This document shows, in pieces, positions 1-64,000 of a stretch of 64,000 bases of DNA (its first letter is position 1; every line of letters begins with the position of its first letter). The stretch is taken from the NCBI RefSeq assembly GCF_034120055.1, contig NZ_CP139368.1, positions 186,001 to 250,000 of the forward strand, read 5' to 3'. The position numbers were made by a program, and so were the translations under genes. The notes under the pieces were generated by a model that searched no databases, was not told the DNA's origin, and saw only the letters and a list, made by a program, of their open reading frames with translations. The DNA is from Microbacterium rhizosphaerae. GTDB taxonomy: Bacteria > Actinomycetota > Actinomycetes > Actinomycetales > Microbacteriaceae.

Positions 1-642
1 CCGAACCCGCTGACGGGCGAGCTGCTCGCACCCGTCGCCGACGAGGAGGAGGGGGTCATCCGTCCCGACGGACCGACGTTCGGGCGAGACTTCACGCCGC
101 TGAACGTCCGCGACACCGACGGCGGCCGCAGCTTCGACCTGGACGTGCTCCGTCATCCCGATCCCGGCCCCGCCGCAGCCTGGGCTGAGCACGCGCAGGT
201 CGGCGACCGGCTCGTCGTCGTCGGACCGCGCGGATCCGCCGGCGCGCCCCAGGATGCCGAGCGCGCTCTGCTCGTGGTGGACGGGACGTCGCTGCCGGCG
301 GCATCCCGCTTTCTCGACGACCTCCCCGAATCGACCTCGGTCGACGTCCTCGCCTTCGGCGACCTCACGGGCGATGCCGCCGAGTCGTACCTCGCCTCGG
401 AGCGGGCCTTCGCGGTGTTCGAGGCCGCGGGCGACCTCGTCACCGAGGCGCGTGATCTGGCTCCGGATGCCGGCACCTTCGTGTTCGCGGCGGGAGAGGC
501 ATCCGCCCTCACCCCGTTGCGACGCTATCTGCGGCGGGAGCTCGGCCTGTCGGCCGCGCAGGTCGTCATGAGCGGCTACTGGCGCAGGGGCGTCGTGGCG
601 TGGGACCACCACGCGCCGATCGACCCCTACGACCCCGACTGA
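1..642 (+). CDS. Siderophore-interacting protein (3' part)
   Basis: The frame is open from base 1 to a TGA at 640, so the start lies upstream of the window. The visible 213 residues match the end of the FAD-binding barrel (RDFTPLNVR near residue 30) followed by the NAD(P)-binding SIP domain, with DRLVVVGPRG in the middle and the family's C-terminal GYWRRGVVAWDHH. Members of this ViuB/YqjH-like family are cytosolic flavoenzymes that reduce ferric siderophores with NAD(P)H to release iron. Catalysis by this protein is inferred from family membership only. The upstream neighbours that would show a siderophore locus are outside the window. Confidence 0.88.
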   Translation, partial: PNPLTGELLAPVADEEEGVIRPDGPTFGRDFTPLNVRDTDGGRSFDLDVLRHPDPGPAAAWAEHAQVGDRLVVVGPRGSAGAPQDAERALLVVDGTSLPAASRFLDDLPESTSVDVLAFGDLTGDAAESYLASERAFAVFEAAGDLVTEARDLAPDAGTFVFAAGEASALTPLRRYLRRELGLSAAQVVMSGYWRRGVVAWDHHAPIDPYDPD

Positions 643-707
643 GGCCCATAGGGGTCGCATAGCGCAGACACGCCACCTCTTGCTGTGCGCGGGGCAGACT
701 GGGGGAC

Positions 708-1460
708 ATGTCCGACACGTGCCCGGCCGTCGTCCGGGTCGGCGACCTGCACGTCGAGGTCAGCGGAGCCGGCTCGACGGTGCTGCTCATCCACGGCAAC
801 TCGGGCGACCTGCATTACTTCGACGACATCGTGCCGGTGCTGGAACGGCACTTCCGGGTCGTGCGCATGGACTGCCGCGGACAGGGACGCTCGGCGCGCG
901 GCGATGGGCCGCTCACCATTCGTCGCATGGCCGACGATGCGGCCGACGTCATCCGCGCCACGCAGCAGGACGGCGAGCCCTTCGGGGTCGTGGGCTTCTC
1001 CGACGGCGCGAATGTCGCCATGTCGCTGGCCATCCATCACCCCGACGCGGTCTCGGCGCTCGTCCTGAACGCGGGCAACATCCGGCGCTCCGGTATGCAC
1101 CGCATCGTGCGCGCCCACCTGTGGCTGGTGCACGCGCTGCAGCGGATGCGGCGCCCCACCCCGCTCGTGAGGCAACGGCACGAGCTCAATCGCCTCATGC
1201 TCGATCAGCCCGGGATCCCGCGGGCGGCGCTCGCTCGCATCGCGGTGCCGACGCTCGTCCTGGCCGGGGCGCCCGACCTCATCCGACGCGCCCACACCCG
1301 GATGATCGCGCGGACCATCCCCGGCGCGCAGCTGCGGATCGTCCGCGGGGGAACGCACTTCCTGATGCGTCTGATGCCCGACGTCGCGAATCCGATGATC
1401 GATGCCTTCCTGCGCACGGGGATCGCACCCTTGGACGGCCCGCTCGTCGTGGACCGCTGA
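708..1460 (+). CDS. Alpha/beta hydrolase
   Basis: A 250-residue single-domain alpha/beta hydrolase. The oxyanion-region motif HGNSGD lies near residue 29, the nucleophile elbow GFSDGA places the catalytic Ser at about 98, and GGTHF near residue 216 supplies the likely catalytic His. Length fits the family. The substrate cannot be told from sequence. The ATG at 708 was chosen because a CAGACT hexamer ends 7 nt before it (695-700), the spacing seen at many leaderless-type starts in this window. It stands alone between the siderophore gene and a convergent shikimate dehydrogenase gene. Confidence 0.82.
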   Translation: MSDTCPAVVRVGDLHVEVSGAGSTVLLIHGNSGDLHYFDDIVPVLERHFRVVRMDCRGQGRSARGDGPLTIRRMADDAADVIRATQQDGEPFGVVGFSDGANVAMSLAIHHPDAVSALVLNAGNIRRSGMHRIVRAHLWLVHALQRMRRPTPLVRQRHELNRLMLDQPGIPRAALARIAVPTLVLAGAPDLIRRAHTRMIARTIPGAQLRIVRGGTHFLMRLMPDVANPMIDAFLRTGIAPLDGPLVVDR

Positions 1461-1464
1461 GACC

Positions 1465-2277
1465 CTACTCCCGGGAGAACGCCGAGGCCCGGGCCACCTG
1501 CTCCGGCGTGATCGCGACCCCGGTGTAGCGCTCGAACTGGCGCGCGGCCTGCAGCGCGATGACCTCCGCCCCGGTGATGACCGGCGTGCCCGCGGCGCGG
1601 GCGGCGACGATCAGCGGGGTCTCGGCCGGGAAGGCGACGACATCGAACACCGTATGCGCCGCATCCACCTGCGCCTGACCGAAGGCGAGGGTCTGCGCAT
1701 CCGGACCGTCCATGCCGAGCGGGGTGACGTTGACGATGACGCCTTCGACGGGTGCCGGGTCGCTCTCGACCCAGCGGTAGCCGTAGGTCGAGGCCAGCGC
1801 CGTGCCGGCCTCGCGATTGCGGGCGACGACCGTCACGTCGTCGAAGCCGCTGCCGTGGAACGCCGCGACGACGGCCTTCGCCATCCCTCCCGATCCGCGG
1901 ACGAGCACCGGCAGCGCCGGATCGACCGCATGCTCGGCGAGCAGCTGGGCGACGGCTTCGTAGTCGGTGTTGGATGCCGTGAGCCTGCCGTCGTCGTTCA
2001 CGATCGTGTTCACGGACTCGATGGCCGCCGCCGACTCCTCGAGGTCGTCGACGAGCGGGATCACGGCCTCTTTGAAGGGCATCGAGACCGAGCACCCGCG
2101 GATGCCGAGCGCGCGCACGCCGCGGATCGCGCCCTCGATGTCGTCGGTCGTGAACGCCTTGTAGATGAAGTTCAGCCCGAGCTCGTCATACAGGTAGTTG
2201 TGGAACCGCGTGCCGAGATTCGACGGACGCCCCGACAGCGAGATGCACAGGGACATGTCCTTGTTGAGGATCGGCAT
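1465..2277 (-). CDS. aroE: Shikimate dehydrogenase (AroE family)
   Basis: A 270-residue cytosolic protein. The substrate-binding SLS motif is at residues 13-15, the catalytic Lys is at about 69 in VSMPFKE, the conserved NTD is at 103-105, and the dinucleotide-binding glycine loop GSGGMAKA starts near 128. AroE enzymes interconvert 3-dehydroshikimate and shikimate with NADP(H); related paralogues use quinate. It is the last gene of a PadR-MFS-AroE operon, starting 5 bp after the transporter stop. That context, away from other aro genes, leaves room for a quinate/shikimate-type or unknown substrate rather than the housekeeping role. Confidence 0.85.
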   Translation of the reverse strand: MPILNKDMSLCISLSGRPSNLGTRFHNYLYDELGLNFIYKAFTTDDIEGAIRGVRALGIRGCSVSMPFKEAVIPLVDDLEESAAAIESVNTIVNDDGRLTASNTDYEAVAQLLAEHAVDPALPVLVRGSGGMAKAVVAAFHGSGFDDVTVVARNREAGTALASTYGYRWVESDPAPVEGVIVNVTPLGMDGPDAQTLAFGQAQVDAAHTVFDVVAFPAETPLIVAARAAGTPVITGAEVIALQAARQFERYTGVAITPEQVARASAFSRE

Positions 2278-2282
2278 GCGGG

Positions 2283-3920
2283 CTAGGACTCCTCGACGGC
2301 GGTCCGGGCATCGACCCACTCGTGGCGCTGGCCCGCCTTCAGCAGGTGCGTCGGGCGCTTCATGAACAGCACCACGATGACGCCGAGGGCCATGACGGCG
2401 GCGGGCAGCAGGATCGCCTGCGCCATCGCGGTGGCGAAGCCGTCGACGACGAACGACGGCAGCTTGCCGCCGCCGAAGCCGGTCGTGTTGCCCGTCGCGT
2501 GGGGGAACTGCGCATCCAGCCGGCCCTGCATGAAGGCGGCGATCGCCGCCGAGCCGAGCACCGAGCCGACGGTCCGCGTCGTGTTGTAGATGCCGGCGCC
2601 GGCGCCCGCCTGCCGCGGGGGCAGGTTGCGGGTCGCGGTGGTCGCAAGCGGCCCCCACATCCCGGCGCTCGCGATGCCGATGAGCAGCGACGGCAGGAGG
2701 AAGAGCCACACCGCGGTATTCGGATCGCGCATCAGCCACGCGTTCCAGCCGATCGCGATCACCATGAGCGACAGACCGGGCACGAGCAGCACGCGCGGAT
2801 CGACGTGGTCGAGGATGCGGCCGGCGATCGGCGAGAGCACGCCGGCGGCGAGCGCCATCGGGATCATCAGCAGCGCCGCCTCGGTCGGCGTGAGGCCGCG
2901 AGCCAGCTGCAGGTAGAACATGTACGGCAGCGACATGCTCGTGACGACGAAGCCGACGATCGCGATGCCGCCGTTCGAGACCGAGAAGTTGCGGTCGCGG
3001 AACAGCTCGAGCGGCACGAGCGCCTCGCTCTTGGTCTTCGCCTGCTGCCAGATGAACAGGCCCAGCAGGACGACGCCGGCGATGATCATGGTCCAGATGC
3101 GGGCGTCCCAGTTCCACGACTGGCCCTCCTGCAGTCCGAAGACGATCAGGAAGAGGGCCGCGGCGCTCAGGAAGACGCCGACGATGTCGAACCTGTGCTC
3201 GTGCGTCTTGAGCTTCGGCACGAGCACCGCGGCCAGCACGAAGCCGACGATGCCGACCGGGATGTTGACGAAGAAGATCCACTCCCACCCGAGGCCGTCG
3301 ACCAGCAGGCCGCCGGCCAGCGGTCCGACGAGCATCGCGACGCCCGACGTCGCCCCCCACAGGCCCATGGCCGCACCGCGGGACTCGGCCGGGAACGTCC
3401 TGGTGATGACCGCCATCGTCTGCGGGGTCATCATCGAGGCGCCGAAGCCCTGCACCGCGCGGAAGAGGATCAGCATCCCGAGGGTCGGCGAGAGGCCGCA
3501 GCCGAGCGAGGCGAGCGTGAAGACCGCGAGCCCGATGAGGTAGATGTTCTTCGGCCCGAACCGGTCGCCGAGGCGGCCGGTGATGAGCAGGGGCACCGCG
3601 TAGGCCAGCAGATATGCGCTCGTCACCCACACGACGTTGTCGAGGTTGGCGGAGTCGGGGTCGAGCGCCGCCTTGATCGCCGGATTCGCGACCGAGACGA
3701 TCGTGGTGTCCACGAGGATCATGAAGAAGCCGATGACCAGCGCCCACAAGGCGGGCCACGGGCTGCGGGGCTTGTGCCCGATCGCGTAGGCGCCCGTGAT
3801 CGGGCCGCCGGAGGCGGGAGCGGATGCCGTCGTCTTCTTCTGCGCCTCCGCGGCGCCCGTCTCGGCGGCGGTCATCGCCTTCGCCTCGGCGCGCGTCGTC
3901 GGCGCTGCGGGATCTGTCAT
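2283..3920 (-). CDS. MFS drug-efflux transporter, DHA2 (14-TM) family
   Basis: A 545-residue membrane protein of the length expected for 14-helix EmrB/QacA transporters. Family motifs are visible: LVDTTIVSVANPAI in the first helix, GRLGDRFGPKNIYLIG (motif A) in the first cytoplasmic loop, and GPLAGGLLVDGLGWEWIFF (antiporter motif C) in helix 5. The N-terminus is an Ala/Thr/Glu-rich cytoplasmic extension of about 50 residues. The ATG at 3918-3920 overlaps the TGA of the PadR gene (ATGA), so the two are probably translationally coupled. Family members export amphipathic drugs or metabolites using the proton gradient; the cargo here is unknown and could relate to the downstream dehydrogenase. 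Confidence 0.9.
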   Translation of the reverse strand: MTDPAAPTTRAEAKAMTAAETGAAEAQKKTTASAPASGGPITGAYAIGHKPRSPWPALWALVIGFFMILVDTTIVSVANPAIKAALDPDSANLDNVVWVTSAYLLAYAVPLLITGRLGDRFGPKNIYLIGLAVFTLASLGCGLSPTLGMLILFRAVQGFGASMMTPQTMAVITRTFPAESRGAAMGLWGATSGVAMLVGPLAGGLLVDGLGWEWIFFVNIPVGIVGFVLAAVLVPKLKTHEHRFDIVGVFLSAAALFLIVFGLQEGQSWNWDARIWTMIIAGVVLLGLFIWQQAKTKSEALVPLELFRDRNFSVSNGGIAIVGFVVTSMSLPYMFYLQLARGLTPTEAALLMIPMALAAGVLSPIAGRILDHVDPRVLLVPGLSLMVIAIGWNAWLMRDPNTAVWLFLLPSLLIGIASAGMWGPLATTATRNLPPRQAGAGAGIYNTTRTVGSVLGSAAIAAFMQGRLDAQFPHATGNTTGFGGGKLPSFVVDGFATAMAQAILLPAAVMALGVIVVLFMKRPTHLLKAGQRHEWVDARTAVEES

Positions 3921-4567
3921 ATCGATGCCTTTCGCAAGATCGTGTGCAAGCCGGTCTCGGCCGATGCGGCGAGATCGGTGTCCTCCTCCGACTCGACGTC
4001 GATGCCCCACGGGAATCGACACTGGTCGAGATCGAGAAGGAAGCCGTCGAGCCATTCGAGGTCCGCGGCGAGCAGTGCGGCCTGTCGACCGCTCTGCACC
4101 AGGTACTGCTCCGGCACGCGGCGTTCGCGGGCCTTCGCGACTCCGTCGGCGAAGAGCCGATGCTCTCCGGCCAGGGCCGCGCGCCGCTCGGTCAGGAGAT
4201 CGATGACCTCGTCCCGGTCGATGTTGTGCGACTCGGCGAGCGCGACGCGGAACTCGACCGGCCGGTCGATCCGCGGCAATTCCGCACGCACCCAGGCAGC
4301 GACGGCCTCCTGGCCGGCATCCGTCATCGTGTACGTCGTTCGCTCCGGCCTCTTGCCGTCCCGGTCGACGCGCACCTCGGCCAGCAGCCCGTGCTTCTTC
4401 AAGCGGGAGACCGTGTGGTAGAACGTTCCGTTCGTGAGCGCGAGCAGCCGGTCGTGGTGGCGCAGGCGCATGAGCCGCATCATCTCGTACGGGTGCATAT
4501 CGCCCTCGCGCAGGAGTGCGAGCGCCATCACGCCGAGAGGCGTGAGCTTGCACGCGTCATCCGTCAC
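3917..4567 (-). CDS. PadR family transcriptional regulator
   Basis: A 216-residue regulator. The N-terminal winged helix (KLTPLGVMALALLREG, then NGTFYHTVSRLKKHGLL and the wing region ERTTYTMTDAG) is typical of PadR proteins. The C-terminal half is the helical dimerisation region. It starts with GTG and leads the operon with the MFS exporter. A perfect palindrome 18 bp upstream of the start is the probable operator, so the protein likely represses its own operon and is relieved by a ligand, perhaps a substrate of the exporter. Confidence 0.88.
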   Translation of the reverse strand: MTDDACKLTPLGVMALALLREGDMHPYEMMRLMRLRHHDRLLALTNGTFYHTVSRLKKHGLLAEVRVDRDGKRPERTTYTMTDAGQEAVAAWVRAELPRIDRPVEFRVALAESHNIDRDEVIDLLTERRAALAGEHRLFADGVAKARERRVPEQYLVQSGRQAALLAADLEWLDGFLLDLDQCRFPWGIDVESEEDTDLAASAETGLHTILRKASI

Positions 4568-4584
4568 GGTTGCTCCATCCCGAT

Positions 4585-4600
4585 TAGTCCACTTGGACTA
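4585..4600. promoter_or_regulatory. Palindromic operator of the PadR-MFS operon
   Basis: Arms TAGTCCA and TGGACTA are exact reverse complements separated by CT. The site lies 18 bp before the padR GTG, where it would overlap the promoter or transcript start. Autoregulation by PadR is inferred from position. Confidence 0.65.
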
Positions 4601-4668
4601 TACGCGACTACCGCCGGACTGTCGAGATCCACGGCCCGCCCGGGCGATCGACGCTTCGTGCATACGCG

Positions 4669-4674
4669 TAGCCT
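4669..4674 (+). promoter_or_regulatory. -10 element TAGCCT
   Basis: The hexamer is followed by 6 nt and then the ATG at 4681, the spacing expected if transcription starts at the start codon (leaderless mRNA). Confidence 0.5.
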
Positions 4675-4680
4675 GACCTC

Positions 4681-5103
4681 ATGATCAGCCGGGACCTCGC
4701 CATCGCTCTCAAGGAGGCCGGCCTGCGCTGGCATCCGGAATCGGGTGACCGTTTCCAGCTCGCCCTGTCGAGCGATGTCGAGCCGGAGGTCGAGGCCGAC
4801 GTCTTCACCGTGAGCGACATGACGATCGAGTCGCGCCGGACGCCGAGCGGCGTGACGATCCTCGCGTTCAACGGCACCACCGAATGGGCGCTCGACGCCG
4901 TCTCCGTGGAGGAGGCGATCTGGCTGCCTGCGGAAGAGCAGCTGCGCGAACTGCTGCGGGGAGCGTTCCGCAGCCTGCGCCGGCTTCCGGACGCGTATGA
5001 GGTGGAGGCCGAGATCGCGGGCGAGCGACTCCGGTTCGAGCATCCGGATGCCTCCGAGGCCTACGGCATGGCGCTGCTCGAACTCGTCACCCGGTCGCGC
5101 TGA
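4681..5103 (+). CDS. Conserved hypothetical protein
   Basis: A 140-residue soluble, acidic protein with no signal peptide or membrane segment. It begins MISRDLAIALKEAGL and ends with a basic RSR. I recognise it as an actinobacterial conserved family of unknown role; some databases label such proteins as pilus-assembly related, which nothing in this sequence supports. The start is backed by the -10 element 6 nt upstream. The following gene starts 19 bp after the stop with its own -10 element, so the two may be independent units. Confidence 0.7.
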   Translation: MISRDLAIALKEAGLRWHPESGDRFQLALSSDVEPEVEADVFTVSDMTIESRRTPSGVTILAFNGTTEWALDAVSVEEAIWLPAEEQLRELLRGAFRSLRRLPDAYEVEAEIAGERLRFEHPDASEAYGMALLELVTRSR

Positions 5104-5109
5104 CCGGCG

Positions 5110-5115
5110 TACGCT
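5110..5115 (+). promoter_or_regulatory. -10 element TACGCT
   Basis: Located 7 nt before the ATG at 5123; leaderless-type spacing. Confidence 0.5.
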
Positions 5116-5122
5116 GTGGCGC

Positions 5123-5476
5123 ATGGCCTCGAATGGGCACGCGCGGCGCGAGAAGTTCCCCGAGTCGTACGCGATCTTCGACCGACTGACCGCGGAGTAC
5201 GCGCAGCGCGACGGCGTCGCGCTCGGGCGGATGTTCGGCTCGGAGGGTCTCAGCATCCGCGGCAAGGTGTTCGCCTTCGTCGGGTTCACCGGCAGCCTTT
5301 TCGCGAAGCTCCCCGAGAAGCGCGTCGGCGAGCTCATCGAGAGCGGGGATGCCGACCCCGCCGTCATGCGCGATCGGCCGATGCGCGAGTGGGTCACCGT
5401 GCGCGCCGACATGCCCGGCACGTGGTCGGGCATCGTCGCCGAGGCGTACGAGTTCGTCGATTCGATCACGCCCTGA
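5123..5476 (+). CDS. TfoX N-terminal domain protein
   Basis: A 117-residue protein with the TfoX_N-type pattern: an aromatic-rich RREKFPESYAIFDRLT start, the GRMFGSEGLSIRGKVFAFV core and KLPEKRVGELIESGDA. The domain was named for the competence regulator TfoX, but stand-alone copies in actinobacteria have no established role and no DNA uptake genes are nearby. I chose ATG 5123 rather than earlier in-frame starts because of the -10 hexamer 7 nt upstream. purC follows 30 bp later with its own promoter. Confidence 0.75.
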   Translation: MASNGHARREKFPESYAIFDRLTAEYAQRDGVALGRMFGSEGLSIRGKVFAFVGFTGSLFAKLPEKRVGELIESGDADPAVMRDRPMREWVTVRADMPGTWSGIVAEAYEFVDSITP

Positions 5477-5494
5477 CGGGTGGTTCCGCGGCGG

Positions 5495-5500
5495 GATAAT
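5495..5500 (+). promoter_or_regulatory. -10 element GATAAT for purC
   Basis: Located 6 nt before the GTG at 5507. It differs from the TATAAT consensus at one base and decides the start choice for purC. Confidence 0.5.
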
Positions 5501-5506
5501 GGGCTC

Positions 5507-6412
5507 GTGACCCACGATCTCCCCGGCTGGCGGCATGTCTACTCCGGCAAGGTGCGCGACCTGTATGCGCCCGACGACGCCTCGACCGGCTCGGGAGGCG
5601 GGGGCGATGGCCGCGCACAGCGGATGCTGGTCGTCGCCAGTGACCGGGTGAGCGCCTTCGACCACGTGCTCTCCCCGGACATCCCCGGCAAGGGCGCGCT
5701 GCTCACCGCCCTGTCGCTGTGGTGGTTCGACCGGCTCGCGGGCGGAGACGACGGGCGCAGCATCCCGAATCACCTCGCCGAGGGCGAGATCCCGGATGCC
5801 GTCGCCGGGCGCGCGATGCTCGTGCGGTCGCTCGACATGCAGCCGATCGAGTGCGTCGTGCGCGGCTACCTCACCGGTTCGGGCTGGAACGAGTATCGCG
5901 AGCACGGGACGGTGTGCGGCATCCGCCTGGAGTCCGGCCTCCGCAACGGCGACCGTCTGCCGGCGCCCATCTTCACCCCCGCGTACAAGGCTCCCCTCGG
6001 CGAGCACGACGAGAACATCACGTTCGAGAGGACCGTCGAGCTCGTCGGCCTCGAGCGCGCGGAGGAGCTGCGCGACCTGTCGCTCGAGATCTACGAGCGG
6101 GCAGCCGCGACGGCCGAAGAGCACGGGCTGATTCTCGCGGACACCAAGTTCGAGTTCGGCGTCGACGAGGACGGCGTGCTCACACTGGCGGACGAGGTGC
6201 TCACGAGCGACTCGTCGCGCTACTGGGATGCCGCGGCCTGGGCCGCCGGCACGACCCCCGACGAGCGCATGGCGAGCTTCGACAAGCAGATCGTGCGCGA
6301 CTGGCTCGCCGCCCATTGGGACAAGACCGGCGAGCCGCCGGAGCTGCCGCAGGACGTCGTCGCCCGCACCGCCGACCGCTACCGCGAGCTGCTGGAACGC
6401 CTGACCGACTGA
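5507..6412 (+). CDS. purC: Phosphoribosylaminoimidazole-succinocarboxamide synthase (SAICAR synthase)
   Basis: A 301-residue cytosolic enzyme that joins aspartate to CAIR using ATP, the eighth step of de novo purine synthesis. It shows the N-terminal SGKVRDLY motif, ASDRVSAFD, the ligand-binding stretch around RGYLTGSGW and the C-terminal DEVLTSDSSRYW signature. Length matches the larger SAICAR synthases. An in-frame GTG at 5480 exists, but GTG 5507 is preferred because of its -10 element and because the protein then starts MTHDLPGWRHVYSGK as in relatives. Other purine genes in the window are purSQ, purL and purA, none adjacent. Confidence 0.95.
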   Translation: MTHDLPGWRHVYSGKVRDLYAPDDASTGSGGGGDGRAQRMLVVASDRVSAFDHVLSPDIPGKGALLTALSLWWFDRLAGGDDGRSIPNHLAEGEIPDAVAGRAMLVRSLDMQPIECVVRGYLTGSGWNEYREHGTVCGIRLESGLRNGDRLPAPIFTPAYKAPLGEHDENITFERTVELVGLERAEELRDLSLEIYERAAATAEEHGLILADTKFEFGVDEDGVLTLADEVLTSDSSRYWDAAAWAAGTTPDERMASFDKQIVRDWLAAHWDKTGEPPELPQDVVARTADRYRELLERLTD

Positions 6413-6419
6413 GCGGATC

Positions 6420-7436
6420 ATGCTCAGCGACGAGGAGTCCGCCGAACTGGCGGAACTGCGCCGTCGCGCCTGGGGCGAGACCCCGGATATCCTCGACGAC
6501 CCGGCGGCGCTCTCCCGGCTCGAGGAGCTGGAGGACAGGGCCCGTCCCGACCGCTCCCCGAGCGTCGACCGGTCCCCGAGCGTCGACCGGTCTCCGAGCG
6601 TCGACCGGTCCCCGAGCGTCGACCGGTCCCCGAGCGTCGACCGGTGCCCGAGCTTGTCGAGGGGCGGCACCGACGATCAGCGCAGGGACGACCCCTCGAC
6701 AGGCTCGGGGACCGCGGTTGGCATGCCGACGGAGGATCCGGTTGAGCGAGGGAGCGCCGGCGACCGAGACGAGACGCGGGACGCAGAACCACGTTCCGAC
6801 CCGCACGAGCAGACGCCACCGGACCAGCCGCGCACGGGCGCGAAGCGCGGCATCCTGCTCGTCCTCGGGGTCGTCATCACCGTCGTCGCCCTTGCGGCCG
6901 GGGTGCGCAGCATCCTGAATCCGGCATCCCCGCCCGCGACCGCCTCCCCCAGCCCCACGTTCGCGTTCGCGACGCCGCGGATTCTGCCCGCCCTCGCGTG
7001 CGGAGACGGCTGGGGACCACCCAGCAGCCTGTCGACACCCGCGGGCAAGCCGGTCTGGAGCCGGCAGTTCGACTTCCCGATCAGCGAGACGTGGGTGATG
7101 CCCCACCGGGGCGCCCGGATGGTCGGCGTCTGGGCGAACCTCGATGTGGATGCGGGGACGATCTCCGACGTCCAGGTCGTGAGCCCGACGACCGCCCGCC
7201 TGTTCTACACGGCGGCGAGGACCTGGACCTCTCCGCCCTCCCCCGACGAGATCATCGCGAACAGCAAGCCGGGCATCGTGCTGCCGATGTGCGACAACCC
7301 GGACAGCTATCCGGGGTTCATCCTCGCGCGGGCGCCGGCGTGCGTGACGCTCGAGTTCACCGTGGCCGGCACCGCCCACTACACGGTTCGCACGCCCGTC
7401 GGCCTCGACGAGGGCGCCCGCTGCCCGACGCCGTGA
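6420..7436 (+). CDS. Single-pass membrane protein with repeat-derived linker, unknown function
   Basis: A 338-residue protein. Residues 1-40 are acidic and helical. Residues about 43-80 are six degenerate DRSPSV units encoded by an 18-bp tandem repeat, followed by repeat-derived DPSTGSGT. One membrane helix lies near 142-160 (GILLVLGVVITVVALAAG). The remaining 175 residues would be extracytoplasmic and contain a few Cys. No known domain is recognised. It begins 7 bp after purC and could be co-transcribed with it. The low-complexity linker matches the dispersed repeat family found elsewhere in the window, so it probably expanded from repeat DNA rather than being under functional selection. Confidence 0.7.
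   Translation: MLSDEESAELAELRRRAWGETPDILDDPAALSRLEELEDRARPDRSPSVDRSPSVDRSPSVDRSPSVDRSPSVDRCPSLSRGGTDDQRRDDPSTGSGTAVGMPTEDPVERGSAGDRDETRDAEPRSDPHEQTPPDQPRTGAKRGILLVLGVVITVVALAAGVRSILNPASPPATASPSPTFAFATPRILPALACGDGWGPPSSLSTPAGKPVWSRQFDFPISETWVMPHRGARMVGVWANLDVDAGTISDVQVVSPTTARLFYTAARTWTSPPSPDEIIANSKPGIVLPMCDNPDSYPGFILARAPACVTLEFTVAGTAHYTVRTPVGLDEGARCPTP
6548..6664. repeat. 18-bp tandem repeat (six units) ending in a family-1 repeat core
   Basis: Units start at 6548, 6566, 6584, 6602, 6620 and 6638. Each contains CCCCGAGCGTCGACC with one or two changes, and the last runs into an intact GAGCTTGTCGAGGGG. It lies inside the coding region and keeps the frame because the unit is a multiple of three. 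Confidence 0.9.
6692..6713. repeat. Family-1 dispersed repeat copy
   Basis: Contains the core CCCCTCGACAGGCTCGGGG followed by ACC, in frame inside the membrane protein gene (encodes PSTGSGT). Confidence 0.9.
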
Positions 7437-7478
7437 CGCCGGGGCCGGCATCCCTATGCACGGCCTGTGCGCCGCCGA

Positions 7479-7518
7479 TATCGTGAATCAGCCTTTCCAC
7501 TGAGCACGAGGAGCGATG
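7479..7518 (+). promoter_or_regulatory. Promoter -10 and ribosome binding site of the permease gene
   Basis: A TATCGT hexamer at 7479-7484 would start a leader of about 30 nt. A purine-rich CGAGGAG at 7507-7513 precedes the ATG at 7520 and supports that start over the out-of-frame ATG at 7516. Confidence 0.4.
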
Positions 7519-7519
7519 C

Positions 7520-8857
7520 ATGGCGATCTGGAAGATCCACGGCAATGGGCGCACCGTCGAACCCGGTCAGGTCGTGCGCCCCGATGAGCGGATGAGCTGG
7601 CCCGCCACGGTCGCGATCGGGGCGCAGCACGTCGTCGCGATGTTCGGCGCGACGTTCCTGGTGCCGATCCTGACCGGCTTCCCCGTCTCGACGACGCTGT
7701 TCTTCTCCGGCATCGGCACGATCCTGTTCCTGCTCATCACGCGCAACCGCCTGCCCAGCTACCTCGGGTCGTCGTTCGCCTTCATCGCCCCGGTGACCGC
7801 CGCCGTGGCGTCGTCGAAGGAGACGGGCATGGGCACCGCCCTCGCCGGCATCGTCGCGGTCGGCATCCTGCTCGCCCTCGTCGGTCTCCTCGTCCAGTTC
7901 GTCGGCGTGGGGTGGGTCGACCGGTTCATGCCACCGGTCGTCGCCGGCGCGATCGTGTGCCTCATCGGCCTGAACCTCGCGCCCGCCGCGTGGAACAACT
8001 TCAAGGTGCAGCCGCTCACCGCGACCATCACGCTGACGGCCGTCATCCTGTTCAGCGTGCTCTTCCGCGGATTCCTCGGTCGGATCTCGATCTTCCTCGG
8101 CGTGATCGTCGGCTACATCGCGGCCGGCATCCAGGGTCAGATCGACTGGAAGGCCGTGAGCGGCGCCGACTGGGTGGGACTCCCCGAGTTCCACCTGGCG
8201 AACTTCACTGCGCCGGGCACGTGGGCCGCGATCGCGATGTTCCTGCCGGTCGTCCTCGTGCTCATCGCCGAGAACGTCGGGCACGTGCGCGCGGTCGCGA
8301 CCATGACCGACAGCACGGTCAACAAGGAGACCGGGCGCGCCCTCATCGCGGACGGCGTCTCGACGACGGTGGCCGGCCTGTTCGGCGGATCGGGCACGAC
8401 GACCTACGGCGAGAACATCGGCGTCATGGCCGCCACCCGCGTGTACTCGACGGCGGCGTATTGGGTGGCCGGGCTCGTGGCGGTCCTGCTCGCGCTGTCG
8501 CCCAAGATCGGCGCCCTCTTCAACACGATCCCGGCCGGCGTGCTCGGCGGCGCCACGACCGCGCTGTACGGCCTCATCGGCATCATCGGCATCAAGATCT
8601 GGGTCGACAACCGCGTCGACTTCTCGCGCCCGGTGAACCAGTACACCGGCGCGGTCGCACTCGTCATCGCGATCGCGAACTTCACCATGAGCTGGGGACA
8701 GTTCCAGCTCACCGGCATCGTGCTCGGCGCGGCAGCGGCCCTGCTGATCTACCACCTCGGCAACGCGATCGCCCGCGCGCGGAAGACGGGCGCGGATGAC
8801 GGCGGTCCGATCCCGGCCGTCGGGCCCCTCGGCGGAGACCCTGTCGAGGCCGAATAG
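7520..8857 (+). CDS. Uracil/xanthine permease (NCS2 family)
   Basis: A 445-residue integral membrane protein of NCS2 length (14 segments in UraA). Near the N-terminus it has WPATVAIGAQHVVAMFGATF, the family's conserved first helix with QH. The signature Glu-containing stretch VLVLIAENVGHVRAV lies near residue 255, and GGSGTTTYGENIG near 292 is the second substrate-site motif. NCS2 proteins import uracil, xanthine or uric acid with protons. The closest look is to uracil permeases, but substrate cannot be fixed by eye. A hairpin follows the stop. Confidence 0.9.
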   Translation: MAIWKIHGNGRTVEPGQVVRPDERMSWPATVAIGAQHVVAMFGATFLVPILTGFPVSTTLFFSGIGTILFLLITRNRLPSYLGSSFAFIAPVTAAVASSKETGMGTALAGIVAVGILLALVGLLVQFVGVGWVDRFMPPVVAGAIVCLIGLNLAPAAWNNFKVQPLTATITLTAVILFSVLFRGFLGRISIFLGVIVGYIAAGIQGQIDWKAVSGADWVGLPEFHLANFTAPGTWAAIAMFLPVVLVLIAENVGHVRAVATMTDSTVNKETGRALIADGVSTTVAGLFGGSGTTTYGENIGVMAATRVYSTAAYWVAGLVAVLLALSPKIGALFNTIPAGVLGGATTALYGLIGIIGIKIWVDNRVDFSRPVNQYTGAVALVIAIANFTMSWGQFQLTGIVLGAAAALLIYHLGNAIARARKTGADDGGPIPAVGPLGGDPVEAE

Positions 8858-8868
8858 CTCCTGATCGC

Positions 8869-8908
8869 CCGCCCGGAGATTGTTGCCGCGGGAACAATCT
8901 CCGGGCGG
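8869..8908. terminator. Strong hairpin after the permease gene
   Basis: A perfect 16-bp inverted repeat whose left arm begins CCGCCCGGAGATTGTT, with an 8-nt loop GCCGCGGG. No T-tract follows. It lies between the permease stop and the next start, so it is probably a terminator; its symmetric AT-containing centre could instead be an operator for the downstream gene. Confidence 0.6.
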
Positions 8909-8916
8909 ACGGCGTT

Positions 8917-9825
8917 GTGACCGGTATGAGCGAGTTCACGACCGGATCCGAGCGGCGGGCGACCCAGGATCGCATCGCCGCCGACACGTCCATGGGCGCT
9001 GTGACCCTGCTGGTCGCGGATCTGGATGCGATGATCCGCTTCTACCGGGATGCCGTGACCCTCGAGCTGCTGACGGCCGACGGCGGTGCCGCCGTCCTCG
9101 GTCGTGCCGGACGGCCGATCGTGATCCTCCGGCACGAGCCGACCCTGCGCCATGCGACCCAGGGATCAGCCGGCCTCTACCACACGGCGATCCTGTTCGA
9201 GTCGCAGACGGCTCTCGCCGCCGCGCTCTCGTCGGTCGCGCGCAACGCACCCGGGACGTTCACCGGCAGCGCCGACCACCTGGTCAGCCAGGCGTTCTAC
9301 TTCACCGATCCGGAGGGCAACGGCGTCGAGCTGTACTGGGATCGGCTGCGCACCGAGTGGTCGTGGGCGCACGGGCAGGTGCAGATGGACACCGTCTACC
9401 TCGACCCGAACCGGTACCTGCGCGAACACCTGACGGAGGATGCGCTGGCCGGATCGACGGCTCGGGATGCGGCATCCGTCGGTCACGTCCATCTCTCGGT
9501 CGGCGACGTGCGCACCGCTCGCGCCTTCTATGTCGACACGCTCGGCTTCGACGCGACGGCGACCCTCGGCGACACCGCGCTCTTCGTCAGCGCCGGCGGC
9601 TATCACCACCACATGGCCATGAACGTGTGGAACTCGCGCGGCGCCGGTCCCCGCATGCCGGCCCTCGGGCTCGGCCGCATCGATCTGGCGCTTCCGGATG
9701 CCGACGCCCTCGGCTCGCTGCAGGAGCGGCTGCGCCACCGCGGCTTCGCCGTGCGCGACGACGGCCGCACACTGAGCTTCGACGACCCGTGGAACAACGC
9801 GCTGCACGCTGTCGTCGCCGGCTGA
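8917..9825 (+). CDS. VOC-family two-domain protein, catechol 2,3-dioxygenase-like
   Basis: A 302-residue protein with two vicinal-oxygen-chelate modules. The first runs MGAVTLLVADLDAMIRFY to GVELYWD, with a candidate metal His in LYHTAIL and Glu in VELYW. The second starts GHVHLSVGDVRTARAFY and continues through HHHMAMNVW. This matches CatE-like proteins of Bacillus, annotated as catechol 2,3-dioxygenases. Extradiol cleavage is therefore possible, but no aromatic degradation genes are nearby. Translation may start at GTG 8917 or ATG 8926; 8917 is given as the outer limit, though it lies only 8 bp from the hairpin. Confidence 0.8.
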   Translation: MTGMSEFTTGSERRATQDRIAADTSMGAVTLLVADLDAMIRFYRDAVTLELLTADGGAAVLGRAGRPIVILRHEPTLRHATQGSAGLYHTAILFESQTALAAALSSVARNAPGTFTGSADHLVSQAFYFTDPEGNGVELYWDRLRTEWSWAHGQVQMDTVYLDPNRYLREHLTEDALAGSTARDAASVGHVHLSVGDVRTARAFYVDTLGFDATATLGDTALFVSAGGYHHHMAMNVWNSRGAGPRMPALGLGRIDLALPDADALGSLQERLRHRGFAVRDDGRTLSFDDPWNNALHAVVAG

Positions 9826-9834
9826 GAGCGGCGA

Positions 9835-10845
9835 TCAGGCGGACTCCCGGACCACCAGCCCCGTCGGCATGATGCGGGAGTTCGGTATGGCGATTCCCGC
9901 GAGCCGGTCGATGAGCATGCTCGCCATCTCCTCGCCCTGGAGGAACGACGGCTGACGCATCGTCGTGAGCGCCGGAGAGACGGAGGTCGCGATGGGCGAG
10001 TCGTCGAACCCGATCAACGCGACATCCTCCGGTACGCGCAGCCCCGCGGCGGCGAGGGCGTGCAGAGCACCCCGGGCCATCAGATCGCTGGCCGCGAACA
10101 CCGCATCCGGGCGCTCCCCGGACGCGAGGATCCGACGCATCGCCTCGGCTCCGCCCTCATCCGTGAAGTTGCCGTTCTCGACGGCGCCCGGGGTGAGGCC
10201 CGCAGCTGCCAGCGCCTCCCGCCATCCCGTCAGCCGGTCCATCGCCGCAGGCATCGTCTGCGGACCCGTGATCGTCGCGATCCTCCGGTGGCCCCGCCCG
10301 ATGAGGTACTCGGTCGCCTCCCGGCCGCCACGCACGTTGTCGACGTCGACGTAGTAGTCGTCGTCGCGCAGCTTCACCGGCCGGCCGCCGTAGACGACCG
10401 GCACGGCGTCGGCGATGCGGTCGATGAACGTGTCGCTCGTGTGGTGCGAGACGATGATCGCGCCGTCGACGTTGCCGCGGCTGAGGTAGCTCGTCATCTT
10501 GTCGCCCGGGTCGCTGTTGGCGATGAAGAGGTTCAGCACGTAGTCCGACCGAGCGATGCGGGCGTTGATGCCCGACACGATGGCCGCGAAGAACGGGTCT
10601 CCGAAGAACCGCGTCGTCTCCTCGGGGACCACCAGCGCGATCGCGAGCGTCTGACGACTGGCGAGCGACCTCGCCGCACGGTTGGGAACGTAGTGGAGGT
10701 CCGAGATGGCCTTCGACACGGCCTCCAGCGCCGAGGGGCTCACGGAGGTCGCGCCGTTGACGACGCGCGACACGGTCGAGCGCGAGACGCCCGCGGCCGC
10801 CGCCACCTCTTCGATCGTGACAGGCGATGGCAGCCTATCCGTCAT
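9835..10845 (-). CDS. cebR: LacI family regulator, probable CebR
   Basis: A 336-residue repressor. The LacI helix-turn-helix and hinge are clear (VTIEEVAAAAGVSRSTVSRV, then LHYVPNRAARSLASRQ), followed by a periplasmic-binding-like sugar sensor ending with the VALIGFDDSP motif. It lies downstream of a cellobiose-type ABC transporter and beta-glucosidase whose promoter carries three TGGGAGCGCTCCCA-like boxes, the operator described for Streptomyces CebR. It should therefore repress that operon and release on cellobiose or cellotriose. The gene starts 32 bp after the GH1 stop and may be part of the same transcript. Confidence 0.85.
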   Translation of the reverse strand: MTDRLPSPVTIEEVAAAAGVSRSTVSRVVNGATSVSPSALEAVSKAISDLHYVPNRAARSLASRQTLAIALVVPEETTRFFGDPFFAAIVSGINARIARSDYVLNLFIANSDPGDKMTSYLSRGNVDGAIIVSHHTSDTFIDRIADAVPVVYGGRPVKLRDDDYYVDVDNVRGGREATEYLIGRGHRRIATITGPQTMPAAMDRLTGWREALAAAGLTPGAVENGNFTDEGGAEAMRRILASGERPDAVFAASDLMARGALHALAAAGLRVPEDVALIGFDDSPIATSVSPALTTMRQPSFLQGEEMASMLIDRLAGIAIPNSRIMPTGLVVRESA

Positions 10846-10877
10846 GTCGCTCCCTCCGCGCTGCGCCGCTGCAGCAC

Positions 10878-12317
10878 TCAGATCGTGCGCGTCCGTGCGA
10901 TCCGACTGTACGCGAGGCCGCTGTCCTTGACCGATCGCTCCTGGGTCTCGTAGTCGACGCGCACGATGCCGAACCGCTTCTCGTACCCCCACGCCCACTC
11001 GAAGTTGTCGAGGAGCGACCAGTAGAAGTAGCCTCGCACGTCGACGCCGGCGTCCACCGCATCCAGGATCGCGCCGAGGTGGCTCTCGACGAAGTCGACC
11101 CGCTCCGCATCGTGGATGCGCGTCTCGCCGTCCTCGACGACGGCGACGTCGTCGTACGCGGCGCCGTTCTCGGTGACGAAGAGCGACACCCCCGGCTCGG
11201 CGGCATACTCCTCCCACACGCGCACCAGCAGGCGCGTGAGGCCCTCGGGCTGCACCTCCCAGTTCATGGGGGTGCGCGCCAGGCCGCGATCGTGCCAGTG
11301 GATACCTGTTTGCGACGGGAACGGCGAGTCCGCGCGCCGGCCCGTCGGTGCGTCGCCCGGGGCCGGCGGGTCGGCCGGCTCGTGGCCGCCGACGTAGTCG
11401 CCGTGGTAGTAGTTCACGCCGAGCGTGTCGATGCGCGTCGCGATGGCCTCGAGGTCGCCCGGGCGCACGGCGTCCTCGAATTCCGCCACCGCGGCGGAAT
11501 CGACCACGCGGATGTCCTCGATGATGTCGGCCGGGTACGCGCCCCGGAACACCGGGTCGAGGAACCAGCGGTTGAACTGTCCGTCGATGCGCCGTGCGGC
11601 GTCGACGTCCGCGGGGTCGGCCGCATCGACCGGGTCGGCCACCGTGAGGTTGAGGGTCAGCCCCAGGTTCAGCGTCGCGTCGCGCCTGCGCAGCTCGCGC
11701 ACGGTCTGGCCGTGGGCGAGGAGGAGGTGGTGGGATGCCAGCATCCCCTCGGCGATGCTGTAGTGCCCCGGCGCGTGGATGCCCGCGGTGTAGCTGAGGA
11801 ACGACGCGCACCACGGCTCGTTGAGCGTGGTCCACACGTTCACGCGGTCACCCAGCGCGTCGTGCATCCCGAGCGCATACTCGGTGAACAGATCCGCGGT
11901 GTCGCGGCTGGTCCAGCCGCCCGTCTCCTGCAGGGCCTGCGGGAGGTCCCAGTGATAGAGCGTGAGCCAGGGCAGGATGCCCGCATCCAGCAGCTCGTCG
12001 ACGAGGCGCGAGTAGAAGTCGACGCCCGCCGCGTTCACCGGGCCGCCGTCCGGGCGCACGCGCGACCACGAGGTCGAGAAGCGGTACGTCTCCAGGCCCA
12101 TGCGCTTCATGAGGGCCACGTCGTCGCGGTAGCGGTCGTAGTGGTCGCACGCGATGTCGCCGTCGTCGCCGTTGATCACCGCACCGGGCACCCGGCAGAA
12201 CGCGTCCCAGATCGAATCGCGGCGACCGTCCACGTGCGCGGCGCCCTCGATCTGGAAGGCGGCCGTGGCCGCTCCGAAGAGGAAATCGTCCGGGAACGCA
12301 CGAGGCGTCGAGTGCAT
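10878..12317 (-). CDS. bglC: GH1 beta-glucosidase
   Basis: A 479-residue family 1 glycoside hydrolase. The N-terminus FPDDFLFGAATAAFQIEGA is the family signature. The acid/base Glu is in TLNEPWC near residue 166 and the nucleophile Glu in LFVTENGAAY in the last third. There is no signal peptide, so it acts in the cytosol on imported cellobiose or short beta-glucosides. The ATG at 12315-12317 has GGAAAGGAAAC upstream. An alternative ATG at 12356 overlapping the permease stop would add 13 residues. It is in one operon with the ABC transporter genes. Confidence 0.92.
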   Translation of the reverse strand: MHSTPRAFPDDFLFGAATAAFQIEGAAHVDGRRDSIWDAFCRVPGAVINGDDGDIACDHYDRYRDDVALMKRMGLETYRFSTSWSRVRPDGGPVNAAGVDFYSRLVDELLDAGILPWLTLYHWDLPQALQETGGWTSRDTADLFTEYALGMHDALGDRVNVWTTLNEPWCASFLSYTAGIHAPGHYSIAEGMLASHHLLLAHGQTVRELRRRDATLNLGLTLNLTVADPVDAADPADVDAARRIDGQFNRWFLDPVFRGAYPADIIEDIRVVDSAAVAEFEDAVRPGDLEAIATRIDTLGVNYYHGDYVGGHEPADPPAPGDAPTGRRADSPFPSQTGIHWHDRGLARTPMNWEVQPEGLTRLLVRVWEEYAAEPGVSLFVTENGAAYDDVAVVEDGETRIHDAERVDFVESHLGAILDAVDAGVDVRGYFYWSLLDNFEWAWGYEKRFGIVRVDYETQERSVKDSGLAYSRIARTRTI

Positions 12318-12352
12318 CTCTGTTTCCTTTCCGGATGCGATGAACGCCGAAG

Positions 12353-13258
12353 TCATCCCTTCACCGCGCCCGCCATAATGCCACTGACGAGCTGCTTTCC
12401 GGCGAAGACGAACAGGATCAGCAGGGGGATCGTCGACAGCAGCACGCCGGCGAGCACGATCGAGTAGTCGACGAAGTGGTTGGACTGCAGCAGCGACAGC
12501 GCCACCGGCAGTGTCGGGTTCTCCCGGTCGAGGACGATGAAGGGCCAGAAGAAGTTGTTCCATGCCGAGATGAACGTGAACAGGCCGAGCATCGCGACCG
12601 CCGGCCGCGCAGCCGGGAGGCCGACGGTCAGGAAGGTGCGGAACGAGCTCGCACCGTCCACCCTCGCGGCTTCGATGAGCTCGTCGGGGACCGCCTGGCG
12701 CAGGTACTGCGTCATCCAGAACACCCCGAACGCCGTCACGAGGGCGGGGACGATAATCGCGCCGACCTGGCCGGTCCAGCCGATATCGCTGAAGAGGATG
12801 TAGAGAGGCACGACGCCGAGCTGCGTGGGCACGGCCATCGTCGCCACCACGAACACCAGCAGCACGCCGCTGCCGCGGAAGCGCAGCTTCGCGAACGCCC
12901 AGCCCGCGAGGGTCGAGAAGAAGACGACCGACAGGGCGATGAGCGCGGAGCTCCAGATCGAGTTCCACAGGGCCGCCCAGAAGTTGACCGCGGGGTCGTC
13001 GACCACCTTCGCGGCGTTGGCGAAGAAGTTGCCTCCCGGGATCCACGACATGTTGGGGTCGCGGATCGTGTACGAATCGCCCGAGCCGATGAGGAGCGAC
13101 CAGTAGTACGGGAACACCGAGCCGAGGATCATCGCGCCGAGGAACGCGTAGACGACCCAGCCGGGGCGCGTGCCGCGCAGGCCGCGACGCCGGGGCGCAC
13201 GCGCGACCGCTTCCTTCGAGGCACTGGTGGTGACGGGGGGTGTGTCGAGGGCGGTCAC
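12353..13258 (-). CDS. cebG: Carbohydrate ABC transporter permease, MalG type (CebG-like)
   Basis: A 301-residue inner-membrane permease with about six helices. The cytoplasmic EAA loop reads EAARVDGASSFRTFLTVGLP near residue 205, where the ATPase docks. Its GTG start overlaps the upstream permease stop (GTGA), indicating coupled translation. With its partner it forms the channel for a sugar imported by the binding protein of this operon; the ATPase is not encoded here, as in Streptomyces where the shared MsiK serves several systems. Confidence 0.88.
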   Translation of the reverse strand: MTALDTPPVTTSASKEAVARAPRRRGLRGTRPGWVVYAFLGAMILGSVFPYYWSLLIGSGDSYTIRDPNMSWIPGGNFFANAAKVVDDPAVNFWAALWNSIWSSALIALSVVFFSTLAGWAFAKLRFRGSGVLLVFVVATMAVPTQLGVVPLYILFSDIGWTGQVGAIIVPALVTAFGVFWMTQYLRQAVPDELIEAARVDGASSFRTFLTVGLPAARPAVAMLGLFTFISAWNNFFWPFIVLDRENPTLPVALSLLQSNHFVDYSIVLAGVLLSTIPLLILFVFAGKQLVSGIMAGAVKG

Positions 13259-14337
13259 GAGACCATCTCCTTCGCGGCGAGCAGGGCGGCGTCCGATGCC
13301 AGTCGGCGGCGGGCTTCGCGCGCGGCGGCTCGGCGCTGCGCCCTGGTGAGCACGCCTCGCCCTCCCTCATCACGGACGAGGGAGCGGGTGACGAGAAGAT
13401 TGATGACGCCGATGACGAGGATGATGAGGAAGAGGATCCACGCGAGGGCGGCGGCGCGGCCGAAGTTCCACTGGCCCCAGCCGATGTCGTACAGCCAGAG
13501 GGTGATCGTGAGCCACTGGCTGTCGGGACCACCGGTGCCGTACTGGTCGTACATGCGCGGCTCGTCGAAGATCTGAAGTCCGCCGATCGTCGAGGTGATG
13601 ATGACGAAGATCAGCGTCGGCCGAAGGCTGGGCAGCGTGATCGCGATGAACTGGCGGATCCTCCCGGCGCCGTCGACGACCGCTGCCTCGTAGTAGTCGC
13701 GCGGGATGGCCTGCATGGCGGCCAGCAGGATCAGCGTGTTGTAGCCGGTCCAGCGGAAGTTGACCATGGTCGCGATGGCGATGTGGCTCGCGAAGGCGTT
13801 GGAGTGCCACGGGATGGCGGGGATGCCGACGTGCCCGAGCAGCGTGTTGATCAGGCCGTAGCGGTCGCCGAACATGTTGCTGAAGATCAGGGCGACGGCC
13901 ACCGGCGCCATGACGTAGGGCAGCAGCACGCCCATCCGCCAGAAGGTCTTGGCCCGGATGTTCTGGTCGAGCATCGCGGCGATCACGATCGCGACGACCA
14001 GCTGCGGGATGCTCGACAGCAGGAAGATGCTGAAGGTGTTGCGCAGCGCGATCCAGAACTTCGGGTTGGAGAGCACGTACTGGTACTGCGCGAACCCGAT
14101 GAACTCGCCGGTGTTGCGGACGAGGTCCCAGTTCATGAACGAGATCACCGCCGTGTACGCGATCGGGAAGAGCCCGACGACGATGAACAGCAGGAAGAAC
14201 GGCGAGACGTAGAGGTACGGCGAGAGCTTCAGATCCCACTCGCTGCGCCTCCGGCGCAATCCGACCCGTCGGGGGGACTTCGGTGTGCCGCCGGGCGCCG
14301 CCGTCACGGCGTCGGGGCGAATAGTCGTCGTGGTCAC
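13255..14337 (-). CDS. cebF: Carbohydrate ABC transporter permease, MalF type (CebF-like)
   Basis: A 360-residue permease. Helices begin near residue 45 (YLYVSPFFLLFIVVGLFPIA), and the EAA loop is EAAVVDGAGRIRQFIAITLP. A basic C-terminal tail of about 40 residues rich in Arg and Ala follows the last helix. The GTG at 14335-14337 was chosen because GAGGGAG sits 5 nt upstream; a longer reading would run into the intercistronic hairpin. Partner of the downstream MalG-type permease. Confidence 0.88.
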   Translation of the reverse strand: MTTTTIRPDAVTAAPGGTPKSPRRVGLRRRRSEWDLKLSPYLYVSPFFLLFIVVGLFPIAYTAVISFMNWDLVRNTGEFIGFAQYQYVLSNPKFWIALRNTFSIFLLSSIPQLVVAIVIAAMLDQNIRAKTFWRMGVLLPYVMAPVAVALIFSNMFGDRYGLINTLLGHVGIPAIPWHSNAFASHIAIATMVNFRWTGYNTLILLAAMQAIPRDYYEAAVVDGAGRIRQFIAITLPSLRPTLIFVIITSTIGGLQIFDEPRMYDQYGTGGPDSQWLTITLWLYDIGWGQWNFGRAAALAWILFLIILVIGVINLLVTRSLVRDEGGRGVLTRAQRRAAAREARRRLASDAALLAAKEMVS

Positions 14338-14355
14338 GACGCTCCCTCGAGAAGG

Positions 14356-14390
14356 GGATGCTGCGGGCCCTGCTCGAGCCCGCAGCATCC
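14356..14390. terminator. Intercistronic hairpin between binding-protein and permease genes
   Basis: Perfect 12-bp arms GGATGCTGCGGG and CCCGCAGCATCC around an 11-nt loop. It lies just after the binding-protein stop and before the permease start. Such hairpins commonly allow partial read-through or protect the upstream mRNA so that more binding protein than permease is made. Confidence 0.7.
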
Positions 14391-14398
14391 GGCTGTCG

Positions 14399-15679
14399 TT
14401 ACTTGATGGCCTTCACCTCGGAGACCCACTGGTCCCACGAGGCCTGGGCGTCCTGCGTGCCGTCCTCGACGCGGGTCAGCGCCTTCTGCATCGCGTCGTT
14501 GATCTGGAAGTAGTACTGGCCCTTGTACGGAGCGACCGTCACGGCCTTCGCACGGTCGGTGAAGATCTGTCCGACCGGTGCGCTGTTGAAATAGTCGTTC
14601 TTGAAGTCGAGCAGCGTGCTGTCCTGGAGAGCCTTGGTCTGGCTCGGGAAGGTGCCGGCGTTCACGAACGCCTTGATCTGCTGCGCGGGCGCGGTCAGCC
14701 ACGAGGCGAGCTCCTGGGCGGCCTTCACGTGCGCGCCGTTCGCGGGCACGGTCAGGTAGGAGCCTCCCCAGTTGCCGCCGCCGTTCGGGAAGACGTTCGC
14801 GACGTCCCATGTCTTGACGTCCTTGGCGTTGCCGGAGATGACGCCGAGCATCCAGCCCGGGCAGAGCATCGTGGCGAAGGCGCCGTTGGACAGGCCCGCC
14901 ATCCAGTCGTCCGACCACTGGCCGAGGTGCGCCGACTGCGTCTTGGACGCGGCGGTGACCTGCTGGTAGACCGCCTTCACATCCGGGTTCGTCGTCGCGG
15001 TGATCTTTCCGTTCTTGGGGTTCTCGTACGCGGCCTCGACCTGGTTGATCATGCCCTGGTAGGTGCCGCCGGCCGAGTCGAACCACGCCTTGCCCGTGGC
15101 CTTGACGTACTGGTCGCCGACCGCGAAGTACTTCGACCAGTCGCCCTCGAGGAGCTTCGAGACCGAATCGCGGTCGGTCGGCAGGCCCGCGGCCTTGAAC
15201 AGATCCGAGCGGTAGCAGATGGCCTCGGGGCCGATGTCGGTGCCGTACCCGATCAGGTTCCCCTTCTTGTCGGTGGCCATGTCCGTCTTCCAGCCGAGCC
15301 AGCGGTCCTTGTCCGCGGCGGGCACCGGCGCGAGCAGGTCGGAGTACTTCATGACCTCCGGCAGCCAGTCGACCTCGATCGCCTCGACGTCGGCGAGGCC
15401 CTTCTTGCCGAGCTTCTGGAAGTAGTTCGCGCGGGCGTCGTTCGACGTCGCCGCCTTGGTCTGCTGAACGGTGACGTTCGGGTGCAGCTTCGTGTACTCC
15501 TTCAGCAGGGCGTCGGTGTAGCCGAAGTCGTTGAACGTCGCAACGGTCAGCGTGATCTTCTCGTTCGGGTTGCTCGACGATGCGCCGCCGCCGCTGCCGG
15601 CGCAGCCGGCGAGCATGATGGCCGTCGTCGAAGCCGCGACCGCGATGAGCGCGGTGCGACGCAGTGCTCGTGTGTTCAC
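14399..15679 (-). CDS. cebE: Sugar ABC transporter substrate-binding lipoprotein (CebE-like)
   Basis: A 426-residue extracellular lipoprotein. The signal peptide ends in the lipobox LAGC at residues 23-26, followed by a Gly/Ser linker. The mature part is a family 1-type sugar-binding protein (TVATFNDFGYTDALLKEYTK and onward). It starts with GTG, preceded by AAAGGAG. It is the first gene of the operon with two permeases and a GH1 beta-glucosidase, under three CebR-type boxes, so cellobiose or cello-oligosaccharides are the likely ligands. Confidence 0.88.
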   Translation of the reverse strand: MNTRALRRTALIAVAASTTAIMLAGCAGSGGGASSSNPNEKITLTVATFNDFGYTDALLKEYTKLHPNVTVQQTKAATSNDARANYFQKLGKKGLADVEAIEVDWLPEVMKYSDLLAPVPAADKDRWLGWKTDMATDKKGNLIGYGTDIGPEAICYRSDLFKAAGLPTDRDSVSKLLEGDWSKYFAVGDQYVKATGKAWFDSAGGTYQGMINQVEAAYENPKNGKITATTNPDVKAVYQQVTAASKTQSAHLGQWSDDWMAGLSNGAFATMLCPGWMLGVISGNAKDVKTWDVANVFPNGGGNWGGSYLTVPANGAHVKAAQELASWLTAPAQQIKAFVNAGTFPSQTKALQDSTLLDFKNDYFNSAPVGQIFTDRAKAVTVAPYKGQYYFQINDAMQKALTRVEDGTQDAQASWDQWVSEVKAIK

Positions 15680-15726
15680 GTGTCACTCCTTTGTGGGTCT
15701 GGTGCGGGCGTGCGGTCCCTCGAGCG

Positions 15727-15740
15727 TGGGAGCGCTCTCA
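15727..15740. promoter_or_regulatory. CebR-type operator 1
   Basis: TGGGAGCGCTCTCA, one mismatch from the palindrome TGGGAGCGCTCCCA, about 48 bp upstream of the binding-protein GTG. Confidence 0.75.
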
Positions 15741-15760
15741 CCGCACGGGAGGAGACGTTA

Positions 15761-15774
15761 TGGGATCGCTCCCA
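15761..15774. promoter_or_regulatory. CebR-type operator 2
   Basis: TGGGATCGCTCCCA, one mismatch from the consensus. Its centre is 34 bp from operator 1. Confidence 0.8.
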
Positions 15775-15782
15775 TGATGTCA

Positions 15783-15796
15783 AGGGAGCGCTCCCA
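15783..15796. promoter_or_regulatory. CebR-type operator 3
   Basis: AGGGAGCGCTCCCA, one mismatch at the first base. Its centre is 22 bp from operator 2, two helical turns, so the sites face the same side of the DNA. Confidence 0.8.
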
Positions 15797-15839
15797 TCAC
15801 CCATGTCCGACCCCGCGGTGAGGCATGCCGGGCGCCCCG

Positions 15840-15845
15840 TAGACT
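15840..15845 (+). promoter_or_regulatory. -10 element TAGACT for purSQ
   Basis: The hexamer would give a leader of about 105 nt before purS, unlike the leaderless-type genes nearby. Confidence 0.4.
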
Positions 15846-15862
15846 GGATGCATCCCCGCCCG

Positions 15863-15908
15863 CGACGAAGTCGCCCGTACAACGCCGACGAAGTCGCCCG
15901 CACAACGC
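15863..15908. repeat. 23-bp tandem duplication in the purS leader
   Basis: Two adjacent 23-bp copies, 15863-15885 and 15886-15908, differ at a single base (T or C). They begin CGACGAAGTCGCCCG. No ORF or known RNA motif was recognised in this leader. Confidence 0.9.
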
Positions 15909-15957
15909 CGACGCAGACCGCCTCTGCACGTCGCCCACTCCGCAGTAGGGAGCCGCA

Positions 15958-16206
15958 ATGCCCACCATCGTCGTCGACGTGATGCCCAAGGCCGAGCTTC
16001 TCGACCCGCAGGGGAAGGCGGTCGCCGGTGCGCTCGCCCGCCTCGGCGTCGAGTCCTTCAGCGGCGTGCGGATCGGCAAGCGCTTCGAGCTGACCGTCGA
16101 CGGCCCCGTCGACGACGCCGTGCTCGAACAGGTGCGCGACATCGCCGCCGACGTCCTGTCGAACTCTGTCATCGAGGACGTGGTGGGCGTCGAGGTCGTG
16201 GAATGA
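15958..16206 (+). CDS. purS: Phosphoribosylformylglycinamidine synthase subunit PurS
   Basis: An 82-residue protein matching PurS length, with the N-terminal beta strand [19 protein letters not shown] and the [10 protein letters not shown] core. PurS dimers bridge PurQ and PurL in the three-part FGAM synthase that converts FGAR to FGAM with glutamine and ATP. Its stop overlaps the purQ start (ATGA). The upstream leader contains a 23-bp tandem duplication. purL is about 25 kb away rather than next in line. Confidence 0.95.
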
Positions 16207-16910
16207 CCGTCCGCATCGGGGTCATCACCTTCCCCGGGTCGCTCGACGACCGCGACGCGCAGCGCGCGATCCGCATGGCCGGGGCCGAGCCCGTGGCCCT
16301 CTGGCACGGCTCGCACGACCTCGAGGGCGTCGACGCCCTCGTGCTGCCCGGCGGGTTCAGCTACGGCGACTATTTGAGGGCCGGTGCGATCGCGGCGCTC
16401 TCGCCGATCATGACCGAGGTCACGCAGGCCGCGTCGGCCGGCATGCCGGTCCTCGGCATCTGCAACGGCTTCCAGATGCTCGTCGAGGCCCACCTGCTGC
16501 CAGGCGGACTCATCCGCAACGCCCACCAGCAGTTCATCCGCCGCGACCAGCGACTGCGCGTCGAGAACGCGGACACCGCATGGACGTCCGCCTTCACGCA
16601 GGGTCAGGAGATCATCACGCCCCTGAAGAACGGCGACGGCGGCTACATCGCGGATGCCGAGACCCTCGCCCGCATCGAGGGCGAAGGCCTCGTCGCCTTC
16701 CGCTACGTCTGCGTGAACCCCAACGGCTCGCTCGACGACATCGCGGGGCTCACGAACGAGCGCGGCAACGTCGTCGGTCTCATGCCGCACCCGGAGCACG
16801 CCGTCGAGCCGGGCTTCGGCCCCGATACCCGCGCGGCGATGCGCTCCGGGATCGACGGCCTCGGATTCTTCACCTCGGCCATCGACGCGGTCGTCTCCGC
16901 GGCGGCCTGA
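16203..16910 (+). CDS. purQ: Phosphoribosylformylglycinamidine synthase subunit PurQ (glutaminase)
   Basis: A 235-residue class I glutamine amidotransferase. The nucleophile Cys is in GICNGFQML near residue 94, the oxyanion strand region is [11 protein letters not shown] near 45, and the His-Glu pair is in [12 protein letters not shown] near 198. It releases ammonia from glutamine for PurL. It overlaps purS by 4 bp, so translation is coupled. Confidence 0.96.
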
Positions 16911-16920
16911 GCGGGCGACC

Positions 16921-17856
16921 GTGGCCGCCACCGGCATCCCCTCGCTCGTCGTCTCCGTTCCGGACGAGAAGCTCGCACACGACCTGCAGCCCCTGCCCGA
17001 GGGCGCCGAGCTGCTGCTGTGGGACATGAAGACGCCCCCGCCGCGCGATCACATCGACATCGTCGTGCCGCCGTACATGAGCATGTCGGAGATCCTGCCG
17101 ATGCTCGCGGATGTCGACGTCCGCCTCGTGCAGGGCCAGTCGATCGGCTACGACGGCGTCTCGGCCCACCTGCCGCCCGGAAAGGTCTTCGCGAACGCGG
17201 CGAGCGTGCACGAGACCTCCACCGCCGAGCTCGCGGTCGGACTCGCCATCGCGGCGCAGCGTCACATCCCGGAGTTCGTGCGCGCGCAGGACGAGCACCG
17301 CTGGGCGCCGGTCTTCGCGACGAGCCTCGCCGACCGGCGCGTGCTCCTGCTCGGCTACGGCGGCGTCGGCAAGGCCGTCGCCGACCGGCTGCGGCCGTTC
17401 GAGGTGGAGCTGACCGTCGTCGCCCACACCGCCCGCGACGAGGACGGCGTCGCCGTGCACGGCGTGGACGAGCTGGCGGACCTGCTCCCGGATGCCGAGA
17501 TCCTCATCGCCACGCTCCCCGGAGGCGAGGCCACCCGGCACATCGTCGCGGACGAGGCACTCACGGCTCTGCCCGACGGCGCGCTCGTGATCAACGTGGG
17601 TCGCGGATCCCTCATCGACACCGACGCGCTCGTCGAGCACGTATCGCGCGGCCGCATCCGGGCGGCACTCGACGTCACCGATCCCGAGCCGCTCCCCGAG
17701 GACCACCCGCTGTGGTCGCTCCCCGGCGTGCTGATCGCACCTCATGTGGGCGGCGCATCCACAGCGATGCAGCCGCGCATCGCGCGTCTCGTGCGCCGGC
17801 AGATCGATCGCATGCTGCGGGGCGAAGAGCCGGTCAACGTCGTCCTCACGACCTGA
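16921..17856 (+). CDS. D-isomer-specific 2-hydroxyacid dehydrogenase
   Basis: A 311-residue cytosolic NAD(P)-dependent dehydrogenase. The Rossmann glycine motif is LLGYGGVGKAV near residue 141. The catalytic Arg is in INVGRGSLID near 226, the Glu in DVTDPEPLPEDHPLW near 255, and the His in APHVGGAST near 278. Family members reduce 2-ketoacids such as glyoxylate, hydroxypyruvate or phenylpyruvate; the substrate is not resolved. GTG 16921 is 10 bp after purQ, and the gene may be co-transcribed with purSQ. Confidence 0.88.
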   Translation: MAATGIPSLVVSVPDEKLAHDLQPLPEGAELLLWDMKTPPPRDHIDIVVPPYMSMSEILPMLADVDVRLVQGQSIGYDGVSAHLPPGKVFANAASVHETSTAELAVGLAIAAQRHIPEFVRAQDEHRWAPVFATSLADRRVLLLGYGGVGKAVADRLRPFEVELTVVAHTARDEDGVAVHGVDELADLLPDAEILIATLPGGEATRHIVADEALTALPDGALVINVGRGSLIDTDALVEHVSRGRIRAALDVTDPEPLPEDHPLWSLPGVLIAPHVGGASTAMQPRIARLVRRQIDRMLRGEEPVNVVLTT

Positions 17857-17878
17857 GTCCGCCTCCCGGCGGCCGGGA

Positions 17879-17892
17879 TGTAAGCGCTTGCA
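17879..17892. promoter_or_regulatory. LacI-family operator of the alpha-glucosidase gene
   Basis: TGTAAGCGCTTGCA is a near-perfect palindrome of the classic LacI-family type, centred on AAGCGCTT. It ends 1 bp before the -10 hexamer, where a bound repressor would block RNA polymerase. Confidence 0.75.
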
Positions 17893-17893
17893 G

Positions 17894-17899
17894 TATCCT
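17894..17899 (+). promoter_or_regulatory. -10 element TATCCT
   Basis: Located 6 nt before the ATG at 17906 and directly after the operator; leaderless-type spacing. Confidence 0.55.
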
Positions 17900-17905
17900 G
17901 GGTCC

Positions 17906-19561
17906 ATGACTTCCGGCTCCGAGTGGTGGCGCAGCGCCGTCATCTACCAGATCTATCCCCGTTCCTTCGCGGACGGCTCCGGCGACGGCATGGGCGACCT
18001 GCCCGGCATCACGTCGCACCTCGACGACCTCCGCGACCTCGGCGTCGACGCGATCTGGCTGAGCCCGTTCTTCACGTCGCCGCAGAAGGACGCGGGCTAC
18101 GACGTCTCCGACTACTGCGACGTCGACCCCCTCTTCGGCACGCTGGCGGACTTCGACGACATGCTCGCGGCCGCGCACGAGCGCGGCATCCGGGTCATCG
18201 TCGACCTGGTGCCGAACCACTCGTCCGACCAGCACATCTGGTTCCAGGAAGCGCTTGCGGCCACGCCGGGCAGCCCGGCCCGTTCGCGCTACCTCTTCCG
18301 CGACGGCAAGGGCGAGCACGGTGAGCTGCCGCCGAACAACTGGGAGTCGGTCTTCGGCGGCGACGCCTGGACCCGCGTCATCGAGCCCGACGGCACCCCG
18401 GGCCAGTGGTACCTGCACATCTTCGACGAGTCGCAGCCCGACTTCGACTGGTCGAACGAGCAGGTCCGCGAGGAGTTCCGGCGCATCCTGCGCTTCTGGC
18501 TGGACCGCGGCGTCGACGGCTTCCGCATCGACGTCGCCCATGGCCTCATCAAGAAGGACGGCCTGCCCGACCACTTCGCCGACCCCGAGGGCGGCTCGAT
18601 GGGCGGCGACGAGGCGGACGTGCCGTTCTGGGGCCAGGAGGGCGTCCACGACGTATACCGCGACTGGAATGCCCTCGTCTCCGAGTACGACGGCGACCGC
18701 GCCCTGTGCGGCGAGGCCTGGCTGCCCACGCTCGAGAAGACGGCTCTCTGGGTGCGCCCCGACGAGCTCCACCAGACCTTCAACTTCATCTACCTCGAGA
18801 CCGAGTGGGATGCCGCGGCCCTCCGCGCGGTCATCGACGAGTCGCTGCGCGCATTCGGCAGCGTCGGCGCGCCGAGCACGTGGGTGCTGTCCAACCACGA
18901 CGTGGTGCGTCACGCATCCCGCCTCGCGCTGACCGCCGTCAACCCGCAGGGCCACGGCATCGGACCGAACTCCCCCGGCCAGCCGATCCCCGAGGTCGGC
19001 CTCCGTCGCGCCCGCGCCGCGTCGGCTCTCATGCTCGCGCTCCCCGGCTCCGCCTATCTCTATCAGGGCGAGGAGCTCGGGCTCCCCGAGGTCATCGACA
19101 TCCCGGACGAGGCGCGACAGGACCCCACCTGGTTCCGCACCGAGGGCGAGCGGTACGGACGGGATGGATGCCGGGTCCCCCTCCCCTGGACCGCGGACGC
19201 TCCCTCCTACGGCTTCAGCCCGACCGGTTCGAGCTGGCTCCCGCAGCCGGCCGAGTGGGCCGAGCACGCCCGTGACATCGAGGCGGCGGACGAGGCATCC
19301 ACTCTCTCGCTCTATAAGACGCTCCTCGAGACGCGACGCGTCCACGATCTCGGCGCGGGTACCCTGGAGTGGATCCCGACGAGCGACGGCACGCTCTCGT
19401 TCCGCAACGGCGCCATCACCGTCGTCGCGAACCTCGGAACCGAGCCGGTCGCCCTGCCCGGAGGACGCGTGGCCGCGGCGAGTTCGCCGGTGGACGGCGG
19501 CGTGCTTCCGGTGGACGCGACGGCGTGGCTCATCGGTTCACCAGAGGTTTGCGGGGACTGA
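17906..19561 (+). CDS. GH13 alpha-glucosidase / oligo-1,6-glucosidase type
   Basis: A 551-residue family 13 hydrolase. It starts SEWWRSAVIYQIYPRSFADG, and the first conserved region is DLVPNHSSDQH. The nucleophile Asp is in GFRIDVAH near residue 205, the acid/base Glu in LCGEAW near 271, and the third Asp in LSNHDVVRH near 332. There is no signal peptide, so it acts in the cytosol on imported maltose, isomaltose or related alpha-glucosides. The start is set by the -10 element and operator. A LacI-type gene follows 66 bp downstream and is the probable regulator. No transporter gene is adjacent. Confidence 0.92.
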   Translation: MTSGSEWWRSAVIYQIYPRSFADGSGDGMGDLPGITSHLDDLRDLGVDAIWLSPFFTSPQKDAGYDVSDYCDVDPLFGTLADFDDMLAAAHERGIRVIVDLVPNHSSDQHIWFQEALAATPGSPARSRYLFRDGKGEHGELPPNNWESVFGGDAWTRVIEPDGTPGQWYLHIFDESQPDFDWSNEQVREEFRRILRFWLDRGVDGFRIDVAHGLIKKDGLPDHFADPEGGSMGGDEADVPFWGQEGVHDVYRDWNALVSEYDGDRALCGEAWLPTLEKTALWVRPDELHQTFNFIYLETEWDAAALRAVIDESLRAFGSVGAPSTWVLSNHDVVRHASRLALTAVNPQGHGIGPNSPGQPIPEVGLRRARAASALMLALPGSAYLYQGEELGLPEVIDIPDEARQDPTWFRTEGERYGRDGCRVPLPWTADAPSYGFSPTGSSWLPQPAEWAEHARDIEAADEASTLSLYKTLLETRRVHDLGAGTLEWIPTSDGTLSFRNGAITVVANLGTEPVALPGGRVAAASSPVDGGVLPVDATAWLIGSPEVCGD

Positions 19562-19627
19562 TCCGGATGCTGGGGCGCCCGGACCGGTGAGCGAAGACGC
19601 ACCGGCCGGGCATGACGGAGGGGCTGA

Positions 19628-20653
19628 ATGGTCGGCATCGATGAGGTCGCACGCCTCGCCGGCGTTTCGACGGCGACGGTCTCGCGCGCGCTGAGCGGAC
19701 GCGGCAACGTGTCCGATGCGTCACGGGCGCGGGTGGAGGCGGCGGCGCACACGCTGGGCTACGTCGTCTCGGCGTCGGCATCGAGCCTCGCGTCCGGGCG
19801 CACGCGCAACGTGGGCGTGCTGGTCCCCTACCTCGACCGCTGGTTCTTCAGCACGGTGCTCTCGGGCATCGCGCGGGAGCTCATGGCGCACGGTTACGAC
19901 ATCACGCTCTACTCGCTGTCGGCCGATCGCGAGCAGCGGCGCGAGGTGTTCGAGACGTCCCTCAAGCGTCAGCGCGTCGACGGCGTCATCGCGATCTCCA
20001 TCGAGCTCGGATCCGAGGAGAGCGGACGTGTCGGCGAGCTCGGCCTTCCGGTCATCGCGATCGGAGGCCCGAACCCCGGGCTCGCCACCCTCACCGTCGA
20101 CGACGTCGCCGTGGCGCGGCTCGCGACCGAGCACCTGCTCGCACTCGGCCACCGCGAGATCGCGCACATCGGGGCGAGCCCGGAGTTCGACATCGACTTC
20201 CACATCCCCACCCAGCGCCGGCAGGGCTTCGAGCTCGCCCTCGACGCAGCGGGCATCACGCCCAACCCCGCGCTGTACGAGCCCGCCGATTTCACGATCG
20301 AGGGCGGGTTCCGTGCGGGCAAGCAGCTGCTCGGCCGACCGGGCGACCGCCCGACCGCGATCTTCGCCGCGTCCGACGAGATGGCCATCGGCGCGCTCCT
20401 GGCCGCACGCGAGCTCGGATACCGGGTGCCGGAGGACCTCTCGATCGTCGGGATCGACGGTCACGAGCTCGGCAAGTTCTTCCAGGTGACGACGGTCGAC
20501 CAGTTCCCGGGCGACCAGGGCGTCCGCGCGGCCAAGGCCCTGCTCGCCGCCCTCGAGGCGCGCGAGCAGCACGGCGAGTCGCCGACCGTCGTCCCGGGGC
20601 AGCTGCCGTTCGAGCTCGTCGTGCGCAACACGACCGCCCGGCTCGACCGCTGA
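19628..20653 (+). CDS. LacI family transcriptional regulator
   Basis: A 341-residue repressor with the LacI headpiece IDEVARLAGVSTATVSRALS at the very N-terminus, the hinge region ASASSLASGRTRNVGVLVP and a sugar-binding sensor ending LSIVGIDGHELG. It follows the GH13 gene in the same direction. The palindrome TGTAAGCGCTTGCA before that gene is its likely target, and an alpha-glucoside or derivative its likely inducer. No good copy of the palindrome was seen directly before this gene. Confidence 0.87.
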   Translation: MVGIDEVARLAGVSTATVSRALSGRGNVSDASRARVEAAAHTLGYVVSASASSLASGRTRNVGVLVPYLDRWFFSTVLSGIARELMAHGYDITLYSLSADREQRREVFETSLKRQRVDGVIAISIELGSEESGRVGELGLPVIAIGGPNPGLATLTVDDVAVARLATEHLLALGHREIAHIGASPEFDIDFHIPTQRRQGFELALDAAGITPNPALYEPADFTIEGGFRAGKQLLGRPGDRPTAIFAASDEMAIGALLAARELGYRVPEDLSIVGIDGHELGKFFQVTTVDQFPGDQGVRAAKALLAALEAREQHGESPTVVPGQLPFELVVRNTTARLDR

Positions 20654-20704
20654 CAGGACGGTGCGGCGCCTCGCGGTCCCCGAGGGGCCGTCCGCGCGGC
20701 GCCG

Positions 20705-20710
20705 TATGCT
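20705..20710 (+). promoter_or_regulatory. -10 element TATGCT
   Basis: Located 7 nt before the ATG at 20718; it favours that start over in-frame upstream codons. Confidence 0.5.
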
Positions 20711-20717
20711 CGGGGTC

Positions 20718-21932
20718 ATGACCATGGACCTCGAAGGCATCTACACGGATCTGCACCGTCATCCCGAGCTGTCGTTCCAGGAGCACCGCACCGCCGGCAT
20801 CGTCGCCGAGCACCTGCGCGCCCTCGGCATCGACACGACCGAGGGGGTCGGACGGACAGGCGTCGTCGGAGTCGTCTCGAACGGAGTCGGGCCGACGGTG
20901 TGGCTGCGCGCCGACATGGACGGCCTGCCCGTCGAGGAGCTCACCGGCCTCCCCTACGCCAGCGCGGCGCGGGGCGTGAACCCCGCCGGGCTCGACGTTC
21001 CGGTCATGCACGCGTGCGGCCACGACATGCACGTCACCTGCCTCCTCGGCGCGATCGAGCGCCTCGTCGCAGAGAAGGATTCCTGGCACGGCACGGTCGT
21101 CGCCGTCTTCCAGCCCGCCGAGGAGTTCGGTGCCGGGTCGCAGGCGATGCTCGACGACGGGGTGCTCGACCGGTTCCCGCGTCCCGACATCGTCCTCGGC
21201 CAGCACGTGACGCCGCTGCCCGCAGGGACGATCGGCGTCCGCAGCGGAACGCAGATGGCCGCCTCGGACGGGCTCACCGTCACGATGTACGGGCGCGGCG
21301 GCCACGGTTCGCGCCCGCAGGCGACGATCGACCCGGTCGTCATGGCGGCCGCGACCGTCATGCGGCTGCAGACGATCGTCTCGCGCGAGGTCGATCCTCG
21401 CGATGTCGCGGTCGTGACCGTCGGATCGATCCACGCCGGACTGAAGAACAACATCATCTCGGACGAGGCGAAGCTCGAGATCAGTCTGCGCTACCCGACG
21501 GATGCGCTGCGCGACGCGGTGCTCGCCAAGCTCGAGCGCGTCGTCAACGCCGAGGCCGCCGCATCCGGTGCCACCGTCGCGCCGCGGATCGTCACCGACC
21601 ACACGCTCCCTCCGACGATCAACGACGAGAACGCGACCGCCCGGCTCGTCTCCGCGTTCGAGGCGTCGTTCGGCGACGGCAGCGTGATCGACCCGGGCAT
21701 GTTCACGGGCAGCGAGGACGTGTCGCGCTTCGCCCGCGACGCGGGCGTGCCGCTCGTCTTCTGGTTCTGGGGAGGGGTGGATGCCGAGGCCCACGCGCGC
21801 GCCCTCGCGGCGGGCACCCTCGAGACCGATATCCCCACCAACCACTCGGCCTACTTCGCGCCCGTCCTGCAGCCGACACTGTCGCGGGGCGTCGAGGCCC
21901 TCGTGATCGCCGCGCGCGAATTCCTCGGCTGA
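20718..21932 (+). CDS. M20-family amidohydrolase (hippurate/IAA-amino-acid hydrolase type)
   Basis: A 404-residue metallopeptidase. Metal-site motifs are LHRHPELSFQEHRT at the N-terminus, HACGHDMHVT near residue 100 and FQPAEEFGAGS near 135, with GRGGHGSRPQATIDPV beginning the dimerisation domain. M20D enzymes remove N-acyl groups from amino acids or small amides in the cytosol. The substrate is not apparent. An ATG two codons later (20724) is possible. The gene is flanked by a LacI regulator and a potassium transporter with no evident functional link. Confidence 0.88.
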   Translation: MTMDLEGIYTDLHRHPELSFQEHRTAGIVAEHLRALGIDTTEGVGRTGVVGVVSNGVGPTVWLRADMDGLPVEELTGLPYASAARGVNPAGLDVPVMHACGHDMHVTCLLGAIERLVAEKDSWHGTVVAVFQPAEEFGAGSQAMLDDGVLDRFPRPDIVLGQHVTPLPAGTIGVRSGTQMAASDGLTVTMYGRGGHGSRPQATIDPVVMAAATVMRLQTIVSREVDPRDVAVVTVGSIHAGLKNNIISDEAKLEISLRYPTDALRDAVLAKLERVVNAEAAASGATVAPRIVTDHTLPPTINDENATARLVSAFEASFGDGSVIDPGMFTGSEDVSRFARDAGVPLVFWFWGGVDAEAHARALAAGTLETDIPTNHSAYFAPVLQPTLSRGVEALVIAAREFLG

Positions 21933-22022
21933 TCAGGGATCCGCGCGAGGCGGAGCGTCGCCGGAGCCTCACTCGATCCGCGCGCATCCAGCCAACGAGC
22001 AGGTAACGCACGCCGCGCCGCG

Positions 22023-22051
22023 TTGCATACGAACGCCGAAAAGCGTACTGT
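22023..22051 (+). promoter_or_regulatory. Promoter of the KimA-type gene
   Basis: TTGCAT (22023-22028) and TACTGT (22046-22051) are 17 bp apart, a good -35/-10 pair, ending 8 nt before the GTG at 22060. Confidence 0.6.
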
Positions 22052-22059
22052 CGCACGCC

Positions 22060-24204
22060 GTGACGAACGAGAGTCGCGAGACCGAAGTCGATGAGACTCC
22101 GATCGCGAAACGCATCCTGATCGGCGACCCGCTGGCGTCGACGAATTCCGAGGAGCACCTCCTCCCGAAGCGGATGGCGCTGCCGATCTTCGCGTCCGAC
22201 GCGTTGTCGTCCGTGGCGTACGGTCCACAGGAGATGATGATGATCCTCCTGACCGGAGGACTCGCGTTCCTGGCCTTCAGCCCGTGGATCGCATTCGCCG
22301 TCGTCATCCTCCTGGTCGTCATCGTGCTGAGCTACCGGCAGCTCATCAAGGCCTACCCGTCGGGCGGTGGAGACTACGAGGTCGCCCGCAAGAACCTCGG
22401 CGAGATCCCGGGCGTCGTCGTCGCCGCGGCGCTGCTCGTCGACTACGTGCTGACGGTCTCGGTGTCGGTCGCGTCCGGCGTCGACAACATCATCTCGGCG
22501 CTGCCGGTGCTCAACCCCTGGCGCGTCGAGATGGCGGTGGGGTTCGTCATCCTCATCGTGGTCGTGAACCTCCGAGGCGTGCGGGAGGCGTCACGGGCGT
22601 TCGCCATCCCCACCTATGTCTTCATCGGTTCCGTCGGCGTCATGATCGTCGTGGGCCTCGCGCGCACCTTCCTCGGCTTCGCGCCCGTGGCCTCGAGCGC
22701 CCAGTACGGCGTGAAGGGCACGGACCTCATGCAGGCCGCCGTCATCCTCCTCGTCCTGCGCGCGTTCTCGAGCGGCTGCTCCGCCCTCACCGGCATCGAG
22801 GCCGTGTCGAACGGCGTGCAGGCCTTCCGCAAGCCGAAGATCCTCAATGCGCAGACCACGCTGGCGCTGATGGGCACGATCGCCATCCTGCTGTTCTCCG
22901 GGCTCACCGCGCTCGCGCTGATCTCGGGCGTGCACTACGCGGAGGATCCGTGCACCGAGCTCATCGGATGGAACTGCAGCAACCCGCAGCCGAGCCTCAT
23001 GGCGCAGGTGGCCGCCGCCACCTTCGGGATGAACAGCATCCCGTTCTTCATCATCCAGGCGGCGACCGCCGTCGTCCTGCTGCTGGCGGCCAACACCGCC
23101 TTCAACGGGTTCCCGCTGCTCGGCTCGGTGCTCGCGCGCGACGGCTACGCGCCGAAGGCCCTCAACACCCGCGGCGACCGGCTCGTCTACTCGAACGGCA
23201 TGATCATCCTCGGCCTCGTGGCCATCGGCGTGCTGATCATCTATCAGGCGAACCTCACCAACCTCATCCAGCTGTACATCATCGGCGTGTTCGTGTCGTT
23301 CACCCTCGGACAGATCGGCATGATCCGGCACTGGAGACGGGGGCTGCGCGGCATCCGTCTCATGCCCGAGAACCTGCGCAACACCAAGGCGACCGCCAAG
23401 GAGAGGTTCGGGCTGCGCAAGGGCCTCGCGATCAACTCCCTCGGTGCCACGCTCACCTCGATCGTGCTCGTGATCGTGACCATCACGAAGTTCACGCACG
23501 GCGCGTGGCTCGTGTTCCTCGCCATCCCGGTGCTGACGTTCCTCATGATCGGCGTGCACCGCTACTACCGCGACGTCGAGCACGAGATCGAGATGGATGA
23601 CTCGCTCCATTTCGGCTCGACGGGCGACGTCGCGCTCATCCTCGTCAACAAGCTGCAGAAGCCGGTCGTGAAGGCGATCGACTACGCGCTGGCCGCCAAG
23701 CACGAGCACACCTTCGCCATCCACATCGCGGTGACGAAGGAGGATGCGGCCGACCTCGAGAAGGAATGGCGCATGCACCGCATGCCCATCCCGCTGAAGA
23801 TCATCGAATCGCCGTTCCGCACGTACGCGAGCCCCATCGCCGACTACATCAAGAAGTACCGGGCCGAGCACGGTTCGTCGATCGTCACCGTCTACCTGCC
23901 GCAGTACATCGTGGGGCACTGGTGGGAGACGATCCTGCACAACCGGCGCGCGAGCCGCATCGCGCAGCAGCTCATGCTGCTGCACGGTGTCTCCATCACG
24001 CTCGTGCCCTGGCTGCTCGACTCCTCGGAGCTCATCTACGGACGCCGCTCCCGACCGCTGCCGGGCCAGGAGCGCTCCGGGCGCCCGTTCGAGGACGGGG
24101 TCGTCCAGAAGGGCCGCCGCGTCATCCGCCCCGCCGGGCCGCCGAAGGCGTCCGCCGTCGACGCGAAGACGCCCGTCGTCGACACGAAGACGCCCGAGCA
24201 CTGA
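22060..24204 (+). CDS. kimA: KimA-type potassium transporter (APC superfamily)
   Basis: A 714-residue membrane protein with about 12 helices and a cytoplasmic C-terminal domain of about 200 residues. Stretches shared with Bacillus subtilis KimA (YdaO), from memory, include SDALSSVAYGP, SYRQLIKAYPSGGGDYEV, LLVDYVLTVSVSVASGVD, AFSSGCSALTGIEAVSN and RGDRLVYSNGMIILG. KimA is a high-affinity K+/H+ symporter whose activity is inhibited by cyclic di-AMP. The kdp operon directly downstream supports a role in K+ uptake. The last 50 residues are a basic/proline tail with two copies of DxKTPVVD-like sequence. Confidence 0.8.
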   Translation: MTNESRETEVDETPIAKRILIGDPLASTNSEEHLLPKRMALPIFASDALSSVAYGPQEMMMILLTGGLAFLAFSPWIAFAVVILLVVIVLSYRQLIKAYPSGGGDYEVARKNLGEIPGVVVAAALLVDYVLTVSVSVASGVDNIISALPVLNPWRVEMAVGFVILIVVVNLRGVREASRAFAIPTYVFIGSVGVMIVVGLARTFLGFAPVASSAQYGVKGTDLMQAAVILLVLRAFSSGCSALTGIEAVSNGVQAFRKPKILNAQTTLALMGTIAILLFSGLTALALISGVHYAEDPCTELIGWNCSNPQPSLMAQVAAATFGMNSIPFFIIQAATAVVLLLAANTAFNGFPLLGSVLARDGYAPKALNTRGDRLVYSNGMIILGLVAIGVLIIYQANLTNLIQLYIIGVFVSFTLGQIGMIRHWRRGLRGIRLMPENLRNTKATAKERFGLRKGLAINSLGATLTSIVLVIVTITKFTHGAWLVFLAIPVLTFLMIGVHRYYRDVEHEIEMDDSLHFGSTGDVALILVNKLQKPVVKAIDYALAAKHEHTFAIHIAVTKEDAADLEKEWRMHRMPIPLKIIESPFRTYASPIADYIKKYRAEHGSSIVTVYLPQYIVGHWWETILHNRRASRIAQQLMLLHGVSITLVPWLLDSSELIYGRRSRPLPGQERSGRPFEDGVVQKGRRVIRPAGPPKASAVDAKTPVVDTKTPEH

Positions 24205-24234
24205 GCCTCGCGGGCTGTCGCCTGACCTGAGCAC

Positions 24235-24264
24235 GCGTGAGGGGCGCGTGAGGGGCGCGTCAGG
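24235..24264. promoter_or_regulatory. Three 11-bp direct repeats upstream of the kdp operon
   Basis: GCGTGAGGGGC occurs at 24235 and 24246, followed by GCGTCAGG at 24257. The 11-bp period matches how OmpR-family response regulators such as KdpE bind. Imperfect arms GGAATCCA (24263-24270) and TGGATTCC (24283-24290) follow. Binding by KdpE is inferred. Confidence 0.5.
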
Positions 24265-24372
24265 AATCCACGTGACGGCGTATGGATTCCGTCAGGACGA
24301 CGCATCCCTCGCCCGCGCCGGAGTTGCATCGTCTCCCGGAGCGCACTCGGCGCTCCGGATGGAGGCTCTCCC

Positions 24373-24513
24373 GTGCTCGATGTCATCTACATCGCCGTGG
24401 TGATCGCGCTGTTCGCGCTCGTCACCCTCATCGCGAAGGGGGCGGAGCGGCTGGTGCCGCCCCTCCGCGGCTCGGCTCCGCGCGATGCGGCGGGCGCGGA
24501 GAAGTCGCGATGA
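24373..24513 (+). CDS. Small membrane protein upstream of kdpF
   Basis: A 46-residue ORF starting with GTG. It encodes one hydrophobic helix ([18 protein letters not shown]) followed by a basic, proline-containing tail. GGAGGC precedes the start and the stop overlaps kdpF (ATGA). The coupled position makes it a real gene. I recall similar one-helix proteins before kdpF in other actinobacteria. It may be an extra small subunit or stabiliser of the Kdp complex, but no function is established from sequence. Confidence 0.7.
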
Positions 24514-24599
24514 TCCTCTTCTCGCTCCTCGCGGCCGGGCTCGGCATCGCCGCGATCGTCTACCTCGTCATCGCGCTCCTGCTGCCGGAGCGCTTCTGA
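24510..24599 (+). CDS. kdpF: Potassium-transporting ATPase subunit KdpF
   Basis: A 29-residue single-helix peptide, [20 protein letters not shown] followed by ALLLPERF, matching KdpF in size and in its Y-L-x-x-A-L-L-x-P-E-x-F ending. KdpF stabilises the KdpABC complex in the membrane. It overlaps both the upstream small ORF and kdpA by a few bases. Confidence 0.9.
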
Positions 24600-26281
24600 T
24601 GTCGCCGGGCTCGCTCGCCTTCGGCATCCTGCAGGCGGCCACGCTCGTCGTCGTGCTCGTCCTGCTGTACCGCCCGGTCGGGAACTACCTCGCCCGGGTC
24701 TACCTGTCGCGTCGTGACGGGGTCCTCGAGCGCGGCGTCTACCGTCTCATCGGCGTCGACCCGCGCGCCGATCAGTCGTGGCCCGCCTACACCCGCGGTG
24801 TGATCGCGTTCTCGCTCGTGGGGGTGCTGCTCGTCTACGGTCTGCAGCGCATCCAGGCGGTGCTCCCCTGGTCGCTCGGCCTGCCGGCCGTCCCCGAGGG
24901 GCTCGCCTTCAACACCGCGGTGTCGTTCGTCACGAACACCAACTGGCAGTCGTACTCGCCCGAAGCCACCGTGGGCTATACCGTCCAGTTCGCCGGCCTC
25001 GCCGTGCAGAACTTCGTCTCCGCCGCGGTCGGCATCGCCGTCGCGATCGCGCTCGTGCGGGGTCTCGCCTCGCGGCGCGGCGGCACGATCGGCAACTTCT
25101 GGGTCGATCTCGTCCGGACGTGCGGCCGCATCCTGCTTCCGCTCTCGGTCGTCGCTGCCATCGTGCTCATGGCGGCCGGCGTCGTGCAGAACTTCGCCGG
25201 CTTCACGGACATCCACACGCTCGCCGGCGCCACGCAGGCGATCCCCGGCGGCCCGGTCGCCTCCCAGGAGGCCATCAAGGAGCTCGGCACCAACGGCGGC
25301 GGCTTCTACAACGCCAACTCGGCGCATCCGTTCGAGAACCCGACGCCGTGGACCAGCCTCTTCGAGGTCTTCCTGCTGCTCCTCATCCCGTTCTGCCTTC
25401 CGCGTGCGTTCGGCCGGATCATCGGCGACGACCGGCAGGGAACGGCGATCGTCGCGGCCATGGCCGTCATCGCCACCGCATCCCTCGTCGTGCTGACCTG
25501 GTTCGAGACGACGACGGGCGGCACGGCGGTGAAGGCCGCGGGAGCCGCGATGGAGGGCAAGGAGCAGCGCTTCGGGATCCTCGGCTCGACGCTGTTCGCC
25601 ACGGGGACGACGCTCACGTCCACCGGCGCGGTGAACTCGATGCACGACTCGTACACGGCGCTCGGCGGCATGATGCCGATGTTCAACATGATGCTCGGCG
25701 AGATCGCGCCCGGCGGCGTCGGCTCGGGACTGTACGGGATGCTCGTCATCGCCATCATCGCGGTGTTCGTCGGCGGCCTCATGGTGGGACGGACGCCGGA
25801 GTACGTCGGCAAGAAGATCGGCCCGCGCGAGATGAAGCTCGCGAGCCTGTACATCCTCGTCACCCCGACGCTGGCGCTCGCCGGCGCCGCCCTGAGCTTC
25901 GCGATCCCCGGCGTGCGGCAGGACGTCGAGAACGTCTCGATCCTGAACCCGGGTGCGCACGGCCTCAGCGAGGTGCTCTACGCGTTCACCTCGGCGGCCA
26001 ACAACAACGGCTCGGCGTTCGCGGGCCTGACCGCGAACACGCCGTGGCTGAACACGGCGCTGGGGGTCGTGATGCTGCTCGGCCGGTTCGTGCCGATCGT
26101 GGTGGTCCTCGCCCTGGCCGGCTCCGTCGCCCAGCAGGACATCGTGCCGTCGACGGCCGGCACGCTGCCGACCTACCGACCGCAGTTCGTCGGACTGCTC
26201 GTCGCCGTCACCCTCATCGTCGTCGCGCTGACGTACTTCCCGGTGCTCGCGCTCGGCCCCCTCGCAGAAGGACTCTCATGA
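24599..26281 (+). CDS. kdpA: Potassium-transporting ATPase potassium-binding subunit KdpA
   Basis: A 560-residue channel-like subunit with about ten helices related to K+ channels. The selectivity-loop-like segments include [13 protein letters not shown] near residue 115, [20 protein letters not shown] near 230, and [15 protein letters not shown] near 460, all characteristic of KdpA. It binds K+ from outside and passes it to KdpB. The ATG overlaps the kdpF stop by one base and the TGA overlaps kdpB, so the genes are coupled. Confidence 0.97.
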
Positions 26282-28449
26282 CCACCGCCGTCTACGGACA
26301 CGCAACAGAACCGGCGACTCCTCCGGCACCGAAGAAGACCCGGGCGTTCGGCTGGTCGCAGCTCGTGCAGGCGCTTCCGGGCGCGCTGCGCAAGCTCAAC
26401 CCCGCCGACCAGTGGCGCAACCCCGTCATGATGCTCGTGTGGGTGGGCGCCGTTCTGACGACGGTCATCGCGATCGCGCAGCCGTTCATCCCCGCGATGC
26501 AGACGTCGGGCGGCGCACCGGTCCCCCTGCTGTTCACGTGGGGCATCGCGATCTGGCTCTGGATCACCGTGATCTTCGCCAACCTGGCCGAATCGGTCGC
26601 CGAGGGCCGGGGCAAGGCGCAGGCGGCCACGCTCCGCAAGACGCGCGCGACGACGATGGCCACGCGGGTCGCGGGCTACGACGAGAAGGGGGATGCTGCG
26701 GCATCCCGCGCCGCGACGGAGCAGGTCGCCTCGACCGACCTGAAGCTCGGCGACGTGGTCGTCGTGACCGCCGGAGAGCTCATCCCCGGCGACGGGGACA
26801 TCATCGCCGGCATCGCGACCGTCGACGAGTCGGCGATCACGGGCGAGTCCGCCCCGGTGGTGCGCGAGTCGGGCGGTGACCGCAGCGCCGTGACCGGCGG
26901 GACGCGCGTGCTCTCCGACCGGATCGTCGTGCGGATCACCTCGAAGCCGGGTGAGACGTTCGTCGACCGCATGATCGCCCTCGTCGAGGGCGCCGCACGT
27001 CAGCGGACGCCGAACGAGATCGCGCTCAGCATCCTGCTCTCGAGCCTCACGATCATCTTCCTCATCGTGGTGCTCACCCTGAACCCCGTGGCCTCGTACG
27101 CGGCGAAGCCGGCCGGCATCGCGGTGCTCGTCGCACTGCTCGTCTGCCTCATCCCGACGACGATCGGCGCGCTGCTCTCGGCGATCGGCATCGCCGGCAT
27201 GGACCGCCTCGTGCAGCACAACGTGCTCGCGATGTCGGGGCGCGCGGTCGAGGCGGCAGGCGACGTCACGACGCTGCTGCTCGATAAGACCGGCACGATC
27301 ACCTACGGCAACCGGCGGGCGACGGAGTTCGTCGCGCTGCCGGGCGTCGAGCAGGGCGAGCTGACCCGCATCGCCGCCGAATGCTCCCTCGCCGACCCCA
27401 CGCCGGAGGGGACGTCGGTGGTGGAGCTCGCGGCGGGGCGCGGCATCCACGTGTCCGCTCCGGCGGATGCGACGGTCGTGCCGTTCACCGCCCAGACGCG
27501 CATGAGCGGTCTCGACCTGCCCGACGGCTCCCAGCTGCGCAAGGGCGCCGGATCGGCGGTCCTCGCCTGGCTCGACGAGAACGGGGCGCAGGTGACGGAT
27601 GCGACGCGCACGGCGCTGACCGGCATCGTCGACGGCATCGCCGCCGACGGCGGCACGCCGCTCGTGGTCGCCGTGTCCGGCCCCTCGACGAGCTCGGGGA
27701 CCGGAGGTGCGCGGCCACTGGGGGTCATCCACCTCAAGGACATCGTCAAGGACGGTCTGCGCGAGCGTTTCGTCGAGATGCGGGCGATGGGCATCCGCAC
27801 CGTCATGATCACGGGTGACAACCCGCTCACGGCGAAGGCGATCGCGACCGAGGCGGGCGTCGACGACTACCTCGCCGAAGCCACGCCCGAGGACAAGCTG
27901 GCGCTCATCCGGCGGGAGCAGGAGGGCGGCAACCTCGTCGCGATGACCGGCGACGGCACGAACGATGCTCCCGCGCTGGCGCAGGCGGACGTCGGGGTCG
28001 CGATGAACACCGGAACCTCGGCGGCGAAGGAGGCCGGCAACATGGTCGACCTCGACTCCGACCCCACGAAGCTCATCGACATCGTGCGCATCGGCAAGCA
28101 GCTGCTCATCACCCGCGGCGCGCTGACGACGTTCTCGCTCGCGAACGACATCGCGAAGTACTTCGCGATCATCCCGGCGATGTTCATGGTCGTGTACCCC
28201 GGGCTCGGGGTGCTGAACGTCATGGGCCTGCACTCCCCCGCCTCGGCGGTCACGAGCGCGATCATCTTCAACGCGATCATCATCGTGCTGCTCATCCCGC
28301 TGGCCCTCCGCGGAGTCACCTATCGGCCCGCGAGCGCATCGCAGATCCTGGGCCGCAATCTGCTCATCTACGGGCTCGGCGGGATCATCGCGCCGTTCAT
28401 CGGCATCAAGCTCATCGACCTCGTCATCGGCCTGATCCCGGGCTTCTGA
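26278..28449 (+). CDS. kdpB: Potassium-transporting ATPase ATP-binding subunit KdpB
   Basis: A 723-residue P-type ATPase that pumps K+ with KdpA. The phosphorylated Asp is in DKTGTIT at residue 336, [10 protein letters not shown] is the actuator motif, and [21 protein letters not shown] is the hinge motif. Residues 468-476 (GPSTSSGTG) are encoded by a copy of the dispersed family-1 repeat and lie where Escherichia coli KdpB has only a short turn before LGVI, as I recall its sequence. This looks like an in-frame insertion in a surface loop between the nucleotide-binding and phosphorylation parts. All catalytic motifs are intact, so the protein should be active. Confidence 0.97.
27681..27702. 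repeat. Family-1 dispersed repeat copy inside kdpB
   Basis: CCCCTCGACGAGCTCGGGG followed by ACC; read in frame it encodes PSTSSGT. Confidence 0.85.
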
Positions 28450-28470
28450 CCCGGTCCCGAAGGAGTCATC

Positions 28471-29124
28471 GTGTCCACCACCACTGCATCCGTCCGGCCC
28501 CTGCGTCCGGCGCATCCCGGCCGGCGCGGCTCGCTGCGCACACTGTGGGCCGCGCTTCGCGCCATGCTCGTCGCGACCGCCGTCCTCGGGGTCGGCTACC
28601 CGCTGCTGATCACGGCGGTCGGGCAGTCGGCCTTCCCCGGGCAGGCCAACGGATCCCTCGTCACCGACGCGCAGGGCGCCGCCGTCGGCTCGGCTTTGCT
28701 CGGCCAGAGCTTCTCCGAAGCCCACGGCGCCCCCCTGCCGCAGTATTTCCAGCCGCGGCCGTCCGCCGCCGGCAAGGGGTACGACGGCGCGGCATCCGGC
28801 GGCTCGAACCTCGGGCCGAACAACTCGACGCTCGTGACGCGGATCGACAAGACCCGCGCAGCCCTCGCCGCGTTCAACGGCGTGGATCCGTCGCAGCTGC
28901 CGCCGGATGCCCTGACCTCGTCGGCCTCGGGCCTCGATCCCGACATCAGCGTCGCCTACGCGCTCCTCCAGGTCGATCGTGTGGCCCGGGCGCGGAATCT
29001 GCCGCCGACGTCGGTGCGCGATCTCGTCGAGGCGAACGTCATCCCGCGCGATCTGGGCTTCCTCGGCGAGCCGCGCGTGAACGTCCTGAAGCTCAATCTC
29101 GCCCTCGATGCCGTCACCCGATGA
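28471..29124 (+). CDS. kdpC: Potassium-transporting ATPase subunit KdpC
   Basis: A 217-residue subunit with one N-terminal helix (AMLVATAVLGVGYPLLITAV) and an extracytoplasmic domain. Family motifs are YFQPRPSAAGKGYDGAASGG-SNLGP in the middle and the C-terminal VNVLKLNLALDA. KdpC supports K+ transfer in the KdpFABC complex. GAAGGAG precedes the GTG start. The N-terminus is slightly extended by a proline/arginine-rich cytoplasmic segment. Confidence 0.95.
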   Translation: MSTTTASVRPLRPAHPGRRGSLRTLWAALRAMLVATAVLGVGYPLLITAVGQSAFPGQANGSLVTDAQGAAVGSALLGQSFSEAHGAPLPQYFQPRPSAAGKGYDGAASGGSNLGPNNSTLVTRIDKTRAALAAFNGVDPSQLPPDALTSSASGLDPDISVAYALLQVDRVARARNLPPTSVRDLVEANVIPRDLGFLGEPRVNVLKLNLALDAVTR

Positions 29125-29157
29125 CCGCGCGAAGGCGGCGACGGGGAGAATGACAGC

Positions 29158-31701
29158 ATGAAGCGCGGCAGGCTGCGCGTCCTGCTCGGCGCCGCTCCCG
29201 GCGTCGGCAAGACGTACGAGATGCTCGAAGAGGGCCGCACCCGCAAGGCGGGGGGCGTCGACGTCGTGATCGGGATCGTCGAGACGCACGGCCGCACCGC
29301 GACCGCCGCCCTCACCGAGGGGCTCGAGCAGGTGCCGCGCCGGTCGGTCCGCTACCGCGAGGTCGACCTCGACGAACTGGACGTCGATGCGGTCCTCGAG
29401 CGCTCCCCTCAGGTGGCGCTGGTCGACGAGCTCGCCCACACGAACGCGCCCGGATCGCGGCACGAGAAGCGCTGGCAGGACGTCGACGAGATCCTGGATG
29501 CCGGCATCGACGTCATCACGACCGTGAACGTGCAGCACATCGAGTCGCTGAGCGATGTCGTCGCGCAGATCACGGGCATCGTGCAGCGCGAGACGGTTCC
29601 GGATGCCGTGGTCCGCGGCGCGGACCAGATCGAGGTCGTCGACCTCGCACCGCAGTCGCTACGCGACCGGCTCGCCGCCGGTCAGGTGTACCCCGCCGAC
29701 CGGATCGACGCCGCGCTGTCGAACTACTTCCGCCTGGGCAACCTCACGGCGCTGCGCGAACTCGCGCTGCTGTGGCTCGCGGACGAGGTCGACAGCGCGC
29801 TGAACCTCTATCGCGCCGAGCATGGCATCGAGGGCACGTGGCGCGCCCGCGAGCGGGTCGTCGTCGCGCTCACGGGCGGCGCCGAGGGCGAGACCCTCAT
29901 CCGCCGCGGCGCCCGCATCGCCGCCAGGGCGGCGGGCGGCGAGCTCCTGGCCGTGCACGTCTCGAGCCAGGACGGCCTGCGTGCCGGCCCGCCCAGCGCA
30001 CTCGCCGAGCAGCGCGCGCTCGTCGAGGCGCTGGACGGCACGTACCACCAGGTCGTCGGAGACGACGTCCCGGTCACCCTCGTCGAGTTCGCGCGCTCGG
30101 TGAACGCGACGCAGCTCGTCATCGGCGCGAGCCGCCGCGGGAGGCTGGCCGCGGCCCTGACCGGACCGGGCATCGGTGCCACCGTCGTCCGCGAGTCGGG
30201 CGACATCGACGTGCACATCGTGACCCACGCGGCGGCCGCCGGTCGGTTCGCCCTGCCGCGCGTGCGCGGTGGAGCGCTCAGCGCCCGCCGCCGCATCCTC
30301 GGGTTCGCCGTCGCCCTCGTGTGCGGCCCGTTGCTGTCGCTCGTCCTGTACTCGTGGCGCGGCAGCGACGCCATCACGGCCCAGGTGCTCGCGTACCAGC
30401 TCCTCGTCGTGATCGTCGCGCTCATCGGCGGCATCTGGCCCGCCCTGTTCGCCGCCGTCCTGTCGGGGCTGACCCTCGACTACCTCTTCGTCGCGCCGCT
30501 GTTCACCGTGACGATCGCGGCGCCGGCGCACGCCCTCGCCCTGGCCCTGTACGTCGTCAATGCCATCCTCGTGAGCCTCGTGGTCGACCGCTCGGCCCGG
30601 CGCACGCGTGCCGCCCAGCGCGCCGCCGCCGAATCGGAGCTCATCGCCACCGTCGCGGGCAGCGTGCTGCGCGGCGAGTCGGCCGTGCCGGCGCTCGTGT
30701 CGCGCGCACGGGAGGCCTTCGGGCTCGCCGGCGTGCGCCTGCTCACCGCCGACGGCACCGTGGTGGCGACCGACGGCGAGCCCCTGCCCGACGAGCGGGT
30801 CGAGCGTGTGGCGGTCGGCCCGGATCACGTGCTCGAACTCCACGGGGCGGAACTGGATGCGTCGGCCCGCCGCCTGCTCGACGTGATCGCCGCGCAGATC
30901 GAGGCCGCGCTGGAGCACTCGACCCTCGCCGGCGCGGCCCGCGAGGTCGACGCGCTGGCCGCCGCCGACAATGTGCGGACGGCGCTGCTCTCGGCCGTGA
31001 GCCACGACCTGCGGCGCCCCCTCGCTGCCGCCGTCGCCGCGGTGGGCGGCCTGCGGGCCGCGGGCGCCTCACTCTCCGACGCCGACCGCGCCGAGCTGCT
31101 CGCGACCGCCGACGAGAGCCTCGGCACCCTGTCGCAGCTCGTCACCGACCTCCTCGACGTCAGCCGCGTCCAGGCGGGGGTGCTCGCCGTGTCGCTCACC
31201 GCCCTGGACGCCGCCGACGTCGTGCTCGCGGCCGTCGACGAGCTCGGACTCGGTCCGGCGGAGGTCGAGCTGGCCCTCGACGAGGCCGTCCCCGCCGTGC
31301 GCGCGGACCCCGTGCTGCTGCAGCGCGTGATCGTGAACGTCCTGGCCAACGCCGTGCGGCACTCGCCTCCCGGCACACGCGCACGCGTCGCGACGAGCGG
31401 CCTCGGCGATACGGTCGAGATCCGGATCGTCGACCGCGGCGCCGGCGTCCCCGCCGACCAGCGCGACGCGATGTTCGCGCCGTTCCAGCGCATGGGCGAC
31501 ACCGACAACACCGTCGGGCTCGGTCTCGGTCTCGCCCTCTCCCGCGGTTTCGCCGAGGGCATGGGCGGATCGCTCGCCGCGGAAGACACCCCCGGCGGCG
31601 GCCTCACGATGGTCGTGTCGCTGCCGGCGGCCGTGGCATCCCTCCCCTCCCCTGCCGTCACGGCCGCGCCACAGGCCGCTTCGGGCAAGGTGGACTCGTG
31701 A
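29158..31701 (+). CDS. kdpD: Osmosensitive K+ channel histidine kinase KdpD
   Basis: An 847-residue sensor kinase. The N-terminal KdpD domain carries Walker A GAAPGVGKTYEML and VDELAHTNAPGSRHEKRWQD. A universal-stress-like domain follows near 230-370, then four clustered helices near 380-470 and a GAF-like segment. The kinase core has the phospho-acceptor His in SHDLRRPLAAA and the ATP-site motifs NVLANAVRHS, DRGAGVP and GLGLGLALS. The acceptor motif has RRP where RTP is more usual. It senses low K+ or related signals, and in E. coli is affected by intracellular K+. It overlaps kdpE by 4 bp. Confidence 0.96.
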   Translation: MKRGRLRVLLGAAPGVGKTYEMLEEGRTRKAGGVDVVIGIVETHGRTATAALTEGLEQVPRRSVRYREVDLDELDVDAVLERSPQVALVDELAHTNAPGSRHEKRWQDVDEILDAGIDVITTVNVQHIESLSDVVAQITGIVQRETVPDAVVRGADQIEVVDLAPQSLRDRLAAGQVYPADRIDAALSNYFRLGNLTALRELALLWLADEVDSALNLYRAEHGIEGTWRARERVVVALTGGAEGETLIRRGARIAARAAGGELLAVHVSSQDGLRAGPPSALAEQRALVEALDGTYHQVVGDDVPVTLVEFARSVNATQLVIGASRRGRLAAALTGPGIGATVVRESGDIDVHIVTHAAAAGRFALPRVRGGALSARRRILGFAVALVCGPLLSLVLYSWRGSDAITAQVLAYQLLVVIVALIGGIWPALFAAVLSGLTLDYLFVAPLFTVTIAAPAHALALALYVVNAILVSLVVDRSARRTRAAQRAAAESELIATVAGSVLRGESAVPALVSRAREAFGLAGVRLLTADGTVVATDGEPLPDERVERVAVGPDHVLELHGAELDASARRLLDVIAAQIEAALEHSTLAGAAREVDALAAADNVRTALLSAVSHDLRRPLAAAVAAVGGLRAAGASLSDADRAELLATADESLGTLSQLVTDLLDVSRVQAGVLAVSLTALDAADVVLAAVDELGLGPAEVELALDEAVPAVRADPVLLQRVIVNVLANAVRHSPPGTRARVATSGLGDTVEIRIVDRGAGVPADQRDAMFAPFQRMGDTDNTVGLGLGLALSRGFAEGMGGSLAAEDTPGGGLTMVVSLPAAVASLPSPAVTAAPQAASGKVDS

Positions 31702-32372
31702 AGGTCCTGATCGCCGACGACGATCCGCAGCTCGTGCGGGCCCTGCGCATCACGCTGGGCGCCCACGGCTACGACGTGGTCGCCGCCCCCGACGGCGCCG
31801 CCGCGATCACGCTCGCCGCGCAGTCGCGTCCCGACATCGTGCTGCTCGATCTCGGGATGCCGCGACTCGACGGCATCGAGGTCATCCATGCTCTGCGCGG
31901 CTGGACCGACGCGCCGATCATCGTCGTGTCGGGCCGCACCGGCTCGGGCGACAAGGTCGACGCGCTGGACGCCGGTGCCGACGACTACGTGACGAAGCCG
32001 TTCCAGATCGACGAGCTGCTCGCCCGGCTCCGGGCGCTCTCGCGCCGGACCGTTGCCGCGCCCGGCACCACCGTCGTGCGCTTCGGGGATGTGACCATCG
32101 ACCTGGTCTCGCGCTCGGTGAGCCGCGACGGCACGCTCGTGCACCTCACCCCGACGGAATGGCGGATGCTCGAGTTCCTCGCGCGCAACCCCGGCGCCCT
32201 CGTCACGCGGCAGACCCTGCTGAAGGAGATCTGGGGCACGGAGCAGATCGCCGACTCCGGCTACCTGCGGCTGTACATGTCGCAGCTGCGCAAGAAGCTG
32301 GAGCCCGACGCATCCGCCCCCCGCTTCCTCCTCACGGAATCGGGGATGGGCTACCGCCTCGTCACCGAGTGA
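31698..32372 (+). CDS. kdpE: Response regulator KdpE
   Basis: A 224-residue OmpR-family regulator. The receiver domain has the acidic pocket ADDD, the phospho-acceptor Asp in VLLDLGMP near residue 51, and the Lys in YVTKPF near 100. The C-terminal winged helix has LTPTEWRMLEFLARNPG and the recognition region GYLRLYMSQLRKKLE. GTG overlaps the kdpD stop (GTGA). It should activate the kdp operon; the 11-bp direct repeats at 24235 are the candidate site. Confidence 0.96.
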   Translation: MKVLIADDDPQLVRALRITLGAHGYDVVAAPDGAAAITLAAQSRPDIVLLDLGMPRLDGIEVIHALRGWTDAPIIVVSGRTGSGDKVDALDAGADDYVTKPFQIDELLARLRALSRRTVAAPGTTVVRFGDVTIDLVSRSVSRDGTLVHLTPTEWRMLEFLARNPGALVTRQTLLKEIWGTEQIADSGYLRLYMSQLRKKLEPDASAPRFLLTESGMGYRLVTE

Positions 32373-32464
32373 CCCCTTCACCGGAGGCGCGACTCACCGA
32401 GCCCTCCGGGCGCGCACACAGGGCAGACTTGACGCATACCTTCTCCCCGATCCGAACGGACACT

Positions 32465-33697
32465 GTGACCCGCGCCGATTTCCCGCTGCTGGCCGCGCAC
32501 CCCGAGCTCGTCTACCTCGACTCGGCCGCGACGTCGCAGCGACCCGCATCCGTGATCGCCGCCGAGCGCGCCTTCGTCGAACACGACTACGCGGCGGTGC
32601 ACCGCGGCGCGAGCGAAGCCGTCGGGCGCTCGACGGAGGCCTTCGAGGGCGCGCGCGAGCGCGTGGCGCGGTTCGTCGGCGCGCAGCCGGACGAGATCGT
32701 GTGGGCCGAGAACGCGACGGATGCGCTGAACATCGTCGCGCTGGGGATCTCGGATGCGAGCGCCGGCCTCGGCGCTCCCGACCTCGCGCTGCGCGAGTGC
32801 GACGAGATCCTCGTGACGGAGGCCGAGCACCACGCCAACCTCATCCCGTGGCAGCGGGTCGCCGCGCGGACCGGGGCGGTGCTGCGCTGGGCGGAGGTCG
32901 CCGACGACGGCACGTGGACCATCGACGCGCTGCGCGCAGCATCCTCTCGCCGCACCCGCATCATCGCCGTCGCGCACGTCTCCAACGTCACCGGCTACAT
33001 CGCGCCGGTCGCGGACGTCGTCGCGCTGGCGCGCGAGCTCGGCGCACTGACCGTGCTGGACGCGTGCCAGTCCGCGCCCCACATATCGCTGGATCTCGCG
33101 GCCCTCGGGGTCGACTTCGCCGCGTTCTCGGGGCACAAGATGCTCGGCCCGACGGGAATCGGCGTGCTCTACGGCCGCAGCGAGCTGCTGAACGCCCTGC
33201 CTCCGGCCCGCACCGGCGGCTCGACCATCACGACGGTGACGATGACGGATGCGCAGTTCCTCCCCGCTCCGCAGCGATTCGAGGCCGGAACGCAGCCTGT
33301 GACGCAGGTCGTCGGCCTGGGTGCCGCCGTCGACTACCTCTCCGCGTTCGGGATGGACCGCCTGCACGCGCACGAGCGCGAGCTGGCCGGACTGCTGACG
33401 GATGCCGTGGCCTCGGTGCCCGGCGTGCGGCTGCTGGGTCCCGAGCCGGGCCGCGAGCGCGCATCCCTCGTCAGCGTCGACGTCGACGGCGTGCACGCGC
33501 ACGACGTCGGGCAGTTCCTCGACTCCCGCGGCATCGCCGTCCGCGTCGGGCACCACTGCGCGCAGCCGCTGCACCGTCGCCTCGGGATCACGGCATCCAC
33601 CCGCGCCAGCGCCTACCTGTACACGACCCCCGACGACGTGGCGGCCTTCGCCGCCGCACTCGCCGAGGTCCGCCCGTTCTTCGGAGCCGACCGATGA
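32465..33697 (+). CDS. sufS: Cysteine desulfurase, SufS type
   Basis: A 410-residue PLP-dependent group II cysteine desulfurase. It begins VTRADFPLLAAHPELVYLDS with ATSQRP. The PLP Lys is in FSGHKMLGPTG and the sulfur-carrying Cys in RVGHHCAQPLHRR near residue 361. It draws sulfur from cysteine and passes it to SufU. The GTG at 32465 gives the family's usual N-terminus. The 4-bp overlap with sufU makes a two-gene unit, but sufB, sufC and sufD are not in the window, so this may be a second or separate sulfur-mobilising pair. Confidence 0.9.
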   Translation: MTRADFPLLAAHPELVYLDSAATSQRPASVIAAERAFVEHDYAAVHRGASEAVGRSTEAFEGARERVARFVGAQPDEIVWAENATDALNIVALGISDASAGLGAPDLALRECDEILVTEAEHHANLIPWQRVAARTGAVLRWAEVADDGTWTIDALRAASSRRTRIIAVAHVSNVTGYIAPVADVVALARELGALTVLDACQSAPHISLDLAALGVDFAAFSGHKMLGPTGIGVLYGRSELLNALPPARTGGSTITTVTMTDAQFLPAPQRFEAGTQPVTQVVGLGAAVDYLSAFGMDRLHAHERELAGLLTDAVASVPGVRLLGPEPGRERASLVSVDVDGVHAHDVGQFLDSRGIAVRVGHHCAQPLHRRLGITASTRASAYLYTTPDDVAAFAAALAEVRPFFGADR

Positions 33698-34140
33698 GCG
33701 CCGGGCTGGAGGGCCTGTACCAGGAGGTCATCCTCGACCACGCGCGGCGCAAGGTCGGCGCGGGCTCATCCGAGGGCTGGGCGCACACGCACCACGAGGT
33801 GAACCCCACGTGCGGCGACGAGATCACCGTCGGCGCGACGGTGGACGACGGTCATGTCCACCTCGTGTGGGAGGGGCGTGGATGCAGCATCTCCACGGCA
33901 TCCGCGTCGGCGATGTCGGAGCTGGTGGCGGATGCCTCCCCCGCCGACGTCCACGAGGCCATCGACGCCTTCCGCACGATGATGCGCTCGCGCGGCGAGG
34001 GCGAACCGCCGGAGCTGCTCGGGGATGCCGAGGTCTTCCAGGGCGTGGCCCGATACGTCATGCGGGTCAAGTGCGCGATGCTGCCCTGGGTCGCGCTCGA
34101 GGCCGCCCTCGCCCAGGCCGAGAGCGCCGCCGAGGCCTGA
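33694..34140 (+). CDS. sufU: Fe-S cluster assembly sulfur-transfer protein SufU
   Basis: A 148-residue zinc-dependent sulfurtransferase. The three conserved Cys are in NPTCGDEI near 40, GRGCSIS near 66 and VKCAMLPW near 128, with the adjacent Asp ligand in CGDE. SufU accepts persulfide sulfur from SufS and delivers it to the SufBCD scaffold. Its ATG overlaps the sufS stop. The C-terminus is followed directly by a cluster of dispersed repeats. Confidence 0.93.
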   Translation: MSAGLEGLYQEVILDHARRKVGAGSSEGWAHTHHEVNPTCGDEITVGATVDDGHVHLVWEGRGCSISTASASAMSELVADASPADVHEAIDAFRTMMRSRGEGEPPELLGDAEVFQGVARYVMRVKCAMLPWVALEAALAQAESAAEA

Positions 34141-34147
34141 TCCCCGT

Positions 34148-34352
34148 CCATACGGACAGGTCCCCGAGCCTGTCGAGGGGCCCCGAGCCTCCATACGGAC
34201 AGGTCCCCGAGCCTGTCGAGGGGCCCCGAGCCTCCATGCGGACAGGTCCCCGAGCCTGTCGAGGGGCCACCCCTCGACAAGCTCGGGGACCGGGTTGTCG
34301 AGGGGCTACCCGCGCAGATCGCAGGGGCCACCCCTCGACAAGCTCGGGGACC
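34148..34352. repeat. Array of family-1 repeats: three direct 43-bp units plus two inverted copies
   Basis: Units at 34148-34190 and 34191-34233 are identical in layout and a third begins at 34234 and diverges after its core. Each holds CCCCGAGCCTGTCGAGGGG. Inverted cores lie at 34270-34291 and 34331-34352 (with an A in place of the central G). Together with a second-family fragment at 34355-34380 they fill the sufU-hydrolase intergenic gap. The opposed copies can form a large cruciform or bidirectional terminator between the convergent genes. Confidence 0.92.
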
Positions 34353-34354
34353 GG

Positions 34355-34380
34355 GTTTCAGTGAGCGGGACGAAACGCGG
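34355..34380. repeat. Family-2 dispersed repeat fragment
   Basis: Contains GAGCGGGACGAAACGC, the sequence also present at 43818-43850 after purL. Confidence 0.7.
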
Positions 34381-34394
34381 TCGCCGGCACAGCT

Positions 34395-35258
34395 CTAGCG
34401 GTCGAGCACCTCGCGCAGGCGGGCGGCGAAGGCGTCCGGGTCGCCGGGGTACCCGGGCGAGTCCTGGAATCCGCCGTGGTGGCTCGGGAACTCCGTCGGC
34501 TCGATGCCGACCTCGGTCGCCACCGCGCGGGCTCCGCGGGCGGCCATCGTGTCGCCGGACTGCACACCCGCGGCGATCACGAGCCGGTCGCCGAAGCCCC
34601 GCAGAGCCTCGGTGTCGACCCGGTACTCGATGATCGCCGGCATGTTGCGGAACAGCGGGTTGGTGCGCGAGCCGTCGTCCTCCGAGGGCATCCCGAACAT
34701 CGCGGGATCGGGCGCGGGCTGGTCGAGGTAGCCGTCGGGCACGGGCCCGTCGTGCATCACGAGCGCGACGAACTTCGCCATGGCAGCGCCGTCGCCCTTC
34801 TCGGCGTACGTCTTCTTCAGGTCGGCGATGACCTCGAGCACCTCCTCGCCGTCCGGAAGGAAGGTGGCGTTCGGCGGCTCGTGCGCCACGATGGTGCGGA
34901 AGTCCTCGGGGTGCGTCGCGGCGGCCGCGAGCAGGTTGACGGCGCCACCGCTCGAACCGAAGGCGTCGACCGGCCCGACGCCGAGCGCAGCGACGACCCG
35001 GTGGATGTCGTCGGCGTGCTGCGCCGTGCTGATGTCGGACGTGCCGACCGGGTTGCGGCCTGCGCCGCGCGGGTCGTAGGTGACGACGGGCCGGTCGGCG
35101 AAGTGCTCGGCGAGCTGCTGGAAGCCCGAGGCATCCATCGGCGCGCCGAACACGAACAGCGGCACCCCGGACGACAGGTCTCCCCGCACGTCGTACGTGA
35201 TCGCGTCCTCGCCCTCGCCGACGACCTGCGTGGCGATGGTCACGGTGTTCTCGGTCAT
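34395..35258 (-). CDS. Alpha/beta hydrolase
   Basis: A 287-residue hydrolase. The nucleophile elbow GSSGGAVNLL places Ser near residue 100, YDPRGAGRN marks the region before it, and a SHHGGF motif near 262 supplies the likely catalytic His. No signal peptide. It is the third gene of an ArsR-AHSA1-hydrolase operon, with 23 bp between it and the AHSA1 stop codon, and AGAGGACACGAA before its ATG. Substrate unknown. Confidence 0.85.
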   Translation of the reverse strand: MTENTVTIATQVVGEGEDAITYDVRGDLSSGVPLFVFGAPMDASGFQQLAEHFADRPVVTYDPRGAGRNPVGTSDISTAQHADDIHRVVAALGVGPVDAFGSSGGAVNLLAAAATHPEDFRTIVAHEPPNATFLPDGEEVLEVIADLKKTYAEKGDGAAMAKFVALVMHDGPVPDGYLDQPAPDPAMFGMPSEDDGSRTNPLFRNMPAIIEYRVDTEALRGFGDRLVIAAGVQSGDTMAARGARAVATEVGIEPTEFPSHHGGFQDSPGYPGDPDAFAARLREVLDR

Positions 35259-35281
35259 TTCGTGTCCTCTCTCGACCCGCC

Positions 35282-36283
35282 TCACACGGAGGCGAGCACC
35301 TCTCGTTCGAGCCGCTGGTAGCTGGTCTCCATGCCCTCGGTCATGCCCGTGGCGAGCACGGCGTCGCGGGTCGCGGCATCCGGGTATTCGATGAGGAGGG
35401 TGAGCAGCGTCGCGCCGTCCTCCTCGTAGAGCTGCAGGTCGTTGACCGTGCTCGGGTAGTCGGTGCCCGTCATGTGCTCCGTCGTGACGCTGCGGCGCGG
35501 GGCGTCGACGACGAGGGTCTCGCCGTCGAAGCCGAAGGCCTGCCCGGCGGGCCCCGAGCCTGTCGAGGGGTCGACCACAGGCTCCCACGCGTAGCGATAG
35601 CGGCCGCCGACCGTCGGGTCGACCTCGCACACGCTCATGCGCCAGCCGTCAGGGCCGAGCAGCCACTGCTGGAGCAGCTCCGGCTCGGTGTGCGCACGCC
35701 ACACGAGCTCGCGCGGACCCTCGACGAGGCGCGTGATGCGCACGTGCTGGTCATCGAGGATCTCGACCTGGGTGCCCTTGCCCTGCGCGTACTCGCGCAG
35801 GCTCTGCAGCACCGTGTCGAGCTGAGCCATCGCCATCCGCGTGCCCTCGACCATGCCCATCGCCACCGACTGCTCGAGCGCGGTGAGCGACTCGAAGTGC
35901 GTCACGCCGGTGAACCGGGTGCGATCTCCGTCGGACTCGAACGAGAAGACCATCCGCATCGGCGCCATCTCGGACACGAAGTCGCCATCCGCGTCGGCGA
36001 AGCCGTCGAGCACCTCGTACGACCGCGGCTCGTCGATGCGCAGGAACTCCCACCGGGCATGGTGCGTCGCGCCGTGGGGACCGGTCAGCGAGTACTGGGC
36101 CAGCCCGCCGGGCGTGAAGTCGAACCTGCTGAACGTGGCGGGCCATCCCGGAGGGCCCCAGAACCGCTCGAGCTGGCGCGGGTCGGTGAACACGGACCAC
36201 ACGCGGTCGACGGATGCGTCGAACTCGGCGGCGATGTTCATCGTCAGGGCCTCGGGATCACTGGTGATCTGGGTGACGGGCAT
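35282..36283 (-). CDS. Two-domain SRPBCC/AHSA1 protein
   Basis: A 333-residue protein with two START-like AHSA1 modules. The first runs from about residue 15 (IAAEFDASVDRVWSVFTDP) to 165 and the second from about 175 (ITRLVEGPRELVWRAHTEPE) to the end. Residues about 238-245 (DPSTGSGP) come from a family-1 repeat inside the second module, in a loop after YRYAWEPVV. Such proteins bind hydrophobic ligands in a cavity; in actinobacteria they commonly pair with an ArsR gene. The ArsR gene overlaps its 5' end by 26 bp. GGAGGAAGCA precedes the ATG. Confidence 0.85.
   Translation of the reverse strand: MPVTQITSDPEALTMNIAAEFDASVDRVWSVFTDPRQLERFWGPPGWPATFSRFDFTPGGLAQYSLTGPHGATHHARWEFLRIDEPRSYEVLDGFADADGDFVSEMAPMRMVFSFESDGDRTRFTGVTHFESLTALEQSVAMGMVEGTRMAMAQLDTVLQSLREYAQGKGTQVEILDDQHVRITRLVEGPRELVWRAHTEPELLQQWLLGPDGWRMSVCEVDPTVGGRYRYAWEPVVDPSTGSGPAGQAFGFDGETLVVDAPRRSVTTEHMTGTDYPSTVNDLQLYEEDGATLLTLLIEYPDAATRDAVLATGMTEGMETSYQRLEREVLASV
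35552..35570. repeat. Family-1 dispersed repeat copy inside the AHSA1 gene
   Basis: CCCCGAGCCTGTCGAGGGG on the plus strand; on the coding strand it reads in frame as part of DPSTGSGP. Confidence 0.9.
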
Positions 36284-36644
36284 TGCTTCCTCCTGGGGTG
36301 TCCGGTCTGGGTGGTTCGGCGAGCAGCGCGTCGATGGCGTCGATGCGGTGCCGCCAGAGCTCCTGGTAGCGCTCGAGCAGCTGCTGCGCCCGGGCGATGC
36401 GTGCGGGGTCGGTGCGCACGAGTCGCTCCCTTCCCTCGGCCCGCTTGATGATCAGGCGGGCGGCCTCGAGCACGGCGACGTGCTTCTGCACCGCGGCGAA
36501 CGACATGTCGTAGGCCGCGGCGAGCGCCGAGACCGACTGCTCGGCCTCGATCGTGCGGCGCAGGATGTCGCGCCGCGTCGCGTCGGCGAGGGCCCGGAAG
36601 ATCCGGTCCACCTCGTCGTCGGTCAGCTGTTCTTCTACAACCAT
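36258..36644 (-). CDS. ArsR family transcriptional regulator
   Basis: A 128-residue winged-helix protein: IFRALADATRRDILRRT is the typical ArsR opening and SFAAVQKHVAVLEAARLI the recognition helix. No Cys metal-site motif is present, so it is of the non-metal type that pairs with SRPBCC proteins. It leads the three-gene operon and overlaps the AHSA1 gene. A palindrome covers its start codon, suggesting tight autorepression. Confidence 0.9.
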   Translation of the reverse strand: MVVEEQLTDDEVDRIFRALADATRRDILRRTIEAEQSVSALAAAYDMSFAAVQKHVAVLEAARLIIKRAEGRERLVRTDPARIARAQQLLERYQELWRHRIDAIDALLAEPPRPDTPGGSNARHPDHQ

Positions 36645-36654
36645 TTGGTTGTAG
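36635..36654. promoter_or_regulatory. Palindromic ArsR operator over the start codon
   Basis: Arms CTACAACC and GGTTGTAG are exact reverse complements with ATTT between. The ATG of the ArsR gene (36642-36644) lies inside the site. Confidence 0.7.
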
Positions 36655-36658
36655 GTTA
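36653..36658 (-). promoter_or_regulatory. -10 element TAACCT of the ArsR operon
   Basis: Read on the minus strand it ends 8 nt before the ATG, touching the operator; transcription would begin at or next to the start codon. Confidence 0.5.
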
Positions 36659-36700
36659 GGCCGCACGCATCCCCGTGTCAACCCCTTCGTCTTCGTCGGA

Positions 36701-37057
36701 TCAGCCGCCGGTGGCCGCCGCGCACTCGACGCACATCGTCGCCATGGGGCGAGCCTCCAGGCGGGCGGCCGGGATGCGGCGCCCGCAGCGGATGCACACT
36801 CCGTAGCCGCCGTCCTGCACACGCACGAGCGCCGCTGCGACCTCGGCGCGCTCGGCTTCGGCGGAGCGTCGAAGGGCATCGATCCGCTGCCACTCGGCGG
36901 AGAGCGTCACGCCTTCGGGGTCGTGCTCGTCGTCGGCGGAGGAGGCGGCACGATCGGCCCGGATGTCGCGCTCGTCGTTCTCGAGCAGTGCCAGCAGGTC
37001 ATCGAGCTCCTGCGCGCGCTCCTGCAGTCTGCGGACGGGGTCGGGTGTCGGCGCCAT
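36701..37057 (-). CDS. DksA/TraR-type C4 zinc-finger protein
   Basis: A 118-residue protein with an N-terminal coiled-coil (VRRLQERAQELDDLLALLEN and following), a central helical segment, and a C-terminal zinc finger, CIRC then CVEC, separated by GRRIPAARLEARPMATM. DksA relatives bind RNA polymerase through the secondary channel. Short actinobacterial versions are common and their role is not settled. ATG 37057 was chosen over a longer frame because TACGCT ends 8 nt upstream on the minus strand. Confidence 0.85.
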   Translation of the reverse strand: MAPTPDPVRRLQERAQELDDLLALLENDERDIRADRAASSADDEHDPEGVTLSAEWQRIDALRRSAEAERAEVAAALVRVQDGGYGVCIRCGRRIPAARLEARPMATMCVECAAATGG

Positions 37058-37065
37058 GGGGCAAG

Positions 37066-37071
37066 AGCGTA
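37066..37071 (-). promoter_or_regulatory. -10 element TACGCT of the zinc-finger gene
   Basis: Read on the minus strand, 8 nt before the ATG at 37057. Confidence 0.45.
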
Positions 37072-37109
37072 CGCCGGGTCCCGGACAGGCGGCCCGCGGA
37101 GACACGAGA

Positions 37110-37142
37110 ACGACCCCGGGGATGCCGCATCCCGGGGCCGTC
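37110..37142. terminator. Terminator hairpin after the phosphoesterase gene
   Basis: Arms ACCCCGGGGATG and CATCCCGGGG pair with a one-base bulge around CCG. It is just downstream of the minus-strand phosphoesterase stop and before the next minus-strand gene's promoter. Confidence 0.65.
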
Positions 37143-37153
37143 CTCTCACGATG

Positions 37154-38776
37154 TCAGTGCGTTGCGGCGATCGACTGCACGGAACCGTCCGCGTTCAGCA
37201 GCACCTGCTTTCCGTCGGTCCGACCGAACTGGAACATCGGCATGAGCGAGCCCGCGGTCGCATCCAGCGACGAGTCGCCGATCCGGCCGGTCTTCCAGTT
37301 GTCCTCGATGAACTTCAGGATGGAGGGCTGCGTCGTCTCGTTGTGCGCGACGAAGTTCGACTTCGCGTAGGGCGAGATGACGAGGAGCGGCAGGCGCTGG
37401 CTCGGGCCGCAGCGGTCGAGGTAGCCGCCCAGCACCGGAGCGGTCGAGCTCGAGCACACGGCGACGTCGTGCGCGGCGCTCGTCGACGCGTTCGAGATCA
37501 CCGGCGCGACGTGGTCGTACCAGCCGTCGGAGTCGTCGTAGGAGATGACGACGGCCGTGGAGCTCCACTCCTTCGACTTCTGCAGCGTGTTGATGGTGTC
37601 GACGATGAAGTGCTGCTCGTCGATCGGGTCGGAGTAGCCGGCGTGCCCGTCCTGGTACTCGGACGCCTTGAGGAAGCTGACGGCGGGCAGGTTGCCGGAC
37701 GTCAGCGCCGCGTCGAAGTCGGACAGGTCGTACTGGTGGTTCGCCTGGTCGGTGTTGCCGATCATCGCCACCGACGTCGGCGGCAGGTGGTGCTGGTTCG
37801 AGGTCGACTTGAAGTAGGCGAACGGGTTGTGGTGCGGGCTGTAGTCCGCGACCGAGGCGCCGGCGAGGTTCGTGTGGCTCGCACCGCAGACCGCGTAGGT
37901 CGTGCCGTCGCCGGCGGCCGTCGTCGGACGGAAGCCGCCCTGGAACCATCCCCACGTCACGCCCTTGGCGTTCAGCAGGTCGCCGATGTTCTTGCCGGAT
38001 CCCGCGGCGAGGGTGTTCGTCGAGGTGTGGTTCTTGTCCGCGCAGTCGTCGAACGCCGGGTCCGGGTCGTTGATGACGGTGCCGACACCGGCGGTGTTCG
38101 GGTCGGCGACGGTGTACGAGCCCGGGGTCGCCACCTGCTGCAGCGTCTTGGAGTCGACCTCCGTGAAGCCGTGCGTCTGGCCCGAGATCAGGTTCAGCGC
38201 GCCCGGCGTCGAGGGGCCGAAGGTCGCATCCCACGAGTTGTCCGACATCGCGTACTGCTGCGGGTAGTTCCACAGCCCGGTGACGGTGTTCCCGTCGTAG
38301 TAGCCCATGGTGAGGCCCGGAGCGGCATAGAGGCCCGTGCAGGTGTCGACCGACACGTTCTGCACGAAGGCGTCCATCGCGCCGTCGTCCAGCGCCTTCT
38401 GCTCGGCCGTGTAGCTGTGGTTCTGGTCGCAGGTCGCGGCCTGGCTGGGCGCGAGGCGCGTCGGCGGGTACAGGTTCGGGTTGTCCGTCAGGGCGCCCGA
38501 CGTGGCCAGGTTGTCGTTGCGCGGTGTCGCCGCGGCAGCCGTGAAGGTCGTGCCGTCGGTGTTCGCGGCCTGGGGGTAGGTGCCGAAGTAGTGGTCGTAC
38601 GAGACGTTCTCGCCGAAGATCACGACGACGTGCGTGATGGGCGTCGCCGTCTTCGCGGAGTGGTCGGCGGACGGCTGGGCGGATGCCGCGGAGGTGCCGG
38701 CGATCGCGAGACCGACGGCCGCGAGGGCGGCGCCGGCTGCGATGACCGCGCGGGTGCGCTTCCGAGTGGATGCCAC
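37154..38776 (-). CDS. Secreted phosphoesterase (phospholipase C / acid phosphatase family)
   Basis: A 540-residue protein with an N-terminal signal peptide (TRKRTRAVIAAGAALAAVGL, cleavage probably after SAASA). Family motifs of PF04185-type phosphoesterases are HVVVIFGENVSYDHYFGTYP near residue 50, VVISYDDSDGWYDHVAP near 405 and LPLLVISPYAKSNFV near 465. Family members hydrolyse phosphodiesters of phospholipids or act as acid phosphatases outside the cell. Phosphate control would be expected but no PhoP box was identified. GTG 38776 has AAAGGAC upstream; a longer frame upstream of it lacks a ribosome binding site. Confidence 0.88.
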   Translation of the reverse strand: MASTRKRTRAVIAAGAALAAVGLAIAGTSAASAQPSADHSAKTATPITHVVVIFGENVSYDHYFGTYPQAANTDGTTFTAAAATPRNDNLATSGALTDNPNLYPPTRLAPSQAATCDQNHSYTAEQKALDDGAMDAFVQNVSVDTCTGLYAAPGLTMGYYDGNTVTGLWNYPQQYAMSDNSWDATFGPSTPGALNLISGQTHGFTEVDSKTLQQVATPGSYTVADPNTAGVGTVINDPDPAFDDCADKNHTSTNTLAAGSGKNIGDLLNAKGVTWGWFQGGFRPTTAAGDGTTYAVCGASHTNLAGASVADYSPHHNPFAYFKSTSNQHHLPPTSVAMIGNTDQANHQYDLSDFDAALTSGNLPAVSFLKASEYQDGHAGYSDPIDEQHFIVDTINTLQKSKEWSSTAVVISYDDSDGWYDHVAPVISNASTSAAHDVAVCSSSTAPVLGGYLDRCGPSQRLPLLVISPYAKSNFVAHNETTQPSILKFIEDNWKTGRIGDSSLDATAGSLMPMFQFGRTDGKQVLLNADGSVQSIAATH

Positions 38777-38911
38777 GACGGAGTCCTTTCGAATGGGGAG
38801 GGGATGCGGGTTCATCCTCGTTCGCGCGTGTGAAGTGTTCGGCGACCACAGCCTGAACATCGGATGAACGGTGCCGGTCGAGGCCGGACGGCCCGAAGCC
38901 CCGGCCTCCGG

Positions 38912-40156
38912 TCAGGCGAAGAGTGCCCGGCCGTACCGGTCCGAGGTGTCCCGGACTCCGGGCAGCGCGAAGAAGTACCCGCCGCCGACGGGCGAGACGT
39001 AATCCACGAGGGGCTCGTCGGCGAGGCGCTTCTGCGTGGCGACGAACTGCCGATCGAGGTCCTGCACGTACGCGTTGAAGACGAGCCCCATGTCGAGGTC
39101 GCCGTTCGTGTCCGTGCCGAGGTCGTAGTTGTAGCCGCGCCGCAGGAGGCGCGAGGCATCCGTCGTCTTCGTCCGCGGATTCGCGAGCCGGATGTGCGCG
39201 TCGAGCGGGACCGCCGAGCCCTTGGGGTCGTCGACGTAGTCCGGCGGATCGGTCTCGTGACTGCCGCTGAGCGGCGCGCCCGAGTCACGACGACGGCCGA
39301 TGATGCGCTCCTGCTCCGAGATCGTGACGCGGTCCCAGAACTCGACGAGCATCCGGATGACGCGCACCACGTGATACGAGCCGCCCTCGGTCCACGCCGG
39401 CTCCGACCCGCCCGCAGGCACCCACACCAGCCGGTCGGCCTCCTTCGCGGCGGGGTTCACGATCCCGTCCTTGAAGCCCAGGAGGTTGCGCGAAGCGCCG
39501 CTCGGGCGCGACGGCGACCGGAAGCCGTCGATGCGCCAGCGCACCTGCATCCCGCCGCGCGTGTGCCGCGCGATGTCGCGCAGCGCGTGCAGGACGACGT
39601 CCCGGCTGTCTCCGCAGAGCTGCAGCATGAGGTCTCCGCCGCAGCGTGCGGGATCGAGATCGTCGTTCGGGAAGACATCCATCGCGCGCAGCTGCGCGGG
39701 ACGCCTGCTCTGGATGCCGAGCACGTCGAAGAACGACGAGCCCACCCCGACGGTGACGGTGAGGCCGCCGGCGGGCACCTCGGGGCCGAGCAGCCCGGAG
39801 TCGGCGGACGGGGCGGAGATCCCGAGGTTCACCGGCGTCCCGCCCGCGGTGAGCACACGCGCGCGCTCGGTGATCGCCCGCAGCAGCTGCGCCGCCTCCG
39901 CCGGAGTGGTGACCGTGAGATCGAACGCGACGAAGGCCGCGGCCTCCTGACCGGGCGTGAGGATCCCGGCCTGGTGGGCGCCGTGGAACGGGACGGCGCG
40001 ATCCGCCGACATCGGCGACGCCGCCTCCGCCCGCGCCGGCTGTGCGAAGCCGCCGACGCCATAGCCCGCGAGCGCCGCACCCGACACCGCGGCGGCCCCG
40101 ACGGCTCTGCGCAGGAACTGCCGCCGGCCGACCGAGGGCTTCGAGGAGTCGGTCAC
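38912..40156 (-). CDS. efeB: Dyp-type heme peroxidase / deferrochelatase EfeB
   Basis: A 414-residue protein exported by the Tat path, with twin-arginine signal [20 protein letters not shown]. The DyP signature GFKDGIVNP lies near residue 235 and the proximal heme His in AHIRLANPR near 325. EfeB oxidises Fe2+ or removes iron from heme, working with EfeO in the EfeUOB system. The GTG start overlaps the efeO stop (GTGA). Confidence 0.93.
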
Positions 40157-41310
40157 TGGTCGACCCTCCGGGGTTCGAGCATGGATGCGACGGGTGCGAG
40201 GTCCTCGGCGAGCTGCGCGACGTCGGCGTCGATGCGCTCGCGCTGCCCCCTGGTGAGGGCTGCGAGCGCCGGCGCGGCGGCGACGTCCGCCCGGGTCCTC
40301 TCGAGCCACGCCAGCGTCTGCGGCAGCTGCGGAAACCGGTCGGCGAGGAGCGGCTTCAGGATGCCGAGCACCGTCGCCGTGCCCTCGAGGTTCGCCGCGA
40401 CGGACTGCAGGTTCGAGCCGCTGCCGAAATCGGTGCGCCCGGTGAGCTCGAACTGCAGCGCGTTCTCGGTGATCTCGTGCGCGCGCAGCGAAAGGTCGAG
40501 CGGATCGATCTGCGCCGTGGCGAAGGTGCGCTGCAGCCGGCCGACGGATGCCGCGAGCACGTCGGCGACGGGGCGCAGGGTCGCCGCATCCTGCCCGTGC
40601 CACAGCCCGTACTCGAGCCGGTGGAATCCCGTCCACGAGGGATCCGCGGTCCCGTCGGTCCGTCCGTCGGGCAGCCCGTCGATCTCGTCGTCGAGCTCGC
40701 CGAATGCGCCGTACGCGGCGCCGAGCCTCTCGTACTCGAGGTGCGCAGGGAGCCAGTCGGCCCGCGCCGCGGCGAGATCGCCGTAACCGAGGTCGGCCTG
40801 CAGCCGTGCCGTGAGCGACGCGAGCGTCGGCAGCTGCCCCGAGACGTACGACTCGTAGGCGCGGGTCGCCTCGATCAGATCGGCCTGCGCGACGGCCCGC
40901 ACCGGCGCGAGCGAGGTCTTCGGGCCGGTGGAGATCGTGACCGTCGGCCCGACGACCGTCTGCTCGTCCTCCATCGCGCAGCGGAACGCGTACGTCCCGG
41001 CGCCGAGGGTGATGTCGACGGTCTGTGTCGCGCCGGCCGCGAGCGGGTCGACCTCGGCGTACACGTCGCCGCTGCGTGCATCCGTCAGGTAGACCTCGCC
41101 GGGTCTCGTGTCCGTGTCGTCGAGCACGAACCGCTGCGGACCGGGAACGGGGTCCGTCCAGCCCGACCCGCAGCGGTCGACGGAGACCTCGATCCACGTC
41201 GAGGAGGAGGCGATGGATGCGGCGCCCGCCCCGCTGCATCCCGCGAGCGCCATGGCGGTCACGAGCGTGCCGGCCGCCGCGAAGCAGGGTCGGAGACGGA
41301 GATCTGGCAC
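40153..41310 (-). CDS. efeO: Iron uptake lipoprotein EfeO
   Basis: A 385-residue lipoprotein with lipobox ALAGC near residue 25. It has an N-terminal cupredoxin-like domain (to about 130, ending in a VTIST strand) and a C-terminal M75 peptidase-like domain with the metal motif in [12 protein letters not shown] near 230. EfeO delivers iron to the EfeU permease. It starts with GTG, and TAGGCT ends 6 nt upstream on the minus strand. efeU, normally first in this operon, is absent: the next gene upstream is the divergent purL. Confidence 0.92.
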
Positions 41311-41316
41311 CGCGTC

Positions 41317-41322
41317 AGCCTA
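41317..41322 (-). promoter_or_regulatory. -10 element TAGGCT of efeOB
   Basis: Read on the minus strand, 6 nt before the GTG at 41310. The overlapping GCCTAGGC symmetry recalls half of a DtxR/IdeR iron box but is too short to call. Confidence 0.5.
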
Positions 41323-41416
41323 GGCATCGCGCGACGGCGCGACGCCCGGGTTCGACGGATGTTCACCTTCCGGTCATCGACCCGTCGCCCCGGCCGGGCG
41401 CGTGGGGGCCTGCACC

Positions 41417-41422
41417 TAGACT
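41417..41422 (+). promoter_or_regulatory. -10 element TAGACT of purL
   Basis: It gives a leader of about 35 nt carrying CTTGGAG before the GTG at 41464. Confidence 0.5.
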
Positions 41423-41463
41423 GGGGTGGTCCGGCATCCCCGATTTTCTTGGAGTTCAGCCGC

Positions 41464-43827
41464 GTGACCACCACAGCCTCCGACGGCGCCACCGCGAGAG
41501 CGGCGGCCTCCGACACCGTCGAGAACGCCGCATCCACCCCTGAGCGCGAGCTGCCGTACGCGGCCCTCGGCCTGAAGGACGACGAGTACGAGCGCATCAA
41601 GGAGATCCTCGGCCGGCGTCCGACCGGCGCCGAGCTGGCGATGTACTCCGTCATGTGGAGCGAGCACTGCTCCTACAAGTCGAGCAAGATCTACCTCCGT
41701 CAGTTCGGCCAGAAGGTCTCGGACGAGATGAAGGAGCGGCTCATGGTCGGCATGGGCCAGAACGCCGGCGTCGTCGACATCGGCGACGGCTGGGCCGTGA
41801 CGTTCAAGGTGGAGTCGCACAACCACCCGAGCTACATCGAGCCGTTCCAGGGCGCAGCGACCGGCGTCGGCGGCATCGTCCGCGACATCATCTCGATGGG
41901 CGCGCGCCCCGTTGCCGTCATGGACCAGCTGCGCTTCGGCGCCATCGACAACCCCGACACCGCGCGCGTCGTGCACGGCGTCGTGAGCGGCATCTCCTTC
42001 TACGGCAACTGCCTCGGCCTGCCGAACATCGGCGGCGAGACGGTCTTCGACGCGGTGTACCAGGGCAACCCCCTCGTCAACGCCCTCGCGGTCGGCGTGC
42101 TGCGCCACGAAGACCTGAAGCTCGCGAACGCCTCGGGCACCGGCAACAAGGTCGTGCTCTTCGGTGCGCGCACGGGCGGCGACGGCATCGGCGGCGCATC
42201 CATCCTCGCCTCCGACACCTTCAGCGCGGGGGGCCCGACCAAGCGCCCCGCGGTGCAGGTCGGCGACCCGTTCGCCGAGAAGGTGCTCATCGAGTGCTGC
42301 CTCGAGCTCTACCGCGACGAGCTCGTCGAGGCCATCCAGGACCTCGGCGCCGCCGGTATCTCGTGCGCGACGAGCGAGTTGGCCGCCAATGGCGGCAGCG
42401 GCATGCGCGTCGACCTCGAGAACGTGCTGCTGCGCGACCCCACGCTCACGCCGGAGGAGATCCTCATGAGCGAGAGCCAGGAGCGCATGATGGCGATCGT
42501 CGCTCCCGAGAAGCTGGACGACTTCCTCGCGGTGACGAAGAAATGGGATGTCGAGACCTCGGTGCTCGGCGAGGTCACCGGCGACGGCCGCCTGCAGATC
42601 TTCTGGCACGGCGCGCAGATCGTGGATGTCGACCCCTCGACGGTCGCGGTCGACGGCCCTGTCTACGACCGCCCGGTGGCGTACCCCGCGTGGATCGACG
42701 CCCTCCGCGACGACACCGCGTCGGCGCTCGAGCGTCCCACCGATGCCGAGACGCTGCGCGAGCAGTTCACGCGGCTCGTATCGAGCCCGAACCTCGCCGA
42801 CACGTCCTGGATCACGAACCAGTACGACTACTACGTCATGGGCAACACCGCCCTCTCGTTCCCCGACGACGCCGGCATGATCCGCGTGGACGAGGAGTCC
42901 GGCCTCGGCTTCGCCATCGCGACCGACGCCAATGGGCGCTTCTGCCAGCTCGACCCGTACGAGGGCGCCAAGCTCGCCCTCGCCGAGGCCTACCGCAACG
43001 TCGCCGTCACCGGCGCCGTGCCGGCGGCGGTCACGGACTGCCTGAACTTCGGCAGCCCCGAGAACCCCGAGGTCATGTGGCAGTTCTCGCAGGCGGTCGC
43101 GGGTCTGGCGGACGGATGCCTCGAGCTCGGCGTCCCCGTCACCGGCGGCAACGTCAGCTTCTACAACCAGACCGGCGACACCCCGATCCACCCCACGCCG
43201 GTCGTCGGCGTCATGGGCATCATCGAGGACGTGGCGCACCGCATCCCGAGCGGCTTCCAGGACCCGGGCCAGAACCTCTACCTGCTCGGCGTCACCTCGA
43301 CCGAGCTCAGCGGCTCGGCCTGGGCGGCGACGATCCACGGCCACCTCGGGGGCCGCCCGCCCGTCGTCGACCTCGCCGGCGAGAAGCGCCTCGCCGAGCT
43401 GCTGAAGGCGGCATCCGACCAGGGTCTCGTATCGAGCGCCCACGACCTGTCGGAGGGCGGCCTCGCCCAGGCGCTCACCGACGTGACCCTCCGCTTCGGC
43501 GTGGGTGCGCGGGTGTGGCTCGACGAGCTCATCGAACGCGACGGGGTGGATGCGGCGTCCGCACTCTTCTCGGAGTCCACGGGCCGCGTCATCGTGTCCG
43601 TGCCGCGCGAGGACGACGTGAAGTTCCGCGGCCTGTGCGAGGGGCGCAACTACCCCGTGCTGCGCATCGGGGTGACCGACTCCGCAGGGGACGGCGGGGA
43701 CGCAGCACTCGAGGTGCAGGGCCTGTTCACGATCCCGCTGGGCGAGCTGAAGGCCCTGTCGACCGGAACACTGCCCGCCGTCTTCGGCCCCACGATCGCC
43801 GAGCCCGCCGCCGCATCCGGTCGTTGA
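41464..43827 (+). CDS. purL: Phosphoribosylformylglycinamidine synthase subunit PurL
   Basis: A 787-residue small-type PurL, the ATP-using synthase subunit that makes FGAM with PurS and PurQ. Motifs include [16 protein letters not shown] near 60, [20 protein letters not shown] near 118, and [10 protein letters not shown] in the second half. An Ala/Thr-rich extension of about 30 residues precedes the conserved start. The TGA is formed within a dispersed repeat (TTGAGCGAGCGCAGCGGG), so the extreme C-terminus may have been set by repeat insertion. It is divergent from efeOB. Confidence 0.96.
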
Positions 43828-43850
43828 GCGAGCGCAGCGGGACGAAACGC
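43818..43850. repeat. Family-2 dispersed repeat at the purL stop
   Basis: Contains TTGAGCGAGCGCAGCGGG then ACGAAACGC. The TGA at 43825-43827 is the purL stop. Related, imperfect copies are at 34355-34380 and 6741-6778. Confidence 0.7.
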
Positions 43851-43868
43851 AGACGAAGGAAACGAGAG

Positions 43869-44012
43869 ATGCCCGAGAACGACGACGAGTACGCCGAGCT
43901 CAACGAGAACCGGTCGCGCCGCATGAAGACGATCGCCTGGATCGTCATCGTGGCGCTGATCCTCGTGGGCGGTGGCGCGACGGTGCTCGCACTGCTCGTG
44001 CCCGGCGCCTGA
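43869..44012 (+). CDS. Small single-helix membrane protein
   Basis: A 47-residue protein. An acidic N-terminus (MPENDDEYAELNENRSRRM) is followed by one helix, IAWIVIVALILVGGGATVLALL. GGAAACGAGAG precedes the ATG. The charge layout predicts the N-terminus inside. It lies 41 bp after purL and may be co-transcribed. No family recognised. Confidence 0.65.
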   Translation: MPENDDEYAELNENRSRRMKTIAWIVIVALILVGGGATVLALLVPGA

Positions 44013-44065
44013 GGCGTCCGCTCGCAATCCTCTGAGCGCCCGGAGAGCACCCCGCTCCCCGGGGC

Positions 44066-44071
44066 TACGAT
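44066..44071 (+). promoter_or_regulatory. -10 element TACGAT
   Basis: Located 6 nt before the GTG at 44078; leaderless-type spacing. Confidence 0.5.
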
Positions 44072-44077
44072 GAAGCG

Positions 44078-44980
44078 GTGCACTGGGACTTCTTGGGCTA
44101 TTGGTGGCTCGTGTTCCCGCTCATGGGGGTGATGGGCGCGATCGGTCGCGGTTACGAGCAGCGCGCCCGCCGCCGGCACGCGCGCCGCCTGGAGATCATC
44201 CACGCGAAGACCGAGGCTCGCGCCATCGCCCGTGGCATCCCGTATCCGACGTCCGGGATCCCGGTCGTCCAGACCGAGCAGGCCCCGCCCGCCGAGACGC
44301 AGGAGGCCCGGCTCCAGCGCCTCTTCGACACGCACGACGGCGTGACCAAGCGATGGCTCGAGTACGAGCTCGACGTCGCCAAGGCCATCTCGTATCCGGC
44401 GATGAGCGACGGGCGCCAGCCCCTCACCGCGGCGTTCCTGCGCGCCAAGCGCGTGGCGGACAACCTCCGTCCGGCGTCCGCCAAGTCGCGGCTGACGAAG
44501 GAGCAGTTCACCGAGTACCGCAATGCGGTGACAGACTACGAGGTCGCCTTCGACGTCGCAGAGCGGGATGCCCGCCGCATCCAGGACTCGGGATTCACGG
44601 ATGCCGAGCGCAAGCGCCTCGACACGGCCAAGCAGCTGCTCACCGTCGCCATCGACCAGGCAGCGACCCCGGCCGAGCGCCAGCTCGCGTACAAGCGCGT
44701 GCGGGAGGAGCTCGACGGCCTGATCTCGCTGTCGGACGGTGCGATCGACCGGCTGGAGAAGCAGGTATCGCTCGAGCTGACGATGGGCCCGTCGGCCACC
44801 CCCTCGGCCACCCCGGCGCCCGCATCCGATCAGCGCCGGCCCGCGGCATCCGCCCCGCCCTCGGCCCCCCCGGCGGCGTCGGCGCCGCCGTCGCAGCTTC
44901 CGACCCAGGCGGTGCCCCAGCCGATGCCGGCGCCGTGGCCCGTGCCGTCGCGCTCGGTCAAGCGACCGCCGAAGTCGTAG
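44078..44980 (+). CDS. Membrane-anchored hypothetical protein with proline-rich tail
   Basis: A 300-residue protein. It opens with one helix (YWWLVFPLMGVMGAIG) followed by a strongly basic stretch RGYEQRARRRHARRLEII, so the bulk is cytoplasmic. The middle (75-230) is charged and helical, with possible coiled-coil character. The last 65 residues are Ala/Pro/Ser-rich. No domain is recognised. The GTG start is supported by the -10 element. Confidence 0.7.
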   Translation: MHWDFLGYWWLVFPLMGVMGAIGRGYEQRARRRHARRLEIIHAKTEARAIARGIPYPTSGIPVVQTEQAPPAETQEARLQRLFDTHDGVTKRWLEYELDVAKAISYPAMSDGRQPLTAAFLRAKRVADNLRPASAKSRLTKEQFTEYRNAVTDYEVAFDVAERDARRIQDSGFTDAERKRLDTAKQLLTVAIDQAATPAERQLAYKRVREELDGLISLSDGAIDRLEKQVSLELTMGPSATPSATPAPASDQRRPAASAPPSAPPAASAPPSQLPTQAVPQPMPAPWPVPSRSVKRPPKS

Positions 44981-44989
44981 CCCGCCGCG

Positions 44990-45283
44990 TCAGCGGCTGT
45001 CGGCGGCTTCGGTGTGATGCCGGATGACCTCGGCCACCACGAAGTTGAACCACTTCTCGGCGAAGGCGGGATCGAGGTCGGCCTGCTCGGCGAGACTGCG
45101 CAGGCGCGCGACCTGCTGCTCCTCACGAGCCGGGTCGGACGCCGGCATCCCGTGCTCCGCCTTCAGCACGCCCACTTCCTTCGTGCACTTGAAGCGCTCC
45201 GCGAGCAGGAAGATCAGCGCGGCGTCGATGTTGTCGATGCTGCTGCGCAGTCGCAGCAGGGTGTCGGTCGGGTCGGCGTTCAT
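44990..45283 (-). CDS. Chorismate mutase (AroQ type)
   Basis: A 97-residue all-helical protein. LLRLRSSIDNIDAALIFLLAER is the AroQ first helix with its catalytic Arg, FKCTKEVGVLKAE holds the active-site Lys, and the tail WFNFVVAEVIRHH is typical. It converts chorismate to prephenate for Phe and Tyr synthesis. GAGGAGGAT precedes the ATG. It stands alone between convergent and divergent neighbours. Confidence 0.9.
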   Translation of the reverse strand: MNADPTDTLLRLRSSIDNIDAALIFLLAERFKCTKEVGVLKAEHGMPASDPAREEQQVARLRSLAEQADLDPAFAEKWFNFVVAEVIRHHTEAADSR

Positions 45284-45363
45284 GGATCCTCCTCTGCAAC
45301 GACGATACGGGATGCCGTGTCCCCCTGATTCCGCACCTCTCGGGCTTGCGACTCAGCGAGCCA

Positions 45364-45369
45364 TATAGT
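45364..45369 (+). promoter_or_regulatory. -10 element TATAGT
   Basis: Located 7 nt before the ATG at 45377; leaderless-type spacing. Confidence 0.5.
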
Positions 45370-45376
45370 TAGCGGC

Positions 45377-46636
45377 ATGACCGACGCCACGCCCGTTGCA
45401 GGGGCCGAGAAGACCGAGCCTGCCGACATCGCGGCGGTCAGCCCCGCCGCCGTGGATGGCCCCGCAGAGGCCGTCCCGGTCGGCGCGTCGGCCGAGGCTG
45501 CGACCGCAGACGCGCCGGTCGAGACTCCGGTGCCGACGAGCAGGAGGGCCGCGGGGCCCCGGGGGTCGGAAGGGTCGAAACCGATCTGGGCGTCCCTCAG
45601 CAACCCGTTCGCCGTCGGACTCTCGCTCACTCTGGGCGGTCTGGTCGCCGTCGGGCTCGGTACGGCCTTCGTCAGCCTGTCGACGATCATCATCTACGTC
45701 ATCTTCGCGCTGTTCGCCGCGCTCGGCCTGGATCCGGTCGTGCGGTTCTTCGAGCGCCACAACGTCAAGCGCGCGTGGGGCATCGTCATCGTCTACACGA
45801 TCTTCGCGCTCGTGATGGCCGGCATCCTGCTGCTCGTGGTCCCCGCGCTGGTCGGCCAGATCACGAAATTCTTCACCAACCTGCCCCAGACGATCGCCGA
45901 CTTCGAGAAGACGCCGTTCTACGCGTGGCTGACGAGCACGTTCGGCTCCCAGGTGAGCGCCATCGTCGACCAGGTGCAGAAGTACTTCACCAGCCCCGCG
46001 AACCTCGCGAAGATCGGCGGCGGCGTCCTCAACTTCGCGGTCACGGTGGGCACGACGATCTCGGGACTGATCATCGTGCTGGTGCTGAGCCTCTACTTCC
46101 TGGCATCCCTTCCCTCGATCAAGGTCGCGTTCATCCAGTTCGCGCCCGCGCGCAACCGCGCCGTCGTCGGCGAGCTCACCAACCACATCACCGACTCCAT
46201 CGGCGGATACCTGATGGGGATGGTGGTTCTGGCCGGCTGCAACTCGGTCGTCGCGTTCATCCTGCACCTGCTGCTGGGTCTGCCGTATCCGGGGATCATG
46301 GCGCTGCTCGCCTTCGCGATCACCCTGATCCCGCTCGTCGGCTCGGTGCTGTACTGGATGACGGCGACGGTGATCGCCCTGTTCACCGGCGGGTGGGTTC
46401 CCGCCTTGATCTTCGCCGTGGTCTACCTGGTCTACATCCAGCTCGAGGCCTACGTCCTGACCCCGCGCGTCATGAACAAGGCGGTCTCGGTGCCGGGCTC
46501 GCTCGTGGTCATCGGCGCGCTCGTCGGCGGCACGCTGTTCGGCCTGCTCGGGGCGCTGGTCGCCATCCCGATCACGGCGTCGATCCTGCTCATCATCAAG
46601 CAGGTCGTGATCCCGAGGCAGGACGCCAAGGTCTAG
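45377..46636 (+). CDS. AI-2E family transporter
   Basis: A 419-residue membrane protein with about eight helices. The N-terminal 70 residues are an Ala/Pro/Glu-rich cytoplasmic segment. Family features include ALGLDPVVRFFERHNVKRAW, the long soluble loop near 160-210, and the C-terminal YVLTPRVMNKAVSVPGSLVV. Despite the name, members are varied exporters or ion transporters and autoinducer-2 transport should not be assumed. Confidence 0.87.
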   Translation: MTDATPVAGAEKTEPADIAAVSPAAVDGPAEAVPVGASAEAATADAPVETPVPTSRRAAGPRGSEGSKPIWASLSNPFAVGLSLTLGGLVAVGLGTAFVSLSTIIIYVIFALFAALGLDPVVRFFERHNVKRAWGIVIVYTIFALVMAGILLLVVPALVGQITKFFTNLPQTIADFEKTPFYAWLTSTFGSQVSAIVDQVQKYFTSPANLAKIGGGVLNFAVTVGTTISGLIIVLVLSLYFLASLPSIKVAFIQFAPARNRAVVGELTNHITDSIGGYLMGMVVLAGCNSVVAFILHLLLGLPYPGIMALLAFAITLIPLVGSVLYWMTATVIALFTGGWVPALIFAVVYLVYIQLEAYVLTPRVMNKAVSVPGSLVVIGALVGGTLFGLLGALVAIPITASILLIIKQVVIPRQDAKV

Positions 46637-46661
46637 TCTTGCGGCCCGACCGGCCGGACTG

Positions 46662-46667
46662 GATACT
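46662..46667 (+). promoter_or_regulatory. -10 element GATACT
   Basis: Located 6 nt before the ATG at 46674; favours that start over the GTG at 46668. Confidence 0.45.
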
Positions 46668-46673
46668 GTGCCC

Positions 46674-48287
46674 ATGGCCATCCGGGAGGCCGCGGTCGTC
46701 GACTGGACCGGACGTTTCGCCGAGTTCAGTGCACGCGAGGCGACGCTCACCGCGCCCGAGCTCGCCGAGTACGGCCAGGCGGCATGGTTCACCGGGCGCG
46801 ATGACATCGCCGCCGTCGCGCTGGAGCGTGCGCATCTGACCTTCCTCGACGAGGGCGATCCGGTGTCGGCCGTCCGCTGCGTCTTCTGGCTCGGCTTCAC
46901 ACTCGGCGAGCGTGGCGAGGACGTCAAGGCGCGGACGTGGATGCAGCGCCTCTTCGAGCTGTGCGCCCGCTCCGCGGGCGACCCGACGATCGACGCCACA
47001 GCGGCGTTGTGCCGCGGCCAGGTCGCGTATCTCCAGGGCGACCTCGCGGGGGCCGCCACTCACTACCGGGAGGCCGCCCGTCTCGCCGAAGCCGCGGACG
47101 ATCCTGATGTGCAGGTGCTCGGGATCATGGGCGAGGGGCGCGCGCTCATGCGCAGCGGCCGCCTCCAGGACGGCGTGGCATGCATGGACCGGGTCATGCT
47201 CATGATCGGCACGGGCAGGGTCAGCGACCGGGCAGCCGGTCCCGCGTACTGCGCCGTCATCGCGAGCCTCCTCGCCCGCGCCGACATCCAGCGCGCCCGC
47301 GTCTGGACGCGCGATCTCGGTGAGTGGTGCGACACGCAGCGCGGGCTCGAGCCCTTCCGCGGCGAGTGCACTCTGCACCGCGCGACCGTCATGCAGGTCG
47401 GCGGCGAGTGGGAGGCGGCCGTGCAGGCCGCGGAGAGCGTCTGCCGCACGGAGGAGCGGCCCGAGACGCTGGCCAACGCGTGGTACCGGCTCGCCGAGCT
47501 GCATCGCGTAGCCGGCCGCGGTGTCGCGGCCCGAGACGCCTACCGGCAGGCCGCAGGGCTCGGCCGAGAGGTGCAGCCCGGGCTGGCGCTGCTGCACCGC
47601 GACGCAGGTGAGCTCGACACCGCGTGGGCGGGCCTCGAGCGCGCACGGGCGACGGTGTTCGAACCGGCCGCGCGCGCGGAGGTCCTCGCCGCCGCCGTGG
47701 ACATCGCCCTGGCCCGCCGGCAGCCCGCGATCGCGCGGGATGCGGCCGCTGAGCTGCGGGGATGCGCGGATGCGGTCGGAACGCTCCTGCTCCACGCCAT
47801 GGCGGCGCAGGTGGACGGCGATGTCGCGATCGCCGACGGCCGCACAACGGATGCCCTGCAGCTGCTGCGGACCGCGTGGTCGCGGTGGCGGAAGCTCGAC
47901 GCCCCGTATGACGCCGCGCGCGCTCGGTTCTCGATGGGGCGGGCGGCCCGAGCCGCGGGCGACGAGGAGGGGGCGCAGCTGGAGTTCGACGCGGCGCGCG
48001 CCGTCTTCGAATCCCTGGGCGCGGTGCCGGATCTCGCACGGCTCGAGCGGGTCGCGGCGGCCTCGGCGGGAGCCGCCGTCGCCGACGTCGGACTGAGCCG
48101 CCGGGAGCGCGAAGTGCTCGAGCTGGTGGCCGAGGGCCTGTCGAACCGGCGCATCGCGGAGCGGCTGTTCCTCTCCGAGCGCACCGTCGCCCACCACGTG
48201 GGCAGCATCCTGGCGAAGCTCGACGTGCCCAGCCGGTCGGCCGCGACCGCGTACGCGTTCGAGCACGGCCTGGTGTCCGCATCCTGA
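46674..48287 (+). CDS. LuxR family transcriptional regulator with TPR-like array
   Basis: A 537-residue regulator. The C-terminal 65 residues are a LuxR helix-turn-helix (LSRREREVLELVAEGLSNRR, then TVAHHVGSILAKLDV). The preceding 450 residues are Ala-rich helical repeats resembling tetratricopeptide arrays. No P-loop of the MalT/LAL type was seen. It is followed 64 bp downstream by a flavoprotein gene with a good ribosome binding site, which may be its target. Confidence 0.87.
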   Translation: MAIREAAVVDWTGRFAEFSAREATLTAPELAEYGQAAWFTGRDDIAAVALERAHLTFLDEGDPVSAVRCVFWLGFTLGERGEDVKARTWMQRLFELCARSAGDPTIDATAALCRGQVAYLQGDLAGAATHYREAARLAEAADDPDVQVLGIMGEGRALMRSGRLQDGVACMDRVMLMIGTGRVSDRAAGPAYCAVIASLLARADIQRARVWTRDLGEWCDTQRGLEPFRGECTLHRATVMQVGGEWEAAVQAAESVCRTEERPETLANAWYRLAELHRVAGRGVAARDAYRQAAGLGREVQPGLALLHRDAGELDTAWAGLERARATVFEPAARAEVLAAAVDIALARRQPAIARDAAAELRGCADAVGTLLLHAMAAQVDGDVAIADGRTTDALQLLRTAWSRWRKLDAPYDAARARFSMGRAARAAGDEEGAQLEFDAARAVFESLGAVPDLARLERVAAASAGAAVADVGLSRREREVLELVAEGLSNRRIAERLFLSERTVAHHVGSILAKLDVPSRSAATAYAFEHGLVSAS

Positions 48288-48351
48288 ATTGGTCATTTCT
48301 GCCGATGCCGACCTTCGGCGCTCTCCGTAGCGTGAGCGAGAAGGAGGCATC

Positions 48352-49449
48352 ATGTCCACCATCACGCTCGATCTGGCCATCATCGGGGCCGGAGCCGCCG
48401 GCCTGCACACCGCCCGTCTGGCCGCCGCCCGCTCAGCCGACTTCGCCGTCTTCGACGCCGATCCGCGCGTCGGCGACACGTGGCGCCGGCGGTACCGCAC
48501 GCTGCGGCTGTTCACTCCACGCCGCTGGGCGAGCCTGCCCGGCATGCGCATCGACATCGGGATGTTCGCCTACCCGACCGCCGCCCAGCTCGCCGACTAC
48601 CTGGAGCGGTACGCGGTCTCGTTCGACCTTCCCGTCCGCACGTCGACGCGTGTCGAGCGGCTGACGGTCGACGGGTCGGGTCGGTTCCAGCTCGACCTCT
48701 CCACGGGCGAGACGGTTCATGCCGAGCGCGTCGTCGTCGCGACGGGTGCCCACCATCGGCCGATCACGCCCGCGTTCGCTCGAGACCTCGACGCGGGCAT
48801 CCACCAGCTCCACTCGCTCGACTACCGCGGGCCGGAGGACCTCGCCGACGGGCCCGTCCTCGTCGTCGGAGTGGGCAACTCCGGAACCGACATCGCGCTG
48901 GATGCCGCGGCATCCGGTCACGCCACGATGATCGCCGGGCGCGTACCGGGTGAGGTTCCCGGGCGCATCGACACCCCGATCGGGAACCTGATCAGCGAGA
49001 TCTTCATCCGGCGGTTGCGCAACACGACGATCGACACGGAGAAGGGCCGGCGGTTCCAGGAGGAGCACCGCGGGCACGGCGTGAACCTCGTGCGCAACCA
49101 CATGACCGACCTCCGGAAAGCCGGCATCCGTCATGTCGCGCGCGTGGCCGGTGTCGTCCGCGGGCGCCCCGTCCTCGAGGACGGGCACGCCGTGGATGCC
49201 GCCACCGTCGTCTGGGCGACCGGGTCGCTGCCCCGCCACGACTGGGTCGACATCCCCGCGGCCTTCGACGCCCGGGGGTGGCCGGCGCACGAGCGCGGCG
49301 TGGTTCCGGCCGTGCCCGGGCTGGCCTTCGTGGGGCTGCCGTTCCAGTACTCTGTCGCGTCGCCGACGCTCATGGGGATGGGTCGCGATGCTCAGTACGT
49401 CGTGGATCGGCTCTTCGCCGTCGACGCGAAGGCGACGGTCACCACCTGA
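48352..49449 (+). CDS. FAD/NAD(P)-dependent oxidoreductase, flavin monooxygenase-like
   Basis: A 365-residue flavoprotein. The FAD-binding motif is LAIIGAGAAGLHTARLA at the N-terminus, GDTWRRRYRTLRLFTP is typical of flavin-containing monooxygenases, and the NADPH motif is VLVVGVGNSGTDIA near residue 168. WATGS near 295 is the second dinucleotide signature. Family members oxidise amines, sulfides or ketones; the substrate is not apparent. GAGAAGGAGG precedes the ATG. Confidence 0.88.
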   Translation: MSTITLDLAIIGAGAAGLHTARLAAARSADFAVFDADPRVGDTWRRRYRTLRLFTPRRWASLPGMRIDIGMFAYPTAAQLADYLERYAVSFDLPVRTSTRVERLTVDGSGRFQLDLSTGETVHAERVVVATGAHHRPITPAFARDLDAGIHQLHSLDYRGPEDLADGPVLVVGVGNSGTDIALDAAASGHATMIAGRVPGEVPGRIDTPIGNLISEIFIRRLRNTTIDTEKGRRFQEEHRGHGVNLVRNHMTDLRKAGIRHVARVAGVVRGRPVLEDGHAVDAATVVWATGSLPRHDWVDIPAAFDARGWPAHERGVVPAVPGLAFVGLPFQYSVASPTLMGMGRDAQYVVDRLFAVDAKATVTT

Positions 49450-49467
49450 CTCCTCGGGCTCGCCGGG

Positions 49468-50667
49468 TCACGGCAGGGCGACGAGGCAGGTCGGCGACGG
49501 GACAGCAGTCCGGTGCCGCACCTTGCCCGGGACCCCGGTGCGCGTATCGAGGGTGAGCGAGGCGACGTCGTCCGACTTCTGACCCGCGACGAGCAGGGTG
49601 TCGCGCACCACGAGGTGGTGGCGCGGCCAATCCACCCCGGCCTCGACGAGTGCGACAGGTTCGAGCGATTCGCCCGAGCCGCGCACGCGCAGCGTTCCGA
49701 TCGTGTTCGTGCCGCGCACTCCGGCGTACAGGAACGCGGCGTCGTGCGACAGCGCGAGCTCGGCGCCCGTGTCGGTCGGCAGGACCCCGGGCGCGATGGA
49801 CGTGCCGCCCACGACGCTCCAGACGCCCTCGCGCGAGGCGCCGAGGACGAACACCTCGTGCGACAGCTCGGTGATGACGTACACGTGGCCGCTGGGGTGG
49901 CGCACCATGTGCCGCGGGCCGCTGCCCTTCGGCAGAACGACCTGCTGCACGGGGCGGAGCCCCTCGGGCGTCGCACGCCAGAACCGGACGAGGTCGTAAC
50001 CGAGGTCGGTCGTGACCACGAGCCCGCCGGGCAGGAACATCGCCTCGTGCGCCCGCGAGACGCGCGCGTCGGCGTCCTGCGGCTCGGCCTCGGCATGCGT
50101 CAGCGCCTGCGCCGCCTCCTCCTCACCGTCGCCGCCCGGGATCAGGTACGCGTATTCGCCCGCGACCTCGCGCAGAGCGCGGGCCGCGGCGGCGAGGTCG
50201 ATGCCGCCGTCCGTGCCGTCCGCATCCCTCGGCGGCGCGTCGGGACCGTAGGGATCGACAGCGGCGGGAGCGATGGATGCCGCGCCCGGCCGGCCCGCGG
50301 CATCCAGACCCACACGGACCACGCGTCCGTCGCCCCAGCACGCCGCGACGAGGTACGACGCATCCGGAGACACGACGACGTGGCAGTTCAGCCGGCCGGT
50401 CGGAACCGGCTCGCCCAGCGCGACGAAGCTCTGCTCGCCGGTCCGGCGGAAGCCCTGCACCGCCCCCGTGCCCTCGAGCGACGCGTAGACGACGTCGAGC
50501 GACGGATGTCGCGCCACCCACGACGGCGAATCGGCCGTCGCGACCGTGCCGGCGAAGCCGAGGGGTCCGCCCGCCAGGGCGTCATCCGGAGCGCCGGCGA
50601 ACAGCATCCCGATTCCGGAGCCCGCTCCGTCCATGTCGGCGGTGTAGCCGCCCGTCAGGAACCTCAT
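49468..50667 (-). CDS. Beta-propeller lactonase-family protein
   Basis: A 399-residue protein resembling the seven-bladed YbhE/Pgl lactonase fold: it opens [18 protein letters not shown], with [20 protein letters not shown] and [20 protein letters not shown] as propeller repeats. True 6-phosphogluconolactonase activity is known for E. coli Pgl, but many relatives have other or unknown roles. No signal peptide. Its ATG overlaps the purA stop (ATGA), so it is translationally coupled to purA. An acidic loop near 195-205 is unusual. Confidence 0.8.
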
Positions 50668-51947
50668 ACGAGATCGTGGCGCACGACGACTTCGTCGCGC
50701 GCAGGGCCGACGCCGACGACCGAGATGCGGGTGCCGCTCATCGCCTCGAGGGCGAGGATGTACTCCTGCGCCTCGACCGGCAGCTCGTCGAAGGTGCGGG
50801 CGCCCGAGATGTCGGCCTTCCAACCGGGCAGGTACTCGTAGATCGGCTTCGCGTGGTGGAAGTCGGTCTGGTTGACCGGCATCTCGTCGAAGCGCACGCC
50901 GTCGACGTCGTACGCGACGCACACCGGGATGCGGTCGAGCCCCGTCAGGATGTCGAGCTTCGTGAGCACGAGGTCGGTGATGCCGTTGATCCGCGTGGCG
51001 TAGCGCGTGACCGGAGCGTCGTACCAGCCGACGCGACGGGGTCGGCCGGTCGTCGTGCCGAACTCGAAGCCCCGCGAGCGCAGCCAGTCGCCGCTCTCGT
51101 CGAACAGCTCCGTCGGGAACGGGCCGGAGCCGACGCGCGTCGTGTAGGCCTTGACGATGCCCACGATGCGGTCGAGGCGGTTCGGACCCACGCCGGAGCC
51201 GGTGGCAGCGCCGCCCGCGGTCGCGGACGAGGACGTCACGAAGGGGTACGTGCCGTGGTCGACGTCCAGCATCGTGGCCTGTCCGCCCTCGAAGACGACG
51301 ACCTCTCCGGCGTCGAGCGCGTCGTTGAGCAGCAGCGACGTGTCGGCGACCATCGGCGCGAGGCGCTCGGTGTACGACAGGAGGTCGTCGACGATCTCGT
51401 CGCACGTGATCGCGCGGCGGTTGAAGACCTTCACGAGCATGTGGTTCTTCTGATCGAGGGCACCCTCGACCTTCTGCCGAAGGATGTTCTCGTCGAAGAG
51501 GTCCTGCACCCGGATACCGACGCGGTTGATCTTGTCCGCGTAGGCCGGGCCGATGCCGCGCCCGGTCGTGCCGATCTGCCGCTTGCCGAGGAAGCGTTCG
51601 GTCACCTTGTCGAGTGTCCGGTGGTACTGCGTGATGATGTGCGCGTTGGCGCTGATCCGCAAGCGCGACGTGTCGAGGCCGCGGGCGTTCAGCGCCTCGA
51701 GCTCGTTGAAGAGCACCTCGAGGTCGACGACGACGCCGTTGCCGATCACCGGGTTGACTCCGGGGGTCAGGATGCCGCTCGGCAGCAGGTGCAGGGCGTA
51801 CTTCTCGTCACCGATGACGACCGTGTGCCCTGCGTTGTTGCCGCCGTTGAACTTGACCACCCAGTCGGTGCGGTCGCCGAGGAGGTCGGTGGCCTTGCCT
51901 TTCCCCTCGTCCCCCCACTGGACTCCGATGATCACGATTCCTGGCAT
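50664..51947 (-). CDS. purA: Adenylosuccinate synthetase
   Basis: A 427-residue GTP-dependent enzyme joining IMP and aspartate, the first step to AMP. It begins [20 protein letters not shown], the P-loop motif containing the catalytic Asp. GNNAGHTV holds the catalytic His, and [16 protein letters not shown] binds IMP. Length matches the family. CGGAGGGC lies upstream of the ATG at 51947. Its promoter is mirrored with that of the divergent membrane protein gene. Confidence 0.97.
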
Positions 51948-51983
51948 GAAGCCCTCCGGGTGTCTCAGGTCGGGTTGCACCCC

Positions 51984-51989
51984 ATCCTA
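51984..51989 (-). promoter_or_regulatory. -10 element TAGGAT of purA
   Basis: Read on the minus strand, overlapping the left arm of the 51986-52018 inverted repeat; gives a leader of about 30 nt. Confidence 0.5.
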
Positions 51990-52018
51990 TCGAGGAGGTC
52001 GGCGCCCTCCTCGATAGG
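51986..52018. promoter_or_regulatory. Inverted repeat holding two divergent promoters
   Basis: Perfect 13-bp arms CCTATCGAGGAGG and CCTCCTCGATAGG with a 7-nt centre. The -10 elements of purA and of the Pr6Pr-like gene overlap its two outer ends, so each promoter's -35 region lies in the opposite arm. Confidence 0.7.
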
Positions 52019-52020
52019 GT
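52015..52020 (+). promoter_or_regulatory. -10 element TAGGGT
   Basis: Located 6 nt before the ATG at 52027; leaderless-type spacing. Confidence 0.5.
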
Positions 52021-52026
52021 GAGCGC

Positions 52027-52764
52027 ATGCTGCAGACCACGGCGTGGGCGCGGGCGTGGACGATCGCCCGTATGGCAGGCGCCCTGCTCATCCTCATCGG
52101 AGTCGCCGCCCAGGCGGCGAAGACGTTCAGCGGGGCGCTCGAGAAGCACCAGGACGTGGCCACCGTCATCGTCAACTTCTTCAGCTTCTTCACGGTCCTG
52201 TCCAACTGCGGCGCGTGCATCGTGCTGGCCTGGGCGGCGGTCTGGTTCTGGACTCGGGCGAAGGATGCCGGTCCCGAGCCGCGCGGTCTCGGCCTCGCCC
52301 TCGCGTCGGTCTCGACCTACATGATCGTCACGGGAATCGTGTACAACCTTCTGCTGCGGGGCATTGCGCTCCCGCAGGGGACGACCGTGTGGTGGTCGAA
52401 TGAGATCCTGCACGTCGTCGGGCCGCTGTTCCTGCTGCTCGACGTGTTCCTCGGCCCGCGACGCCGATGCCTCGGCTGGGGGGCGATCGGCGTCGTGCTG
52501 ATCTTCCCGCTCGCCTGGGTGGCGTACACGCTGATCCGCGGCGAGCTCGTCGTCAACCCCGTGACGGGCGAGCACTGGTGGTACCCGTATCCGTTCCTGA
52601 ACCCGCACCTGGGCGGCTATCCCTCGGTCTGGCCTTATGTCGTCGGCATCGCCGTGGCGCTCGGCGTGGTCGCGGCCGGTGTGGTCTGGGTGAGCCGGCG
52701 GCGCGGTCGCGCAGCATCCCCGGACGATCAGTCCGTCGGCAGTCCGGCCCTCGCCAGCAGCTGA
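52027..52764 (+). CDS. Pr6Pr family membrane protein
   Basis: A 245-residue protein with about six membrane helices, FAR-17a/AIG1-like in layout. VNFFSFFTVLSNCGACIVLAW and EILHVVGPLFLLLDVFL hold the conserved Asn/Ser and His positions, and WWYPYPFLNPHLGGYPSVWPYV is the usual near-C-terminal loop. The function of these six-helix proteins is unknown. The last 37 bp overlap the convergent NUDIX gene. Confidence 0.82.
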   Translation: MLQTTAWARAWTIARMAGALLILIGVAAQAAKTFSGALEKHQDVATVIVNFFSFFTVLSNCGACIVLAWAAVWFWTRAKDAGPEPRGLGLALASVSTYMIVTGIVYNLLLRGIALPQGTTVWWSNEILHVVGPLFLLLDVFLGPRRRCLGWGAIGVVLIFPLAWVAYTLIRGELVVNPVTGEHWWYPYPFLNPHLGGYPSVWPYVVGIAVALGVVAAGVVWVSRRRGRAASPDDQSVGSPALASS

Positions 52765-53117
52765 ACCGCGGGGAGGTCGGCGGGCGCCCACTCCAGGTCG
52801 CCCAGCTCGTGCGGCGGGACCCACCGGAGCTCCGAGTGCTCGGTCGGCTCCGGCATGCCGTCGACGAGCCGGCAGAAGTAGGTCGTCAGGACCACGTGAC
52901 CGTGGGTCGTCGACTCGACGTGGTCGCCGACCTCGACGGTGCACCGCAGCTCCTCGATGAGCTCGCGGCGGAGCGCCTCCTGGGGCGTCTCGCCCGCTTC
53001 GACCTTGCCGCCGGGGAACTCCCACATCCCGGGCAGGTCCATCTGCGGCCCGCGCCGCGCGGCCAGGACACGTCCGTCGTCGACGAGCACCGCGCCGACC
53101 ACCTCGATCTGCCCCAC
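52728..53117 (-). CDS. NUDIX hydrolase, MutT-like
   Basis: A 129-residue protein with a complete Nudix box (GGKVEAGETPQEALRRELIE then EL), the metal-binding glutamates intact. VVGAVLVDDGRVLAARR opens the fold. Size and sequence resemble 8-oxo-dGTP or nucleoside triphosphate pyrophosphohydrolases that clean the nucleotide pool, but substrate is not certain. GTG 53117 was chosen because TACGGT ends 7 nt upstream. Its 3' end overlaps the convergent membrane gene by 37 bp. Confidence 0.85.
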   Translation of the reverse strand: MGQIEVVGAVLVDDGRVLAARRGPQMDLPGMWEFPGGKVEAGETPQEALRRELIEELRCTVEVGDHVESTTHGHVVLTTYFCRLVDGMPEPTEHSELRWVPPHELGDLEWAPADLPAVQLLARAGLPTD

Positions 53118-53124
53118 GGGGTCC

Positions 53125-53130
53125 ACCGTA
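53125..53130 (-). promoter_or_regulatory. -10 element TACGGT of the NUDIX gene
   Basis: Read on the minus strand, 7 nt before the GTG at 53117. Confidence 0.45.
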
Positions 53131-53207
53131 GCCCGCGCGCCGGTCGCGGGCCGAAGGCTGCCGCGGGAGTGTGACAGGGCCCGCCATCGGGGCACGTCCC
53201 GCGCAAA

Positions 53208-54647
<1,440 letters not shown>

Positions 54648-54659
54648 CTCAGACGGAAT

Positions 54660-54685
54660 TAACTTGCACAGTCGTGTGCAAGTTA
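54660..54685. promoter_or_regulatory. TetR operator overlapping the promoter
   Basis: Arms TAACTTGCACA and TGTGCAAGTTA are exact reverse complements around GTCG. The right arm overlaps the -10 element of the TetR gene. Confidence 0.8.
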
Positions 54686-54689
54686 TAGT
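54684..54689 (+). promoter_or_regulatory. -10 element TATAGT of the TetR operon
   Basis: Located 6 nt before the GTG at 54696 and partly inside the operator. Confidence 0.6.
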
Positions 54690-54695
54690 GGAGGG

Positions 54696-55343
54696 GTGAA
54701 CAGCACCCCTCCGTCTGCGCGCCGTCCCCGCCGAGATGCCCTCGAGAACCGAGCCGGCATCATCGCCGCGGCCACCGCCGCCCTCGCGCTCGACCCCCGC
54801 GCATCCCTCGACGTCATCGCCCGCGGCGCCGGCCTCACGCGCCGCGCCGTCTACGGCCACTTCGAGGATCGGGATGCGATCATCCGCGAGATCCTCGCCG
54901 GCGGCGCACCGCGCTTCAACGCCATCGCGCTCGGCATCGCCGACCCCGAGGCCCCGCTCGCGCTCGCCCGCCTGACGGCCAGGCTGTGGCGCGAGGCCGC
55001 GATGGTGCAGGTCGCCGCGGCGATCGCGCTCGACGACGCGCACGTCCACGAGACCGCCGACATCCTCGCACCGCTCCGCCGGGTCCTCCTCGCCATCGTG
55101 TGTCGCGGACAGGATGACGGCACCCTCCGCGACGACCTCCCCGCCGCGACGACCGCGCGCCTCATCGAGGAGACCGCGCGCTCGGTGGTCTCGCACCTCG
55201 ACGCATCCTCGCCCGAATCCGGGCCGGTCGCGGTCAAGGCCGTGCTCGGGATCGCGGGACTCTCGTGGACCGAGTCGAGCGCGCTGGTGGCGGCGCATCC
55301 CGATCTCTTCGACGGACCCGCCCGCGCGGAAGCGGCCGCCTGA
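54696..55343 (+). CDS. TetR family transcriptional regulator
   Basis: A 215-residue regulator. The N-terminal helix-turn-helix reads IARGAGLTRRAVYGHFEDRD with the usual preceding helix AGIIAAATAAL. The C-terminal ligand domain is Ala/Leu-rich. A 26-bp perfect palindrome overlaps its promoter, so it should repress its own operon. Its TGA overlaps the next ATG (TGATG), placing the pseudo-ABC and YhgE/Pip genes in the same transcript. Confidence 0.9.
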   Translation: MNSTPPSARRPRRDALENRAGIIAAATAALALDPRASLDVIARGAGLTRRAVYGHFEDRDAIIREILAGGAPRFNAIALGIADPEAPLALARLTARLWREAAMVQVAAAIALDDAHVHETADILAPLRRVLLAIVCRGQDDGTLRDDLPAATTARLIEETARSVVSHLDASSPESGPVAVKAVLGIAGLSWTESSALVAAHPDLFDGPARAEAAA

Positions 55344-56305
55344 TGCGCGTTGAGCTGCAGGAGGTCTCGAAAGGCCTCGCCCTTCCGACGACCTCGCTCG
55401 CGTACTCCTCCGGCGAGGCTGTCGTCGCGGTCGCCGAGACCGAGCAGCGGCCGACGGTGCTCGGCCTCATCGCCTCGGGCCGCATGCGCTCGGCGACGGG
55501 GCACGTCCTCATCGATGGACGGGAGGACGCCGCGACCCTCCGGCGAAGGGTCGCCCTGGTCGACGCCCCCGCGGTCAGCGACCCGGCTCCCGATGTCACC
55601 GTCGCGGGCGTCACGGCCGAGGAGCTCATGTTCGCCGGCCGCACCGCCACTCCGATCGCCGTGCGGCGATGGCTGGATGCCGCGGGCTTCGGCGACCTCG
55701 CCCGTGTGCCGATCGGCGACGTGCCGGCCCGCGAGCGCATCGCGCTCCTGCTGGAGCTGACCGCGCTCCGCGCGGGCGTCGAGGGGATCGTCCTCGTCTC
55801 GCCCGATCGCCATGGCGGCGACCCGGTCGAGTGGATGCAGCTCGCCGACGACATCGCCGCCCGCGGCATGGCCGTGCTCGTGATCGCGGGAGAGGCCGCG
55901 GCATCCCTTCTCCGCCTGTCGTCGCCCGCGGCGACCCCCCAGCCGGCACCGGTCCCCGAGCCTGTCGAGGGGCCCGAGCCTGTCGAGGGGCCCGAGCCCG
56001 CACCGGTCCCCGAGCCTGTCGAGGGGTCCGAGCCCGCACCGGTCCCCGAGCCTGTCGAGGGGCCCCAGCATCATCCTTCCGACCTGTTCGGGATTCAGTC
56101 CGCCGAGGGCGCCGAATGTGCGACACGCCGGGAATCGTCCGCGGTGATCACCGAAGAGACTGAATCCCGAACGAGCGAACCCGAACACCCCGTGACCGCA
56201 GGGACCGACCCCTCGACAGGCTCGGGGACCGACCCCTCGACACGCTCGGGGACCGAAGCGGAACACCCGGGCAGCGGACCCGAAGAAGGCGAGGACCAGC
56301 GATGA
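55343..56305 (+). CDS. Degenerate ABC-ATPase-like protein with repeat-derived tail
   Basis: A 320-residue protein. Residues 1-195 follow an ABC ATPase plan: a short opening MRVELQEVSKGLALP, then TGHVLIDGRED where the post-Walker-A strand belongs, and a late GMAVLVIAGEA like the H-loop strand. However, the Walker A site reads ETEQRPTVLGLIASGR with no GKS/T, Walker B reads GIVLVSPDRH without the Asp-Glu pair, and no LSGGQ is visible. It should not hydrolyse ATP. Residues about 200-310 are VPEPVEG and DPSTGSGT units made of dispersed repeats. It sits between the TetR and YhgE/Pip genes, overlapping the latter by 4 bp, and may be a regulatory partner of that membrane protein. Confidence 0.7.
   Translation: MRVELQEVSKGLALPTTSLAYSSGEAVVAVAETEQRPTVLGLIASGRMRSATGHVLIDGREDAATLRRRVALVDAPAVSDPAPDVTVAGVTAEELMFAGRTATPIAVRRWLDAAGFGDLARVPIGDVPARERIALLLELTALRAGVEGIVLVSPDRHGGDPVEWMQLADDIAARGMAVLVIAGEAAASLLRLSSPAATPQPAPVPEPVEGPEPVEGPEPAPVPEPVEGSEPAPVPEPVEGPQHHPSDLFGIQSAEGAECATRRESSAVITEETESRTSEPEHPVTAGTDPSTGSGTDPSTRSGTEAEHPGSGPEEGEDQR
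55951..56062. repeat. Cluster of four family-1 repeats, direct orientation
   Basis: Cores begin at 55951, 55973 (5' truncated), 56005 and 56041; all translate as PEPVEG in the pseudo-ABC gene. Confidence 0.92.
56209..56254. repeat. Two family-1 repeats, inverted orientation
   Basis: Cores at 56209-56230 and 56233-56254 translate as DPSTGSGT and DPSTRSGT near the C-terminus of the same gene. Confidence 0.92.
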
Positions 56306-58101
56306 AGGTCCCCGCGATGATCGCAGCGGAGCTGCGCCGTCTGACGTCGACCCGCATGTCGGTGATCGCGCTGATCGCGCTGATGCTGGTGCCCGTCCTC
56401 TACGGCGGGCTCTACTTGTGGGCCAACCAGGACCCGTACGCGCGCCTGTCCGACGTGCCCGTCGGGCTCGTCGTCGCGGACGAGGGCGTCGGCGACACGA
56501 ACTACGGCGACCAGGTCGCGAAGGAGCTCGTCCACGGCGGGGCGTTCGACTGGCAGATGATGTCGGCGAAGGCTGCCACGGCGGCCCTGCAGGACGGCTC
56601 GGTCGACTTCACGGTCACGCTGCCGAAGGACTTCTCGGCCGCTCTCACCTCGGTCTCGGGCGACACCCCGCATCAGGCGAGAATTCTGCTGGAGACGAAC
56701 GACGCCAACAACTACCTCGCCTCGACGATCGGCACGCAGGCCGTCGAGAAGATCCGGCGTTCGGTCGCTCAGCTCGTCGGACAGGAGGCCGCCACGCGGC
56801 TGCTGACCGCGATCTCGGACATCCGCGCGAACCTCGTCACCGCAGTCGACGGCGCATCCGCCCTCGCCGACGGCGCCGCGAGCGCGCACGACGGTGCCCA
56901 GCAGCTCTCGAACGGCGCTTCGCAATTGGCGAGCGGTACCGCGACCCTCGCGCAAGGTGCCCATCAGGTCGCGGACGGCGCAGCCCAGGTCGCAGCGGGC
57001 AACCGCACGCTCGCCGGCTACGCCGACCGCGCCGGCGCCGCCTCGCAGGACATCGCGAACGCGCTGCCCCATGCCCGCACCGACATCATCGCCGAGCTGC
57101 AGAAGCAGGGGCTCGACCAGGCGCAGATCGATGCGGTGGTCGCGAAGCTCGATGTGCTCGGCGACAAGGTGCGCGCGGGCAACACGACCGTGCAGGGCGC
57201 GGTCGGCAAGGTCGACCAGTTGTCGGCCGGCGCGAACCAGGTCGCGTCCGGCGCCGCACAGGTGGCGTCGGGGGCGGATGCCGCGGCATCCGGGTCCGCC
57301 CAGCTCGCGAGTGGCGCCTCCGCACTGACGTACGGGCTCGGCACCCTCACAACGGGCGCCGACCGGCTGCGCGACGGCCTGAAGGACGGCGTCGCGAAGA
57401 TCCCCGACTCGTCGGCGGCGTTGCGCGCCGCGCAGGCGAAGACGATCGCCGATCCGGTCGACGTCTCGTCGGGCAAGCTCGCATCCGCCTCGAACTACGG
57501 CTCCGGACTGGCGCCCTTCTTCGCGGCCCTGGCGGGATGGATCGGCATCTACGCGCTGTTCCTCATCGTCAAGCCGATCTCGCGCCGCGCTGTGACGGCG
57601 CTCCACCGTCCCGTCAAGATCACCCTCGCCGGCTGGCTGACCCCGGCGGTGCTCGGCGGCATCCAGATGATCGCCCTCTTCGGCGTGCTGGCCGTGGCGC
57701 TCGGCTTCGGGTTCGCGCATCCGCTCGGCACGCTCGGCGTGATGGTCGTGGCCTCCTTCGTCTACGCGTCGATCATCCTGGCGCTGAACGTGTGGCTCGG
57801 TTCCGTCGGCCAGTTCCTCGGGCTCGTCCTCATGGTGATGCAGCTCGTGACGGCGGGCGGCACCTTCCCGTGGCAGACTCTGCCCGGGCCGCTCGCGAGC
57901 CTGCACCACGTGCTTCCGATGGGATACGTGGTGGATGCGATGCGCCAGCTGATGTACGGCGGAGACCTCGCGCGCGCCGGCGGCGACCTGCTCGTGCTCG
58001 CGGCGTGGCTCGTCGGAGCGCTCGTGCTGTCGATGATCGGCGTGCGGCGGATGATCCGCGGGCGCACACTGCGCGACCTCCAGCCGAGCCTCATCGGCTG
58101 A
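56302..58101 (+). CDS. YhgE/Pip family membrane protein
   Basis: A 599-residue protein. One helix lies near the N-terminus (SVIALIALMLVPVLYGGLYL), followed by a large outside domain and five or six C-terminal helices from about residue 395. Residues about 170-380 contain many short G-A-x-Q-L-A-x-G repeats (for example GAQQLSNGASQLASGTATLA), typical of the coiled-coil-like stalk in YhgE/Pip proteins. The C-terminal part resembles ABC-2 permeases. Relatives include phage infection protein Pip and parts of type VII-linked systems. It is translationally coupled to the pseudo-ABC gene and presumably controlled by the TetR. Confidence 0.87.
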   Translation: MKVPAMIAAELRRLTSTRMSVIALIALMLVPVLYGGLYLWANQDPYARLSDVPVGLVVADEGVGDTNYGDQVAKELVHGGAFDWQMMSAKAATAALQDGSVDFTVTLPKDFSAALTSVSGDTPHQARILLETNDANNYLASTIGTQAVEKIRRSVAQLVGQEAATRLLTAISDIRANLVTAVDGASALADGAASAHDGAQQLSNGASQLASGTATLAQGAHQVADGAAQVAAGNRTLAGYADRAGAASQDIANALPHARTDIIAELQKQGLDQAQIDAVVAKLDVLGDKVRAGNTTVQGAVGKVDQLSAGANQVASGAAQVASGADAAASGSAQLASGASALTYGLGTLTTGADRLRDGLKDGVAKIPDSSAALRAAQAKTIADPVDVSSGKLASASNYGSGLAPFFAALAGWIGIYALFLIVKPISRRAVTALHRPVKITLAGWLTPAVLGGIQMIALFGVLAVALGFGFAHPLGTLGVMVVASFVYASIILALNVWLGSVGQFLGLVLMVMQLVTAGGTFPWQTLPGPLASLHHVLPMGYVVDAMRQLMYGGDLARAGGDLLVLAAWLVGALVLSMIGVRRMIRGRTLRDLQPSLIG

Positions 58102-58163
58102 ACCCCGAAAGGCCTGACCCGCACGAATCCCGAACGGGGCTCGGCGGAGGCGAGAGCCCAGGC

Positions 58164-58169
58164 TACGAT
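58164..58169 (+). promoter_or_regulatory. -10 element TACGAT of the acylase gene
   Basis: Would start a leader of about 65 nt that contains the hairpin at 58174-58208. Confidence 0.4.
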
Positions 58170-58173
58170 TCGG

Positions 58174-58208
58174 AGGGCGGCCGCGGACACCCGAGTCCCG
58201 GCCGCCCT
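58174..58208. other. GC-rich inverted repeat in the acylase leader
   Basis: Arms AGGGCGGCCG and CGGCCGCCCT flank a 15-nt loop. It may be the terminator of the YhgE/Pip operon or a structure at the 5' end of the acylase mRNA. Confidence 0.6.
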
Positions 58209-58239
58209 GACACCGAGTTCCATGCCGGGAGACCCCTCG

Positions 58240-60834
58240 ATGACGAAGACCGACACGGCGTCCATCGCTGCCGTCCATGCCGAGACCACGCCGAAGCGCC
58301 GCGTCGGCCGCACCATCGGGATCACTCTCTTCGGCATCGTCGCCGGCGTCGTGGCGATCGCGCTGGTCGCCGCGGGCGTCGGGCTCTGGGTCGTGCAGCG
58401 GTCGTTCCCCCAGCTCGACGGAACGATCGCGTCTGCGGGCCTCCATTCGAAAGTGAGCGTGCTGCGCGACGACCGCGGCATCCCGACCATCACCGCCGAC
58501 GATTCGCACGACCTGTTCTTCGCGCAGGGCTACGTGCACGCGCAGGATCGCTTCTGGGAGATGGACTTCCGCCGTCACGTCACGAGCGGCCGGCTCTCGG
58601 AGCTCTTCGGCATATCCCAGCTGCCGACCGACGAGTTCCTCCGCACGCTCGGCTGGCATCGCATCGCCCAGCAGGAGGTGGACAGGATGGATGCCGCCAC
58701 CCGCGCCTACTACCAGGCCTACGCCGACGGGGTGAACGCGTACCTGTCCGATCATGAGGGGTCCGCGGCATCCCTCGAATACGCGGTGCTGGGCCTGCAG
58801 AACCCCGGCTACACCATCGAGAAGTGGACGCCCGCAGACTCGGTCGCGTGGCTGAAGGCGATGGCCTGGGACCTCCGCGACAACATCGAGGCCGAGACCG
58901 AGCGCGCCACCTTGGCCGCGAACTACGACACGGCCAAGATCCACGAGCTGTACCCGGACTACCCGTACGACAAGAACCCGGTGATCGTGCCGACGATCAG
59001 CACCAAGGCGCCCGCACCGGCGGCGGCCGCCGTGTCGACCGCCGCATCCATCCAGTGGAAGAGCGTGAACAGCGTCGTCGAGGCGGCGGGCGCGCTGCTG
59101 GGGGGTGCAGGCGAGGGCATCGGCTCGAACTCGTGGGTCGTGTCCGGGGCGCTCACCGCGTCGGGCAAGCCGCTGCTCTCGAACGACCCGCACCTGGGCG
59201 CGGCGATGCCGAGCGTGTGGTACCAGGTGAACCTGACCTGTGCGACCATCACGGCGGACTGCCCGTTCGATGTCGGCGGCTTCAGCTTCTCGGGGCTTCC
59301 CGGCGTCATCATCGGCCACAACGCCAAGATCGCGTGGGGCTTCACGAACCTCACGACCGATGTCACCGACCTCTACATCGAGAAGGTGCAGGGCGACAAG
59401 TACTGGCGAGACGGCCAGCTGGTCCCCCTGCAGGTGCGGACCGAGACGATCAAGGTCGCCGGCGGCCACGACGTCAAGCTCACGATCCGCTCCACCGTGC
59501 ACGGCCCGATCGTGTCGTTCAGCGGCGACTTCCGGGGCATCGCGGCCGCCCCGCACACCGGCTCCAGCACCGGCGAGGTCACGACACCGCAGGGCGCTCC
59601 CGAGGGCGTCACCGCGGTGAGCCTGCAGTGGACCGCACTGCAGCCCGGCACGACGGCCCAGGCGATCTTCGCCCTGAACGCAGCGCAGGACTTCGCCGGC
59701 TTCCGGCACGCGGCATCCCTCTTCGACGTTCCCGCGCAGAACCTCATCTACGCCGACACCGCGGGCGACATCGGCTACCAGACGCCCGGCCGCCTGCCCA
59801 TCCGCGGGGCGGGAGACGGATGGATGCCGCAGCCCGGGTGGGACTCGGCCTACGACTGGAAGGGGTACATCCCCTTCGACAAGCTGCCGGTGTCGTACAA
59901 CCCACCCGAGGGCTACATCGTCACAGCCAACAACCCGATCGTCGGCCCGGACTACCCGTACTTCCTCACGAAGGACTGGGACTACGGCTGGCGCGCGGCG
60001 CAGATCACCGAGCTGATCGACCGGCTGTCGTCGCAGCGCAAGCTCACCGCGGCCGACATGAACGGCATCCAGGCCGACACGTCGTTCTGGATGGGCATGC
60101 GGCTCATCGCCGCCTACTCCGACATCACCGTCGACGACAAGGGCGCCGCATCCGCCCTCTCCCTCCTGAAGACATGGGACGCCCGCGACGATGCGGACTC
60201 ATCCGCGGCCGCCTACGCCAACGTGCTGTGGGACGAGCTCGTGAAAGACCTGTTCACCGCGCGCGCACATCCCGTCTCCCTCGACGGGCAGGGCCGCCTG
60301 TTCCTCGTCGTCGACAAGCTGCTCGGCGAGCCGACCTCGTCGTGGTGGACCAACGACCGCATCGGCGTCTCGGGCGAGCGCGAGATGCTGCAGAAGGCCG
60401 CGGTGGACGCCTACCACCGCCTCGCGAAGCTGCAGGGCGACACCCCCTCGAAGTGGAGCTGGGGCGACCTGCACGCGCTGACCCTCACGAACGCCACTTT
60501 CGGGACCTCCGGCATCGCGCCGATCGAGTGGCTGTTCAACCGCGGTCCGTTCCCGGTGAGCGGAGGATCGTCGGTCGTGGATGCGACGGGCTGGGTGCTC
60601 GGCAAGGGATTTCAGACCGTGACCGTGCCGTCGATGCGGATGATCGTCGACCTGTCGGGCTTCGACGAATCCCAGTGGAACAACCTCACGGGCGAGAGCG
60701 GACACGCGTTCCACGAGAACTACTTCGACCAGACGGACGACTGGAAGCACGTCCGTCTGTCGCCGTGGGCGTTCTCCCCGAAGGCCGTCCGGGCTGCCGC
60801 GACGCACTCCCTCACGCTGACCCCGAAGGGCTGA
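58240..60834 (+). CDS. Membrane-anchored penicillin acylase family protein
   Basis: An 864-residue Ntn-hydrolase precursor. One N-terminal helix (IGITLFGIVAGVVAIALVAA) with no obvious cleavage site suggests it stays anchored outside the membrane. Alpha-chain motifs are DDRGIPTITADDSHDLFFAQ and GYVHAQDRFWEMDF. The autoprocessing site is GEGIGSNSWVVSG, where Ser296 would become the N-terminal nucleophile of the beta chain; LLSNDPHLG follows as in family members. Substrates of such enzymes include beta-lactams, acyl-homoserine lactones and other amides. ATG 58240 was preferred to ATG 58222 because GGGAGA precedes it. Confidence 0.9.
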   Translation: MTKTDTASIAAVHAETTPKRRVGRTIGITLFGIVAGVVAIALVAAGVGLWVVQRSFPQLDGTIASAGLHSKVSVLRDDRGIPTITADDSHDLFFAQGYVHAQDRFWEMDFRRHVTSGRLSELFGISQLPTDEFLRTLGWHRIAQQEVDRMDAATRAYYQAYADGVNAYLSDHEGSAASLEYAVLGLQNPGYTIEKWTPADSVAWLKAMAWDLRDNIEAETERATLAANYDTAKIHELYPDYPYDKNPVIVPTISTKAPAPAAAAVSTAASIQWKSVNSVVEAAGALLGGAGEGIGSNSWVVSGALTASGKPLLSNDPHLGAAMPSVWYQVNLTCATITADCPFDVGGFSFSGLPGVIIGHNAKIAWGFTNLTTDVTDLYIEKVQGDKYWRDGQLVPLQVRTETIKVAGGHDVKLTIRSTVHGPIVSFSGDFRGIAAAPHTGSSTGEVTTPQGAPEGVTAVSLQWTALQPGTTAQAIFALNAAQDFAGFRHAASLFDVPAQNLIYADTAGDIGYQTPGRLPIRGAGDGWMPQPGWDSAYDWKGYIPFDKLPVSYNPPEGYIVTANNPIVGPDYPYFLTKDWDYGWRAAQITELIDRLSSQRKLTAADMNGIQADTSFWMGMRLIAAYSDITVDDKGAASALSLLKTWDARDDADSSAAAYANVLWDELVKDLFTARAHPVSLDGQGRLFLVVDKLLGEPTSSWWTNDRIGVSGEREMLQKAAVDAYHRLAKLQGDTPSKWSWGDLHALTLTNATFGTSGIAPIEWLFNRGPFPVSGGSSVVDATGWVLGKGFQTVTVPSMRMIVDLSGFDESQWNNLTGESGHAFHENYFDQTDDWKHVRLSPWAFSPKAVRAAATHSLTLTPKG

Positions 60835-60837
60835 CCC

Positions 60838-60871
60838 AGCCCGTCGACGCCGGCACCGGCGTGGATGGGCT
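60838..60871. terminator. Terminator hairpin after the acylase gene
   Basis: Outer arms AGCCC and GGGCT and an inner ACGCCG/CGGCGT stem pair with a small internal loop; no T-tract. Confidence 0.5.
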
Positions 60872-61145
60872 TGCCAGGGGTCTTGGACGAACCGTCCAGA
60901 CTCGCCGCCTACGGTGGTCCGAGTTCGTCGCCCGCACCCGAATGCGTGCGACGGATGCCTCGGCACGGCCGCTCGTGAGCGGCAAGGTGACTCAGCATCC
61001 AGCGATCGCTCACGCGTTCTCTCTCCCACCGTCCGAGGCGACACGCCTGCCCGGGTGACGCGTGCTGACGCGTGCGCCCGTTGCCGCCGCGCCTGGAGAC
61101 AGGCCGGCGTGCGGACACGCAGGACAGCCCGACAATTGGAGTTTC
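60872..61145 (+). other. Long upstream region of the lytic transglycosylase gene
   Basis: About 270 bp with no supported gene. A possible TACGGT -10 lies at 60910-60915. Small hairpins are visible (CCGCTC-GTGAGCGG near 60969; GCCTG-GAGA-CAGGC near 61091) and TGACGCGTGC occurs twice near 61057. A structured 5' leader is possible but no riboswitch class was recognised. Confidence 0.4.
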
Positions 61146-61874
61146 ATGCGCGTCCCCACACGCATCCACAAGTTCGCCATCCCCGCCATCGCCGTCATCG
61201 CGGCGGTCGCCATCCCCCTCGGCGTCGCCACGAGCGCCGCCGCCGCCGACGAGCTCATCGCCTCCGGATCCCTGTCCGTCGAGCGCAGCGTCGACCACTC
61301 GGCCGCCTTCTTCGCCGTGACCGCGCGCGCCACCTCCGAGCGCGCCGCCGGCAAGGTCGACACCAGCTCCCTCGACCGTCAGACGGCCATGCTCGACGAT
61401 TCCGAAGGGCTCCCGGCCGCGACCGTCGACGCCCTGACCGACCTCGTCCGCACCAACACCGCCCGCATCTCGCAGGAGCTCGCCGACACCCAGGCGCGCG
61501 AAGCGGCCGCTGCGCAGGCGGCGGCCCAGGCGGCCGCGGCCGCCGCCGCTCTCGCTCAGGCGAACACGCCCGACGGCGCTCGCGCCGTCGCCCGCTCCAT
61601 GGCGGCCAGCCGCTACGGCTGGGGCGACGGACAGTTCTCCTGCCTCCAGTCGCTCTGGCAGAAGGAGTCGGGCTGGAACTACAAGGCCTACAACAAGGGC
61701 GGCGGGGCGACCGGCATCCCGCAGGCCCTTCCCGGCTCGAAGATGGCCGCGGCCGGCGCCGACTGGCAGACCAACGCCGCCACGCAGATCGCCTGGGGCC
61801 TGTCGTATATCAAGGGGTCGTACGGCTCGCCGTGTGCGGCCTGGGCCCACTCGCGGGCCGTCAACTGGTACTGA
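61146..61874 (+). CDS. Secreted lytic transglycosylase (SLT domain)
   Basis: A 242-residue secreted protein. The signal peptide has basic RVPTRIHKF then a hydrophobic stretch and ends near TSAAAADE. An Ala/Gln-rich helical linker of about 40 residues with a run of alanines follows near 115-140. The C-terminal 80 residues are a compact SLT-like domain with the catalytic Glu in LWQKESGWNYKAYN and GATGIPQALPGSKM. It would cleave peptidoglycan glycan strands. TTGGAG precedes the ATG. Confidence 0.87.
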   Translation: MRVPTRIHKFAIPAIAVIAAVAIPLGVATSAAAADELIASGSLSVERSVDHSAAFFAVTARATSERAAGKVDTSSLDRQTAMLDDSEGLPAATVDALTDLVRTNTARISQELADTQAREAAAAQAAAQAAAAAAALAQANTPDGARAVARSMAASRYGWGDGQFSCLQSLWQKESGWNYKAYNKGGGATGIPQALPGSKMAAAGADWQTNAATQIAWGLSYIKGSYGSPCAAWAHSRAVNWY

Positions 61875-61900
61875 TCCGACACGTTCCCGTCGTCGGGGTA

Positions 61901-61980
61901 CACAACCGCGGGTCGTCCACGCGACACGCCGGGCGCACCCATCCGCCGCCCGCGTGTCGCAAGGTAGACCCGCGGTTGTG
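61901..61980. repeat. Palindromic element (family 3)
   Basis: Outer 14-bp arms CACAACCGCGGGTC and GACCCGCGGTTGTG are exact reverse complements; inner arms GCGACACGC (61921) and GCGTGTCGC (61952) also pair. It follows the transglycosylase stop and could end transcription from both sides. Confidence 0.85.
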
Positions 61981-62017
61981 CACGCCCGGCCCACCCGCGG
62001 TTGTGCACGCCCGGCCC
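61968..62017. repeat. 25-bp tandem duplication at the edge of the family-3 element
   Basis: Two identical 25-bp copies, 61968-61992 and 61993-62017, each beginning ACCCGCGGTTGTGCACG and including the palindrome's right arm. Confidence 0.9.
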
Positions 62018-62049
62018 GGGCGCTGCGGCGCCGACCGCGGGAGCCGAAC

Positions 62050-62406
62050 TCAGCCGCCCGCGGCCGGCGGCGTCTCCCGCGACTGGGCGAGCTCGTCGAC
62101 GTAGAGCGACGGCTCGTCGATCGTGCCGTTGCGGTACGCTTGCCGGCCGATCATGTGGGCCGCGAGGGGTGCCGTCGCGAGCTGGATCAGCACCACAGCG
62201 ACGAGGAACGCGACCACCGGCCACGACCGCAGCGACAGCGCGATCGCCACGCAGATGAGCAGGAAGCCGAGCACCTGCGGCTTGGTCGCCGCGTGCAGGC
62301 GCGTCGGCACATCGCGGAAGCGCAGGAGGCCCACCGCGGCGGAGAGGCACAGCAGAGCACCGGCGAGCACGAGGGCCAGGGACACCGCATCCAGGATCGC
62401 GTTCAT
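62050..62406 (-). CDS. mnhG: Mrp-type Na+/H+ antiporter subunit G
   Basis: A 118-residue protein with three helices. GLLRFRDVPTRLHAATKPQVLG near residue 27 is the MnhG/PhaG signature. It is the last gene of a partial mnhD-E-F-G operon with 4-bp overlaps. Mrp complexes exchange monovalent cations for protons across the membrane. The C-terminal 30 residues are hydrophilic and longer than in many relatives. Confidence 0.92.
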   Translation of the reverse strand: MNAILDAVSLALVLAGALLCLSAAVGLLRFRDVPTRLHAATKPQVLGFLLICVAIALSLRSWPVVAFLVAVVLIQLATAPLAAHMIGRQAYRNGTIDEPSLYVDELAQSRETPPAAGG

Positions 62407-62672
62407 CCCTCCCCCTTGTCCCTGCGCGCGACGTACCGCGCGATCGCGATGGAGCCGAACACGCCGACGGCCGCGATGATCAGCAGCACGGGCAGCGTGG
62501 TGACGTGGTGGTTGATCGCCATGTCGGCGCCGAGCACGCACATCACCTCGGTGAGCAGCACGTCGGATGCGACGGCCCGGTCGAGGATCGACGGCCCGAC
62601 GACGATCCGCCACAGGGTGAGCAGCGCGGCGACGGCGAAGACGACGTAGATCACCATGAGCACCGGGTTCAT
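62403..62672 (-). CDS. mnhF: Mrp-type Na+/H+ antiporter subunit F
   Basis: An 89-residue three-helix protein with GPSILDRAVASDVLL near residue 27, the MnhF signature. It overlaps both neighbours by 4 bp. Confidence 0.92.
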   Translation of the reverse strand: MNPVLMVIYVVFAVAALLTLWRIVVGPSILDRAVASDVLLTEVMCVLGADMAINHHVTTLPVLLIIAAVGVFGSIAIARYVARRDKGEG

Positions 62673-63214
62673 GCCGACCTCACCGCCTCGACCTGCGCCC
62701 TCGACCCCAGCGCCATGACGATCCGGCGCTCCCAGCGCAGCACGCTCTCGCGCTGACGCTCGACATCCAGGTCGGACGAGACGCCGACGACGTGCAGGTA
62801 CAGGATCCGCCGGTCCCGGTCGGCCTCGATGATGAGCGATCCGGGAATGAGGGATGCGGTCACCCCGACGTGGGTCATGATGAGGTCGTCGTCGGTGCGC
62901 AGCTGTACCGCGATCACCGCGGTGCCGGGATAGCGCCAGGGATTCATGACCTGCCAGGCGACGGTGAGCGATCCGCGCACGAGGGCGCCGACGAAGGTCA
63001 CGACGAACACGAGGCCGAACCAGAGGTTGAGCCGGCCCGAGAGCTCGACCGCGGGGAGACGGAAGACGCGGGTGACGAACACCGCGACGACGACGCCCGT
63101 GACGAAGGCGAGCACGGTGAACTGCCCCCACAGCAGCATCCACAGGGCGACGAGCCAGACGAAGAACGGCAGCTGGCGCCACGCGCGCCGGGCGACCGAC
63201 ACCCCGGGGCTCAC
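62669..63214 (-). CDS. mnhE: Mrp-type Na+/H+ antiporter subunit E
   Basis: A 181-residue membrane protein with two or three N-terminal helices (FFVWLVALWMLLWGQFTVLA first) and a soluble C-terminal domain with the family stretch THVGVTASLIPGSLIIEAD. GTG 63214 overlaps the mnhD stop (GTGA). It joins the small-subunit module of the antiporter. Confidence 0.9.
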   Translation of the reverse strand: MSPGVSVARRAWRQLPFFVWLVALWMLLWGQFTVLAFVTGVVVAVFVTRVFRLPAVELSGRLNLWFGLVFVVTFVGALVRGSLTVAWQVMNPWRYPGTAVIAVQLRTDDDLIMTHVGVTASLIPGSLIIEADRDRRILYLHVVGVSSDLDVERQRESVLRWERRIVMALGSRAQVEAVRSA

Positions 63215-64000
63215 TTCGCCGCCTCCTGCCCGAGCTGGACGAGACCGACGGGCTGGAGGATCTCGGCGCCGATGCGGTTGCAGACGTCGTACAGCGGTCC
63301 CGCGAAGACCGTGAGGGCGACGGTGGCGGCGACCATGCCGACGGTCGCACCCGTCATGATGCGCGGGATGGCGCGGCGCTCGGTCTGCACGAGGGCCTCC
63401 GGCGCGTCGCCGAGGTACGCGACGCGCGCCTCGGTCTCCGGCTCGGCGAGGTCCTCGTCGCTCTCGCGCCAGAAGGACAGGTTCCACGCACGCATCAGGG
63501 CGTACAGCGTGAGCAGCGACGTCACGATGCCCCCGACGATGAGCACCATCATGAGCGGGGTGCCGACCTGGGCGGCCGCGTCGAACAGCGCGAACTTGCC
63601 GATGAACCCGGAGAAGGGCGGCAGGCCGCCCAGGTTCACCGCGGGGATGAAGTACAGCACGGCGATGACGGGGGCAGCCCGCATGAGGCCCTTGACCTTG
63701 AGGATGGACGTCGACCCGGCTCTGCGCTCGATGAGGCCCACCGCGAGGAACAGCGTCGTCTGCACGACGATGTGGTGGACGATGTAGTACGTCGTCGCAC
63801 CGAGCGCCGCCGGGGTGGCGATCGCGATGCCGAAGACCATGTAGCCGATGTGGCTCACGAGCGTGAACGACAGGATGCGCTTCATCTCGGCCTGCGCCAC
63901 GGCCCCGAGCACCCCGACGATCATCGTCAGCAGAGCGACGATCAGCAGCAGCGTGTTGACGTCGTTGTCGCGGAACAGCTCGGTCTCGGTGCGGATGATC
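63211..64000 (-). CDS. mnhD: Mrp-type Na+/H+ antiporter subunit D (3' part)
   Basis: The frame is open to the end of the window, so the start lies beyond 64000. The visible 262 residues carry the last third to half of a NuoL/M/N-like antiporter subunit: MKRILSFTLVSHIGYMVFGI holds the conserved Lys-containing helix, HHIVVQTTLFLAVGLIE the conserved His helix, and GLPPFSGFIGKFALF the next. Related subunits A and C would be expected further along outside the window. Confidence 0.92.
   Translation of the reverse strand, partial: IIRTETELFRDNDVNTLLLIVALLTMIVGVLGAVAQAEMKRILSFTLVSHIGYMVFGIAIATPAALGATTYYIVHHIVVQTTLFLAVGLIERRAGSTSILKVKGLMRAAPVIAVLYFIPAVNLGGLPPFSGFIGKFALFDAAAQVGTPLMMVLIVGGIVTSLLTLYALMRAWNLSFWRESDEDLAEPETEARVAYLGDAPEALVQTERRAIPRIMTGATVGMVAATVALTVFAGPLYDVCNRIGAEILQPVGLVQLGQEAAK

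Follow-up and report, generated by a model that had tools for sequence, protein, structure and literature searches.

A REP-like hairpin repeat with a CGGT tag in Microbacterium rhizosphaerae and its patchy spread among related genomes

The window analysed in this study is a stretch of 64,000 nt from Microbacterium rhizosphaerae (GCF_034120055.1, contig NZ_CP139368.1, positions 186,001-250,000, forward strand). An earlier note on this DNA had described a short repeat family at five loci (6548-6713, 27681, 34148-34352, 35552 and 55951-56254), and core or truncated units of the repeat were found at all of them. The features of these loci are as follows:

6548-6641, minus strand: tandem array interpreted as shortened 18-nt units of CGGTCCCCGAGCGTCGAC type, made up of the tag, the 5' arm and one half of the head
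6642-6664, minus strand: repeat copy with 2 mismatches to the core
6692-6714, plus strand: exact repeat copy with ACCG at its right
26365-28449, plus strand: kdpB, host gene of the 27681 copy
27681-27703, plus strand: single repeat copy in a KdpB loop, between GGTPLVV and LGVIHLKD, giving a 10-letter peptide
34159-34352, no single strand: intergenic cluster with convergent genes on either side
35282-36283, minus strand: AHSA1-domain gene, host of the 35552 copy
35552-35570, minus strand: single repeat copy with an imperfect tag (CCC replaces ACC), giving the peptide DPSTGSGP
55343-56305, plus strand: host open frame with no Pfam match, directly 5' of an ABC-2 membrane-protein gene (56302-58101)
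55950-56062, minus strand: four repeat copies (55954, 55972, 56008 and 56044), giving PEPVEG in the host frame
56209-56255, plus strand: two repeat copies in a 24-nt tandem, giving STGS in the host frame

The window contained 16 matches to the core with up to three mismatches against 0.13 expected, and none of 100 shuffles reached 16; one of the 16, at 5578, has mismatched arms and we judge it to be a chance match. The genome, assembled as one contig, held 122 matches with up to two mismatches and none for the reversed pattern, and the copy number is thus above the expectation from composition. The copies at 6642-6664 and 6692-6714 form an inverted pair with their tags outward; this locus lies between called genes, and an open ATG frame (6420-7436) with no Pfam match spans it. 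Within 34159-34352, three copies in reverse orientation form a tandem with a 43-nt period (34162, 34205 and 34248) and are followed by two forward copies (34270 and 34331). The KdpB of E. coli (5mrw_B) is about 10 residues shorter at the loop holding the 27681 copy. The earlier note had placed four of the five loci inside genes, which by a codon-bias gene call holds for three (27681 in kdpB, 35552 and 55951-56254), whereas 34148-34352 is intergenic and 6548-6713 lies between called genes. Openness in all six reading frames was confirmed for the GC-rich class of the repeat but not for the sister class CCCTTCGACAGGCTCAGGG, which has a stop codon in one of the six frames; this openness is no special property, because 63.9% of all 19-mers of the window are also stop-free in six frames.

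The repeat unit is about 23 nt long and reads on one strand 5'-CGGT tag, CCC stem, Y, GAGC-N-Y-GTCGA head, R, GGG-3'. It is an imperfect palindrome within the 20-40 nt range by which REPs are generally defined, and is present in many dispersed copies. On the other strand the tag appears as ACCG at +4 to +7, and it is one-sided: among 77 clusters these positions were A in 62, C in 71, C in 64 and G in 57, and the best position outside the stem on the left was G in only 44 of the 77. The head-free pattern CCCY-N11-RGGGACCG gave 101 matches versus 5 for its reversed control; among the 100 matches listed, 95 contained TCGAC-NN-GCTC, 2 had one base of it changed and 3 were unrelated. The GAGC..GTCGA head is fixed also where it played no part in picking the copies. 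The Y:R pair was C:G in 92, T:A in 36, T:G in 3 and C:A in 1 of 132 copies (a simple count), and it was matched in 94 of the 97 related matches of the unselected head-free list.

Covariation of the stem was assessed with 37 copies that had been picked by the head alone and lie at 30 loci in 5 genomes. The second stem pair was matched in 31 of the 37 copies (shuffled mean 21.7) and none of 2000 within-genome shuffles was as high; the third was matched in 34 (20 of 2000 shuffles as high) and the first in 35 (45 of 2000), and a fourth pair was without signal (5 of 37). Covariation is seen for stem pairs 2 and 3. In the corresponding test on the own genome, pair 2 was matched in 46 of 50 (shuffled mean 38.2), and pairs 1 and 3 were not above shuffles; that sample is biased because its stretches were fetched by patterns including part of the stem, and the 37-copy test was therefore relied on. 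Oligonucleotides with GGTCCC/GGGACC or GGTGGC/GCCACC arms folded better than shuffles (z -2.2 to -3.1), and the CCCC class of the window itself folded no better than shuffles (z -0.8 to 0.3).

The distribution of the repeat over the genome was analysed with genes called by a home-made codon-bias script. A total of 158 core matches had at least two matched stem pairs, and 26 of them were dropped as weak; the remaining 132 strong copies, in 58 clusters, are lower bounds (at least 132 and at least 58) for the fetched stretches, outside which some of the two-mismatch genome copies lie. Among the copies listed, 21 of the 58 clusters were intergenic, compared with 9.1% of the DNA (approximately fourfold enrichment, p 1.6e-8), and 36 were within called genes, a high share for a REP; by copy, 84 of 132 were intergenic. 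Given the enrichment between genes, the proposal that the sequence is adapted to land in genes harmlessly finds no support. Six-frame openness likewise fails as an adaptation, since frames without a stop are nothing unusual at 70% GC; four frames were used by intragenic copies, two of the six frames made up 29 of 41 cluster-frame counts, and this bias fits selection after insertion. The 21 purely intergenic clusters were flanked by ++ genes in 7 cases, +- in 6 and -- in 5, with 3 unclassified; divergent flanks were absent from the 18 classified, and copies lying between divergent genes were seen in one mixed cluster, near 1,891,866. Neighbouring copies (n = 74) comprised 60 pairs in the same orientation, 12 with tags out and 2 with tags in (12:2, p 0.013), although a single array near 743 kb contributed 3 of the 12 tags-out pairs and both tags-in pairs. 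Unlike in REPs generally, inverted dimers do not predominate, and tandem arrays are frequent. No signal of orientation relative to replication was detected, the origin being unlocated.

Comparison with relatives provided both occupied and empty sites. The 35552 site was empty in all three alignable relatives, against which the copy is a net gain of 18 nt. The congeners are remote relatives (kdpB identity 76-85% for unsplit matches), and at their kdpB loop the repeat is present, decayed or missing, or other repeats take its place: 45 loci comprised 11 intact, 8 degenerate (up to 3 mismatches in 13, without a chance control), 3 of class E, 2 of class F, 20 with none and 1 unread, in a non-random sample of the 30 best-scoring loci (own included) and 15 hand-picked ones, ten of which were chosen for a match split at the loop. 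Copies always shared at the same sites by distant relatives had been named as evidence against a mobile sequence; the 35552 site is not shared in this way, and the kdpB site is common to several congeners.

Among 118 genomes (own included) the repeat was found in 42, every one a Microbacterium; copy numbers ran from 0 to 307, and 29 of the 71 Microbacterium genomes in this set held none, a patchy spread among related genomes. Where a genome gave a single match the evidence is weak, and in one survey 4 genomes had a single match to the reversed control as well. Records labelled Actinobacteria, Bacteroidia, Fibrobacteria and Nitrotoga, representing four phyla, contain the exact 23-mer. The named genomes G173, G169 and G167 held 409, 194 and 141 copies; 409 is likewise the count given by a first pattern in the Plantibacter flavus record (Microbacteriaceae), where a second pattern gave 641 matches against 13 for its reversed control. 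The unit is also present in DNA of 44% GC. In IMG/VR stretches the GAGC..GTCGA head also occurs with CGTC/TGTC tags and YGTCATCC..GGAT arms, and 10 stretches were found for CCYTCGACARGCTCRGGGACCG. One 31-base query (E up to 1) matched 8 plasmid and 3 phage records and no E. coli genome; on this weak test, plasmids or phages are unlikely as the main vehicle. A text search of the literature with the core letters gave, among the papers listed, no entry that suggests such a repeat. The earlier description of a REP-like dispersed element is borne out by the copy number, the tag and covarying hairpin, the patchy spread among congeners and one empty site, and the interpretation given with it is partly supported overall.

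According to the sections of Di Nocera et al. 2013 (PMC3733652) that describe them, CGTC-REPs apparently lack a dedicated transposase; they have a 5' four-base tag, a short stem with alternative complementary bases, tags-outward dimers and, in three of the four families, a loop of five bases, and occur in several phyla with some intragenic copies. The present repeat resembles them in its 5' tetranucleotide tag, short covarying stem, tags-outward pairs, presence in several phyla and intragenic copies. It differs in its tag (CGGT, not CGTC/TGTC/CCTC), in a C-G stem foot without A-T pairs and in the frequency of tandem arrays. Because the head is common to units with the CGTC and TGTC tags typical of CGTC-REPs, as found in IMG/VR, we take the repeat as a putative new tag family akin to the CGTC-REP superfamily and set apart by tag and foot. 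The GTAG REPs associated with RAYT/TnpA_REP, as far as the relevant parts of PMC8266576 and PMC3733652 describe them, share the unpaired 5' tetranucleotide, the hairpin, which in E. coli has conserved mismatches, and dispersed and paired copies; their strand-specific recognition is known, and here it would be expected by analogy. The tag is CGGT rather than GTAG, and the prevalence of same-orientation neighbours also departs from most published REP families. Rickettsia palindromic elements, considered from their description in PMC3733652 alone, are likewise palindromic repeats within coding regions; unlike them, most copies here are intergenic, though most clusters are intragenic.

A search for a RAYT-type transposase had been suggested in the earlier note, and the transposase family search was made with PF01797 (Y1/RAYT) alone. 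The own genome gave no match and one of 119 Microbacterium genomes (own included) gave one, so a RAYT in the own genome was rejected. At seven arrays the flanking open frames looked by eye like ordinary cell genes (e.g. pheT, ileS, a transport ATPase and a DNA methyltransferase; one side was read at the 1648-kb array), and an adjoining transposase was likewise rejected. The repeat could be the relic of an ordinary RAYT-driven REP family whose Y1 protein was ancestral or supplied by passing mobile elements, with copies multiplied by tandem slippage. Its REP-like architecture, the degenerate copies in some kdpB loops and PF01797 matches in 5 of 15 named repeat-bearing genomes (two Nitrotoga and three Bacteroidia) are in line with this. 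However, the named genomes richest in copies, the Plantibacter flavus record included, gave no match while holding exact copies in the hundreds, and together with the rarity of PF01797 in the genus and the CGGT tag this makes such an origin unlikely. One Y1 match about 1 kb from a copy in a Bacteroidia record was discarded as an association, as the copy sits in the neighbouring gene.

A selected functional RNA or DNA site, such as a 3' hairpin, terminator or protein-binding site with an incidental mobile look, would agree with the stem covariation and with the position of purely intergenic clusters after genes. We consider it quite improbable in view of the clusters within genes, the net 18-nt insertion, the wide range of copy numbers among congeners and the copies between divergent genes near 1,891,866; an Rfam RNA family was rejected, as the window gave no match at the gathering threshold. 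Selection on the peptides, by which disordered linkers (PSTGSGT, VPEPVEG) would have converged on one DNA sequence, is suggested by the two-frame bias, but the same DNA is also intergenic, is present on both strands and is read in four frames, the stem letters covary at the DNA level and the unit is present at 44% GC; this explanation is already disfavoured by the intergenic copies and is very improbable. The genome is GC-rich, as an origin in base composition or assembly would have it, but chance and composition were rejected by the expected-count and reversed-pattern controls, and a one-contig genome and independent genomes of several phyla leave an artefact with practically no credibility.

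We therefore favour, with moderate confidence, a REP-like, non-autonomous repeat of about 23 nt that represents a new tag family and is multiplied by a trans activity other than a PF01797-recognisable Y1/RAYT protein. In the fold that we model, a G.A / A.G mismatch pair would form in the head on the tag strand, with G-C closing a loop of five bases, and the head would accordingly be read as single-stranded DNA. An enzyme or a replication-repair activity acting in trans may read this folded head and place copies of a single or a paired unit at new sites, after which tandem arrays could enlarge by slippage. Surviving copies would be those between genes, mostly 3' of genes, or in protein loops and linkers, where the peptides read from the retained frames are probably small and polar (STGS, PEPVE). 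The copying activity is presumably no PF01797-recognisable protein in the repeat-rich actinobacterial genomes searched. More tentatively, the GAGC-N-Y-GTCGA head with two stacked G.A mismatches might be a cross-phylum substrate carried with varied tags and stems and multiplied in genomes without any RAYT by a novel, widespread activity on single-stranded DNA, perhaps part of housekeeping.

What multiplies REPs that have no RAYT partner is a question stated for CGTC-REPs in the text of PMC3733652. The present repeat offers a compact, well-delimited unit with as many as several hundred copies in Microbacteriaceae and none in many Microbacterium genomes, a contrast that makes it feasible to look for a gene whose presence follows copy number and to assay single-strand cleavage directly. 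The kdpB loop is a natural record of the entry and decay of a repeat in a conserved protein.

Core CCCCTCGACAGGCTCGGGG was matched 16 times in the window with up to three mismatches, against 0.13 expected, and the dispersed repeat reported in the earlier note was confirmed in the complete actinobacterial genome, a single contig of 4,057,055 bases (window GC 70%). At up to two mismatches, 122 genome matches were found (54 forward and 68 reverse), against 0 for the reversed-pattern control. A sister class, CCCTTCGACARGCTCAGGG, gave 45 genome matches at up to one mismatch, a count that overlaps with the 122 of the core. The repeat family extends beyond what the window shows. From the fetched stretches, 132 of 158 copies were retained as strong and fell into 58 clusters, 39 of them single-copy and the biggest with 20 copies.

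The anatomy of the unit was analysed using a head-blind search of the genome, in which only the arms and right flank were specified (CCCY, eleven free bases, RGGGACCG). This search gave 101 matches versus 5 for the reversed pattern. Among the 100 matches listed, 95 carried a central TCGAC-NN-GCTC, 2 were one base off and 3 were unrelated; the head is therefore fixed, with two loop letters free. These letters were AG in 53, AA in 39, GG in 29, GA in 7, AC in 3 and GC in 1 of the 132 own-genome copies. The arms change in concert (CCC/GGG, CGC/GCG, CAC/GTG, GGC/GCC, TGC/GCA and TGG/CCA). Stem pairing was evaluated in 37 distinct copies from five genomes, selected by head alone, with 2000 within-genome shuffles. 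The second pair was matched in 31 copies (shuffle mean 21.7, maximum 30), the third in 34 (reached by 20 shuffles) and the first in 35 (reached by 45), and the fourth, matched in 5 of these 37, was without signal. The Y:R pair was C:G or T:A in 128/132 own-genome copies and in 94/97 related matches of the head-blind search. The right flank ACCG was conserved in 62, 71, 64 and 57 of 77 clusters, position by position, and the best left-flank position outside the stem was a G (44/77). Read on the opposite strand, ACCG is a CGGT tag ahead of the hairpin; among Bacteroidota loci selected by head alone, in DNA as low as 44% GC, CGGT occupied the tag position in 8 of 15 copies. The reading as a REP-like repeat stands.

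On the tag strand, the head Y-GA-G-C-N-Y-G-T-C-GA-R would bring two GA steps face to face, G-C lying within them and Y-R around them. Steps of the Py-GA-Pu kind tend to form stable sheared G.A pairs. On the opposite strand T.C mismatches would arise instead, and this difference would give strand-specific recognition, by analogy with TnpA_REP. In PMC8266576, TnpA_REP is described as recognising its substrate strand-specifically using a GTAG tag, and in E. coli a conserved mismatch bulge is required. Plain folding supported a hairpin when the oligonucleotides carried GGTCCC/GGGACC or GGTGGC/GCCACC arms (z −2.2 to −3.1), but the window's own CCCC class folded no better than shuffles.

Location was determined using a home-made gene call covering 90.9% of the fetched DNA. 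Of 58 clusters, 36 were inside genes, 21 intergenic and 1 both; intergenic clusters are enriched over the 9.1% intergenic share (p = 1.6e-8), and the proposal that the sequence is adapted to land in genes fails on this count. Genes around the 21 purely intergenic clusters were oriented ++ in 7, +- in 6, -- in 5 and -+ in 0, with 3 unclassified; in the mixed cluster, around 1,891,866, three copies fall between genes that diverge. With the six reading frames named by their peptides, intragenic cluster-frame counts were STGS 17, PEPVE 12, LRQAQ 9, SLSK 3, FDRLR 0 and RACR/stop 0 (p 1.2e-6 versus equal use), and 15, 9, 5, 3, 0 and 0 in the same order (p 6.7e-6) without copies less than 90 nt from a start or 30 from a stop. 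For some copies close to the start of a gene, the start codon may have been called wrongly. Same-strand neighbours were spaced by a multiple of three in 7/7 cases inside genes versus 13/52 between genes, and opposite-strand pairs had tags outward in 12/14, one array holding 5 of the 14. At 36513, 2551537 and 3902473 of the genome's contig (G000:C1), copies start directly after ATG (ATGACCC..) and look like the source of the following gene's first codons, although these start calls may be wrong.

Both empty and filled sites were found. The 35552 copy lies inside an AHSA1-domain gene, and its site is empty in three alignable relatives (G049, G062 and G160), each 18 nt shorter; in a fourth, G133, the region aligns only as two pieces flanking the site, again with no core. 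The 27681 copy lies in a loop of KdpB that is shorter by about ten residues in the E. coli protein. Among 45 KdpB loci, the head was intact in 11 (own included), degenerate in 8, absent in 20 and unread in 1; the intact loci held 1 to 5 copies of classes A or B or of a GGTGGC..GCCACC class. Two other palindromic repeats, classes E and F, occupied the loop in 3 and 2 loci, respectively. The site is therefore neither always filled nor filled in just one species; we read the loop as an old, reused landing place. Class E (TGTCGGGAGA..TCTCCCGACA type) is in the kdpB loop of three congeners, G066, G022 and G021 (L145, L147 and L150). Class F, which by eye looks like a palindromic repeat of GTTTCGTCTCGC..GCTCGCTCAACGACC type, occupies that of two congeners (L143 and L152) and adjoins the element at window 34352-34385 and 6735-6775; one arm likewise starts TGAG and ends CGAA.

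Pattern CCYTCGACARGCTCRGG was found in 42/118 genomes (own included; 0 to 307 copies), all 42 within the genus (71 genomes), and in 0/47 genomes from other families of the order. In a sample spread over the phylum, 21/396 genomes (own included) had matches, 6 of them at least three, with single reversed-control matches in 4 genomes; for the phylum to which the Bacteroidia record belongs, 46/296 had matches, 23 at least three, with the reversed control 0 throughout. Head YTCGACARGCTCR alone gave 596, 78, 96, 69 and 641 matches in five chosen genomes (reversed control 3, 13, 1, 1 and 13). The exact 23-mer CCCCTCGACAGGCTCGGGGACCG occurred in 70 stretches, including Microbacterium, Plantibacter, Lacisediminihabitans and Nocardioides, two Candidatus Nitrotoga, two Fibrobacteria and three Bacteroidia records; several named records are metagenome bins. 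Fifteen tested genomes of 23-mer-bearing records had 2 to 409 matches each, and one Bacteroidia copy, in frame within a 358-codon open frame, reads PEPVEG again.

The earlier note had also proposed looking for a RAYT gene. A PF01797 profile search, which would overlook an enzyme too divergent for the profile, gave no match in the own genome and a match in 1/119 genus genomes. Of 15 element-bearing genomes, 5 matched (two Nitrotoga and three Bacteroidia) and the actinobacterial members had none; 5/14 control genomes matched, and the search therefore works. The main text of RepRanger (PMC12306157) mentions neither Microbacterium nor RAYT. CGTC-REPs, as described in PMC3733652, combine a CGTC/TGTC/CCTC tag with an A-T foot, form mostly tags-outward dimers, show five-base loops in three of four families and apparently lack a transposase. 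We infer that the window's unit represents a sister tag family. The element's head with YGTCATCC..GGAT arms was found in 12 IMG/VR stretches.

Two large tandem arrays, with neighbouring genes named by eye, were as follows:
G000:C1:1648653-1649216, 23-nt tandem array of 20 copies, after a gene resembling pheT
G000:C1:1456751-1456953, 23-nt tandem array of about 10 copies, after a gene resembling a cystathionine-type enzyme, convergent

At G000:C1:884099-884999 (L172), an open frame resembling a DNA methyltransferase by eye has an 18-nt element array as its N-terminus, with six (P/T)E(P/L)VEV units. In the window, a 15-nt perfect inverted repeat (GTTCGGGATTCAGTC at 56086-56100 and GACTGAATCCCGAAC at 56158-56172) separates the two groups of element copies that share one open frame.
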